A DNA stretch of 64,000 nt from Amphirosellinia nigrospora (Eukaryota > Ascomycota > Sordariomycetes > Xylariales > Xylariaceae), in assembly GCA_004123355.1 (NCBI GenBank), contig SCHM01000001.1, positions 10,798,193-10,862,192 on the forward strand, given 5' to 3'. A model generated the notes under the pieces. It had not been told where the DNA came from and did no database searches. It saw only the letters and a list, made by a program, of their open reading frames with translations. The position numbers and the translations under genes were made by a program. This document shows, piece by piece, positions 1 to 64,000 of this stretch (its first letter is position 1; each line of letters opens with the position of its first letter).

Positions 1-937
1 GGAGGGCACGCGATAAGGACGACTTGGCCTTTCACTTTCTTTCCATAGCGATTCGAGCGACAGCAATTTTCTCCTTGCCAGCATACATATAGTGCCAGAC
101 GTGGTGGTCATGCTGAACTTTCCCGAGATAGTTGCTAATCTGGCCGGGCTCCGACTAACTTGTATTTTCATTTTCATATTTTCGTTACGGCACAGGGGAG
201 AAAAAGGATAGTCAGTCATGGATCTCGTTACACAGTTCGGCTAGGACTACAAACAAGCGACATGATACCTGTTGAATAGGTAGTAGATGTTGGGAGTGGA
301 ACAGAGGCGTGTAGGCTTAATTAGAAGCAGGCAGATGATTAACCACTGCCAAGGAAGCATTCGTGGTAGTTCGGCTTGAGGATAAGGGGACATAGAGAGA
401 ATAGACTAGCTGTTAACTTGCTAATTAGATGTTAATTACGATTATCATGGTCGTTGCGGCCGTAATCGCATCTTTTGAAGCTGTTGGGGATGACTTGGTG
501 AACTATTGTATAATATGGGGGTATCGGTTAGGTACCTACTTGCCTAGGCAGGTCCTGGGGAAGAAGTTAGGTACCTATCTAGGTAGAGCTACGGGTGGGT
601 ACGAGGCATGCAGCTACCCCGGCAGCTTAGGTACTGTGTTAGCGCCCGTCGCATCAACTGCAAACCATACCTTCCTCAACGCCATTTCTCTTGCGATGAG
701 ACTGGGAAGCATATACCTACTGGACACAACCCAGCCATCCAGGTAATGCCAGACCGAGGTATCTACTTCTCATACCTACTTGGCATTACTTCCATTATAT
801 CTGGAAACATTTTGGTGGAGGAGCCACGACGCATATCAAGTGAGGCTTGCGTAGAGTAGACGTCTCTTGAGCATATCGCACATCTTCCACTCAAAAATGT
901 TGTTGCGCAAATAGACGAACTGAGTCGTCTACCAAAG
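1..937. other. Intergenic region upstream of med1
   Basis: No convincing coding signal on either strand; the open frames here are short and compositionally random. Between about 525 and 600 there are several copies of a TAGGTACCTA / CCTAGGTAGG type motif, a repeat style that recurs in other intergenic stretches of this window. The last part is the likely promoter and 5' leader of the gene starting at 938. Confidence 0.5.
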
Positions 938-3009
938 ATGTCGACACCCATGCGCCACGGGCCCTCTCAGCAGGGCCGTACCCCGTCCCAACACCCTGCC
1001 GCCGCGCGCGACGCCTCAAGCATCAACGCCTTTTTCCACCACACAAGGGGCCGCCGTCCTCTCGCCTCACGGCACTCGTTCCTCGCCACAGCAACTCAAG
1101 AAGTCTCCTGCGACTGGTGCGCTTTCGTCTGGCATCATTTCTGGCCAGCCCGGAAACCCGCCGCTCAATTTTGACAGTCCCTCAGCCGCTGCTGCCCTTG
1201 GCGGCCTGGGCCTCGACATCCAGTTCGACAATATCAGCGTGGGAGGCCTGGTTGGCGGCGCAAGCCGCTCTGATGAGGACGATAGGAAGAAGCGCATGGA
1301 CGCCGTGATTCAGGCTCTCTGGGTAAGTTATGTTGAGCTTCTCCTCTGCTCGCACAGACTCATGGGCCACCTAGGACTTTGACACCGGCCGAGTCAGCAA
1401 TGACGGCCTCGAGAGATTGGCAACTCGCCTTGGCTTAGAATGTCTCTGGGAACCGGCTGGTACTGGTGGCGAAAATGACAAGGTTCTGATAATAGCAGGC
1501 CAAACTATGGCCGTCGAAGTCTCTATCAAGAACTACGTTGTCTATCACGTCTCATTGTCGTTTAATGAACCGTCATTGAGCCTCGACAAACATGTTGAAA
1601 AGGCCTCGGCGATACTTTTAAATGATTTGGCGCTGGGCCCCGGTGATAGCCAGCTCACCAAGAAGTTGTCTAAGTTCAGGGTTAACCTCGAGCATCTGGC
1701 GAAGCTGGATAAGTTGAGTGTTACCCCGGGCCTTAATTGCCATGAGGCTGTTGCGGGCATATGGGAAAGTCTGGAGAGACTGCACAGGTGGGATGTCGAG
1801 AGACTACGCGAAGATTCAGCCTTCAGTCATAAGTCTGAAGAAAATCTCCGGGTTCATGCTCTGTGCAGTCGACACGGTTGTCCGCTCATGCATACAAGAG
1901 GTCATGTCGGTCTCACCCTCGACTACTGGAAGCAGTACCACAACTACCCATCAACGAAGGTAGAAGGGGGAAATGGCAAGACATGGGGTGTTCTAATTGA
2001 CTGCGATACTGCTAATAGCATGGTGTATACCCCGGCCCGCGTTTCCGACAAGTGGATTGGACCAAACATTGTGAAGACAGACCCTACCGATGATGAGGTG
2101 ATGTCTGCTACAGGCCCAATTCTGAACTGGTCGGAACCACCCGATACAATACTCCCGCCTACTGAAGAGGCCAAACCCGAGGCTGGACTGGAGACCACTG
2201 GTGCGCTTTCGGCGTCCAAACCTCTTGAGGTTGTCTTCATGGCAACGTTCGACCCTCCTGTCGTTGTCACCCAAGGCGTTGCGATGGAAATCTATAAAAT
2301 TTCTGCATTCAATGCGCCGCTGTCCGGTAGCACGTTCGACAATCTACTGTTCCCCGTTAGCGAGGGTGCAAACTACGATCCAAGCGAGCCTAGAATCATG
2401 ACATTCACGCAAACGGTCCCGGTATTTGTTGATGTTCACAAGGGCCAGCAAAAACCTGACCTCAAAGCCCACAGAAATACGTTGTTGGTCGATAAACCGG
2501 TATACGGCCAAGTTGTGACTCACGTACCGATTTCTCATCCAAAAGATTTAGTGTCAATGATTCCCATGCTACGTCAGTACGCGTTTCTATCGCTACTGCT
2601 TGCCAATAGTTTCAAACCGCGAGAAGGACGACAAGCGATACCACTTGTTCCCGAGTCTCGTATATCAAAGAAAGGGACGTCGACCACGAGGGTGTTGGAT
2701 CACGAAGACAAGGATTCTCTCGATACTCCAGAGCGCCTTAAGGTTGACATAGTCCTGTCTGCACACCCGATTCCTCGACTCCTGTTGGTCTTTCCTTTCA
2801 GGCAAACCACAGCCATGATCAATCTTGAGGTCCAGCTTAATGCCAAAATTCATATTGTCTCTGACAATGTCTTCTCCGAGTCCGAAAGCGAACTTTCTCA
2901 GTCCAAATGCAAGGGCAAGTTTCTGGACAAGAGACAATGGGCCCAGAAGTTGGAGGATTGTGAGAATATCGGCCATTGGATTGAATTCATCAAGCACAAA
3001 CTTGAATAG
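938..3009 (+). CDS. med1: Mediator of RNA polymerase II transcription subunit 1 (Med1)
   Basis: Middle-module Mediator subunit; the complex links gene-specific activators to RNA polymerase II in the nucleus. I recognise the fungal Med1 start (MSTPMRHGPSQQGRTPSQ), the TPQASTPFS / RSSPQQLKKSPATG linker, the block PLNFDSPSAAAALGGLG and the domain opening GLERLATRLGLECLWE, followed by about 530 residues of Med1 domain to the stop. Best model: exon 938-1322, intron 1323-1374 (52 nt, gtaagt...ctag), exon 1375-3009, about 673 residues. The start frame and the frame that carries the rest of exon 1 differ by a net loss of two bases (or gain of one) in the GCGCGCG run near 1001-1010. Both sides match Med1, so this is probably an assembly error. 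The ATG at 938 is chosen because the conserved N-terminus begins there. No alternative start exists in the downstream frame. Confidence 0.88.
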
Positions 3010-3980
3010 AAGCATGATGGCATCTGGCGCTCGGAGTGGTGCTACGCGCTCGAGGAGGTTAGTGACTCGAAATGCTTCTAGGCGTTAGGAACCTTGATAC
3101 CCTAGCCCAATGGTGCCTACCAGATAATGTCGGCACAGGGCTTATAATTTTGCATCGTGCTAGGATAAGTAATACCAGGCAACTGATTCAGATCGACTAT
3201 CCTTGCTACTCTTCACATCCACATTCATCAATCATGGTATATTTGGATTTGGAGCAGTCAATTTGAGACAACGGTCGCCTCATCATTAGTCTCACTCTAT
3301 CATGCAATACTGCGGCCCAGACTATGAACTTGCGATAGCGCTAGAAGGAACCAACATACTAATCGGATGGCTGTAGAGACAGTGAGGGTGTTCTCGAATT
3401 ATAGTCATAGCTTTGATAAGCCTATCGAGTGGCCCCCAAAGATGGGACCGAAAATAAACGAAAGTAGGAAACTTATAATACTACTTTGGAACACACATTC
3501 ACTTGCACGAGCAGTTATTTGCACAATATGTTTAAGAGAGCGAAGCTGAATTGACTGCCATGATAGTAATCGTCATGGTCAACGAATGAGAGTGAGTGTT
3601 GCCCATCCAAATCCCCTGACCTGCTACCTTGACCCCCCTTCCCTGTTCCCCCATTGCCATTCTCGTCCCTTTTCCCACGAGCCTCATTCCCACCCCGTTC
3701 CGTTTCTGAGCCCTCGTTTTTCATACCCAAACCGAAATCTCCCTCATCCCGAAAATCAATTGTGAAGCGCAGCGTAATTCGAAGAATGGAAACAGACCCG
3801 CGTCCCACACCAAACATGAAACCTTGACTGCTCGTCTGCAGGTGTACCCGGATGTTGCCGTATTGGAACTCGTTCCCCTTGTCATTATTGGAACCACCAA
3901 GGAAGAAGAGCCCAGCTATAAGGGCGTTGTCATCGTCGTGTGAGGCGGGGACGCCGTGATGCTGTTGGTGGTAGCCGCAC
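3010..3980. other. Intergenic region between two convergent genes
   Basis: Lies between the 3' ends of med1 (plus) and the 90-aa gene (minus), so it should hold both 3' UTRs and terminators. The long minus-strand frame over 3515-4099 is mostly low-complexity Gly/Asn/Arg text and is only real where it overlaps the last exon of the next gene. I see nothing else. Confidence 0.4.
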
Positions 3981-4411
3981 TTAGTAAAGCCCCACGAGGA
4001 CGTCGCCGCGGACGCGGGCCGTGAGGTGGACTTCGGCCTCGAGGTCAAGCTTGATGCCAACCATGAGCGCGGCGTTCTTGAGCTTTCCGTCGTCATCAAC
4101 GGGTCCCTTGAGGAGGTTGCCTGTTGATAGTCGTCTTCGGTTAGCCTGTCAGTTAAACAGCCAGCGAGGCAAGTGCCTTGGCTTTAAACATGAAATAGGA
4201 GATAGGCTGTTCGACTTACCAGTGGGGGAGTTGGCGCGGCCAGAGAGACCGGGCATCGGAAGGCTGGGGGCGGCGAGGGAGTTCTCAGAGGCGCCGAATC
4301 GGTCACCACGGTCCAGAGAGGTGGGGGAGCGGTCTTGACGCTGGAGCAAGACGCGGGTTAATTGATATGCCTCGGTTTTGGCGAGAAGCTGACAACTTAC
4401 GGAGAAGCCAT
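3981..4411 (-). CDS. Conserved 90-residue fungal protein of unknown function
   Basis: Three-exon minus-strand gene: ATG at 4411, exon 4401-4411, intron 4341-4400 (60 nt), exon 4220-4340, intron 4121-4219 (99 nt), exon 3981-4120. The protein begins MASP and runs through SPTSLDRGDRFGASE, then SLPMPGLSGRANSPTGNLLK, and ends KLDLEAEVHLTARVRGDV-LVGLY. I recall this GNLLK...DGKLKNAALMVGIKLDLEAEVHLTARVRGD core as widely conserved in ascomycetes, without a function. The first 11 coding bases join exon 2 in frame only if one G is restored at the exon 2 acceptor (ccag-cgtc instead of ccag-gcgtc); with it the total is exactly 273 nt. An ATG-context sequence precedes the start, and a TATA-like tgtataaag lies near 4690-4700 on this strand. 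The long upstream frame (to 4733) is 5' leader. Confidence 0.6.
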
Positions 4412-5606
4412 TTCGATTGTTGGGTTTGGTAGCTGTGGTAGGCTGGGTGCGAGTCGGAGCGAATATCGCTTCGGCTTGCGTTTCAAAGTTTGAGCTGGAA
4501 GGAGCTTGGGGGAGTTCGGTATCACGCAGTTGGCGTGACGAGAGGAAACTCGGGGTGGTGTGGGAGGACGAGAAAGTCTTTTCTTCTTCTTGCCGGGAGG
4601 CGGAGTGTTGATGGTAGGTGATGGGTTGGAATCCGTTGTGGTTGTTGATGGTGAAAAAAAACGACCTTGATTGAGGACATCGTCGGTCCTCTTTATACAA
4701 TTCTTCCATCGTGTCGAGATACCAAACCCTCACACAAACTCATAGCCGGTCCTGGCCCAAGTCGTCTCCTGTAGCTCCTATCGTGCATCTCGCACTGGAC
4801 TCTTACACGCTGTCACTGCAGGGTGAAGCATCGTTACGCTCGACCGCGAATACTGACGAGGCCAGAATACCATGGCTTCCTCAACTCCAAGACGCCCATT
4901 TGGTGGACTTTGCCAAATTGGGATCGTGATCGTACGATCGAGAGCATGCCATGTAGTCGATAGATCGGACGGTCCCGTACAGGTGACACGTTGCCGTCCC
5001 GAGGTACAGGGCCGATCCTCGTCTAGATTATGCTTCGTTGTCGGCCATCACGACGGCCAATAAGACGGGACTATGGGATACGGGGACGATTACGGATACC
5101 GCGGATGATGTGCCCGCTATCTTTGCCGCGCTCCATGCGAGATCTACCTGGTATTAAGAGTGTCCGGGCCCCCCTCGCTTCCGATTACAAGGCGGATCCT
5201 TGTTTCTACCATCAGCCGCACATATTATAAGGGGTATATACTAGAAAAGTAGAAGATGCTTAACCGGCAGGAGAATGGGAGGTTCGTGCAGCTTGCACGG
5301 CGCTCGTCCATGCTAGTGCGATCCTTCACTATTACTTTTTACAGCCATTGTTGATTTAGCAGGTACCAAGAAGTTGGGATCGAACGACATCGATCGAGGC
5401 CCAGGTTGTGACACTTAACAAACGGGCAGATGCTTCCGACACGCAGCTCGCTATCGTGTACTACCCCTGGAACCATCAACAAGAACCGAGCGTAGCTTAT
5501 GGGTGGACGAGCTTGCATTACATGTTATCCTGCATCCGTATCGGCTCAAGCCTAATTCTTGCAGACATCCCAAACAGAGCGGAGGACAAGTAGCAACAAC
5601 TACAAC
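4412..5606. other. Divergent promoter region
   Basis: Separates two divergently transcribed genes (minus start at 4411, plus start at 5607). It contains the presumed leader and TATA-like element of the minus gene near 4690-4700. Several short open frames are present but none has coding-like composition or recognisable protein sequence. Confidence 0.4.
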
Positions 5607-6483
5607 ATGAACAACGAGGTGTCATTTCTTATCGCTTTCGCGGCCGTCGTCGGCGCGTCAGAGGCCATCAAGCAAATCCAGTCCGACGCAAGACGAAAGG
5701 AGCACAGGAGTCGTAAGAACAACCTGATCGTGCGATGCCTCAAGTCATGCGAATATAGCAGCATCCTCGAGGGTAGGCGAGTCGTCCTCTCGGGCGACAA
5801 AGTACGTAACCCCCGACCAACCTATAGCCCCCCCTTTTCCCTTAACCGAAACATATACAGCGCGGGATATTAACAGCCTGGCCTTGCAGCTATACGTCGA
5901 CACCGGGACCCACCATGAGCAGGAGTTCGGGCATCCCTTCGCTGGATACTATCTGCCTTACCCAGAGTCTAATGGATCCGGGCTCGTCACCACCATCTGC
6001 GACGAGCCCCCGATCATGAACTGGATCTATGTGGACCGCTGGAGCTACGAGTTGAAATTCGGCAACCGCGCCTGGGCCGACGACAACTGGCCCGTGCCCT
6101 GGGATTGCTCGCGTCAAGATCGCAGGCTGATATTCGGTGGCTGGGAGGGCTTCTTGGCCGTCAAGGAGGGCAACTTCTGGGCACTGTATTTTGATATCGA
6201 CGAGGACCACCTGAAGGCCAAGGTGGCGGAGGGCACGCCGGTGCTGGAGATCACGCTGCAGCGGGTAGAGATGCGCATCCCCAAACCTAAGCCGCAGCCG
6301 CAGGTGGAGCAGCCCGAGGGGGACAAGGACAAGGAGAAAGCTGAGGGCAGCACGGCAGATGCCAATGGGGCCGACGCCGCCAATGGTCACGCAGGTCCAG
6401 ACAAGACCGACGCTTCGACATGCCAAAACGGGACACACATGACGCCCCCAGAAGAGCCATTAGAGGCGCCCCCGGTCGATTAG
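5607..6483 (+). CDS. Conserved fungal protein, N-terminal membrane helix, unknown function
   Basis: Two exons, 5607-5801 and 5890-6483, with an 88-nt intron (gtacgt...ttgcag, phase 0), giving 262 residues without any frame problem. Residues 1-20 (MNNEVSFLIAFAAVVGASEA) form a short hydrophobic N-terminal segment, a likely signal anchor. The next block is basic (SDARRKEHRSRKNN). The conserved core has GHPFAGYYLPYPES, LVTTICDEPPIMNWIYVD and FGGWEGFLAVKEGNFWALYFD, which I recall from many uncharacterised Pezizomycotina proteins. The last 60 residues are low-complexity and acidic (Lys/Glu/Asp/Pro-rich, with EGDKDKEKAEG). ATG 5607 was chosen because the hydrophobic segment starts there; the frame is open further upstream only through leader sequence. 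Function unknown. Confidence 0.8.
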
Positions 6484-8825
6484 TGCATCGATGACTATAG
6501 GATCGGAGGCATGTCCAATCGTGTAGTATAGCTGTTATAGGGACATCTGAGCTAATTAGCCACACGCCAGCGCCTGCATGAAGGGAGCATCACGGTATCC
6601 ATGACTATATCCATGACCTAGTTCAGCCACGTAGGTTGCGAGCTTCCCTGGTTATACATGTTTTAGAATAACGCTCGCGTTAAGGAAGATTCGTCCAGGC
6701 CTCATAGCACTCGACGATCCTGGCAGCGCAGCGTTGCATTCCCTATCGTGCCATGCATAGAGGTAGCATTGTTCTAGCATCGTTCTCCAGCTTACCCCTG
6801 CACATCAAGCAACGCTAATGCGAATCATCTATATGGGCCAGGCATGCTATGTATGACATTGCCCATAATTCTAGTGTATAGCCCACTCCACGCCCGGGAG
6901 GTGTCAAGGTACGGGTCCGGGATCAAGGGACCTCTTCGGTCTCTTCTTACCTTACAAATCTGCGCAGCACGGGCGCATGCTGCAGTATGGATCATGCCTG
7001 TTTATCTCCTAGTGTAAACGGCTTGGCCCGGGGAATTACGGGTTGTCCAAGGTGCGGAACGAACCGTCTGTGTGTAAAATCCAAGTGGATTTATTTTTAC
7101 TCTTTCTCTCACGCTTTTTTTTTCTCCGGACCCGCAAACGATGCCGGCGAAGCAAATTAGCTATGTCCTTGCGAGATGTATCTCGCCCACCCTCTCCCTT
7201 CCCCGCAAAAGCGGATGGAGGAGACCTAGGCTGGGTACCCTTAGCTGCACGTAGCACGTACCTTGCTGCATATATCTCGGTTTCACGGACAGTCGCAGTT
7301 ACAGCACAGCAGGACCTGTTGTTTCACGAAGCGCGGCGCAATCCGGCCGGCAAGCAGCGCGCAACTCCCCAGACCTTACTGTATTACGCATATACACATA
7401 TACACATATACACATACACACACAGAAATTCCACACCGGGAGGCGGCAGACAGCGTCTGAGTGAGAAACCATACCTACACACGACACAACGGACCCACGT
7501 CGTATGGCGGCCTTTTTTGGCAGCGTCTGACCCGGTCATCGGGGAGTAATGACCGGTCTGATCTGAGAGTCGAGAACCGTGCTGACTTGACTGTGATGAT
7601 TGATGATCTGTCGTAATACCCCCTTTGTTTTCGCCGCCGCCGTGGGGGGGACGAGCGTTCAGGGAGGATACTGTGTATTGTATTGTATGATAGATGACGG
7701 AAACAACTGACGTGTAAGTAAAACATTTGACCTATGTATGTGTGGCGTCAATGCAAGGGTGCAGGATACAAGATACGGAGTCCTTAGCATAAACATGCAA
7801 AATACCAAAATACAACGCTACAATTTTAGCGGATTGGGTTCGAGATGGAGGGCGCCATCTGCCGCCGGACAAGGCTCGTCTCGGCTCGACGAGGCTACAC
7901 CAAGGGTCCTGCCACTGCTGCAAGGGCTTTTGCAAGGGGGCTGGCTGGCTGGCTGGCTCTCTCTCTCCCCTTACACTACTACTCTGGCGAGAACAGTAAC
8001 AACAACAGCAGCAGCAACAACAACGATATGATACAATGTAACACTCTCATCGGCGCGCATAGAGAGGCCAGGGTCGTTCCTTGCTTGCTCGCCATCCTCG
8101 TAATATCGAGGCGCCAAGTCCTGCGAATACAGGGCCCAGAGTCTCAACGCCTCTTGCCGAACAGGTAGGTAGAGGTTCACGCTTGACCACGTAGGTAGGT
8201 CAAATAACGCTTCACGGCAGTTCGACCCGACAGCTGGACACGGGGCCCCAGGTGAGGGACTGGCAATAATAAGTGTGAGACACAGTAAAAGTAAAAAAAG
8301 TATGCGATATCAATCAATCAATCTCCATACGTCCGGTGAAATCCTAGTCTAGTGTAAAACTATCTTAGCCGCCCACCGTCCCGCGCGTGGGGAGGCTGGT
8401 TCGGCTAGCTAGCCATTATAGTTAGCTGTACGCGCGGTACGGGTACGGAGACCGTCCGTGTAGATCGTGGACAGGCATCTCCCCTGCGCCGACAAATTTC
8501 CGATTCTCCCGCTTCCTCCCGACCTGCCCTATAGCGTCGTCGACAAGGACAAGACGAGACGAGACGGGAATTTTTGCACATCTGCCTATTTTCTCTGGTC
8601 GAGATTATTATCAGTAGTCAAAACCTCCACTTTCCTTTATCCATCTCTTCCCACCCTACCGAGGATCCATCCAGACGGCCTACGTGTCAAGCTCTAAGTA
8701 TAGTAATAGAGTTATTTTGCGACAACTCGAATTTCACATCCAGGTCGCCCTGACCTAGTGTAGGTAGGTAAGTAGGTGGCTGGATTGTGCTGGACTGGAC
8801 TGGACTGGCCGGGCCGGGCTAGGTT
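6484..8825. other. Long intergenic region with simple repeats
   Basis: Lies between the 3' ends of two convergent genes. No supported gene: the open frames around 7043-7549 and 7738-8168 are composed of simple-sequence and random text. Simple repeats seen: a CATATA/CACACA stretch at about 7387-7424, GGCT and CT repeats at about 7938-7966, an AAC/AGC trinucleotide stretch at about 7999-8025, and GTAG tetranucleotide repeats at about 8163-8200 and 8761-8775. Confidence 0.45.
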
Positions 8826-10327
8826 CTAGGTCCGCGCGCTCGCTCGACGAAGCGCCTTCTCCACAACCTCGTCGACGCTCTCCTCCCTGACGCCCAAGAG
8901 CTGGCTATCCGAGCCCCCCCTCGACGCGACGATGCAGCGGGCCTCCCCCGGCGCATACAGCTGGAACACGAGGAGGTCGAGGATCCATCCACCGGCGCCC
9001 TCGGCGTGCTTCTTCCGCCCGTCCTCGAGGGCCTGCTGTGCGGTCGAGCGCTCGACCTCCCACTTCTCGTCCTTCGTCGCTCTCTGGAACGCCGCGAGCA
9101 GCTCGTTCTGCGACGGCTGGATCGACCGCACCTTGACGAAGCGGTTCGCCGTCTCGCCCGGGTGCTGCAGGACCCCGACGACGGACTGGCCGATCCCCTC
9201 GAGCGTCGTGCCTGTGAATTCCTCCGTGCCGGCGTCGTAGATGGTCGCGCGGCGCTCGGCGACGTTGAAGCCCATGCGAGGGAACTTTGCTAATGCCTAA
9301 CGATGAGAGATTATGAGCATGCTTGTAAGTGGTTGGGACTGTTTCCGACAGTAATCAACGACCTACGGCCTGAAGAGAGTAGGGCAAGAACCGCAGGGCG
9401 AGGGAAACTTCAGACAGCCAACAGAATCATGGGACTCTAGGAGATAATAGATAGGTAAGGATACTGACCCAGTCGATTGGATTCCCAATCGTGATTCCCG
9501 TCCAGGTGAATCCGTTCTCCTTCCCCTCGTCCCTCCGCGCATACTCTTTAGCGCTGTTCCAGGAAGCCTGTCGCGTCTCGCCTATGGGTGTGAATTCGGG
9601 AAGACTCCTCTCGTTTATCCCCCAGCCGAAGTCATTGACTGCAGAGACACACCGCCACGTTAGTTTCTTTCGCGCCAAAGTCCAAGCACACGAGAGAAGT
9701 ACGCCAACCCAAAAAGATAAAGATAAAAATAAAAAAACATCATTGCGCAGTTTTCATTGGCGCACGAGGCAAGTAAGCTCCCCAATTAGGCAAAAGATGA
9801 CGCCAAGAGAAATACGATGACTTCCTCGCGAAAGGTGAGGGTGAGCATGAAAAAAAGAAAGATATTAAAAGAAATAGTGACACCAAAGAAGTCGAAAACG
9901 CAACATCCACTCACTGATATACCGCCTCACGCCCGCGCGCGCCGCGGCATCCACCATGCCCTTGGCAGCGCCGATCGCGCCGGGCCCGACGGCGCTGACG
10001 ACGGCGTCCTGTCCGGCGAGGGCGGTCGCGAGGGCGTCGACGTCGGAATACTCGACGCGGATCACGGGCAGACCAGTCGGGAAGACCGAGGTGGAGCTCG
10101 GCCGCGTGATGACGGTCACGTCGAACCCGGCGCTCGTAAGCGCCGACGTGATGGGCGCGCCGAAGTTGCCGGCGGCCTAGATTCGACGAGAAAAATTAGC
10201 TCAGTCAGTCAATTTTGAGGGGTAGAGGGCCAGATGGATAGATAGGCGTGACGCAAAGCTTCGCGGGGTCTATGTAGAGAGCAAAGTGACTTACACCGAA
10301 GATGGCAACTTTCTTAATGATAGCCAT
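8826..10327 (-). CDS. NmrA-like / isoflavone reductase-family NAD(P)-binding protein
   Basis: Atypical short-chain dehydrogenase of the NmrA/isoflavone reductase type; members are reductases or NAD(P) sensors, and the substrate cannot be told here. Four exons on the minus strand: 10295-10327, 9915-10176, 9469-9638 and 8826-9296, with introns of 118, 276 and 172 nt. All splice phases agree, giving 311 residues with no frame break. The Rossmann nucleotide-binding loop is split by intron 1: MAIIKKVAIFG then AAGNFGAPIT, forming GAAGNFG. Further family blocks are TVITRPSS after strand beta-2, ALAGQDAVVSAVGPG, and NDFGWGIN. The central YxxxK catalytic pair of classical SDRs is not expected in this family. 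The introns are longer than usual for this window. Confidence 0.82.
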
Positions 10328-10859
10328 CTCTCTGATTAAATAATACACTAATACAATAGAACGAGGCTACATATTACCGCACTTACAGTCGTGCGTGTAT
10401 CACTCTATTTAAGTATTGGTGTTGGCGGTTCAGCATACAGTCATGATGGATGGAATGACTCATGCTTCAAGGAATAAGCCCCACATCAGTGTGTTTTGGT
10501 CGGAATTCCGCCAATTCAAGCAAAGCCGACAACATCCCAGTCTGATGTCTATGTTCATAGAGAAAGAGTACTATCATGAAGTCGTATATTTTAAAGGAAG
10601 GGGTATCGATAACACGAGCAGTTTCAAGCCACCGAAGCTCGCGTCCAGTTTCATTAAATACATGAATAGATATAAGCCGTCTCTCGTTAATCGGGGTGTG
10701 GTAACCCAGTCATAAAACAGTGAATTCGTACACCACAGTAGGGAATAGTGTTCCGTCTCCTAGAACGCCTTGGATCCGTCGACAAGTCTATGTTAAATTT
10801 CCATGAGTAAGATGCCATCAGCTTACAAATAAGACGTAATCAGTGGCGTAGTGAGGGCA
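10328..10859. other. Intergenic region
   Basis: Upstream of the NmrA-like gene and downstream of the patatin-like gene (both on the minus strand), so it holds a promoter and a 3' UTR. I see no gene or repeat. Confidence 0.35.
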
Positions 10860-12894
10860 TCATCGGCCCCTGAAGTTAGGTTTTCTCGCCATGTTCGCAA
10901 CAGGCGGAGGCCCAGCCTCGTCTAAAGGATAGGGGGGCGGGGCCTGACTAGACGGTGCTGGACGGCGGTTGCCAGCCCCCGGATTTTCAGGTAGAGGCGT
11001 TTTGGGAGGTAGCGGAGGTGGCTCGATGCGGCGAGGCTGGTGTTGCAGCACAGGAGGTTGGCGGCGCGAAAATTCATCAGAACTAGTAATGGCAATTTTA
11101 TCTGCTCCACTCGCGTGGCGGTATTGGTTGGGTGTTGGTGCGTTGACTACAAGTCGATCTGGATCTTCATCATGTGAAGATGGAGGCTCATTCTGGGCAC
11201 GCACAGGTGCTTGAGGCGATGCCCCTTTGCTCGGAAAATTGACGCGTTCTCCAGAAGTTCGTGGCGAAGGGGTGCTGGGCAACGGGAGGTGATCAGTACC
11301 GGACTCGTATGATTGTTGACTCGATGGCCGTATGTTTCGAGGCGGGAAATTTGACGGTATGTCGCCTGGAAGCTCAACTGCTAATGGAACCTCGATAGAC
11401 CCCATGGCAGAGGGGGGTTGCGACAATGTTGGGCGCATTTCCTAACCTATCAAAGCGCTGTTTGGCCCGGTGAATCTTGGCTAGCTTGGTCGAGGATCCT
11501 TGGACCATTCTCTGTTCGACATCTCTACCTAAGTACCTCCTTGTACCGGTACTGATCTCGCCGAGTCGATGCCACTCGTTCATCGCGAACTCGCCAACAC
11601 CCACCTCGACATTGAAGCGATAGTAGTTCTCGATGTTGACATTACGCTTCATCAAAAGGTCCTTCTTCATATGCTCGTGTATTTTTTCGCAACCCTCAAT
11701 CTTAGCAATCAACTTCCTCCTCGCATCCGCATAATCTCCCATGAAGCCTTCGTACCAGACATGTTGGTTCTGATCTGTACTTTTTGGACGTTTCCCCGTT
11801 CCGATACTAACGAACACGCCGACCTCGCGACCGGGCCATTCGTTCACCGTAGCTTCGTCCAAGGCGTACGGCGACGGGTTGAAGGTTCCAGCACCATCGT
11901 CATGGAACAACGATTGTCCAATTTTTATAGGCTTGAATGCCAAGCCGACCGCGGATGTGGCCCGTCCAGCCTCCCAAATCTTACAGTCATATTCAGGCGC
12001 CGGCTCTCTTCTCGAATCATACGATCGCAAGATCGCAGCCTCTCCCCTGCTGGTGCCTTTGTACATGGCCGTGATAGCACTGTGGCCACGTTAGCAAGAA
12101 GTGCCATGTTAATATTCACAATCGCAACTTACGTCTTCGTCCTATTTTCTCTCGAGTCGTAAAGTTTTGCTTCCGGATCCCCGAACCGCCACGGAATACG
12201 GATCGCCCTTGGGTCGGGCTTCTGGCGCTGAAACTGACGGTACTAGCATTGCTTTGGTGCCGTCTGGGAACAGAGCTGGCGCTCGATCTTGAGAAAGCAG
12301 CTAGCGGACTGACGAGAGATGGGGCGGCACCATCGTTGCCTTCGTTGTCCGAGACGGTGTGCATCCTGACGGCCTCCTTGATGGCGTGCTCGAGCAGCGA
12401 GGCCTTGAACAAGGTCGAGCGGTATGGGATCCCGGCAATGGTCTTGTCCGTCTCGAAGACCATACGCGTCATTTCCACGTACAACTCCTTGCACTGTTCC
12501 AGGTCGAGACGCAGACGGCCCAGCATGATGGCGATTAAACCGCCGGTGCCGGTGCCGACGATCAAGTCGAAGTGGTCGCATGGCTTGGGAATCTGGTCGC
12601 GACGCGGGGCCTTCCCTTCGATTTCGACGTACGTCCGGTGCATCAGCTCTTGGAGGATGATGAGCATCGAGTAGCCGCGAACTCCTCCGCCGTCTGCTTC
12701 GCGTTAGCTCCGTGATGTGATGCAGCGCATTGCATTGCGTTGCGTTGCGTTGTGTGTGGTGCAGTGTGTCATGTGGCGAGGAGGGATATGCTATGGTGCT
12801 GCCATGCGGTATGATCAAACGTACCTAGACTCAATATCCTCAGCGGAGGGCCTTTTGTCGTGTCTTTCCTCTTCAGCGATGCCTCAGAGTCCAT
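10860..12894 (-). CDS. Patatin-like protein with Ser-to-Gly at the nucleophile position
   Basis: Three exons on the minus strand: 12825-12894, 12133-12693 and 10860-12079, with introns of 131 and 53 nt. Exon 1 gives MDSEASLKRK...LRILSLD, completed by exon 2 as DGGGVRGYS, the patatin oxyanion-hole motif. The nucleophile elbow, normally GxSxG, reads VGTGTGGLIAIMLGRL, so the serine is glycine. The partner Asp site is DDGAGTFNPSP. Blocks AGIPYRSTLFKAS, EAGRATSAVGLAFKPI and NEWPGREVGVFVSIGTGKRP are typical of a large fungal patatin-like group. The C-terminus is a Pro-rich tail (PPPLPPKTPLP) ending VANMARKPNFRGR. Two frame discontinuities occur: a G-run one base short near 12179-12182, after which DPEAKLYDSRENRTKT reads on in the right frame, and one near 11440 before the Pro-rich tail. 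Without the serine, lipolytic activity is doubtful. Confidence 0.8.
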
Positions 12895-13858
12895 GGTGCG
12901 TGGCTGGCTAGTGCGACGAGCGTTGTGGTATGTAGTAAGTTGTTATGAGGAAGGGAGACCAATTCATGGTCCTGGTATCTTGGTTTCGTCTATATGTACA
13001 CAATTGCCCACTACCCTCAACGCCTGTCTTCGTCTGGTGACGAAGTTGGGCAGGGGGACTCGGTACCTGACCTATCCCGTCACGGCCCACACTAGCTATT
13101 TGTGGCTACCTGTAGGTACCCGCCACAACCTCGATGAGCAAAGAGAGCACGATCAGTTGATATATGTTAGCCCCAGATAGTCTCTAACATAAAATAAATA
13201 GAAAACCCTTTGTCGCCATTACCACGCCGTTCTACTGAGCAAAAGAAACCCTATGCAAATGCTTCAATGCACCCGGGCCAGGCCGACCACAGTAAATGTG
13301 GCTGAGCAATAAAAGATGTCATAAGCGCTTGATCGCCGAGATCTCCCTGCCCAACTAGGATTAGCTCTATCTCGTAATACGCTACCACCAGGCGGTAGGG
13401 CTATCTGTGGGCCTTTGGAGGTAGCCATCAAATGTGGCGGTGCAGATAATCAATGTTTCGCCCCATCATCGCTTATGGGAGTTGTTCACTTGCGCCTGAG
13501 AAAACTCCTTCTCACAACAACTGCGTTCACGATGCATTTTAGCTCATTCGGTTCAGAGTCTATAGTTTCAGCGACGTATGATATTCATCTAGGCCAAATT
13601 TAGCCTTGGCAAACCCCTAGAGACTCCGACCCGTGAGGCCTGTAATATAATGTTATTTTTACGTTCAATGCTTATTCCGTCTTTGTTTCTTGTAGTATCG
13701 AGTGTAGATAGGCGAGCCCGTTTTCGGCGCAGGTAGTGCTTTGCTTTGTTATGTGGCCATATGGAGCACCAACGCTAGGGTATAAGGAAGGCAATCTAAT
13801 TAGGTCACAGTCTATGTTGGCATCTAAAATCCCTTAATATAGAAGAAATATCGGCACT
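12895..13858. other. Divergent promoter region
   Basis: Between the minus-strand patatin-like gene and the plus-strand zinc-motif gene. Short open frames only; nothing recognisable. Confidence 0.35.
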
Positions 13859-16800
13859 ATGGCGGCGTCATGGCGAAATCAGGAAGCCCTCGATGCACAG
13901 CAATTAAACGCGCAAATGCTAGCAGCCCTCGATGAAATTGCCAAGGGAAAAGAGCAACCCCCGATTCTAGCACCTAGAGTTACATCACCCCCAAAGCAAC
14001 AACCTCCGACGCAGCAAGTCCAGAGTCCACCCGGCGATTATCGGCCTCTCTCACCTTGGGCACAGCGTTACGGAATTGCTAACAACACAGACGTGTGGCC
14101 AGATGAACCTGTGCGGCACTCAAATTTCGCCCCTGGCCGTAAGTGTTGAATATACTGTACTGTATTATGATCTGCGAGAATACGTCGCACATAAGTAGCG
14201 CTATCTTGTTTCTTCGAATCCTGATAATTGTACTACAGAATTGATTACTGACATTCATGTTCAGAGTAAGCCTACCACTGCCCTTTTTCGCCTCCTAGGC
14301 AGGTTTGAGAGCAGCAGGCTCTGTAAAGCGAGTTGGAGATGGTCTACTCTACTGCATCCCTAATTAGCCTTTAACTATCTCACAGCCAGTGATCACTAAC
14401 AGCGTCCACGCTATAGTCCCCCGCTACATCCAATTTATTATACTACTAAATTCAACCCGTACGGCCAAAATATCTTCGAGAACGAGTCCGAGAAGGATAG
14501 GCTTTTTCTTTCTGATTACTATTTTGAGAGGTGGTTCACCGGAATGAAACCATGGCAGCTTGGTTCTATGAACGCTCTGCTGCAATTCTCCAACCGAGGG
14601 TTTGTTCCTGGGGGCACGACCGCTCGCTGTCTGGGGAGGCCATAATACATCGTCTAATTTACGAGACGGAAAGAATACAGGTGGACGAAGATGCCTGGTT
14701 CCCATTCTTCAAGAAGGATAGGTGGCATTCTACAGTAGCGGACGACCCATCAGTTGTTCCAGGAAACCTCTGGTCGGTAGATGATCCGAGATTGTGGAAG
14801 GAACTTCGTGTCGCAATAGAATTAGCAAATCGTTTTCTTAACGCGCTTGTTCAGGATAGGCATCCATTGTGAGGCAGCTGAAACTGATTTGTAACGTCAC
14901 ACTACCTAGCTAACAAGGTCGACAGCCTAAAGACAATGCTCTTCGGGAAAATCATGTACTGGGCGGATGCGAGAGCCGGTGAGTGAAGCCCGGAGTTTTT
15001 CCCCTCCATCTTAAGCCCACGAGCAGAAATTCTTAGATCAGGTAGCTATTGAGCGAATATAGAGCAAATCTCCCTGGAAGCATTTCAAACCCTTATACTT
15101 GGTGCTTACAATCATTTAAAAGGTCTTTATCCCGAGCAACAGGAGGCACCCACCCCTACCACCACAGTCCTCTTATCCTATGACGACTATAAGAATCGGT
15201 ACCTATCAGAAAATTATGCTATACAATGCGATCTAGATACTGTAACGAATGATTCTACGCAGCTTTGGGGAGACCTGCTACGCTATCTATTTCGACGCCA
15301 GCAATGGGTCTTAAATTTTGTCAGACATGACGCAAGGAGCCATGAAGGTGGCAGAACATACCTAGGCAGTTACAGTGTGATCTTTATCAACACTGACCCG
15401 ATAAGAACGCTCATGAAAGATAATATTACTTTATCTGAACGCCTTGCACTTGTTAATTTTCTGGCGAACGTGGTAAGAAAGTTGTGTGGTTGACAAGTTT
15501 GAGGACTAACATCCTTAATAGATGCTACATGAATTGAGTAAGGATATGCTTCTTACTGTGTTGAATTGATACGAGAGGATTACCTCATCTATAAAAAGAT
15601 TACGGCAAGACCTATTTAGGAGACGTTGCTGACATGGCTTCATAGTGCACTCACTGATGTGGATTAGAACCAACTTCGATACCCCGCCCTGTAACCTAGT
15701 GAAAGGTATCTTTGAAACTGGCACGTATAAAGAGCCTGTAAGTTCATAAGCGTAGTAATTTTTATTTCGTATGCTAGGTACAGCATGATAACATGGACCG
15801 GCTGACATTCCCCTTACTTGTCTCAGCATCTAGATTTTGGTAGACAAAGCGAATTGGGTACGCCAGTAGGTGAAAGACTCAGTCACCTTGGGAGACCTAT
15901 CACTAACCGCTTTGTGCCATAGTGGAAAATGCGGTATTCGGAGGGCCGCTTCGTCACATGAATCGTAAGATATCCAAAAATTTATTTATTAGTCAGAGCC
16001 TACCGGGTGTTGGACAGTGATAATTCAGAATAAGAGCACAACTATTAACGCCCAAGTTAGATAAAGGACCCGACGACGTGGTACCGGGTCCTTTTCGGCC
16101 ACGTTGGCCATTTCCATGGCTCGAAGCCGCAAGTGCAAAGTCCTTAGAAGACTTGATGGTAGGGAAAGTTATACCAGGTAAGTCGATAGAGTCTTTCATG
16201 GCCGTTGTCGATATGCCTTGGAGATATGAATCGCCTTAGTAGGTGCAATCTGCTCCTGAGACCCCAGCGGGCTCCAGAATCCTGACCATCAGTGGGAATT
16301 ATTGACTTTAATGCTATATACAGGAGAACCAACCACTGGCGAGGAAGAGGACGAAGTGACGCTGGTACCAGCCTTTTGGTTTTCATGGATGCTGTCAGAA
16401 GCATTCTGGAGCGATAACTCGATTCCCCGAAAGAGTTCGAACTTCTTCTCTAGGATTAATTGTTTCCGGGGTAAGAACGTTGCCGAGAAGGCAGGGCCAA
16501 ACTGGTCGTGGCGGAACGCACCGGTCCTAGTGTCGGAACCACTGGTGATTAACGAGGCGTTGGAGCAAACAATCAGGGATTGGAAAGAGAGAGAAAGCCG
16601 TAAGTAAATTTAAGTAGAACCTCTACCCATCCTAAACCACATATGTCACATAAGAGTTGTGGTGGTGACATTCTTTCTCTTTGTATCTATCAATTCGAAA
16701 ATCATCTGACTTTTGTTGTACCATCGGAATATTATTGACAGAGAGGATTGTAGTTTGGGATGCAAGCCGAGCCGGCTGGTACTCTAATGAACGAGAGAAA

Positions 16801-17792
16801 GTGGGTAGATTTCAAGTTGGACGCTATCTAATCTTCGCCGCGATGATACAAGAAGGCCGTGGATAAAGTATTGTCTCTAGAGCGTAGGAAGAATCAAGTG
16901 CTTCCCTGCCTTCTCCTACCCCTCTGGATACAAAAATGATACAACTGCTAACACAAATGCTCCAGTGGAATAAAACACCAGTAAGTTCGACTCGGTCAAA
17001 TCACTTTAATAAATTTCATGAATGCCAACACTACTAATTATAGTGGTGTCGCGTGGATTTGAGAACCTTCATAAATCATTTCTCTAAGGAGATGAAAAAA
17101 CCCCAAATAGATTTATACACTTGTAATGCAGTAGCAGTACAGCTAGTTCATAGCGTCAATTATCGTTCTAGTCGGGAGGATTATATCGCCGGTCTACTAA
17201 ACCCAGTTCTTTGGGCTTATCATGCCCTTGGTATGGCATTCTACCTCTTCTCACAATTCTTATTGCCAATGGTTACTAAATGTGTCATATAGGCTTGCTA
17301 ATGCTTGCATGTTTACCTCTCCGACCATCAGGTACAAAACGGGAGGTAAGACGCAAGTTCAAAGTACATCATGTCGTCCCCAGAACTGCAGAGTACCCCG
17401 ACCCAAATATGCGAGCGGTCCAGGACATATTACAGGAACATGTTCCTGCTTATTATGGGCAAAGCGGGTATTATGACCCACTGAAGAACCCTGGAAAAGG
17501 CGTCTTGTACGCAAAAGGCAGATTCAACCACCTGAAATATCTCGACCTAGTATTGTCGTGCATCCAATTTTTCGCTGATAACCTCGTCGTCGTCTCGACG
17601 CCTTGGCTCAATGAGATTCTTCGTCTCGAGAAGAACATACGAGAATTTTGGACGAAGGCGGCAGCAATGACGAATGTTGACAGTGACTTGATTGGAGCTA
17701 TCTCGGCTTGGGATTTCAAACTCCCGGAATATAATCCGAAGGAGGTAAGCCAGTGGAGTGACATAATAACTGGTTGGGGTGTTGTACATTGA
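13859..17792 (+). CDS. Many-exon protein of unknown family with a split HELMH zinc-protease-like motif
   Basis: Not recognised by family name. The frames look broken, but splicing restores a long protein. Supported exons with matching phases: 13859-14138, a 27-nt exon 14239-14265, then (after an unresolved one-base phase mismatch) 14417-14868, 14926-14978, 15063-15472, a 16-nt exon 15522-15537, 15646-15737, 15827-15869, 15923-15964, 16061-16177, 16324-16599 and from 16742. The 3' part (about 17041-17792) continues with YIAGLLNPVLWAYHALG and KFKVHHVVPRTAEY. The 16-nt exon and the next one join to give NVMLHELMHSLMW, an HExxH motif as in zincin metalloproteases, followed about 45 residues later by HLDFGRQSELGTPVVENAVFGG, which could supply a third ligand. 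Exon 14417-14868 needs one more G in the run 14633-14636. The N-terminus is Pro/Gln-rich and may be disordered. No signal peptide is evident. Peptidase function is inference. Confidence 0.55.
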
Positions 17793-18673
17793 TAAGATGG
17801 CTTGTATGAAGAGTACCAGTTAATCGGAACTATGGACTGCATCGAGGCAGCCGATATGTGAAGATACGAACATCAAGTATGCTGTACAACCGCAGCGTAG
17901 GGGCCTTGGAAGTATGGTCGCAAATAAGAAGAGGGTCGTGTCCCACATACTTAAGGCTAGGCCCTACGCATCATACAATTATACGAAACTTTGTACTGAA
18001 GTAATGCGAGTGGCGCTCGGTGTAAAAATAAGCCAACAAGAGTCAGAGGAGAAATAATTGTGTGTAATTATTGAATGGCTACCTACCTTGCTTTTTACGC
18101 ACTTAACTACGCACAAGCTTTCAGTTGAAGATCTCGTTATAATATTTTATTGAGTTTCGATCACATGATTCGTAATCTATCTGAGCGAATAGGTCTCGCC
18201 TGTGAATGAATAGTAGCTGGATTGAGCAAGGGCTGAGAGCTCACGGGCTGATTCAATACTACGAGGTTTCAGTCCTTCAACTCAGTTATATTCACCTAGT
18301 ACCTTATATACTGCAAGATATCTATAAGATTTGATATAGGTAAATTAGGTTCCCACCCTCTTGGGGTACTTAGATACTTAATTAGTGTGTATTTTGTATG
18401 GGGCATACGAATGTAGAAATCTGACCAAGAACAATCACATCAATATTCCGGGATGCCCCGTCGTGCGGGGGTTATGCACCGTCACAGCCGCCATCAACAA
18501 AGTAGGCTCCGTGGGGGTCTGTACCACCCACCCAAGATCGCATAAAACGAAACGCACAAGTTAGGTACCTACCTTGGACCTGTGTCACAACATCCAAACT
18601 CCGCTGGTGTCATATAAGAATACGCGATCGCCAAGACTCGTATAGTCGACCCGCATTAGCCAAACGACCGTCG
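17793..18673. other. Intergenic region, A+T-rich
   Basis: Between two plus-strand genes. It holds the 3' UTR of the upstream gene and the promoter of the MFS gene. No long frame or repeat of note. Confidence 0.35.
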
Positions 18674-21639
18674 ATGGTTAGACACCAGTATAATAGACTC
18701 GTCCAGGATGAGACCAGTACTTTAAATCACAGCAGCCCCGATCATCCGGGGCCCCTCGCCGACGTCGCCAGCCGCGAAGTCGACCTCCGCACCTTGGGTA
18801 ATACTGGCCGAACCGCTCACAACATCATACACAGCCCGGCGCCTTACACGCCGATACTCGGGCGCTGACTCCGAACGATCCGAGACAACATGGAACTTCG
18901 CCGCCGACTCGGCCGTCTGGGAATGTGGTCGGCTGGAAAGACTTACCAAAGAAGGATCAGCTGCTTGTCATTACGCTTGCTCGGCTTAGCGAGCCTCTAA
19001 CACAGACTTCCCTTCAGGTATACTGACCCGGTTGATAACCACGATGCTTATCGTCATCTGTCCTCGTCGCTAATGGGTTGTATAGGCATACATGTTTTAT
19101 CAACTAAGATGGTGTCAGTAACATGAGAGTCGTCTTTACTTCGTGCAGTTGTGCCGGGAATAGATTCCCACTGGCTCAGACCGTGGCCCGGAAGCTCCGT
19201 ATGCCGCAGAGCAGGCTGTTGTGAATAAGACTAACTCTTGGCTACAGTCGACCCTACACTTCCTGATGCCGTTATCTCTGGCCAGGCGGGCATCCTGCAT
19301 GCTAGCTTCACAGCTGCTCAGTTCTTAACTGCTATGTTTGGGGTCGCATAGCCGACTCGAAACTTGCTGGCCGCAAGACTGTCATCTTGATTGGCCTCTT
19401 TGGTACCCGTTAGTCTGTCACTCGCTTCGTATAACCCGGCGTAACACCATATTTATAAGCGTTTAGTGGTATCGTGCCTCGGTTTTGGATTTTCTACAAC
19501 CTTTTACCAGGCCTTATTCTTCAGGTCGCTCGGTGGTATTAGTGCGTAATTTTCGGAGTGATTTTCTTCCTGCTTTGGCACCTTCCGGAGCACGACGTTT
19601 ATTTCTGGGATGTGATAACATCTTGAAACTTCTGACACCCTCGCAATTCTCGCTATAAACAGCAATAACTGACTCCGAGTGTTGCAGCGAACGGTAATAT
19701 TGGCGTCATGAGGACCATGTACGTATCGCTCGCTGACGAACATTATGCTTGTGCTAATCTGACGTTGTATAGGATTAGTGAGATCATCCGGGAGAAGAAG
19801 TAAGCGAACTTAGACAAGGATATAAAATAGGTATCTAATTCATCTGAAGATACCAGTCTAGGGCATTTTTAATCCTTCCCATGACTTTCAATATCGGAGT
19901 CATTATCGGTCCTAGTGAGTAATGGTCGGAACTGTTTTGTTCTTATTTCGGCAACTTTTAGAGCGTGAGGTTTCCTCTGATGACAAGAGAGAGTCTGGAA
20001 ACTTCTAAGACTTCCAAAAATAGCGCTTTAAATGGTGATAATTGACTCAGAGTTTTGTAGTCCTTGGCGGGCTTCTTTCCGACCCGGCTGGGTCGTTCCC
20101 TGGAGCTTTTGGAAATGTGGAGTTTTTCAAAAGATTCCCATACGCAACGCCGAATATCCTAAGCACCGTGTTCCTGGGCACTGCATTTTTGCTATGTTGG
20201 TTAATGCTAGAAGAGGTAGGTCCCCTTCCTGCTTCATCTCTAGCGAATCGTTGCTGATGTTTCAGACCCACGATTCTCTTCAAGATAGTCGTGACATAGG
20301 CATTATCATCGGCCAGAAACTGAAGAGATTGTTCCGGCGAAATGATAACTCCATAGCTTACGTCCCGCTTCATTCTCGCGATACGAGTGTTAGTAGTGTC
20401 CCCTCAGCTGACTACGAGCTCTCCCCCGGCACCCCGTGCAGCTCGACCGAGGCAGTACCGAAGAAAGCAGCCATCCGTCCACGATACAGGAACCGGCTAT
20501 CGTTCCGGCGCCTCTTCACTCGAAATGTGTCATTTACCCTCGTTTCGCATTTTTTTCTCGCGTTTCATGTTGGCACTTTCAATTCACTGTGGTTTGTCTT
20601 CCTTTCGACATCGGTATACAACCCGGCAGACCCGGACCCGCCGGGCTTCGTGCCACACCTTCCTTTCCGGTTCACGGGCGGCCTCGGTAAGGATCTCTCG
20701 GGGTAACTTTGTTGTTTTGATAGATTCCAGGACTTTTCTGGGCCATGATCGTGTCGAAAGATTTGAGGCCCCTCATAAATCATGTTGAAAACGGCGGTAA
20801 CTGACTCCGAGTATTCAGGTCTCCCCCCGGTCCGTAGGGTTCGCAACGGCGTTCCTGGGAGTGATGATTCGATGCAGCTATTCCTGTACCCATGGCTGTC
20901 AGCGCGGCTTGGGACATTACGCTCGTGGCGCATTTTTCTCTTCCTCTTCCCTATCACGTATCTCGTCATGCCGTTTTTGTCCATTGTGCCTAGCACGACT
21001 GCCCCTCCGAGTGAGAAGACGGGACTAGCGGTTTGGGTGGCCATTGGGGCTGTGCTTCTCGGTGAGCAATTTCTGGGACCAATTTCTTCTTGTTTGGTTA
21101 TTTTTAGAGCATGAGATATCTCTTTTGGGATAAGGGAGTGCCAGAGGTTTCTCAAGCTCTCACAGCCCACCCTCTAAATAGCGATAACTAACACCAATTG
21201 TTGCAGTACAAGTTTCCGCTCGCACTTTTGCACTACCTGCACAAACTATTCTTGTAAATAATTGCACACCACATCCGAGTGTTCTGGGCACGGTTCACGG
21301 GTTGGGGCAAAGCGCGAGCAGTCTCGCGAGGACGATTGGTCCTATTGCTGGCGGGTGGCTGTACGGGCTTGGACTAAGCCACGGCTTTGTCGCGGAGTCT
21401 TTTGGGGTCTGGCTGGCATGGCGGTTGCCGGAGTAGTAGTTAGTTTCTGGGTAAACGAAGGTGATGGTCACGAGATATGGTTAGAAGGTGACGATGAAGA
21501 AGACGACAGACAATCGGGGGCAACAAATGCGCCCATGATAAGCCGGAGTATAGAACCAGATAAAGATGAAGGTGTATACCTGGGTGCAATACCTTACGCA
21601 AATACTGGTTCACTCAAGGATAACGGAAGCGGCTTGTAA
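18674..21639 (+). CDS. Major facilitator superfamily transporter (fungal YCR023C-like group)
   Basis: Membrane transporter of unknown substrate. Eleven exons: 18674-19017, 19086-19117, 19248-19408, 19467-19541, 19688-19718, 19773-19799, 19850-19914, 20061-20215, 20266-20686, 20819-21061, 21207-21639. Family blocks in order: WKDLPKKDQLLVITLARLSEPL (N-terminal cytoplasm and TM1), SGQAGILHASFTAAQFLTAMF (TM2), GRIADSKLAGRKTVILIGL (the MFS loop 2-3 signature), SLGGI-TNGNIGVMRTMISEIIREKK (TM4 to loop), FNIGVIIGPILGG (TM5), then a long central loop, and TM7-12 with LFLYPWLSARLG and TIGPIAGGWLYGLGLSHGF. The C-terminus is acidic (EGDDEEDD). Several points need restored bases: one in exon 1, one at the exon 2/3 join, T-run 19337-19339, C-run 20823-20828, one near 20872 and an A at 21419; all phases then agree. 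Four introns belong to a repeated intron family (separate entries). Confidence 0.82.
19542..19687 (+). repeat. Introner-like intron copy 1 (146 nt, in MFS gene)
   Basis: This spliceosomal intron runs from gtgcgtaattttcggagt to a 3' end with ataactgactccgagtgttgcag-type sequence (branch-like ctgac, acceptor cag). It matches the intron at 53587-53732 on the other strand over its full 146 nt without gaps, with about 19 mismatches by my count. The host genes are unrelated, so the match reflects copying of the intron. Confidence 0.8.
19915..20060 (+). repeat. Introner-like intron copy 2 (146 nt, in MFS gene)
   Basis: Also exactly 146 nt. It shares the layout with copy 1: a gtgagtaatggtcgga start, a ttcggcaacttttagagcgtgaggttt-like middle, a ctggaaacttct block and an end reading tgataattgactcagag then ttttgtag. 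It is clearly more diverged than copies 1 and 6 are from each other. Confidence 0.65.
20687..20818 (+). repeat. Probable introner-like intron copy 3 (132 nt, in MFS gene)
   Basis: Shorter and more diverged. The 3' end (gcggtaactgactccgagt then attcag) matches copy 1 closely; the interior similarity (ttctgggccatgatcgtgtc, gatttgaggcccctca) is weaker. Included because the acceptor-proximal block is shared. Confidence 0.5.
21062..21206 (+). repeat. Introner-like intron copy 4 (145 nt, in MFS gene)
   Basis: 145 nt. Shared blocks with copies 1 and 2: gtgagcaatttctggga at the start, tttttagagcatgagatatc in the middle, ttttgggataagggagtgcc, and tagcgataactaacacc near the acceptor ttgcag. Confidence 0.6.
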
Positions 21640-22372
21640 GTGTTACGTGAGAGGGTGCGGTGGGGGGAACAGCATCTAGAGGGAAGACGATGACCCACAA
21701 TAGATCTGGGGGTCTTTGGGATAGAAAAGTGGAACTCTGTCTTCAATTTTGATGTTACCTAGGTAGGTAGGTACAGTATAAAGTAGGTCACGTACACGTA
21801 CAACAGGTATGTGAGTCTACTAAATATTTGAAGTGTTAGTAGTTACACTTACCTAAAGGGTAAGGTACCGTCGCATTATACGTGACACTTTTATAATATC
21901 GATCCCTGCTGCACAAGCCGTTGTCGGTACCTAGGTACACATGTGCCCATGCCAATCTGCACTACCCCCTGCTACCCACTGCTACCCACTTAGTGAGCTG
22001 TCCAGGCTTGGGTTGCAGAGCGGTAACCTTAATTCGCTGGTGTCAGGAGACGAGAGAGGGAGACAATACACAGCTGTCTAAGTCCAACCCATTTCGCTGC
22101 GCAACGACGGCGCCGAACAAGGCCATTCCGACACCTCGTATGCTCCAATTCAACTTACAATAACACTTGAAACCCGCCATTGTTCTATGAGTAGACCTTA
22201 GAGCTTGCCTCGCGCCCGAGAACTGACAAGCCGCCTTGCGCGTGCCAGCTCCCTCGAGTCCGCACCACCTCACCTCGCCCTCAACCTCGCCTCGCCTCGC
22301 CTTCACACCGCCAGCACTGGGCACGGCTGCCATCGACGACTCCTCTCGACATTTCAATCATTGTGATATAGT
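21640..22372. other. Intergenic region with TAGGTA repeat
   Basis: Between two plus-strand genes. A CCTAGGTAGGTAGGTA tetranucleotide run lies near 21759-21775. The 3' half is C-rich with pyrimidine stretches, as in a promoter and 5' leader. A possible splice acceptor (gatatag) just before 22372 would allow a 5' exon of the phospholipase gene to lie here, but I could not identify it. Confidence 0.4.
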
Positions 22373-25300
22373 TTGCCTTCTCGTCTTCGCTCTCGCACCG
22401 AGGCCCCCGCCGATACTAGTCCTCCCGGCAAGGTATCTATTGATGTATTGAGCACGGACAGCACTACCAACAACGACGACGAGGACGACTCGCCAATTAT
22501 ACCCGAACCGGTCTTTTACCCGTTTACTCCCTGTCGACGACGACGGCCCCCTCTATCGGCATCGCCTTGGAACGATGCCCCCCATCGATCGCGATGACTC
22601 CGTTTCGCCCATGAACAGGAGTACTGGCATTTCCTCCCCATTGCAAGCCTCCGTATCGCATCCTTCCGCTGATTCTGCCCCGCGCGTGAGCGGAACACCG
22701 TTCCGGTCCGCGACTTGCCCATATCCAGCTCTCAGATTCTCGAGCTAGCTCAACAGCTAAATCTTGGGGAGCTGCACGACTATTCGAACGCAGACGAGCC
22801 AGAATCACGCGAGCAGTCTTATACACCCCGCCATGCCTCGAATCCAGCGACGCCAGGCCGCCTGTCTCCTATTCAACTACCTTCACCAGGTCGAACCAAG
22901 CTCGTACCTCCTCTGCAAGACCAGGACGAGAATGTCCTCGACGAGCCCGTCTCTCCTGGTCGGCGAAGTGTGCATTTCACAGGTACCGACACCGTGCTAG
23001 AGGCCCCTCGCCTGCCACACTCTCGACAGGCCTCGTGGGATGATGCAGATATGACGAACCGCTCACGCAGCGAGAGATGGATGTCCAGATTGAAGTCGAC
23101 GCTTAGCACTACGGGCGTGCAGCCGCCGAGAGCGCCGGGTATGGTGGAGCCCGGTGCCGCCTCGGCCGGTAGCTCACCCGTGTTGAATAGGTCCTACCAT
23201 ATGGCCGACACCTTGGATGAAGAACAGGGTAGTGATGCCGATGTGGAGGAGAGTGGCGATGAGGCACAGCAGAGAGAAGCCCCGAAGATGAAGAAGAGGA
23301 AAAGAATGAAGCGGCGTCTGAAGCAGCTCGATGTCTTCACCGCACCCAATACTCCCCGCCAGCCAGATGAGATCGGATCGCCGAGCATGGGTGACCGCTT
23401 CCAAACGCTCGTGAGGCGATCCACTATGCCCGATGCTGCTGATCACCGGGCTGGTTTATCTGAAGGGGAGGGTCGAGACCAACTAGCGAGGAGGCCCGCC
23501 TGGCGACGTGGGAATTCCTGGATAGGTGCCCAACGAAATGGCAATGTCACCGCCGAGGAAGCCGAGAGTCCCCAGCCTCGATTCCCCGGCCACCGCCGGC
23601 GAATCTCTGAAATGTTCGGGGCCGGTACTGCTTCTGATGGGGAGGCTCTCGGTCCACCGAGGAGGCCCTTCTTGAGCTCCGAGAGAGCTGCCACTTTCGG
23701 CGCCCAGAGGTGGAAACAGGTCAAGCATACACTGAAGATGTTGGGCAAGAAGAAGACCGACCAGTTTGACTTCTACAAGTCGGCCGAGCTTATTTCCGAG
23801 CTACGTGCTGTCACACCAGCTGTCGTGATTCTTGCTAGCATGCTGCAGCGGGACGAACATGGTAATAAGCGTATCCCGGTTCTACTCGAGCAGCTGAAGA
23901 TACGCGTTACCGATAGCTTCCCTGAGGATAGCACGAGTGAGAGGCATTCTTTGTTCACTATCTCCCTGGAGTATGGTAACGGAAATAGCCGGATGACCTG
24001 GACAGTCACTCGTAGCGTCCGAGAGATTTGGAACATGCATTGGAAGTATCGACTGTCGCTAAAAAATGATCGATCATTACCAACCGGCCCAAACCAGCGT
24101 GGCCGCCCCAAGCAACCTGCTTTCCCCAGAAAGGCGTTCCCATACCTCAGATCGTATCAGAACCGGGACGAGTCTGACGAGGATGAGAGAACACAAGGCC
24201 CTAGAGCGGACGACACTGCGGCCGAAGGAACCGCAGCCGAAGGGACTGCTGGAGAGGGAACCGCAGCGGAGGCTACAGCCAGTGACATTGATAGGAGACC
24301 TAACGCAGGCAGAAAAAAGTCTCGTATGAATAACTTTCTGCCACGTCGACAATCTTCTGGCTTAGGAGAGGGTCGTGAAGGCTCTGGGCTCAACCCTCAG
24401 AATGCGGCTGCTGCACAAAGGCGGTTCATCGAAAAGCAACGCAGAACCCTAGAAAAATATCTCCAAGACATGATACACTGGCTTATGTTCCGACCAGACA
24501 GCAATCGACTCTGCAAATTTCTGGAGTTGTCTGCTCTTGGTGTGCGATTGGCGGCAGAAGGCAACTTTCATGGAAAAGAGTGTTATTTGCATATTCAGTC
24601 TACGAAGGGCATTGATTTCAGGCGAGTGCTGACGCCCCAAAAAGTAATATCAAGGCATTCTCGAAAATGGTTTCTGGTCCGCCAGAATTATATCGCCGTC
24701 GTCGAGTCTCCAGCAACGATGAACATATATGATGTTTACCTAGTTGATCCTCTCTTTCGAGTAGAGTCTAAGAAAAGCAAGCTGAGGCGCTTTGGCAAGC
24801 TCATCAAAGGAACTACGGAGAAGGAGAAGGGTAAAGAGATTGCTCACTATACCGACGAGGACGTGCCTGAAAAACACCATTCACTAAAACTATTCACTGC
24901 GGAGAGAAAAATCAAACTATTCTCTCGCAATCAAACTATCTTGCGGCAATTTGAGCAGTCAGTACTGGATATGCTAAAGCAAACTCAGTGGCATCAGCCT
25001 CATCGATTTGGCAGTTTCGCCCGGTAAGGAGAAACGCGTTTGCCCAGTGGCTGGTTGATGGACGAGACTACATGTGGAATGTTTCGCGTGCCATTAGTAT
25101 GGCGCAGGACGTCATCTATATCCATGACTGGTGGTTGAGCCCAGAGCTTTATATGCGTCGACCAGCGTGTATTAGTCAGAAATGGCGGCTTGATCGCTTG
25201 CTGCAGAGAAAAGCGAGGGAAGGTGTGAAGGTTTTTGTCATTGTCTACCGTAATGTCGAACAAGCGATCCCGATAGACTCGGAGTATACTAAGTTTTCCC

Positions 25301-28061
25301 TTCTGAACCTACACGACAATATCATGGTCCTGAGGTCGCCGAACCAATTGAAAAAGAACCAATTCTTTTATGCCCATCACGAGAAATTGTGTATTGTGGA
25401 TCACGACGTGGCTTTCATTGGCGGCATCGACTTATGCTTTGGTCGATGGATAACCCGCAACACCCAATTAATGACGATCGGCCCACAGGCATGGAACCTG
25501 ATCACGATGTTCCTCGGGATGGTGAACATTGCCAGCTATTCCCTGGAAAGGACTACTCAAATCCTCGAGTATTGGACTTCTTCAAGCTGGATGAACCTTA
25601 CGCCGAGATGTATGATAGGAGTAAAATACCGCGAATGCCGTGGCACGACATCTCGATGCAGGTTACTGGACAACCAGCAAGAGACCTCACGCGGCATTTT
25701 GTACAGCGGTGGAACTACCTTCGACGTGAGCGAAAACCTACACGACCTACGCCCTTCCTACTCCCTCCGCCAGACGCCAATGAATCAGATCTCGCTGGTC
25801 TCGGCTTGTCCGGTACCTGTGAGGTCCAAATGCTGCGTTCAGCAGGTGACTGGTCCCTTGGCTTCCCTAAAGATGTTAGAGAACACAGTATCCAGACTGC
25901 GTATGTCAAGCTTATCGAGGAGTCTGAACACTTTGTATATATGGAGAACCAATTTTTCATCACAAGCACCGAAACCCTAAATACAAAGGTTGTTAACCAA
26001 ATAGGAGATGCCCTCGTCGAGCGTATACTAAGGGCTCACCGAAACGATGAGGAGTGGCGATGTTGCATTCTGATTCCACTCATGCCTGGTTTCCAAAATA
26101 CCGTGGACCAGGCTGAGGGAAGCAGTGTGAGGCTAATTATGCAATTTCAATATCGAAGTATATGCCGAGGTCCTCATTCCATATTTGGACGTCTCGAGGC
26201 GGCAGGAATCAACCCTGAGGATTACATTTCCTTCTTTAGTCTGCGGACTTATGGTCACATGGGCAAAAAGAACGCGCTGGTAACCGAGCAACTTTATATC
26301 CATGCGAAGACTATCGTGGTGGATGACAGAGTTGCTCTCATTGGATCCGCAAATATCAACGAAAGGTCTCTTCTAGGCAACCGAGACTCTGAAACCGCCT
26401 GCATTGTGCGGGATACGGATATGACGTGGTCTACAATGGGGGGCGAACCCTACCGCGTTGGGCGGTTTGCTCACACCCTTCGAATGAGGCTCATGCGAGA
26501 ACATCTAGGTTTGGATGTGGATGCAATCACTGAGGACGATAGAAATGCGGATTTGAGTGCTGCGACCCAATTCGAAACCGAGATGGATCAAATGTACGAT
26601 GACGATTATGAATATCCGAACGCAGAAAGCTCAGCTCAAGCTCGACCCAACAAGCAGCGTCCCCAGGCAAACCCTTATCCTACTAGAAGCTTCAATCATG
26701 AGACTCAAGATCACGAAAATTCAAGACCTTCGTCATCTTCGTCCGCTGCCTCTGGCTCGTCAAAAGTCAAATCTCCTAAACGGGACCCTCAGGCCAGCCA
26801 CATCAAAGACGTGGAAGGCTACGGGGCAGATCACTGGAAAGATGCACAAGAAAAAGGGCAAGACCTAGGACGCGACTCGGCCGTTCTCAATGGCCGCGAG
26901 GTTGTCCTCTATCGGTCTGGCCAACCAGCGAAACCCCCAACCGACTCCGCACCCAATGGCTCGAACGAGACCATCGCTCCCAAAGAAAGAGGCCAAACCT
27001 CTGACAAAGGGAACAATGGGCTCCCACCTGCTACTTCCAATGGACTGAGCCAGTTGCCAATTGGCGCACAAAATACTGTTCTTCCAGTTGTTGATGATAG
27101 TGACATCGGAGGACCGGCCGTTCGTCTCGACGATTCCGGACGGCCGAGCTCCGAGTCTTCAAATCCGCTACTCACCGATATCGTAGCAGCAAAAATCGAC
27201 AAGGATTGTATGCGCGACCCACTCCTTCCTGCGTTTTGGGATGACATCTGGACCAGGGTGGCAAGGAACAACACCGTTCTGTACCGTCGGGTATTTCGAT
27301 GCATGCCAGATAGCGAAGTGTCCACGTGGAAGGATTATCATGAATACGACGAATATGCCCAAAGGTTTTCAGACAGCATGTTTAGCGACAAGGCTGAGCC
27401 TGATGGAACGAAATCCCAAGTAACCGAGATTAATGGCGCCGCAGCCAGTATTGCTGGCCCGGCTATTGCATCAGCTGGTCCAGCAATTGTGGAGAAAATG
27501 CTCATTGAGAAAGTAACCACAGGACATGAAAATGATTCCAAGGCCCGTGATACAAACGGGGGCTTAGAGACAGTAAATGAGAAAACGGAATTGTCCAGCT
27601 TGGATCAGTCAGGAGACGGGGCAAGACGACATTAATCTCGAAACGGAGAAGGTCAATACTAAGCAGTCGCTAGAGACATCTTCTCCCACCCAACCTACTG
27701 GAAACTTTCCATTCCCGACTTTAGAAGAACAACCAGAAGGCATGCATCTACAAACGCATAACGACAAGAAGCAAGATCGACGAACAACATTCTCAACGTC
27801 CGAAAAGTCAGCGCCGGGGCCGAACGGCGAGAGCACTATATACAATCAAAACTCGACGAAGCGTCGCCGACGAGCTACTACTAAAGGCAGTCGACGTGGG
27901 CCGACCTTTCCATATGATTTGCTGAGTCGCGAAGACGCAGAGGAATGCTGCAGTATGGTACAAGGTCACCTCGTTCAATTTCCATACGACTGGCTAGAAG
28001 CTGAGAAAAGGATAACCACTGGCTCTACCAAGCAGATTTGCTAGCGCCAAAGGAAATCTAG
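22373..28061 (+). CDS. SPO14: Phospholipase D (Spo14/Pld1 type, PX-PH-HKD-HKD)
   Basis: Hydrolyses phosphatidylcholine to phosphatidic acid and choline at membranes. About 1,890 residues in the order: disordered N-terminus (PSRLRSRTEAPAD...); a PX-like domain around 23760-24060 (FDFYKSAELISELRAVTPAV...WNMHWKYRLSLK); an insert; a PH-like domain around 24430-24780 (LCKFLELSALGVRLA...SRKWFLVRQNYIAVVESP); the first HKD motif HHEKLCIVDHD near 25378; the second HAKTIVVDDRVALIGSANIN near 26300; a long disordered linker; and the conserved tail VQGHLVQFPYDWLE ... DNHWLYQADLLAP. Frame discontinuities lie near 22530, 22735, 25020-25022 (C-run), 25448-25449 (G-run), about 27610 and about 28013, with homology continuing across each. 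The open frame at 22373 begins with TTG, so the real ATG is not identified; it may lie in an upstream exon or be affected by an error. Confidence 0.9.
24215..24280 (+). repeat. In-frame pentapeptide-like repeat inside phospholipase D
   Basis: Degenerate 15-nt tandem units encode TAAEG-TAAEG-TAGEG-TAAEA-TA. The repeat sits in the linker between the PX-like and PH-like regions, so it probably only lengthens a disordered segment. Confidence 0.7.
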
Positions 28062-29371
28062 TAAGTTTGATCCGGGGCCGTAGTGTCGGTCTTGTCGAAG
28101 AAGAGCCTTGGCTAACAATAATCCAGCAATTAATTGATCAACTCACATTTGGCAGTTGATGCGTACACCTTATTCTATCGTATACTGCCATATTCTATCA
28201 AATGAACTAGGATGGAGCGGTTGCACAAGGATGCTTCTTGTCTGGGATCTGTCAAAGCCGTCGACTGGTTCACGCAGTGAGAAAGAAGAAAATATTCTTA
28301 CTAATTATACTTCCATGGGGTTGGGTTGTGCCTGAAAAAAAAATAGATTTGCATAATGCGTCCACTTGCATAGCTTAGGTGTTGGCTATGATATTATATA
28401 ATACTGTATTCTTTTCCCGCTATCTTTATAGATTATGCCCTTGTCTTGTCGAGCTTCGCATGATATTGACAATCTATATATGTTTTGGGTTTTGAGTAGA
28501 TTGGGTGTATGTGTGATAGACTTATGCATATCAATGACGCCATAGGCAATTCGTATTTCTCGCGTTGTTAGTCGGAGACTATTTGTGAGATGATTTGGAC
28601 TGAACCATGCCCCCGAGCTCAAGTGAGAGCTGACGCCTCATATCTTACTACTACATCTCTCACTCTCCTATTCGACATGCACACACTAGTTGACTACATG
28701 GTCTTAACTTGGAAGGCATTAGACGGGTTGCATATAGTCTGATTATATACGGTATTATAAAACTATAAATATTGATCTCCATAAAGTCGGGAGCATAAAA
28801 AGTGCCCTCGGGGTATCAGCGCGCCGTAGTTCCATTTCCGCCCAACAACCCGCCCATAAGCAAGGGAGGTCGCGGAGTATATATATATATATATCTTCAA
28901 TTTGACACCAACGTTCCATTCAAAATTTGTCTTCCTTCTCCCGGTCGACCTATTGCTCCGAATATGCTATCCAAAAAGAAAAGAGAAAAAAAAAGGTGAG
29001 TGTGACTGTGAGTGTATTGAATGCAAATCGACAACCAATAGAGTTGGTATTCGAAGCACCCAACAAGCTTGATGGTACCTAGTGGTATCCTTTCCACGAT
29101 AGAGTAACCAAGAACGTAGATAATGATTATTATAAGTGAGTGGTCCGGATCCCATATATGTGGCAAGTCGCCCGCCGAGATAACGCCTTCTAGATAGATA
29201 ATGCCTGTGATGCCTGACAATCCTTATGCTGCTATAATGTAGGTATCTCAACGAGTAGACGGGAAATAATCAAGAAATGAGAGAAGAATAAACAGAAGAG
29301 AGTATTGCACGTTGTGAAGCTTGTTATCGCGCTTCGAAACCTGCTATGGCGTACGCAGTTATCACCAGGCA
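28062..29371. other. Convergent intergenic region with TA repeat
   Basis: 3' flanks of the phospholipase D (plus) and coiled-coil (minus) genes. It is A+T-rich. A (TA)n run of about 16 nt lies at about 28879-28894. No gene seen. Confidence 0.4.
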
Positions 29372-31858
29372 CTACTCGCTAAGACCTTCTCTCAACGCCT
29401 CGTGATCGACGACGTCGGGAGTCGTCTTCGTACCCGGGGTTTTCTTCTTCGCTGCTACGGCGAGGAATTCAGTAAACCCGGGGACGGCGCCTGGTTGGTT
29501 GATACCGGGTGAGCGGCTCAGAGGTTTCGTGCCGTCCTTCTCTTTGGTGGTCTGCGCGGAGATGATTGGCCGCGCACCTTCAGAGGCAGTACTGGTCCCA
29601 GTAGGGGTGCCGCCCCATGGTCGCCAACCGACCCATTTCCCTAATCTGGACGTCTCAGGCCCCTGGTGATGTGAAGACGCATTTGACCGCAGACTGCCGA
29701 TCGGGACGGCCCGAAGCTGTCTCGCAGTAGAGCGCTGCTTCTCTTGGCGGGGTCTCGTGATATCAATGGTCGCGCGGTGACGATGCTGCTTCCTGTCACG
29801 GACGAGGCAGACCCGAGTTGGCGGATCGATAGTTGGCTTGGCCGCGATCTCAATGTGTGGATGTCGAGGCCACCGGAAAGCGACACGATGGACTCGTGGG
29901 ACATTGTCCGACGAAGACGCCCGGCGACGGCTGGGCTATCTGAGTCTGTCGTTTCGCCATGGCCGACGGAGCTGTCGTCATAGATGACGCTGAGTCCTCG
30001 AGAAGAGACTTCGTCATCAGCAACCCAGTTCTCCATCGGTAGCAACGGCTCCGCCGGAACCTCGGCTCCATCCGACGACTCTTCCACGATGGGGTGTGCA
30101 ATACTCGGCTGAGCCGGGCCGAAGGGGAAGCAGGTCGGCACTTGAAAACCCCGTGCAGACATGCTTGACGGCCCTCTCTTGTGCATGGGTTGCCAGCCTG
30201 GCGACATTGGATCAATGCTCGACGTAGGTGAACCTGGGAATGACCCCGTAGGAGGGGCATCGAACAGGGAATTCCTGTTGTTGGAACGTGGGGAACTGGG
30301 GGCGGACGACATGGTATAGTCGGATTGTTGCCCCGAGAATGTTGACCAGCGGTTGGAGCGTATCGAGTTTTTGCGTGAATGGGGGGCTGACGAATACCTC
30401 ACTGGTCCGCCTGGCGGCGTGCTTGGATGGGTGACGGCAGGGTGAGCCAAAGCACCAGGTGCGAGCCCTAGACGCTTCTTCTTGGGCTTCTTGGCGTCTT
30501 GCTTGGCTGCCGAGACATGATAATGGTGATGTATGTGTAGTTCCTGCGATAGCCTACTTGGTGGCCTATACTCACGAATAGGCGATTGCTTGAGCTCGAG
30601 CTCGGCCCCAACGTCGGCGTCGTGCTACCTTCACGATCTTCTAGGGGCTGGTGATACTCTAGCTGCTCTCGGAGTGCTTGTATCTCATCGTTGGAGTTCA
30701 TCAACATCTCGCGTAGCTCGGCGATACCATACTGTAGATTAGCATTGTCCTGGAGCAGATCGCGCACGAAATGCCCTACGACATGGCTCCCTCCGTTCGC
30801 ATCATTCAAGGATTTGGCCGCGGCTGCTCCCTTCAGCGCCCGGCTGCCGTATTTAGCTCCTTCTCCATCTCGCGCTGTCTCTCAAGTCTGCCCATCATCT
30901 CGACGTGGTGTTCTCGTTCTTCCCTTGCTTCTTTCTCGATGCGCTCGAGCTGTTCCTGGAGGTCGTTAATGCCCCTCTCGGCTCGCTTCCACCTTGAGAC
31001 GGCTGTCCTGGATTCCTCGCGCGACATCGTCAAATTGCCTTGTAAGCTGGCCTGCTCTTCTTCGAGTGATGCGATCTGTCGCTCCAAAGCCTCGGCGCGG
31101 GCCGTCTCTGCTTCCAGTCGGCGAATGGTCTGCTGCGACGAAAGTAGTGTGGCCTCTAACAATTTAACGTGGGCTTCTGAATCGGTGACAGTCGTATTGA
31201 GGGCTTCGAGTTGATCTAAGAGATCCTTATTTTCTTCGATCATCTTCGTATTCATGGCCTCGAGTTCCTCGTTGTTGCTCTCAAGTTTTTCAATGCGAGC
31301 GGTCAACTCGCGCCGGTCACGCTCCGTATCGGCCCTGTAAGACTCGTGCCTTGCTAGAAGTGCCTGCAATTCCAATGTTAGGGATCTTTGACACACCCAT
31401 TGTTTTCCTGTGCCGTGCTGTCGTGCCAATAAGATTGTCGTACTAAGACGGAGGAATGTGGGCTGGGACTAGCGACTTATATACTGAGATTTCTTCAAAT
31501 TCCGCACTAAGCGGTGTTATATATGGGGAGGTAAGAAACAAGCAAGTTCTACAAGGCGCGTGTAGGATAGACGGCTACTGACTCGTTCATGATTGTTGCG
31601 CGATTGTGCACCCACCGGCAGATGATGAATATAACGGGGACCATGGCAGATAAGGAGCAGGATGAGGAGACACATGACGTACCTGGCCCATACGGGCAGC
31701 TTGATGTACGTCTTTTTCGACATTATCGAGAATAGCGTTGTTATGTCTCAGGAAAATACACTCGAGGGAGCCACAGCAGCACTTCAACAGAGACGTCTCA
31801 GGGATGTGGCGAGCTGAGCGTCGCGCTCGCCGTCGGCCGATAGTTGAGGATCAGCCAT
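29372..31858 (-). CDS. Conserved fungal coiled-coil protein, unknown function
   Basis: Start ATG at 31858 (MADPQLSADGERDAQLATSLRRL); stop at 29372-29374 after EGLSE. The first part contains LDNVEKDVHQAARMGQ and then a gtacgt donor at 31682. The exon layout between there and about 31390 is not resolved. From about 31390 to 30700 the protein is a long heptad-rich coiled coil (ELQALLARHESYRADTERD, KLESNNEELEAMN, EKEAREEREHHVEMMGRLE), then NANLQYGIAELREMLMNSN, a HIHHHYH cluster with basic AKKPKKKR, a Ser/Pro-rich middle and a tail with GKWVGWRPWG and KKKTPGTKTTPDVVDHEALRE. I recall orthologues with this layout but no function; a cytoskeletal or scaffold role would be a guess. Frame discontinuities lie near 31817, 30836 (one C short), 30606-30609 (C-run on plus) and about 29700. 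Confidence 0.65.
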
Positions 31859-32977
31859 GATGTCCGTAGGGAGGGAGATGAGATATGTCGAGTGCAAATA
31901 GACGAGATGGAGCGGGCGACGGGCATGCTGGGATGCTGGAAGGCTGTGGACTTATCGCATCGTGTCAGGGTTGAGGGTCAAAGTGTCAGGGCCAGGGGGT
32001 CAGGTAAATAGAATGACAAGACCGAATTGGAACGGGCGAGAAAGGAATGAGGCGTCTTGGACAAATGTTGACTCTTTTCGATTAGGCCGTTTGCGCGAGA
32101 AGGTGTTTTGTCTCACGCAACACCACAACGCAGTCAGTCTGTTCCCTCTATCTCAATCTCAATCCCGTTCTTACCCCCGCGAAGCCTCGAATCATGAACA
32201 ACAGAAATTGTTGCTTGTGAAATTGCGGCACGGCCTACCAGGTAGGCGTTGGGGTACTTCAGGGATCTCGCGTCAACATTGGTGGAGTCGTGACCCAGAT
32301 AGTCTAGCAGGGACACTGGATAGACTAAGGAGGCAATCATAATTAGTATATGAACAACCCCCAACTATACCGCTGAGAAGTTGCTTCAATTGTCTCGAAC
32401 GACGACTAGATGAGTACAGGATATTCAATTGAACAACAGAAGAAGAAGAAAGAAGAAGAGCAAAAAAAGAAAAAAGCAGCGGCTCGAGGAATGTGGATGA
32501 GATGTACAGCTGTAGATTTGTTGTCACTTGGACAAGTCACGCCCGAGTCGACTTTCGGCCAAGCGCAGGTGTTCGCATCCACTCCCATGTCCACTCCCAT
32601 GTCCACTCCTAGCCCTTGTACCTGCCTCAGCCAGCCCCTCGTCTGTGGTGGGGAAGAAAGCATCAGCTGCCAAACCAGGGGCGCAGGCCCATCGCGACAT
32701 GGGATTGGACAGACACGGTCTGGACACGGCGTCGGAGGGCGGGATGACGACAGTTTTGTTTCCATGATAATAACACCCTTGTCATTAATATACTACTCGT
32801 CAGTATAGTTGTTGCTTTGATTTCCCATTACCTACTTGCTTCTAAACTACAGCACCAAGATTCCTAACCGTACGAAACGCGAAGCACTATACTGGATAAA
32901 GAACCGCCACTCAATTATGGTTGTTGATTGACATAGTACAAGTTCGCCGTCACCCCTTTCCCGTTTGCATATAAACA
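31859..32977. other. Intergenic region with purine tract and 12-nt tandem repeat
   Basis: Holds an A/G-rich tract at about 32439-32475 and about 2.5 copies of a 12-nt unit (actcccatgtcc) at about 32580-32610. Frames crossing these encode only Lys/Glu or Pro/Ser-rich low-complexity text. No gene seen. Confidence 0.45.
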
Positions 32978-34930
32978 TCAAGCCACAAGTGATACGTCTA
33001 AGATGTCCAGTCCATTCTGGAGTTGGCCCTTTGATGGCATGGCCCTTCTGTCATTAACTCGGCCGACTTCGTCATGGCTGGATCTCGGCCCATGCTCGCT
33101 ACGGCCACGACGGTTTCACCCTTACAGTAGTAGGCAACGAACTTGCTCTCTGCCGGGTTACCTTGGAGCACGAGATCATCCCAGCCGTTGACTGTGTTGC
33201 CACAGTAGCGCAACTGCCCTGTTAGAGCACTCCAAAACACGGGCGTGAAGAACTCGGGTTTCGCAGAGGGCTTGATAATGTGCTTCGCAACGCTTCTACC
33301 TTGGTTTTGTGCCACATTCCAGTGCTCAATTCTCGTGTAGTTACCCTGGCCGCCTGGGCCGTGGTACGGGTAGGTTGCGATATCACCGATGGCATAGACG
33401 TCCTTAAGCCCAGTGACGAGGAAGTTCTCGTCCGTTTTCAGTGAACCATCCTGCTCAAGCCGTATTACCTTACTGTCTTTCAGGAATTCGGTCGCTGGGG
33501 CGACGCCAACGCCGAGGATGACTAGATCCGCTTCAAGTTTGGTACCGTCTTTCAGTACTACCGAGCCGACCTTGGATGGGTCGGACGTCGAAGGCTCGGC
33601 CTTGTCGACACTTGCCGACATGTAGAACTTGATGCCTTTCCCTTCGAGACCCTTTTGTAAGCCCGAACCAACTTCCTGACCAAGCACTCTCTCGAGCGGG
33701 ACGCTTTCCATGCCGATGACGGACACGTTATTGTCCGCAGCCGTGGCATTAGCAAGCTCCATACCGATAAAGCTGCTTCCGACAACAACAATCTTTTTGC
33801 CTTTCTCTCCGATAGCATCGACAATCTTCTTGGCGTCATGCAAAGTTCGCAATACGAATATGTTTTCAAGCACCTTGAAGCCCTGCAAGGGAAGGTAACG
33901 GGCGTGCCACCAGTAGCGAGGATCAGCTTGCCATACGTATGCTTTGTTCCGCTCTTCGTTATAATGGACTTGTTGCTAAAATCGACATCGGTGACTTCAT
34001 CTTGTACAAAGTCGATGGAGCCGGATTTGAAGAATTCAGCGTCTCTCCACTGTGCCTTGTTCACATCGGTCAATAAAGCTTTCGAAAGTTTAGTCCGATC
34101 AATGGGCAGGTAGCCCTCTCTGGTTACGACGGTAATGGGCCGGAGAAGCCGCCATCTCTTAGAGCCTCGACGGCGCCAATAGCACCACTGCCACACCCAC
34201 AACTACAACCTTGTCGGCGTCAGAGGTATTGACACCCCCACGGCATCTGATATTAGGCTTTCTTCGTCCAGATTTGATAGCGGCTTCTTCGCCCTTCACG
34301 TAGATGGCACCATCCCGCTCGACCACATCGAAGGCGGTAAGCGCATCTAGGGCCGGCGCATCCTCTACGTCGCCAGTTTTGGCATTGAAACACGCTATTG
34401 GGTAAGGTCTGTTAGCGGGTGAAGTGCTCCTAGCTATGTGAGGAGAAGGCAAACGACGGGTTTAGACTTACCTCCATGCCACGGGCAGACGAGGCGCCCA
34501 GATTTAGTCAGCTATGAGTATAAAAACACGTTAGGAAAGATCTGCATGTCTCAAATCATGGAACTTGCTCGACGGCACGGAATAAGAAGACTAAGGGATA
34601 TGGCACGGGAGGGTTTTAATACGCACCACGCCGTTGACGGGGGGCGCCGTAATGTGTGCACTTGGTGCCGACGGCCTGGATCTGGCCATCGCCAGCATTG
34701 AGGAGCAGGACTTTACCACCCTCGATACCTTCAACCTCAACCTCCTTCTTCTCGCCAGGCTGTAGAGACAGCGAGGACACGTCCTTGAGCTTGTATTCGG
34801 CATGGCTCTGCGCGGTTGCGTGGCAGTAAATGATCTGAGTGACGTTTAGGGCTCGTCAATTGGACCTGGGATACACAAAGATACGGGGTGCTGCTCTGAG
34901 TTGTGAGAAGGCAACCCGGGTTGAATTCAT
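32978..34930 (-). CDS. Rieske-domain AIF-type FAD/NAD(P)-dependent oxidoreductase (AIFM3-like)
   Basis: Flavoprotein of the pyridine nucleotide-disulphide oxidoreductase fold with an N-terminal Rieske 2Fe-2S domain. The Rieske ligands are split over exons: KCTHYGAPPVNGV, then [22 protein letters not shown] (CxH...CxxH). The FAD-binding loop follows (VVVVGGGSGAIGAVEALRDGG), then TREGYLPIDRTKLSK, the NAD-binding loop IVVVGSSFIGMELANATAA, and the FAD-contacting DVYAIGDIATYP near the C-terminus. The stop is at 32978 if the last frame (PSKGQLQNGLDILDVSLVA) is right. A plausible start is ATG 34930: MNSTRVAFSQLRAAPRIF is Arg/Ser-rich and would suit a mitochondrial presequence, but the first splice (gtgtat donor) is weak. 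Missing bases are inferred near 34639-34644 (G-run on plus), 34186, 34128, about 33900 and about 33030. Confidence 0.8.
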
Positions 34931-35736
34931 GGAATATGGCCTTCACGAAAGTCTTGACGAAATTCTCGACGGAGAGGTAGGGGAGGAACGAAAAGGTTCG
35001 GGAGATGGCCAGTCTGGATGTGGGCGAATAGGCGAATAGGAATGGCAGTTGGGATGAGGGAACGGCATACGCAAGCAGTCGGGTCGTGCTCCGGACGAAG
35101 TGAGACGCGGGGTGGATGGCGTTCGTTCGATGCTGTATAAGCAACCCATTATGGTGGTGTCATCCCACGGCAAGCTCATGTCGAGCTCGTAATCCAAGGC
35201 CCGTGAATGGTCGAAGCTGTGACATGCTCCCGTTTCGTGACATCACTGATTTGCCCGACTGGGTAAAAAGTAGGGGCCTGGACTGGCTACGCACGCTAGG
35301 AGTGCACCTAATATGCAAGTACCCCTCTATGGTCTATGCGGTACTTTAAGTCTAACACTGCCCCGGGTAGAGGTAACATCCACGCGTTCTACTTATATAA
35401 CATTATCGACCCAAATCAATTGAAATAACAACGCTGATTAAGTTTGAGTGTTAGTCTCATATAATAGCTCCCAAATATGATAAGCGGTGTGTCTTATTAT
35501 CGTAGGTATAACCAACCCCGTGATGTGAAGACAGTGATCCAGATTGGTTTCTAGATTGATACTCAAAATGCGGAACCTGCCGCTCTACTACGGGTGTGGA
35601 CGGATACATGTTTGAGATCGAAACGGCGGAAGAACCGGGTACTAGGGACGCTAACGTATGATGGGTATCTAGTTAAACCCAGAGAAAAGTTTGGTTGCTG
35701 TGGTGTCTGAATTGGTCTCATTCTTCATATAACTCT
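34931..35736. other. Intergenic region
   Basis: Upstream of the AIF-like gene and downstream of the transcription factor gene (both minus). No coding or repeat signal recognised. Confidence 0.35.
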
Positions 35737-38428
35737 TCAGCCTGGCCCAAACCCGAAAAATCCAGACGCTTGCCAGTTATGAGGCGCCGGGTCCGTATCC
35801 TCCAGGCCAAAGCTGTTTGTTCCCATCCATTCTAGTCCAACATTAGGGACGGGATCTTCGCTCGTCTGGGGACAAGAATGGCTGTTATTACTCGATACCT
35901 AGACGCTGGGTATGACTGGCGGCGGAGAGCTTACCATGTTGTGTTCCGAGTTTATGTCAAAAACACCGGTGAACTGCGGTATTGAGGGGAAAGTCGCAGG
36001 ATCCGAGGGCGGTTTCGGCTGTGTGTCTACTTGAGTGGCCCATGGTGTCCGCGCCTCCTTTAGAACCGCCTCGGCCATGCTCCCAATCTGAACCAGCACG
36101 TGGCGAAGCTGCTTGAACTTCTCGAGACCTTTGTAGTCGAATACTTCTGCAGCTGACACATGGATAGCTCAGCCAATTTTTGGTCATTATCCGCTAGCTT
36201 ACTTGTCGGGTGGTAGATCAAGTTGACGAATAAGAAAGTCATGGCCGAGAAGTAGGCACAAGCGCTGAGCCTAACGCTTGCGTGTCAGTAAAGATTCCAC
36301 GGCTAAGAGGTAGCAGGCGAGCTCTTACCAGACACTACAGCCGCCAAACGATCTGGGTTGAGACAGGTTAGCGAAAGAAAATGGGCGCAGCAATAGCCGG
36401 GTACCATTACTATCTTGTGAGGTAATTGGGAAGAGGTTAAGAGGCTGGGGTTGGCGCTGATGCGATACTCACTGATAAGAGAGAATGTTGAGGATTGCTC
36501 GGCTAGCAGTGACACACTTTTCCCAGATGGCAGGAGTCGACGAAGCATTGCCATCCATGCACGCACTACCTCGAGGGTTGAAGGTGCGTAAGAGGTCACT
36601 GCCGAGACCTCCAAGAGCTTTCAGCCATGGCGAGTTGTGTGCATATAGCCCATGTGTCATGGTTAAGCACATTAGGTACGTTTGATAAAGCACCGTCATA
36701 TGTATAAGCGGTCCCGACAAAAGGTTTACAGTCATATTCTCAAGCTGGAAGGGGCCGGTATCGAGTCCTTCCAACGTTCCAGGAGTTTATCAATCTGTAA
36801 TACCGCTTGCTCGCGAGTCTCATTCGACAGTCTCCTGGATCTGTTACTAAGGAGAGTGTCGTAGATTCTCCCTTCGAGATGTGCGAGTTGGACCTTGGCG
36901 CGGAATAGATGCAATTGCGATGATCCGTCTGCACTATATAGCAGATTACAGTCATCGCCATTCGATACCCCCGGTAGATCGATATCAATATCACTATCTA
37001 GTTGCAGTGAAGGGGTAATAGTGCGGAGGCTAACATCCTGGGTGGTGTTAGTTATGCCAGTGGTATCAATATACCCTATCCTGTGATATTTACCTTATCG
37101 AGCATATAACAAAGCCAGAATATATTAACCCTCTGGCGAGCTTCTTGCGGTGACAGCTCCAAGTTTACACTTTTAGACTGTAACCGTAAACTATGCGCCA
37201 GTCTCATTGCAGCGCTGATCAAAACCGAAGATGCGGTCTGGTCTGGATGCGTTTGGTATATGACTGTAGATAACGAGTTATTAGCCAAAGAGCTTCTCTA
37301 GCCGAAGTGAATAAATTGGATGTTGCCGAGAGGCGGGTTTGAAATGCAGAAATTCTCATCATGAAAAAGGGATGATCCTATTTTGTGCATAGCTGAGTCG
37401 TGTCTAGCTAGGGTACTAGGTATGAGGGCAATACTTACTTACAAGACCGAGTAGCGCTTGCAGTCCGAGTGTGTCCTGGTCTCTAGTCATGAGCTCGTCG
37501 AGCATCATCTGGGCGTTATCAACACAGGCTTTAATCTTAGCCTCGTTGAACCCTGAGTAGGCATCTCCATACCCACAAAGCTGGATTCGATAGGCCAGAG
37601 CGAGAACAACGTTGATGACGCCAGCGTAAATTCTGGGTCTCTCTCCGTATGGTTTGTAGTAGTCATTCAGCAAGCGCATCTATAGAAATCAGAACCGTTA
37701 GTGATAGGACGGCTTGGGAAGTAGACCAGTAGTTGGATAACTTCTGTCGGAGCGGTGAAGCATAGACCTTTCGCTGAGGCGGATTCAAACACAAGGTCGC
37801 TCGCAAACGAAGCGAACACATGGGAAACACTCACGAACGATTGCTGGTCGAACAATGGGATGATGGAGTTGTAGTCTCGGAAATAAAATTCGATTAGAGA
37901 CAGGACCTCTGTCAGCGGTGGTACGGGAGGGCCATCACGATTTCGCGGGCTGGCCCAATCCCCCGTTGAGGGCGTTTGTGGTATTTTGGAGCTTGATGAA
38001 ATGTCAACTATTCTCTCGTCCGATGCATCTTCTTCAAAAGGATGTTCTAGAGTGGCCGTGCTGTCAGCACCTCGCAAGGCGTCCAACTTAGCCTCGATCC
38101 GCGCAAGGCGAGCATCTAGACCGCCGTCCTTCTTGGCCCTGTGTGACAATCATGAGTGACGGGGTTGGCTACGAAACCCTCGATAGGCCCGCTTACTCGG
38201 CTTCATCTGCTTCTACAGGCGGCTTTGTATAGCTAGGGGCGGGTCTCTTCCGTATTGTCGTGGTGTTGCAGGAGACCTTGTATAGCGAGCAATTTGAGCA
38301 CGTGGGCTTCAGAGCATCGCACCGGATTTTCTTCTTGAAGCAAAGATCGCAAGCCTACTTGGAGCATGAGTCGCAAACCCAGAGAAAAGGAGCGGTTAAC
38401 TCACTTTGCGTCGGGAGCTAGTTTCCAT
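35737..38428 (-). CDS. Zn2Cys6 transcription factor with fungal_trans domain
   Basis: Nuclear DNA-binding regulator; targets unknown. Exon 1 (38405-38428) encodes METSSRRK; exon 2 (38197-38354) carries the whole zinc cluster ACDLCFKKKIRCDALKPTC-SNCSLYKVSC (C-x2-C-x6-C-x6-C-x2-C-x6-C); exon 3 (37835-38138) has a short coiled coil (LDARLARIEAKLDALR) and the start of the fungal_trans domain (LIEFYFRDYNSIIPLFDQQSF); exon 4 is 37443-37679. Later exons include 37094-37263 (AMRLAHSLRLQ, RVNIFWLCYMLDK), one starting at 37037 (DVSLRTITPSL...LHLFRAKVQLAHLEGRIYD), and the final one to the stop at 35737 (NSFGLEDTDPAPHNWQ...FGFGPG). About 10 exons in total. A C-run one base short lies at 36751-36754 (G on plus), and the exon 4/5 join is one base off. 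No neighbouring metabolic gene suggests a regulon. Confidence 0.8.
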
Positions 38429-39499
38429 CTCGGCTTACACGAACCCTTTGCAAGTGTCCACTTTGGTGGCAGATAGTACGAAGTCTAGTTCGACTATCAA
38501 CACGATACTAACAAGATACTTAACACGGGCCCTTGAATCCCTTGAATCCAAAAGCGATATATATATCAATCCGAATCTGCAGCAACTGAGTCACTTGCGG
38601 AAGTCAGCGTAGGAATCGTTAGACTGTTGCATGATTACAAATACATCAATTTAGGAGGTGAGAATGGGTGGCCTGTGCACGAAATAGTCTCCAGAGAAAT
38701 GCCCACCTGTCCTCGTCATCGACTCAGCATAACCATGGCTATACTATCCTTGGGCGTAAGCAGCTTCGGCCTTCTCGTCGCCGCCCGTCAAACGCACTAG
38801 TCCCCTGGTGACTTGCAATGCCTGCGACCCCTGCCGCCATTTCGCCTAGCTTGATATGCCATGCCAGTAGGATGCTATACTATATGTTACCAAGCCCCCA
38901 ACAACATCGCGGCTTTGAGAAAGTTGTTTTAGCTGTCCTCCCTGGAAACTCAAATTTTAGATGGCTGAGCTCAGGCGACACATGAATTGCGTAACCCGTA
39001 ATACGTAGGCATGGTATAAGTGAGGACAAGAAACAGCACATACAAGGGATTAAACATTATAAGAGAATGATAATCTAGACCCTTTGAGAAGCTAGTCATG
39101 TCAAGGGGTACCTGAATCTAGTTTCGGGATATGTATCGCCGAGTTGTACTAGTTTTCTACTGTTTATAGTAGGTGATAACTTGAATGAGGCGTATGTTCT
39201 AGTTCCTTATGGAACGTGGTATCATATATTCACTATGAGATCCCTATCTGACCATATGAGAATCTGCAACTGGATTATGAGGCCTAACTGCCTTCCTGAA
39301 GCAGTTGGATTCTCAGCAAGGTCGGTGTTTTGCTAAGCATAGGCCACGACTAATCCCCAATTGTTCTATCCCTGAGTATGCATATATAAATACAGTTGTT
39401 TCCTTTTACATTGGCAAAACACTTACATCCAGCGCCATAGGCTGCAACATGAGCCCTGAAGCTTGCAGCTCTCCACTTCGATTACATTCGTATTCAAAA
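38429..39499. other. Intergenic region
   Basis: Promoter side of the Zn2Cys6 gene and 3' flank of rtf1, both minus. A+T-rich; nothing else recognised. Confidence 0.35.
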
Positions 39500-41896
39500 C
39501 TAATCGATTTCCACGTCAATCTCTAGATCTAGAGACGCAATTATATCATCGTCAACCAAAGGCCGGTGGATCTGAGGGATTCCCTTCTTATCCTTTCCGG
39601 CTTGGTGGTTTTGAACTTGCAGCTTCTGTATATGAGGTGCCTTTCCGGTCGAGCTCGTCTTGGGTGTCCCATTTGATATCCCCTCGGCAGGCGTCGAGGT
39701 TTCACTACCATCAGCTGGGGTGGCCGTGCGCTCAGACTCGTTGGTCCGAGCCTCCACCTTTCGTATTTTGCTCGCTCCATGATCTGCGCTTTGCGGACGG
39801 ATTCCGCGTTGTCCCGACGTCTTTGGATGTTGAGCTGGGCAAGTCGATCCTGCTGTGATGGGGCTGAGGGGCCCGCCGACTTCTTGTTGGGTAACAGGCT
39901 TGTCCTAAAAGCCAGTTTTGGAACCTCCAATTTGTCCAGCTGGCCCTGTAATTCAGCAATCCGAGCCTCATCGCCCCGTTCTTTAGCCTCCTCCAACTTG
40001 TTAACTAGGCGATTGCGTTCAGACGAGTCGTACTTCTTCTTCATAATCTGCATGCGTGTGAGTTTATCACTAACTTCCTTTTCGGACCATGTCCGATTCC
40101 GTAAGGTATTAATATCGTCAATCTTGGCGTCAACTTGGGCCCTTTTCGGGAAGGGCACTCCGTCATCCTGGCAAGCCCTCTGGAGACGCTGGAGTTCGGA
40201 CTGGATGTCGTTAGACAGTGGCGAAAGAAAGGGAGCCGGGGCTACTTACCTCATTGAAGGATGAGTCAGAGCAAGAGATGAAAGGGTATTCTCTCACGGT
40301 TTTGCCAACGGCAATTCTGACATACTGGTCTGTGACAAAGCTTTGCTGGTTCATCTTCTGCATAGCATACGGCCTGCCCTGTGTGAATCCTAAACCGCAG
40401 CGTGAGCTAGAGTGATTGGTGCACAAAATTCCCACACATACCTTTGATCACACCCATCTGATATTCTGTTTCGCCTGTATCGCGATTTGGTCCGACCGCA
40501 ACGCGACAGTAGCAACCAGTGATAGCATCATCAAAGCCTGGATAAAAACAGACTTCAGCAAATCGACTCCGGCTAAGGCGGACTCTTTCAAAGTCACGCA
40601 ACTCGGCAAGAGGGGCGTCTTTCTTCTCCGGCGTCGCAGACTTAGACGTCCCACGACCATAGTTATCAGCCCATTCGACGTCACTGCGGGCATCATCGTC
40701 GTCATGTGTGCTGTCGTGCGTGGACGGCTTGCCCTTGTTGCGCTCACGGTCCTCCTCTCTGCGACGCTGGCGGTCCGACTTCTCGGCTCGAGCGCGGCGA
40801 AGGGACGCAATACCGGCACTAGTCTCTCCAACCTTAGAGCCGCCGATCTTGGTACGTTGACGTGAAGTCTTTCGCTGGCCATCCTCCAGGTCAGCGGTAC
40901 TGGCCTTGCGCTTCTTTGCAGACTGGCTGCTCTCCTGCTTGTTGACCTGCAAGAGCCGACGAAGGAGTGTGTTTTGTCGCTCGCGATCAATCTCTTCTTG
41001 GCGCTTCGCGATTAGTTGTTCTCGCTCTAGCTCGGGCATGGCCAGGATCTCGTCCTTCTCAGCTTCGCTAGCGTAGATGCCCTCGACGGGGTATTTGAGC
41101 TCCCCTTCATCCTCTATCTTGCTATCGGCGGCATGGTGGACAGGCAACGAATCAGATTCTGAGTCAGACTCGTCCATGGGGGCCGACTCGTCAGATGCAG
41201 GCGAGGCTGGAATTGACGACCTGGATTCGTTGGCCATGTTAGTTGCTATTCTTTAGTAGATGCCAAGTAGAGAAGCCTCAATAACAAGGGATACTGTTTG
41301 GGATGGTGGGAGCAACGAAAGACTGTAGGCGTAGGGGTGGTATTGGGAATCGGTAGAGTTAAATGGCTGCCGTAGCGTTGGCTTGCAAGAGGTTTTGAGG
41401 CAAACAAAGGAGCAACTGAGGTATGCAAGTGGTAATGCAGGTAGGTAGGTAGGTAGGTAGGTAGGTGGGTGGGTGGGTAGGTAAGTAGGTAGGTGGGTGT
41501 ATTCAATGGGGTGCGGATGGCGAAGGTAGTGACGACGGCGCCCCCAGTGAACAAGACGGTTTCTTCCAACCGTTGTTTGTTGTCCCAACTACCGTAACCC
41601 GCAACGGCAGCTGAGCACCTGGCAGCCCGGTAACAAGATCCTCGCTGAAGCCGGTTCCATTGTCCAAATAAAATAACACGGTAACATGACATAACTTACG
41701 CCTCACCTTCCTCCTCCTCGTCACTATCATCTTGTCTCCGCCTCCGCGGCTTAGTTGACGGTGTGCCTCTACCTTGCTTCGCTTCCGGCTCCGGGGACTC
41801 GGACGGCGGGCGGCTCGGGCCCTCATTTTCTGCGTCATCATCGGACGCATCGTCGCCGCCAACGAGGGCCAGGAACTCGTCATCGACGTCGGCCAT
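39500..41896 (-). CDS. RTF1: RNA polymerase-associated protein Rtf1 (Paf1 complex)
   Basis: Paf1-complex subunit acting in transcription elongation and histone H2B ubiquitylation. Exons on minus: 41700-41896, 40442-41220, 40250-40389 and 39500-40200, with introns of 479, 52 and 49 nt; total 605 residues once one base is restored. The N-terminus is acidic (MADVDDEFLALVGGDDASDDD). The Plus3 domain begins near LRDFERVRLSRSRFAEVCFYPGFDDAITGCYCRVAVG, continues across intron 2 (MGVIKGFTQGRPYAM) and includes KTVREYPFISCSDSSFNE. The C-terminal part is helical (RAQVDAKIDDINTLRNRTWSEKEVSDKL), ending IASLDLEIDVEID. The A-run (T on plus) at 39776-39779 needs one more base so that MERAKIRKVEARTNESER reads through. 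Intron 1 is unusually long (see its entry). Confidence 0.92.
41221..41699 (-). repeat. 479-nt first intron of rtf1 with GTAG microsatellite
   Basis: Donor gtaagt at 41699. The acceptor ccag at 41222-41221 follows a caactaac branch-like sequence, and the phases of both exons fit (phase 2). It carries a (GTAG/GTGG)n run at about 41441-41499 on the plus strand. Most other introns in this window are 50-150 nt. Confidence 0.7.
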
Positions 41897-42565
41897 GATG
41901 CGACCCTCGTGTCCGTTGCCGACAATTCGCGTAGACAAGGCTGTATACAATATGCGCGTCGGGGGATGATAGGGTGGAGTGGTTTCGATTTATCAGGCGC
42001 AGATTACTCTCGATAGGACAATAAAAATTTAGATGGACAAGATAAATTCAAGATGACGTTAGGACGGCTACAGAACGGAGCGAAGCACGGTGATGGCTTT
42101 GACGACAACGAAGGGGAAAAGTATTGTTGAGGCTGGACAATCGTCCGCCAGCAGCAGCAGTAAGACCAACAACCTTAAGTCGCGGCCTCCTTGTCCTTTC
42201 ACCTTATTCATCCATTGGCTGACGTATATGCATACGCTAGCACTATACAGGTAAATAATGGGGGAGTCGGTTCCCGAGCAATCTAAGTCCGGGATGTAGC
42301 CAATCACGTCGATTGCGCATTTCTTCGCACCCCATATCCACCGTACAAGCACTTTACGAAACTGTCCGTTACCTACTAGTACATAGCTTGTATGCTGCTG
42401 GGATCGAATCGGCTCATTCCGAATCGCATCGTGCGAGCGCCGAGGAAGCATCACCCATATCCACCACTACCGTAGCACCTGTATCTTTGAGCCCTCGTGC
42501 CCTTTATTGCCCTCTTCTCCTCCCATTCCCGTTAACGCTGTAATTGGCCAGTTGGGTACTCAACA
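41897..42565. other. Divergent promoter of rtf1 and coq7
   Basis: Separates the rtf1 start (minus) from the coq7 start (plus). No coding or repeat signal. Confidence 0.4.
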
Positions 42566-43346
42566 ATGCCACCACCAAAGCGCCTACCGCGTGTATGGCG
42601 TCCGAACGCCACCGCCGCCCTTGCGCCGAGCCGGAGATGCATCGCCACCACTTCCGCCCCAAACAACGTCGCTCCGCCGACGTCCTCAACCCCAAGCGAA
42701 AGCCCCTGACGAGAGAACAGCGTGATTTTCTCTCTTCCGCAGTGAGCTCGCGGCCGGCCTATACGGCTTCGTCGTAGCTGATCTGTATGCTGATGTCTGC
42801 GTGCTCCCCCAGCTCCGCGTTAACCAGACAGGGGAACTGGCCGCGACCCTCATCTATACCGCCCAAACACCCCCACTCGTAAACGCCCACCCTCACCTCA
42901 GACCGCTGATGGCCCACATGTATGAACAAGAGGCCGGCCATCTAAAGACCTTCAACTCGTTGATTACGAAGCATCGCGTGCGGCCCACCGCCTTATATCC
43001 CCTGTGGTCTGTCGCGGCCACTGCCCTCGGCTGGTCCACTGCCCTCATGGGCCGCGAGGCCGCCATGGCCTGCACCGAGGCTGTCGAGACCGAGATTGGT
43101 GAGCACTATAACAACCAGATCCGGACCTTGCTCGAGATGTTTGAGCAATGGGAAGCCGAGGGCTACGAGGTAGGCGGCGAGTTCCGGGATCTCATTAGCA
43201 CTCTGAGGCGGATACGGGACGAGGAACTGGAGCACCTAGATCACGCAGTCGAGCACGACGCCAAGGAAGCACGCCCATATTGGCTGCTGACCAGCATAAT
43301 CCGCGCCGGGTGTCGAGGAGCCATCTGGACCAGCGAGAGGGTGTAA
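42566..43346 (+). CDS. COQ7: 5-demethoxyubiquinone hydroxylase, mitochondrial (Coq7/Cat5)
   Basis: Di-iron monooxygenase for the penultimate step of ubiquinone synthesis on the mitochondrial inner membrane. Exons 42566-42741 and 42813-43346, intron 71 nt (gtgagc...cccccag, phase 0), 236 residues. The presequence MPPPKRLPRVWRPNATAALA is Arg-rich and lacks acidic residues. The catalytic domain starts LTREQRDFLSSA-LRVNQTGELAATLIYTAQ. Iron ligands visible: E in GELAA, YEQEAGHLKTF (ExxH), EAVETEIGEHY, and RDEELEHLDHAVEHDA (ExxH). The end GCRGAIWTSERV is typical. The C-run at 42703-42706 must be one base longer to join the presequence frame to the domain frame (the uncorrected frame stops there). 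ATG 42566 has a good context (caacaATGcc). Confidence 0.93.
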
Positions 43347-44133
43347 TATCACCATTACCTTCTTAGTAAGAGAGATGGTTATCATAACACCAGTGTACAT
43401 GTAAGCAGCTGCTGATGAGTGAAGGACGGAAAAGTGGGCCGCGACAGATGCTGCTTTGCCCGCCCAGTTGGGAAGCAATAACAAGTGTGAAATCTATCAA
43501 GGACTCAATAGAGAGTGCTTTGTAAATAATTTGTCAATATGATGTAAAGGAAAAAGCTTCAATGTTGATAATCCATGCACATATTCGGAGCCGAATCGCA
43601 AGTTAAGTCAAGAAGAACAAGTCCCAATTATCATATCTCGTGATGGTTGTTGGTTGGACCTCTGTTGGACAGATCATGTATGTGGAGGGCGCAGGGATAA
43701 TCTCCCTTCCCCGGAGGAGTCACCCGGTGGGCAAGGGGGTGAGTTGTGGACTGACTAGCGTAGCCACTAAAATCTAGCTGTATTGCAATAACCATCATTA
43801 TCACCATCACCACCATCTCTTACTAGGTCCAGTATGCTGTAACTTGACAATATCGGGTTTCGGGATATTGCCTATTTTGTAGATCACGATCTACGTATAG
43901 ACCGAGCCATGAAAAAACCAAGCCTTCCAACAGCTATTAGCTAAGAAAAGTGGCGTCAGCTTCATCCCGACAGCATGGACTCTGTCTGCTCTGCTTACTG
44001 CGGTCACCTACGTTGAAAGATATAAATTATCTGACATGTCAACTACTGTCTCACACCAGCTCGCAAGTGAGGAGCAAAGAGAAACGGAAGAGATCGGAAG
44101 AGAGTGAAGATATTGAAGTGAGGGAACGTCAAG
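43347..44133. other. Intergenic region
   Basis: Between two plus-strand genes. A CAC/ATC-rich trinucleotide stretch lies near 43790-43815. No gene seen. Confidence 0.35.
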
Positions 44134-45204
44134 ATGGCTCTCCCATTCGCCCCGCCCGCTTCACTGGACGCCTCGTTCACCATGTCGCGTCCAAAGGAGG
44201 CAGACATTCACACCTTGGCCAGGGTTTATCTGGAATCGTTCGCGACGGACCCGAGCAACACGTACTGGTGGCCGGAGGACCAGGATGCCATGTACGAGTG
44301 GCTGCACGAGCGCATCCGGAAGAAGATGTCGGATCGAAGCGTGCGCCACTTCCAAATCCTCGACGACCAGAAAGACGTCGTCGCCTTCGCCCGTTGGGAT
44401 ATTCCCGAGGGCTATGAGGCGCACTTCGGCGAGTGGGTCCGCTTCGACGATGCTCTCGATGTCTCGCAAGCCGTGGGCGAGGACGGCACGAGCGAGCCGG
44501 CTACGACTGCGCCTGTCGAGGAGGCGACACCCGCAGCTGCGAAGACCATCTCGATACCTCGGGGTGCGGACCCAGACCTTTGTGGGCCTTTCTTTGAGAC
44601 GCTGGCGAGCTTCTCGAAGAAGTGGGATGCTGAAAAGATGTTAGGTATGACCGCCATCCTTTGCTCACTGTTTCTTTCTTTGTTCTCCGTAGCATGTATT
44701 CAAATAATTGTTCTGCCACAGCCAAAACGCTCCTCTACCTTTCTAATCTTACTGCGACTCATCAGTCATCCTTGTTTTGTTAATAAACTAATGTTGACAG
44801 GCCTCTCCCTCCTATGCACCGCGCCAAAATACCATCGCCGCGGCGCCGGCAAGGCACTATTAGTTCCAATGTTGGCAATCGCAGATGCCGTAGGCTGTTA
44901 GTAATTCCCGAAACTATTTTCTTTCTGTCTTGGTATCTTTTTTCGTAAGGACAAGAAAGTGTCTGGAGAGTTCTAAAACCCTCAAAAATCACACCTCAAA
45001 TAGTGATAACTAACTCCTAGTGCTGCAGTGCGGTCGTACTTGGAGGCCACGTCCGCTGGGCGACATCTCTATGAGAAACTAGGTTTTAAGGTGATGGAAA
45101 TCAAGGAGTTCGATGCTACCGCCGCCACAGGCGGAAGGGTGAAAGGACTGAGCACGATCGCTATCATGATCCGAGAGCCACAGCAGAGTGCTCTATCGTT
45201 GTAG
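44134..45204 (+). CDS. GNAT-family N-acetyltransferase
   Basis: Acetyl-CoA-dependent acetyltransferase; substrate unknown. Exons 44134-44644, 44801-44896 and 45029-45204, all phase 1 junctions, 260 residues, no frame break. N-terminal half: MSRPKEADIHTLARVYLESFATDP (beta-1/alpha-1), FQILDDQKDVVAFARWDIPEG (beta-2/3). The acetyl-CoA loop is in exon 2: LLCTAPKYHRRGAGKALLVP (the R/Q-x-x-G-x-G motif as RRGAGK). Exon 3 ends the fold with YLEATSAGRHLYEKLGFKVM. An Ala/Thr/Glu-rich insert (SEPATTAPVEEATPAA) interrupts the domain. Intron 2 (44897-45028) belongs to the repeated intron family also found in the MFS and kinase-like genes. Such GNATs often act on small molecules, but nothing nearby points to one. 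Confidence 0.85.
44897..45028 (+). repeat. Introner-like intron copy 5 (132 nt, in GNAT gene)
   Basis: Starts gttagtaattcccgaaact and ends tagtgataactaactcct then agtgctgcag. It shares with the MFS introns the ctggagagttctaaaaccctc block and the ataactaactc/ataactgactc block before the acceptor. Confidence 0.6.
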
Positions 45205-46704
45205 GCACGCGACGGTTCAGATAGCAGTGTGGCGTGATAATGTGGCTGTGTGGCTGAGGGCCCACGTACCCCACCCAAGTAAATAGGCTATATGGGCTTC
45301 GCCCACTTGCAGATTTAGCTAGTTCTCCATCCAATCCACATCACATTTTCTGCCCTCTCAAGCCAAGAATCCAACACACACAGGTTCAGCAGCTAGATGC
45401 TGACCCTTGTCTAGAGCTTGTTAGCCATAATGATAACGAGCACACGGGCTCGTCCTGAAGAAATCTTGTTCCGCATCGCATCTGCTGACAGCAAGCCTTA
45501 CATGTCCCTTCATGCTGCACTCATGATCTAGTCGGATGCCCCAACGCGTTCTATATAGCTCGCTCGATCCAACTTTTCGTTGGCCGTTTGATAATGAAGG
45601 CATTCGCAACGGCTCGGCAGACGCCATGCTCGCGTGGCCCACCGGGTTGTCCTCACCCCTGATATAATCCGGTGGGATCGTCAGGATGCCATGTGTCGCA
45701 GTTCTTTTGGTCAGCACCGGTTTTCCTGTTGCGGGCGAGTTTCTAGAATCGGTCGCCCTCTCCGAAACGCGGCCTGGCGAGTGGATAATCAGGTGGCAGA
45801 AACCCGTAGCCACGAGATCGGATGTTCCTTGTCAAAAGCTACCCCAATGCGACGATCCGTCTCCAACTCGTCGGATCGTGGTATTGGACGGACTCACTGC
45901 CGTCATGCAGGTGCTTTAGTGTAGTAGTGTGCTGGAATTCTACTAACGAATTGCAAGGATGCTATCCTTGACGATGTTACCCCAGTTATTGGATTCTAGA
46001 CCAGGGAGAGTCCTGCCAACAATTAGACCTCGCATGAGACTACCGAGTCTGGGAAGTGTATGGCCGCCCAAAGCAATATCGTCACCCCCACATCGTAGCC
46101 GAGTCGCCAGGCACGGGCGGAGTACCTTATATTGAAATCTCTCGGCAGAATGCAGTAGAGATTGATACCATTTAATCCCCGACAGCGTCGCATTAAGGCT
46201 GGCCACGATGGCAGGTCTACTACGTCAGTGTATCTTCGACTGAGCACATTGTTATTCCCGTCTCAGTGGCTGACAATGTAAGCAAGACAGGCTGTCAAAT
46301 GGCATCCCTTTGGGCCGGCCGCCTCCCTTGCCAACATGACCTGCGCGCGCAAGTCCCATCTCCATGTGCCGATGTCGAAGCTTAAACAAACAAGCTTTTC
46401 GGCCTGGCGTGGGATTTCCTTAAACGCGAAGCGAGGCGTGACAACCTAACTCGTGGTTGCCGCGTTATGCAGTGTGCGGCGTCATTGTTGGTTGTTGGTT
46501 ATACTTAGTTATACTTCAGACCGGGCTATAAATAAGAGACAAGGTCGATCAATAAAGGGATAAACATAAAGGCTACAGAATGCGCCTCACCAACCCGCTG
46601 TCTCATATTAGCAATATTATTGTTCGCGACGCCGCTGGATCGAGCTCCTATTAATATCTGTCCTTGGCCAATTGTAAATTCGTCAAACCACATCTTCTCT
46701 CACG
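45205..46704. other. Intergenic region
   Basis: No gene supported. Open frames on both strands around 45421-46247 have no recognisable protein sequence and overlap each other antisense. The last 200 nt should hold the promoter of the secreted esterase. Confidence 0.35.
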
Positions 46705-47836
46705 ATGCTTTTCAGCGCGACGCGCTTCTGTCGCATATGGATATGCGTTGCGGCACTAACGCAGAGTACGCGCCCCTCGCTGATCACTCCTAGCGAAAGA
46801 AATTTCACTAACATCAGTTGGTGTAGGCATCTCCCTTGCCAGCCCCATCAGGCAGACCGATGATCATGAAAGTGTTCGTCGAGCTGCGCCCGGATTTGGT
46901 GGCGGTATATGGCTCCGTATCATGCCGCTTGGAGCCTCCATCACCTATGGCTATACTTCTAGCGACGGTAATGGCTACCGTAAGGTTCTTCGCGACCAGA
47001 TTGTCAACTACGGAAATCTTGTCAACATGGTAGGAAGCCGCCGGAACGGCACCATGGAGGACAATGATGTTGAGGGCTGGCCGGGCGACATCATAGACCA
47101 AGTGCATGCCAAAGCCAACGTGGCTGTGCCCAAGGTTAGTATTCCCGAGCATCATTCACTTCCTTTTTAGCCGGTCTTATAGAGCCGGTTTTGCATTTAT
47201 TGTCTTGATATTAAGCCCGCTCCGTTCATGATATTGTTTACTAACTAGTTGGTTGTAGTATAAACCGAACCTCGTTTTGATCAATGCCGGCACGAATGAT
47301 TGCACCGGCAACGTCGATCTCTCGAACGCCGGGAAGCGCTGTGAGTAATCCCCATATGAGTTCTTCCCCTATGTTGTATTCGGCCAGGACTAGGACTCCA
47401 GTTTTCTGTTCCCGACTGAAAATGACCGATGGCCCGTTCGGAAAATATGTACTAACGGAAATTTATAGTGTCGAGCATGATTGACGATGTCTTTAAAGGT
47501 TCATCTCGCGCCACTGTCATCTTGTCGACCCTCCTGGTGAGGTCAGACCCGTCTAAGCAGAAATGCGTCGAAAATCTCAACAGCCAATTCAGAACAGTCG
47601 CCGCTGCTCAGAGGGCAAAAGGCCGCAGGCTTGTGCTTGTTGACATGCAGCCCCCTGCTGGACCAACGACTGCCCAGCTGGTTGATGGCACGCACCCGAC
47701 CGATGCAGGATATGCCAAGATGGCGAGCATATGGTTTAATGGAATCAAGGCGGCCAGTGACGCTGGGTTTCTCCAGGCTAAAGAAGCCATCCCCGGGAAT
47801 CCCGATGGCGTTCCTGACCGAGGTGTTTACAACTAA
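46705..47836 (+). CDS. Secreted SGNH/GDSL-type esterase (CE3-like)
   Basis: Extracellular lipase/acylhydrolase-like enzyme; the closest styles are fungal carbohydrate-esterase family 3 proteins (acetyl xylan deacetylation), but substrate is inference. Exons 46705-46765, 46818-47134, 47259-47340, 47469-47836; introns 52, 124 and 128 nt; 275 residues, no frame break. The first about 20 residues (MLFSATRFCRIWICVAALTQ) plus the next Leu/Ser stretch form a signal peptide. Block I is IMPLGASITYG, with the nucleophile Ser in GASI. Block II lies near the GSRRNG region. Block III is NAGTNDC. Block V is DGTHPTDAGY, with the catalytic Asp and His. The C-terminal segment is short and Pro/Gly-rich. Confidence 0.87.
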
Positions 47837-50222
47837 TATTGCTGTAGATTAGGACATCCGTTGCTGTATATATTTTGTGTTCCATGCGTTTGAGTTTTGC
47901 AGCTTAGCGATGATATTAGCTTTAGCGAGGATACCTTTTAGCTTTCTCTTAATTGGACATTTTTCTCAATAAGCCTGGCATAAGTATAGTGACCTTACTG
48001 CTCCCGGTTATTACTTGCTTAACTACAAGTACGTGTTTAGTTGAAGCGTAGTATATAACCACCACGGTGTATCACAATCTCAATTATGATAATTTAAGTG
48101 ATTTTAGATATTAAGGCACCATTGTGACGGTGTTTCGATTTGATACCGTAATGTTTTAATATAGGGTTGCAGTTCTGGTTCATGACTCAGTTACACCAGA
48201 ATAAGCTAAGAAATAGTGTTGCGGATAATCAGAACATCATGTGTGTCACGACGCCCTATTGTTTATATATGTGCACCTATGTGTTACACGGAGCTCGTTA
48301 AATACTACCCTACGAGGCTGAAGCAGTCGTACGAAGTTCTCATGAGTCTGAATTATTCACCTATAACTGAGATAGATCACCGAGATACACATGCTCCGGC
48401 TACACGAGTCCATGGAGGTCCGCGAAGCTGTAGGAAGGATACGAGAAAGGATTCGAGCATCAAAGGCATGGAATCCTCCTGCCTGGAGAAATAGGGAAGA
48501 TAGATCTCCATGGCACCTTTGGCACGCTAGTTGATTATTACTCAATCGACCTTGTGGCACTATGATTAAAAACCTAGTACCTTTGTTGGAGATTTTGAAA
48601 CACTAATGATAATCCAAGAGCAGATGTTCATCACGACCTTGTGGGGATTATAATGGGACGCTTTCAATTTTAAATCGACAGAAAATTATTTGCTTGCCCA
48701 TGCTTATCAAAATGCCATACCCTTAGCTCCTTTGCCCCAAAAGACATGTGTATATGGCCAAAGATACGAGACTAGCCTACGGCGCAAAGGGTTTTAGACC
48801 CTTTGCGTAACAACAACTATCATATTCTATGTATATGGAGATCCTAATAGTAATGCTTTGATTATTATTACACCGATAAGGATAGATAGTGTAAGCTTCA
48901 TAGCTATTGTAATTCGTTATATCAACATGCCAATCATTCATTTTTGTCCGTGGTCTCCCTGACTCTCTACTATAGCATCTAGTATCCTCAGACCTCGATT
49001 TGCGTCTTATTGCATCGAGGTGGGTTTAAATACAGATAACAACCTAGTTTCTTTTCCAGAGTATCTGCTATTTCTTGTTACATAATAGTCTTGTGACCTG
49101 ACCTCGAGCCCATCATGGGTCACCCGGTAATCATGAGTAAGCTCTCTTGCAAACCTAATGGACTAGGTCTAATTAGTTATCTTGGCATCATATGGCACGA
49201 ACTTTGATAGTAGTAGGGTTAAGGTTTTATCTTCGTTATCTACTTAGGTAATGGACTACTAGCGAGTCCACCTAATAACCTCACAGAAACACACCGGTGC
49301 CGTGGTAGTTGTGGGAGCCGTGGGTTTAGAGTTTAATAGGTCGAGTTCAAGCCAAGTCTAGAATACAGAAGCTCCGCTTATGGAATTCATTCCTCCGGGA
49401 TCGAAATTGCCCTTGTAAAAAGGTAAACCCGAGATGTCCCTGAATAGTGGCTTTTTGGATGATCAATTTATTGTTCAGGCGTGGAAACAAATGAGTTACG
49501 GAAGCTTAGAAACCTCGCCAGGATGGGATTCGATACTTTGCACTCATATCCTAGTCCATCTAGGCCAGCTACGTGATTTTCTCATCCCATCCCTTACAGG
49601 GGACGTGATGTCAAGCATGGCCTCATCATCGCCAAGTACTAGAATATCTGTATTTTGGGTAATCTTTCCAGAGATACCACGGGTCGTCACTTCGGGTACT
49701 TGCACAGCATGTGGCTTGAATGAATGCAATAATTAATGTATCTAACTAGAAGTCCCAAGTTGACAAATGGTATTATAGCTGTGAGATTATATTGTAAATT
49801 TGATCTCGCTGTTGAAAATGTGAAGTTATTCGTGTCTGATTCTCCTCTGCCACAACAGTGGCCGGAAGACATGTTCATCTCCTTGATGTATCTCATTTCG
49901 TGCGACCGGCGCACTATACGTAATGTCGCTGAATGATGCTGAGGGTGGTGGGACGGCCTAACCCAGGATGCCCAACAAGGTAACGATTCGTAAATCACGA
50001 GCCTCGACGGCTTTAGTCATTCTTCAGCTGTACTAGCCAAAGAGTGACAGTTGTAGGTGAAAATCGGATGAGTAGGTTAGCAGCCTGTAATGTGTACCTG
50101 GGCACAGAAAAAAAAAAGTCTAGCCCAAAGAGCCAGATTCCGGTGCTGTCTGCTCCTACTCCCTGGCTGCTTGGGTTTGTGCTCTGTAGGCGCGGCTGAG
50201 ACATGGGTGTTAAAGATATTCC
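47837..50222. other. Gene-poor A+T-rich region
   Basis: No supported gene. Frames such as 49434-49736 lack recognisable protein sequence. The base composition is more A+T-rich than the gene-dense parts, which in ascomycetes can reflect old repeat-induced mutation, but I did not see paired repeats. Confidence 0.4.
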
Positions 50223-50567
50223 TTAGCTTTGTTGTTGGCTGGTATCCGGAACACTCAAATTATCCCAATACCGTTTCCGCGCTCTCGTCGCTACCGGGTT
50301 GTTCCGAAATCGGTCTTGGAAGAAGTTGAAGATGGCGAATTCGTCCCGGGTCATGATATATTCGAACTCGTCTGCCAGGACTCTACCCCAGATGTCTGCG
50401 AGCGCCGACTCGAGCGTGTCGCGGATGGTTCCATGACTTGCAGCTTCCGGGCTGTCTCGTGCAACCTCCAACGCCAGCATCACGTCATTGGTAATGCTGG
50501 TTTTATTTGCGGACTTCCCCAAAGGCTTTACTGGCTGATGATCTGGCTGGTGCTGGGGTAAATTCAT
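50223..50567 (-). CDS. Small conserved fungal protein, unknown function
   Basis: Single-exon frame, 114 residues if it starts at the ATG at 50567 (MNLPQHQP), or 133 if at 50624. The C-terminal two thirds look conserved: LESALADIWGRVLADEFEYIMTRDEFAIFNFFQDRF then ARKRYWDN. I recall a TRDEFAVFNFFQ...RYWDN motif in uncharacterised ascomycete proteins, but not a function. The protein is mostly predicted helix with a Gln/Ser-rich end. The downstream start is preferred because the MNLPQ context resembles a natural N-terminus; this is a weak choice. No intron is needed. Confidence 0.55.
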   Translation of the reverse strand: MNLPQHQPDHQPVKPLGKSANKTSITNDVMLALEVARDSPEAASHGTIRDTLESALADIWGRVLADEFEYIMTRDEFAIFNFFQDRFRNNPVATRARKRYWDNLSVPDTSQQQS

Positions 50568-50624
50568 GATGTCGAGAACGAATGGCAACGGTCTTGTGAA
50601 GCAGGTTAAGCCCATCATCGACAT

Positions 50625-52684
50625 CAGGTCAATTAAGACGAGTACCTAATGAGTTTTGAAAATTTGGCGGGGGGAGAAAGTTGAGGCAGAGCTATGTTGA
50701 CGGCCGATGAGAACTTCGAAGTAGTTCTTAGAAACACTGAGTGAGGTCTTTATGATGGGAATGAATGATCAATGCGTTAGGAGGTAAACGGGTCTTATCC
50801 CACTAAGAGACTGAAGAATGTCGGTTTGTGTAAAGAGAAGATAAACGAAACTCCAAGGGATTTGTTAATGATATATCTGCGATGTATAAACGAGCGTGAA
50901 ATGAACCTAGGCTGAGGGCAGAAGCTTACCATAGCCAAAGCGGTGCAGCTATCACTTTAATAAGCTCTGGGGTTTTATAAACTGTAATTAGATAGTCGGC
51001 TTGGCATCAACTCAAAGCAACATGCAATGATTTAGGTCCACATAGGTTGCTCGATTTACTCTCCGAGCTTCACCCGCTAGACAGGAGTAATTTGAAGGAG
51101 ATTTTTGGCTGTACCGGCTTCCTATAGTTTTAGTAGTGACCGTGTGGTGACTCGCGTATCTTGTCACAAAACCTGTGTGTTGCTCCACTGAGTCATCAGC
51201 TGATCTTTACACCAGTCAGTACGAGTCTTGGTCTTAAAGTTAGGCCCGGTCCGCTCAATACATAAAATATTGGCCCAGGCCTGTGTAGAACGTTAAAGTT
51301 GTCGTCCTATAAACATAGGGGCTCAACGGAGCACCCGCCGCCGTATGGACAAAGGGAGCAATCTCCTCGGCTACTTAGCATATAGGAGGCTATTAAGGAC
51401 ATACCGACGCCACGATCCATGGCCCTGTTGCTAGTACCGGACTGGCGGATATTCTGGCGAGCCACTCCTCGGCGAATTAAACACTCATTAGTACAACCAG
51501 CGAAACCCCGTGACATGTAAAATAACACATTGTGGGACCTACAACACTGATGCAACTTGGAAAGTAACGTGCCCTCCCGTCCCAAATCCTCGGAACTGGG
51601 CCCCAAATACGAAATCGCAGCCGCCTGACACGTGTCGCTACCCGATTCACGTGGGGGCCAAGACATTATTGATCATCGGGAGCCAGAAACTGAGTTTGGA
51701 AATTACAAAAGGTCCGATACGATAGCGCCGTTCACGAACTGAGTCAGGCTGTGTCACTCTTCCTCTACGAGTAATTAAGAGAACCATGATGTTCACGGTA
51801 TCAATTATTATGTGTCAATTCTTATGACAAAAGCTCCTGCGTGGATATCAAAGAACTCCGTTAGGAACCCTGTGACGGGGTAGGTCCTCTATACTTGTTG
51901 TTGCGCGAAGGTCTGCAAAACCACATCCGTAGACGTAACTTGGTCATAAGCATATAATCTCTTTGCTTGTGGCTTCATGGCAAACTCTATTGGGACTGGC
52001 CTCGTAGGGCCGGGGGAGATATATGTCAATAGATACTTATTCACCTGGGGATACGGAATGCCGTTATTGTCCTCGGATGGATGGGGCTTTGGCCTTAACA
52101 ACATGCGCAGATATGCCATTGAATTTTTTGTAGTCTGATGTCTGACTAAAACAAGCCGAACAATGGCCGTTGTGTTATCATGGTGGTGCAATGACACGGA
52201 AGGTTTTGAGTTCGATTAAGTGTAGCCATCGCTCGTTGGCGACTAGGCAGAAAGTGGTTATCCGGGGCCCCTGACACTTTATATGACACATATGATGCGA
52301 TATGACTGAGTCATGGTTGTGAGTAGGTGGGTGTTGTTATGACAGGTGTGGAAAGGAACGCGCGTGGGTAGCGTCATTCACAACTGAAGCAGTAGATCTC
52401 GATCTCGACTATATACTAGGAAGCACTACTCGGTATTGCCTGCCTACTAAAGTAATTGCCCGTGCGCTTATTTTACTTAATCCCAATCGCTTGGTAGTCT
52501 TATGTCATGTTATTTATAGACGGCATTAGTCTACTTATTTCTCCATGCCAAGGTTTACCGTCAAACCTTATTTCTTCCCTAATATGTTCTTCTTATTTTC
52601 TAGAAGGTATATGCAAGTGAAAATATTGTAGGCTTACCCTATTCAAACCGTAGATACTATATTGGGCTGCCGTCTAACTCCCCA

Positions 52685-52715
<31 letters not shown>

Positions 52716-53566
52716 CCATTTTTAAGGAATTTTGTAACGGCCACGGAGAATAGCCGGGCATATTAGGCTTCTACTATCCCTGGAGTAGAGCGCTCCGTTA
52801 TTGGCGTTGAACGGCTGGTGATAGTGCGTCAGCTACCTCGCTGGCGCCTTCATAGGCGACGGCAATTCCCGATAATATCAGTGGTCTGGGCCCGAACATG
52901 AGGGATACGTTCAACAGGCGTCTAATATCGATGTCGGTTGAATACTTGATTGGAGACGTTCAATTTCTCTAGCTTTTGAAAGGAGCGGCCTTTGTTCTTA
53001 ACACCATATTCCACTTACCTGACCATCTGACTTCACCGAGACTGTTCTCCGATTAACGACTTATTCATATATACGAGCGAGATATCTGACTATTCTATAC
53101 GGTTATCATTTATTTGACTTTTATTTAGTCTTGTGGGAACTAGAAATTCATCAAATTGGCACTCTTTATATGAGATCTCTCAGATATTGTATCACACGTA
53201 TTTATATAGGTCTCGGTCTTGGTCTCTATGGAAGCATTCCCGATGTCCGTACTCCGAGACGAAGCCTCTGGGTACGTGGATTTCTCCTACTCCGAAGGAG
53301 ACGATGGAATAAACCTTATAATTTGATCACTTTCAAACCCCTCACACAAACCCTTGTTACACATTGGTTGGGCCTGCAAATTGTACTAATCTACTTGGGT
53401 TTCCCAATAAATTACATCTACTTAACCGAACTAATGGGACAGATGAATAATAATGTTAATGCAAGGTACATATAATGATATTTATGTCAGAATAGTCAAA
53501 TAAAAACTTACGCAATGACCTTGGGCGCTTCCTCAATCACATACCACCCCTTTTTATAGGTCATCA
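50625..53566. other. Gene-poor region with a 28-nt A-run
   Basis: No supported gene. A homopolymer of 28 A lies at about 52688-52715 on the plus strand; it could be a retroposed tail or a slippage product, but no element body was recognised upstream of it. The minus-strand frame 51889-52197 has somewhat protein-like text (VNKYLLTYISPGPTRPVPIEF) that I cannot assign. Confidence 0.4.
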
Positions 53567-55351
53567 CTAATTGTCCGCGTCAAGGACTACAACACTCAGA
53601 GTCAGTTATTGCTGTTTATAGAGTGAATTGTGAGGGTGTCAGAAGCTTCGAGACATCGTCACGTCCCAAAAGGAAACGTCGTGCTCTGAAAGTTGCCAAA
53701 GCAGGAAGAAAATAACTCCGAAAATTACGCACTGTGTTCCTGAACGAACTGCCTGATCTCGTCATCAGACTCATACATTCCTAGAGAATAGCCAGCATAG
53801 CGGTCAGGCGTGGCCCTCGTCATCAAATCCGTGACCGAGAAATCTAGAAGCTCAAGGGAAGGTCTGGTGGCCGGATGTGATAAGCACCACTGGACCAAGG
53901 CTGCAATCTCAGGATCAAGATTCCTGTATTGTGCTGGTGTGAGGTCTGTGTCTTGGGTAAAGAACGTGCGCTGCGTCCCTGCGATCGTGACTGTAACATT
54001 GCCCGGCCTCGGTGTGACAAAAAGCCCCTTAGTGATAAGGACGCGCATTACCTACCAACAAGTCATGTTTGATTAGCGTCAAGTTAGGTATGGGTAACAG
54101 TAGAGACGTCATAATGGGTATAGGGCCTGTCACTTACGCTTCCTATATTCTCTATGTTCTCCGCGACTCCTGAGTTCACACTTTATAAAAGCCGTAGATT
54201 AGTTTATGAAACAGTCTGCCCAACCAGATACTTGACATACCCTGGGGCCTGATCTGGAACAACGGCTCGATCGAAATCAATGAGTTTCAGAATTGGTACA
54301 AGACTATGCCCGCCACCCTCGGGATTAAGACTGCCTATCATGACTAGAGAGAAAAATTGTGAATCAGCGGAACATCAGATGGTACTAGATGCTGGAGAGC
54401 TTCGTACCATTTGCAACGTGCATATCACCATGTATTATTTGTTCTTTCTTCATTCGTTCTTGCATATCGGCTGGTATCTTTTCCTCTTCATGTGGGGCCC
54501 CTGCGCTGCCCTTGGGGGCCATGCCATTGCGATGCAGAAATGGACGACTTAGGTCATTATGTGTTAGACGCGTAGAACCAAGTCGTAGTATCAAGGGTTG
54601 AGAAATAACGTACGACACTGAAAGAACCGTATAAGAATACGATTCGGCAACGGCCGTGGCTGATCCCTGATCCGAAATATAAAATCTCGTAGGGTCCCGG
54701 ATTCGATCCATTCGGTGAAAATGCTCACGCCCGGATCCCCATTAAAGGGTTATAGATGCTGCTGCCGATATGGAATAGCTGCAGGATATGTTGAGCTCCT
54801 CTGAATAACTACATACAAGGAAATTAGTTGATCTATTTGCTCAGCTTTTCCACTAGCTCGACTTTGCCCACTGGAGGCTTGTGCGGAATGAGTACGCTGA
54901 ACCGTAGGACATAAAATAAATGATCATACCTGTAATATACGACGCTCTTCTATTAGATACTGTTGAGTGTTTTCTCGATATGTCCTCTTCACAACAAAAT
55001 ACTGCGACGTCCGATCTCCGTTGGGCTTCAGCCTGATCTTACATGACACGCCAGTAACCCCATTGCTGAGATATCGTTCATACTCATAATGGTCGCTATA
55101 ACGGTCGAAATACCGCTTTATTTTCCCAGCCTCGAATTGAGCAAGCTCTCGCTGTTGCGCGCGTGTTAATCGAGCTGCTATTGGGCGAATATGACGTAAG
55201 ATCGGAGGATACTGCCCCAGTGGCGGACCGTGTCCTGGGGGGGACCTGGACCTGCGCCTGCGCTTCCCGCCCCGCGCCCAGCCTGCATGTTTGGTGGAGG
55301 GTTTCCTCTTTGAGGGTTCGTGAAGATGTTCGTAAGAAATCCCCGCTCCAT
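53567..55351 (-). CDS. Protein kinase-like fold protein
   Basis: Kinase-like fold judged from motifs; substrate and activity unknown. Exon 1 (54930-55351) starts MERGFLTNIFTNP, is Pro/Gly-rich, then has PPILRHIRPIAARLTRAQQRELAQFEAGKI and the N-lobe strand with the likely ATP-binding lysine (YFVVKRTYREN). The middle reads GVSIFTEWIESGTLRDFIFRI (hinge). The catalytic loop is IIHGDMHVAN (HxDxxxxN style, with HGD as in small-molecule kinase-like folds), joined over an intron to VMIGSLNP; the metal-binding segment is LKLIDFDRA (DFD instead of DFG). A C-lobe part follows (DTDLTPAQYRNLDPEIAALVQWCLSHPATRPSLELL). The last intron (53587-53732) is an introner-like element and the last exon is only 20 nt (53567-53586, ILDADN). 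Missing bases are inferred in the G-run (plus) at about 55237-55243 and about 54690-54750. Some middle exons are not resolved. Confidence 0.65.
53587..53732 (-). repeat. Introner-like intron copy 6 (146 nt, in kinase-like gene)
   Basis: Reading on the minus strand it starts gtgcgtaattttcggagt and ends ataactgactctgag then tgttgtag. It is the closest relative of the MFS intron at 19542-19687: same length, no gaps, about 19 differences by eye, mostly transitions. Phase 1 in this gene, as in the MFS gene. Confidence 0.8.
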
Positions 55352-56545
55352 TTCACCATCTTCGGTAATTTTCCTTGGGTATAGAGTAACAGTGAACTGT
55401 TGCAATGATATAGTCTTAACTAAATACGTTTATACTAAAGCTCTAATTCGGTGGCTTCCTTGGGATTTTCAGAAGCAACATTATCTTTATCGCACACCCT
55501 TGGCTATGAAAGAAGTATCCCGAAAACGGTTAACCTATAAGTTAGCCTAGCTACCTCAGTAACTAATGTCCTTTGTTAATTCAAGGGTGCCTCCCACACC
55601 AATCCACTACATTGTAGTCTTTCGTAAAATAATAAATGTCTATTGCCTCCCCCAAGTATGGAATCCCTGACAAAAGTTAGAGCTTAGCTGTAAGCATAAG
55701 CTTTTCGTCCGAGGCCACGGCTCGGGTGACTAGCCAGTGTAAAGTCCGAGCGATTTTACATAAGAGGAGCTGCTAGCAGCTGTTCTACTTCATTATGAAT
55801 CAATATATAACTATGAAACTTCGCAAGTCTCCAAAACCACCTTCGTGGAGGCTCTCTGACTATTCACAGGGGGTCTTTTGTCTTCGTCTGTCTGCCTTGT
55901 GTGCCTCGTGACCACTTTCTATCTTGGGCCTGGTTCGACTATCACATTGAAACGCGCAATACTTGGCAGAGAATTTGCCAAAATGATGACATGGGTTACT
56001 GAAACGAAATGCGTTGTCGAACCCGTCACTCGATAGATCGACATGCCTATCAGTTGCAAAGGCGCTTGAGTGCTGTATTGAATTCTGGGGAAGTAATTAC
56101 AGCGCACCAATCAGAGTACTTTCTCGTTCCCGATTGGGGAAAATTTCTGGATGACGCCAAGATAACATGTGCTTGGCCCAGACAGAAGGTGTCCAGGCTT
56201 GTCTCGTAGCTCTTGGCCATGTTCCAGCAGGGGTCTAAGGCCGGGTTGAAAAAAACATAAGACGGATCGCAACTTACACAGCTGCTAGAGTAGACGGGCT
56301 CATCGTTTCTTTTCACTTTATTATTTTCTATTCCCTGGCGGTTCGTTTCATTACTATCTTCTTGTTTCCTATTGTTTTTCGTTTGCTTCTTACTGTCGCT
56401 AGATTTCATTTTCATTTATTCTATTCTCAAGGGTGGTTACGATAGGCCTGGTGCCAAAGTGACTATTCCAAAGCTTTTAACCAGTCTGGATCATAATGAG
56501 GTAGAATCATCCCAAGTTATATGTATGGAAGAGCTCGGCTAAGAC
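55352..56545. other. Intergenic region
   Basis: Divergent flank between the kinase-like gene (minus) and the membrane-anchored protein gene (plus). The real start of the latter may lie here. No repeat or other gene recognised. Confidence 0.35.
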
Positions 56546-57757
56546 TTGTATAGGGTCACATTTCATCCACGACGGCGTACGCCTACTTTTCGAATCCGTG
56601 CTCGAGGGGACGAAAAGCCGAAGCCTAATGTACCAGCCGGAGGTGCACTAATCGATGATGAGTCGTCAGCCGATGAACTGTCCGATGACGAACTATCAGA
56701 CGATGATATCTCTGTTCATGAGCTTGACGATGATGAATCATCAGATGAAGAGACCGATGACGAGCTCGACGACGACAAGCCGAAAGATGGTGGAAGCATA
56801 GGGATTCCGCCCCCCGAGAATAGCTCTACAGCAGTTGTCACGGGATCGGCGACGTCGGCTATATCAAGTCAGCCCACGATAGTTCCGGCTCCTACAGAGA
56901 CAGCAACGATCAGCCCAACCAATTTGCCATCTGCTTCTTCTAGTATACCGGCGATAACAACAAGCACGTTACTGCCACCCTCTTCAAGTATCGTGCCGTC
57001 TTCAACCATTCCAGGAGTGTCTACAACCGCTATACCTGTTTCAAACCCAGGCGACTTGACTACGCCGACGACGACGACCATACTATCACAGACTACAAGT
57101 GACCCGCCACTTAGCGACTCGACCGACGTGCCGCAGTCTGGTAACGCCATCAACCCGCCCATTGAAACTGAGGCAGTACGTCGAACAATAGTAAAAAGCC
57201 GGGCAAATTGCGGGAGGAGTAATAGGTACGTGTTTATTATTAGACTAACTATAAAGCCTATCTACTAGTCACCAACGTTGAACAAACTGCTAACAAAGAA
57301 TTATAGGAGGTATAGCATTCGTAGGTCTCCTTCTCTTCGCCATATGGATGTGGCGTCGGCGAAGAAACCGAGACAACCGCCTGTCTAGAATGCTAGCAGA
57401 CGACGCACAATACAACCCACCGCCGGGAGAGCCCGGGAAAACACGGTCTCCGTCCAGCATCATGAACCAGTTGATGACGGCGGCTTATGCGGCTGAGGAA
57501 GGGCGAGATTATCGCAACAGCAATGAGATCTTCGACAACTACGCAAATGAGAAGCAGAGGTACACAACTCATGAAAATGAGAGCACAGAGCGGCTCACAG
57601 TACCCCCGCCGGCGCAGTTACGACACCAATCGATCGCTGCCCGGACGGAGACAACCGAAAAGACAGAGAGCACGTGGAAAACATGGGGGTGTTGGCGGGA
57701 ACTTCACGATTGTCCACGCCGAGGAACTGGTGGGTCGATCGGTTCCTACGATCATGA
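56546..57757 (+). CDS. Single-pass membrane protein with acidic and Ser/Thr-rich ectodomain
   Basis: Function unknown; the layout resembles fungal cell-surface sensors (Mid2/Wsc-like), which is only an analogy. The frame opens with TTG at 56546, so the true start and any signal peptide are unidentified. Order: a short basic segment; an acidic run (SSADELSDDELSDDDISVHE...); about 120 residues rich in Ser, Thr, Pro (STTAIPVSNPGDLTTPTTTT), a likely O-glycosylated ectodomain; then, across an intron (gtacgt near 57230 to ttatag at 57306), a membrane helix GGIAFVGLLLFAIWMW followed by the stop-transfer RRRRNR; a cytoplasmic part with NQLMTAAYAAEEGRDY; and a conserved end TWKTWGVLAGTSRLSTPRNW-WVDRFLRS. 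Missing bases are inferred in the A-run near 57190-57196 and the G-run at 57685-57689. Without the second, the protein would end at 57788 with a different tail. Confidence 0.62.
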
Positions 57758-57788
57758 GTTGGGCATAAGCGCGAGTGCTCGGTGGTGA

Positions 57789-58352
57789 GATGAACAAGAA
57801 AAAGGTAGAAACTATTGTGCGAACAAGAGCTTATGTGTGTATATTTTCTAAGCGTGTAACTGGATCCGATACCAATATTTATTTGAAAACAATACAACTT
57901 TTAAGATGAATCAGTGACTAGAAATCTCATACAGATACAATTTCTACTACACATTATACGCAATAAAGGAGCATTGGGCTGCAGGACAGCTTTCCACTGT
58001 ATCGTCAACACTAAGACTAGACATGCCAGATAAAGATACGAACCCGCTGTCTCAGGGCATACCAAATCCAATTCCCTGGCTACAGTCTAGCTTGTTTTCC
58101 ATAGGCCTTTAACACGACCTATCACACGGACAAGCCATATAGTCACCAGATACATGGCCATTAGTCGCCTAGAGTCCGATAGCCTCTAACTTGGGTATGA
58201 GACATCTAGAAGAAATAGAAGGGTTGTTGGTCAATATAGCCTCACGTAGTGCAATCCCCTCTTGAGGATCCTAAGACTAGAGTTCTAGAGAATAGAACAC
58301 TGTATTCTAGGCACTTAAGCACCAATTCTTGTCACACTACCCGAGCGCCAAC
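57789..58352. other. Convergent intergenic region
   Basis: 3' flanks of the membrane protein gene (plus) and the amidohydrolase gene (minus). A+T-rich, nothing recognised. Confidence 0.35.
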
Positions 58353-59456
58353 TTAGGACTCGATTCCATAAGCCTTTAATGCCGTCCCGCCCCAAATCTT
58401 CCTCTTCTCATCATCGTCGAAGGACGCCATCCAGCACAAGCGCTCAACAATCTTCTTCCACTTTTCCCAGGCGCCATCGCCGAGACCAACGGTGCAAATG
58501 GGCCAGTCGCTGGCGAACATGATGCGGTCTGGGCCAAAGGCCGTGAGGAGGACCGTCAGCCACGGCACGAGCGCCTGGAAGATCTCCTCATGAGTTCGGT
58601 TCTTCAGCGACTCTGGCATCTCGGAGAAGCCGCCTGATAGTTTCATGTACGTGTGGTTTGCCTTGCCCAACGCGAACATGGAAACACGCCACGTGATGAA
58701 AGATGTGCTTGTTTGCGTATTATAGATCTCCAGATCAGGCTTGCACATGTGGTCTGTACGATGCGTGCTTAGTTCGGCTACTCTAACAGTTCACCGGAAA
58801 GATTTGGCGGTTAGACTTACTGATGATGAAAACAACCTTTTCCTCGTCCGGAACACCTTCGTGCGCACGGTCAATCATCTCAAGAGCCTCTTCTAGCTGT
58901 AATCTACCCCTTCGGTGTTGGTCGACAGCGAGCTCAAACACGAGACGCTTCCGACCAAGCAGTCTCAGGCTATCGATGAAGTCTTGCTGTAACATGGTGC
59001 CATGGGGATCGTCCTGCACCAGATACCTAAATCCCCTGACCTTAGGCCAGCTCTCGCCCGCCTCCTGCTTCACAAGCTCGATATACTTCTCCATAGCGGC
59101 GGGGCCACTGGGTAAAGGGGCCCAGGGGATATATGCAGCACATAGAGAGGCATCTTCTTTAGAATGTCCCTGGTCAGCCTTCGGCTGGCCCGTGACGATG
59201 CGCTTCAACCATGACACTTCGGTTAACGGGCCCTTCCAGCCACTACCGTCCTTAACGCCGGCTTCCAGATCATTCTTGCGGTCTGCCTCAATGACGATGA
59301 AGCCCTGGGAGGGGAACTCGCCGAAGCGGCCCTGTACTCCTGGACCGACTGCTGCTTCGCTAGTGGATGGTCCGGTGAGCACCAAGCTATGGTGGGGATC
59401 TCGGACTCGGGGTACAGGTGAACGTGGGCATCAATAATGGGGATGTCGGCAGCCAT
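58353..59456 (-). CDS. Amidohydrolase-2 family metal-dependent hydrolase
   Basis: TIM-barrel hydrolase of the amidohydrolase 2 group, which includes sugar-lactone hydrolases and pyrone-dicarboxylate lactonases; the substrate is unknown. Exons on minus: 58821-59456 and 58353-58753, intron 67 nt (phase 1), 345 residues after one restored base. Metal-site motifs: IIDAHVHLYPE at the N-terminus (HxH), KVRGFRYLVQDDPHG, VFIINHMCKPD (His ligand across the intron), HTYMKLSGGFSE, and DRIMFASDWPICTVG (catalytic Asp). The C-run (G on plus) at 59311-59314 is one base short; with it, SVQEYRAASASSPSQGFIVIEAD reads through. Homology supports start 59456 (MAADIPIIDAHVH), which begins right at the fold. Confidence 0.83.
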
Positions 59457-60408
59457 GTCGACAGAATGATCTATAGGATCTATAAGTTGTTCGGCCCGTC
59501 AATGGTAGACAATAATAGAAAGGGTGCATGGAAGTAATCCTAATCGTCGACTGAGTAGGATATACGATCTGGGTGCTCGTGTTTTAAAAGGTAAGGTACC
59601 TAGGCTCGAAGATACTCTTTAAGAAGAACTCACGCTGCTTAATTACCTACCTCTTGTACATTGCTAATGAAGCATGGTAGCGGCATGAGCTACCCCGCGC
59701 AGTGTGTGTTGTTCCACCCACTTAAAACCTAGTAGATGCAACCAGATCCCAGCACCAACCACGGTACTTACGACCTTTACGACTCGATGATCAGATCCGC
59801 AGCATAAACTTCCAAGATAAGGTTCCCGGGCCAATGCTAGATACTTACTTATGCTTTCAGCGTTGCCCTTGTTTGCAGGGCAACAGCAGATAGCAAGAGG
59901 TATTTTAGCTTATATTAGCCTTGAAGACTAACCGAAATGGGATTCATGATATCTCGCTCTGCTTTTCCTCCTTACTCTTATTCCCCCTCAACAATTCAAA
60001 CAGTTATGACTACTTTGGGAATACATGTTTCTAGGCACGAATAGTACCTGGGTAGAGTGCTTCCTATGATTTACCTACGTATCCAGTAACTCTAATAAAA
60101 GTCAATACAGTTACCTAGTGTATGATGTAGGTAGGCGAGTCGTAGTAGTATGCACTATCGATGTTGTTATTCTCTATCGAAACGGGATAGCCACCGATAT
60201 ACCAGGCCCAACTGCGAGGTCTTATGTTATGGGTTTACCACCCTATTGAGGCTTGGCTGCGCTTGTCAATCCACGACAGTAATGACACTTTCGATATGAC
60301 GTCTTGCGCAGCATTCGAGTTAGCATGTCGAGATGAAAGGTACTAAGCGTTGTGTACCGATGCAGCACCGATGCCGCATAATTTATTCCGCGAGCTTGGC
60401 CCAGCTAG
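59457..60408. other. Intergenic region
   Basis: Between two minus-strand genes. Holds the amidohydrolase promoter and the get3 3' UTR. A short GTAGGTAGG run lies near 60128-60136. Nothing else. Confidence 0.35.
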
Positions 60409-61534
60409 TCATCCCAGCCGGGTCATTCTTTGTATCCTCTGAGCATCACTCGGGGGTGTATAAGGATGAATCAACATGTCGCTGAATGTCTCTAGCCTTT
60501 CTTTGCCTCGGACCTCTTCCGTTAATAGTGGCATCCGAACCACGTTGAATTCGTCGTATAACTCCTCAATTTGATCAAGGTACTTCTTTTGCATCTTCCG
60601 TCTCGCGTTGCACTGTTCGCAGTTGCTTCCCTGCTTGGGGAACAGCAGTTGATTGACAACGATGCAATGCGTGTCGATGCCGTACCCACCCAGCTCCTGA
60701 ATCATTCGTTCTGTCTCATACAAGCTAAGGAACTCGGCTATGCACACGCACACGAATGTGGTGAGATTCTCATCCTTGAACTGCGTGTTGACCTCTGAGA
60801 TTGTCTGACGCAACCCTTCCAATTTTTCCATCATTTCGTTCAGGTTCTGTCCATTGGGTAATTGGCCTTGGGAGCCGAGGAAACCGTTTAGCAGGGGGCC
60901 GTACTGGTTGGATAGCTGGGATACCTTGGCCAAAGCCTTTTCAAGGACAGAGGGGAACTGGAGGAAGCGCAATGTGTGGCCAGTGGGCGCCGTATCAAAG
61001 ACGATGACTTCGTAGGATAGGGACTTGACTTGCTTTAGAACTTCGGCAAAGGACATCGCTTCGTCTATACCGGGTATCTGGGGACAAAATCGTCAGCCAC
61101 TCAAAGATCTTGACAAAGATCTTGACGTCTTATAGTAGTTTCCCAGCACGTACAGCAAAGGCCAGATCTTGCATCATGCCCCCCATGCCACCCATCGCAT
61201 CCGCCTCCTCTCCCTGGCCTGCCAGAAGATCTTGTATGCTGCCATTCGGGTCGATTTCCATAGCGCTAAGGTTTGTGAAGCCATCGATTAGCCGCGCCTC
61301 CTTGCCGAACTTTTGCGAGAAGGCATCCGATAAGTTGTGCGCCGGGTCGGTGGAGATGAGCAGAACGGAGCGGCGGAATTTGGCAAGTTGGATGGCTAAG
61401 GAACACGACGTCGTTGTCTTGCCTACACCGCCCTTACCGCCAACGAAGATCCAACGCAGCGTCTTCTGGTCGAGGATAGACTGTAGTGTTGGCTCGAAGA
61501 CGTCATCGTCAGCCGAAAGCACAGCTGCAGACAT
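60409..61534 (-). CDS. GET3: ATPase Get3 (ArsA/TRC40 family)
   Basis: Cytosolic homodimeric ATPase that delivers tail-anchored proteins to the ER membrane receptor Get1/Get2. Exons on minus: 61154-61534 and 60409-61077, intron 76 nt (gtacgt...ccccag, phase 0), 349 residues, the usual Get3 length, no frame break. Motifs: deviant P-loop [15 protein letters not shown] near residue 30, switch [11 protein letters not shown], the methionine-rich client-binding loop [11 protein letters not shown], switch [18 protein letters not shown], the A-loop [10 protein letters not shown], and the zinc-binding CxxC in [10 protein letters not shown] that bridges the dimer. ATG 61534 ([11 protein letters not shown]) is chosen by homology; the frame remains open further upstream in leader sequence. 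Confidence 0.95.
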
Positions 61535-63156
61535 GGCGGGCGGTGGGCGGCGAATGGGTAATCTGGCGGATGGCGGTTGGCGGGTGCAGAATAGGAAGGG
61601 CAATAGCTGAGGTGGCAGAGAGACTCGGATGGTAGATACTTTAGGTATCGCGATAATAAATGTGATGTGCCAAAACGGGATGCATAGAATCCAAAAGACG
61701 AATGGAATCACCACGCTACTTCGGATGCCCCGCGGACGCCCCAACAGTGGTGGCGGGGCTGGCAGCCGCTGGTCTGAAATGGTCCGTGCCCAACCGACCT
61801 CAACTGACAACTCGTCACCTTGCTAAAGAGCTAAAGAGTACCTATGGATCTCTTAGGTACAGAACGAACCCCCCAGGTATTCTTTCATACATAATCCATC
61901 CTCATCTCGTTGGCCCCCAAGTCGCCGCCATAACCTTAATATGGACAGCCTAACCTCATCCCTATAACGCGGTCGTCTAATGGTAGATATACGAGATACA
62001 CAGCCCAAGTAGGTAGCCAAAGTCGCATTGAAAGTTTAGGAGCGCAGGACCATATCTCCCCAGGTCCCTAGGTCCCTGTCCCCGAGGTGAGACTAGGTAA
62101 TAATGTACCGTACCTACTCTGCATGTAGGATGCTGATCAGCCGAGCAGCTCTGCATTGCGTCGTTATCACCTCAGACCCCAAACATTACCTTGAATCGTC
62201 TCTGGGGTCGAATGCAAATCGGCGTTCACAATAACACTGTTGAATATATACTACGATATTTTCTTGCGGAGAAGAATTCATGGCGGAGAACACCCGTAAC
62301 GGTACGCGTGTAACTTAGGTGACTACCTAGAACTAGAACCGAAATTATCTAAGTAGGTAGGCATCTAAATATATGCTATTCTTATGCCAGCTTTACGTCG
62401 TAGGTATCATGCCGTCCAGACCGTCTATCTTTCAAAAAAGCACCAACCCGACGGATGAGGGCACACATGTCAAGCCACCCCCAAAATTAGACGAACAATG
62501 TGTTTACAAGAAAAGGCGGTCAACAACGAATACAACGAATGATGGTTTACGACAGCCACCAAGATAAAATAAGAGTGGCAAGTTCCAAGTACATGTAGAG
62601 GAGTCCGAATTCTTTCTAGACTCGCAATGCAGCCAGTAGGCCAGTAGGTAGGCTGGGCATGTGCATTGCATGACAGTGCTAAAAATAGGTAGAGGGCATA
62701 TCTTGCGATAGCAGTACCCGGGCATCTGCCCCTCACTAAGGTATGTACGGTATGTACCTCTAGAGCTTCAATGAAGTGGGGCGGGGTAGCACTCTCACAC
62801 CGATCTACCTAAAGTATCGATGAGTCCACTACTTTACTAGCATCATTTCCAAGGTCTCTTTGCTCGTCGGCCGGCCGCTCCCGAAAAGGGTATAAGTCTA
62901 GTAGGTATATATGCCTCGTCTGCGAACCAGCCTGTCAAACTAAGGTAGACTGCCTTAAATTGGTGTATTGGCACCTTGAAGGCTCATACGTGCCACCATC
63001 TCCTTCCCACGTTGCAACGCTCGATCCAAACCACAAGGCAGAAAGATCCGATTTCTCGAGAATCTACACACATAGGCGTCGAAGCTTCCCATCCCCAATC
63101 CAAACACTCATTACCTATCTCGAGCACGCCGATCCGCATAGCGAGACGCCGAGGCC
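61535..63156. other. Divergent promoter region of get3 and the HIU hydrolase gene
   Basis: Long divergent spacer. Several TAGGTA-type motifs (about 61835-61860, 62330-62365, 62640-62700). A stretch near 61970 (gcggtcgtctaatggta) recalls a tRNA D-arm but has no B box or acceptor pairing. No gene supported. Confidence 0.4.
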
Positions 63157-63549
63157 ATGGCCGGCGAGAAGGATCCTATAACCTGCCACGTGCTCGATAC
63201 GTCGGTAGGCAAGCCGGCAAAGGGAGTTCGTGTAAAGTTAGAGGGCGGTCACGCGCCTCTCAAGACCTTCGAGTCGCAGACCGACGACGACGGCCGCATC
63301 AAAGCATGGTTACCATACAGCAGTGCACACGAGGCCGGCGATGTGCCCACTTATGTGCTTGAAGACGTGCTGTCCGAGGTTGACGACAAATCAACGTGGA
63401 CCCTGCGCTTCGATACCGGCTCTTACTTCGGCGAGGGGAACACTTTCTTCCCTGAAGTTGTCGTCACGTTCGTTGTTGATAAGAGTCAGCACTATCATGT
63501 TCCGCTGCTGCTTTCACCCTACTCCTACAGCACCTACCGGGGGAGCTAG
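63157..63549 (+). CDS. 5-hydroxyisourate hydrolase (transthyretin-like)
   Basis: Second enzyme of the uricase branch of purine breakdown: converts 5-hydroxyisourate to OHCU. Intronless, 130 residues, a normal length. Family blocks in order: ITCHVLDTSVGKPAKGVRVKLE at the N-terminus (catalytic His in CHVLD), QTDDDGRIKAW with the catalytic Arg, FDTGSYFGEGNTFFPEVVVTF, and the hallmark C-terminus HYHVPLLLSPYSYSTYRGS. The ATG at 63157 sits in gccATGgc context and begins MAGEKDPITCHVLD. There is no evident peroxisomal signal, as the natural end is YRGS. It is divergent from get3, with no other purine gene in the window. Confidence 0.95.
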   Translation: MAGEKDPITCHVLDTSVGKPAKGVRVKLEGGHAPLKTFESQTDDDGRIKAWLPYSSAHEAGDVPTYVLEDVLSEVDDKSTWTLRFDTGSYFGEGNTFFPEVVVTFVVDKSQHYHVPLLLSPYSYSTYRGS

Positions 63550-64000
63550 GTATACGGGTCAAGCTGCAAAAGAAAAATTCGCCCTACCATCGCAGTACCA
63601 AGGCATGGGGAGTCGGATAAGTAGGTGGCGAGGGCTAAGTCACGCAGTTTCCAGAACCTATAATTCATACAACCAGGCTTCTTTATGTCCATGACCTTAC
63701 TATGAAGAAACTCATCTATGGAATTGAGCTCATAGTGGTTGGTCATATCTTTCACGCTGTTAATTTGTTTAGCGAATACAAATCTGATTATAATCACGCC
63801 TTACAGCGGACATCTTTCAAAGGGACACTAAAACCGAGTGATTTCTTGCTAAATAGGGTCGGCTGCGCCAGTAACCCCCTGTGTCATTCTTCAAATGCCT
63901 CTCTTTTTGCTGCCTAAGTAGTTTATATCTGTTTCAAATGTCGTCTAGGATGAAACCACAGTTGAACAAGTAAAAGGTCTAGTCTTTATTGACACCGAGC
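63550..64000. other. 3' flank of the HIU hydrolase gene
   Basis: Short frames only; probable 3' UTR and terminator, then unassigned sequence to the window edge. Confidence 0.35.

Follow-up and report, generated by a model that had tools for sequence, protein, structure and literature searches.

Six similar introns in three unrelated genes of a 64,000-nt fungal DNA window, probable copies of one multiplying spliceosomal intron

How do introns in genes that have nothing else in common come to resemble one another from end to end? The origin of new introns is an old open question, fungal introners are among the few places to watch it, and the copying of introns into new genes is a known but rare origin of introns. 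An earlier note on the stretch of DNA analysed here (64,000 nt, referred to below as the window) had claimed a repeated family of six introns in three unrelated genes. All six are present at the coordinates it gave, with GT...AG ends (Table 1), and the statement that the three hosts are unrelated stands as well, with the refinement that four of the six copies lie in one of them, the gene of a transporter of the major facilitator superfamily (MFS) type.

Table 1. Positions in the window of the six family introns, their host genes and the short introns of the MFS gene (stem: pairs formed out of 11 in the common register)
Feature	Position	Strand	Length (nt)	Phase	Stem	Remarks
I1	19542..19687	+	146	1	11/11	MFS gene
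I2	53587..53732	-	146	1	11/11	third host gene ("kinase-like"), shortly before its stop codon; 87% identity with I1
I3	19915..20060	+	146	1	8/11	MFS gene
I4	21062..21206	+	145	1	8/11	MFS gene
I5	20687..20818	+	132	1	8/11	MFS gene; most divergent copy; duplex of 12 bp in its own register
I6	44897..45028	+	132	1	7/11	within the GNAT domain of the predicted acetyltransferase gene
MFS transporter gene	19240..21550	+				approximate extent of the part read; Pfam MFS_1; holds I1, I3, I5 and I4; several apparent frame breaks
Short introns of the MFS gene	19409-19466, 19719-19772, 19800-19861, 20216-20265	+	50-62			predicted from the reading frame
GNAT acetyltransferase gene	44122..45200	+				approximate; Pfam Acetyltransf_1; further predicted intron at about 44645-44800
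Third host gene	53560..55352	-				approximate; "kinase-like" in the earlier note; no significant Pfam family in two pieces scanned

The six segments are predicted to be spliceosomal introns on the logic of the reading frame. Joining the exons leaves an open frame at all six sites, by which every one of the introns falls in phase 1, and retention of any of the six leads to an in-frame stop within 2 to 18 codons. The site of I5 is the least secure, because its downstream exon seems to break frame after just a few codons. Each copy has a motif resembling a branch point (CTGAC, CTAAC or TTGAC), the A of which lies 14-15 nt upstream of the 3' end. By our arithmetic, the chance that six of six introns share a single phase is about 0.004 if phases are equally likely, and fungal intron phases are not exactly equal.

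The closest pair, I1 and I2, proved to be as the earlier note described it: both introns are 146 nt long and align ungapped with 19 differences in 146 positions (127/146 identical, 87%). The differences comprise 14 transitions and 5 transversions, for a K2P distance of 0.146, and the two introns are paired in the FastTree tree with support 0.907. The remaining 14 pairs are 55-69% identical over aligned positions. The whole window of 64,000 nt was searched on both strands by profile and by covariance model. With the six-intron profile, nhmmer found the six introns, the next match having an E-value of 0.28, and the unfiltered covariance model returned the same six, with the next match at E 0.33. 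Because a profile matches its own members, leave-one-out profiles were also run; these recovered all six copies, at E-values ranging from 1.8e-9 (I5, at 20687) to 6.6e-38 (I2, at 53587), and the best match outside the family had E 0.036 to 1.7. Of the repeats that a scan of the window listed (21 inverted pairs, and 20 of the 22 direct families), the longest are matches within the family, at 46 nt for direct repeats and 147 and 156 nt for inverted ones, and the non-family repeats among those listed do not exceed 33 nt. The sequence motifs by which the family had been characterised in the earlier note turned out to be looser than it claimed: when scanned without gaps, three of the six copies have the exact 5' motif, none the exact middle motif (best 18/19) and two the exact 3' motif, and the copy at 20687 matches all three poorly. 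By these alignments and searches, the six introns are of common descent. Chance and common splice signals were rejected as sources of the likeness on account of the small leave-one-out E-values and because the four short introns of the MFS gene (50-62 nt), which are unrelated to the family, have no score against it. Scans of viral and prokaryote collections for relatives of the introns or of the host genes gave nothing useful and turned up no fungal orthologue.

Could the likeness have been inherited along with the genes? Pfam places the MFS and GNAT hosts, as identified before, above its cut-offs. An unbroken spliced piece of the MFS protein matches MFS_1 with E 2e-10 across two of the four family junctions; the piece that contains the junction at 21062 matches it with E 5e-4, which is under the Pfam cut-off. 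The spliced GNAT protein has a single Acetyltransf_1 match (E 3e-8, residues 158-222), which runs across the I6 junction at residue 203, a position counted by hand. The label "kinase-like" for the third host found no backing, as neither of the two pieces scanned has a significant Pfam family. In BLASTP comparisons the end of this third host has no significant match to the other two hosts (none to one, best E 4.2 to the other); the non-homology of the MFS and GNAT hosts was judged by Pfam only. Paralogy of the host genes was rejected on the grounds of their differing Pfam families, exon flanks at background identity and BLASTP results without a significant match. In the terms of the introner survey discussed below, the hosts are not paralogues, and the four MFS copies share a gene and differ in position. 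Averaged over 15 pairs, the 30 exon bases that flank the introns have an identity of 0.30 on the upstream side and 0.26 on the downstream side, no more than background. Apart from one pair of flanks, the copied unit is the intron alone. The exceptional pair is formed by the first ten exon bases 3' of I3 (20061-20070, + strand) and of I2 (53577-53586, - strand), which are identical at 8 of 10 positions, although the closest relative of I2 is I1; by our arithmetic the chance of such a match is about 0.6% over 15 pairs, and it is unexplained.

The presence of four of the six copies within 1.7 kb of one gene might be attributed to local tandem duplication in the MFS gene, followed by occasional spread to other genes. 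The copies in the MFS gene are mutually 55-64% identical (six pairs), compared to 60-69% and 87% for copies across genes (nine pairs). Not being more alike than the cross-gene copies, they look like separate arrivals, and the unrelated short introns that intervene between them were not copied. Tandem duplication seems to us a highly improbable source of the family. The MFS gene (19542-21206, + strand) has the appearance of a favoured target in that it holds four of the six copies, yet these are not each other's closest relatives.

The junctions between introns and exons bear on the manner of insertion. The search for target-site duplications (TSDs) that the earlier note proposed was run on the six junctions, and no TSD is visible in any of them; the longest match is 2 nt, found in the copy at 20687 only. 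Nor is there any sign, at any of the six, of a splice site borrowed from the flanking exon. From I1 to I6, the base 5' of the intron is A, A, A, G, G and T, which speaks for no preference for AG|G, and exon position -2 is a pyrimidine in all six. Every copy is in sense orientation within a predicted gene, and no strong match occurs elsewhere in the 64 kb.

These observations are relevant to two further explanations. The introns could be insertions of a DNA transposon, a MITE-like introner of the Huff type, that are spliced out from transcripts, an explanation that overlaps with the introner reading and differs from it in the copying route. The near-terminal inverted repeats described below would be in keeping with a transposon, and signs of this kind are found in most non-ascomycete introner families according to the excerpted text of a survey (PMC9860276). 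The lack of both a TSD and a borrowed exon splice site in six of six copies argues against it, as does the restriction of the six to sense orientation in predicted genes. A transposon of the TSD type is not supported, with 0/6 copies having a TSD, and we regard a DNA transposon as an improbable origin. According to the other explanation, no introns were gained, and older introns were instead made alike by ectopic gene conversion. Conversion would likewise leave no TSD, and it is separable from gain only by way of orthologues. However, it requires some homology to start from and would not respect splice sites, whereas here the similarity extends over the full intron and ends at the two splice sites, in introns of similar lengths set between exons of background identity. 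We therefore consider homogenisation very unlikely.

A structural feature is also predicted for the six introns, developed to different degrees. RNAalifold applied to the six predicts a stem that joins alignment columns 5-16 with columns 134-145, and in which the sequence from donor position 5 onward is paired with the stretch between the branch point and the acceptor. The number of pairs formed by each copy is given in Table 1. The window also supplied 2259 control segments of the GT...AG type. In the register of the family, none of these forms 11 pairs and 88 form 8 or more; when the best of 63 near-terminal registers is allowed, 11 pairs are attained by 3 of the 2259. Shuffling of the ends (n=1000) reaches the observed stem 0 times for I1 and I2, 8 times for I5, 65 times for I4, 234 times for I3 and 769 times for I6, and in the same test 13 non-family introns or candidates have p values of 0.157-0.966. 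If the 3' arm is displaced by 1-3 columns, the paired cells fall from 81.5% to 31-50%. Covariation beyond that of shuffles was not detected in the stem (81.5% paired vs 82.4%, with one compensatory pair), six sequences being too few, and the covariation term of RNAalifold is unfavourable, at +1.03. When whole introns are folded, only I1 is unusually stable (z -2.1, with 5/200 shuffles as good); I5 follows with z -1.2, and the values for the other four range from -0.02 to -0.87. In terms of raw duplex energy, the number of controls that are as stable or more is 31 for I1, 205 for I2 and 95 for I5, among the 2259 segments, which are not composition-matched. Overall, the stem is well supported in I1 and I2, fair in I5, and weak or absent in I3, I4 and I6.

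A stem of this kind, together with the conserved middle block of the introns, could also be seen as belonging to a conserved functional RNA, such as a snoRNA host or a riboswitch-like element, carried in several introns. The whole window has no Rfam match at gathering thresholds, and the similarity is not confined to the inside of the introns and reaches both splice sites. A functional RNA is, in our assessment, an extremely remote explanation.

Among the literature examined, the closest described architecture appears to be that of the repeated Xylariales stwintrons and the introns derived from them, as portrayed in the excerpted texts of PMC8469720 and PMC12403724. In these texts and in that of PMC9024468, likewise excerpted, the Xylariales elements are similar spliceosomal introns in unrelated genes of filamentous ascomycetes, like the present family. 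Both occupy seamless sites without TSDs; both have an inverted repeat with the 5' arm starting from donor position 5 and the 3' arm located between the branch point and the acceptor; and in both it is the most similar copies that show the strongest symmetry, which divergent copies have lost. Multiple copies in one gene are also common to both, two being reported in the excerpts. I1 and I2, the closest pair here, have near-terminal complementary repeats, as do sister stwintrons and cropped sister introns. The present family differs in consisting of single canonical introns of 132-146 nt, whereas the Xylariales examples in the excerpts comprise [D1,2] stwintrons with lengths of 184-207 nt, along with a cropped intron of 93 nt. 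It also differs in that all of its introns are in phase 1, whereas the Xylariales elements are described there as having no phase bias. A [D1,2] stwintron is made of nested introns and starts with GGT, that is, with a G before the donor, as the same texts define it; this class was rejected for four of the six introns (I1, I2, I3 and I6), which have no leading G.

Comparison at the level of sequence gave a different picture. The NTIRE-10 sequence of the Xylariales elements is absent from the six introns, where the best matches are 6-8 of 10. The published 10-nt palindrome is matched at 7-8 of 10 positions, with 8 in three of the six, at positions 109, 78 and 8. Because these positions do not correspond, we do not consider the palindrome a common element, despite its passing the loose rule (>7) given in the excerpts of the papers. 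No match to published sequence was found within the little element sequence that is readable in the texts, the full sets being placed in supplements. As far as can be judged from short published motifs and descriptions, the Xylariales architecture is common to the present family, a link in sequence not being demonstrated.

The existence of introner-like elements in Cladosporium (Fulvia) fulva and its relatives, invoked in the earlier note, is confirmed by the excerpted text of PMC4457414. The elements of these Dothideomycetes (Fulvia fulva, Dothistroma and Zymoseptoria) are, as here, whole introns repeated in unrelated genes; according to the same excerpts they degrade with age, and pairs in one gene are known. 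Their copies are described as numbering in the hundreds, with identities of up to 98-99% in active species, compared to 87% for the best pair here, and we liken the two by description. In the excerpted survey (PMC9860276), introners are recognised by similarity that extends to both splice boundaries, location in non-paralogous genes and at least 5 copies, and the present family has boundary-to-boundary similarity, non-paralogous hosts and six copies in 64 kb. The survey excerpts describe the ascomycete families as being without terminal inverted repeats (TIRs) or TSDs; the present family has no TSDs either, but it does have a near-terminal inverted repeat in its closest copies. The DNA-transposon introners of algae, with the mechanism as outlined in the excerpts of PMC12403724, have inverted repeats near their ends, as here, and also a TSD and a co-opted splice site, neither of which is seen here.

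Three further segments of the window are possible decayed copies of the family and were left out of the count of six. A predicted intron of 124 nt at 47135-47258 (+), in a gene that reads as GDSL lipase-like, bears a faint end-to-end likeness to the family. Among 5026 non-family GTNNG...AG segments it holds the first rank (z 4.0), and its mean score is reached by 0/500 and 1/1000 shuffles and its best single score by 37/1000; the covariance model gives it E 0.33 only, over a shorter span. The next intron of the same gene, at 47341-47468 (+) and 128 nt long, begins GTGAGTAAT and is reached by 5/500 shuffles. The third, an intron-like segment at 16981-17131 (+), ranks 7 of 5026 (z 3.2) and contains a 24-nt stretch that is 88% identical to part of I5 in the matching position. 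Its score is reached by 0/500 shuffles, and in a further set by 31/1000 on the mean and 4/1000 on the best score; it appears as an nhmmer fragment with E 0.28 and is absent from the covariance-model listing.

Apparent frame changes inside exons were observed in otherwise conserved-looking genes of the window, at 19300-21450, 22673-27635, 32998-34202 and 53560-55352; the genes are the MFS gene, one that reads as phospholipase D-like, an oxidoreductase with FAD-dependent relatives in the PDB, and the third host. Either these are small indel errors of the assembly, or some of the genes are pseudogenes. Given the possibility of assembly indels, single-base differences need careful reading. Elsewhere in the window, part of a GET3 protein (227 aa) is about equally close to two GET3 structures from filamentous fungi (392 and 386 bits), which we take to be those of Aspergillus fumigatus and Chaetomium thermophilum, and it has one archaeal relative in the prokaryote collection, with 27% identity. 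On this evidence the source is placed no more narrowly than among the filamentous ascomycetes. A search of the window for tRNAs was negative.

We consider it very probable that a single spliceosomal intron, an introner or introner-like element, has multiplied in this genome and given rise to the six as its copies. The reason is that introns of non-homologous genes are alike along their full length, up to the splice sites and no further, which is the rule of recognition in the survey (PMC9860276, as excerpted), and the exon flanks are at background; the introner-like reading of the earlier note is supported to this extent. We examined chance, paralogy, a transposon inserted within pre-existing introns and a known intronic RNA, and none of them fits. 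The activity of the family may be old, as there is only one close pair and the others are 55-69% identical.

With regard to the copying mechanism, we favour, with modest confidence, a route through RNA, in which the mobile unit would be the excised intron itself. The stem would keep the two ends of the intron joined after debranching, and the RNA might reach new sites either by reverse splicing into DNA that is being transcribed or by being captured when breaks are repaired. A copy inserted in this way would supply its own splice signals and thereby leave the host protein unchanged, and with later divergence copies could lose the stem and stay spliceable. We regard this route as the likeliest because of the seamless sites, the sense orientation, the lack of TSDs and the end-to-end stem, following the argument of Fekete and colleagues, who in the excerpted text of PMC12403724 propose an RNA intermediate for the Xylariales elements and suggest that the stem may protect the excised intron RNA.

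A more far-reaching proposal, which we put forward as tentative and on balance doubtful, is that these canonical introns make up an introner family not described before, perhaps from a fungus that belongs to none of the groups covered by earlier descriptions, and that the copying of the family would depend on a near-terminal RNA stem that joins the ends, with insertions being kept only in phase 1. If this were true, the terminal stem would be a general requirement for intron copying in ascomycetes and not a peculiarity of the Xylariales stwintrons. Canonical introns that have a terminal stem without nesting would separate the stem from the twin-intron structure as factors in copying, which are tangled in the Xylariales data, and the window supplies a ready profile for a genome-wide search.
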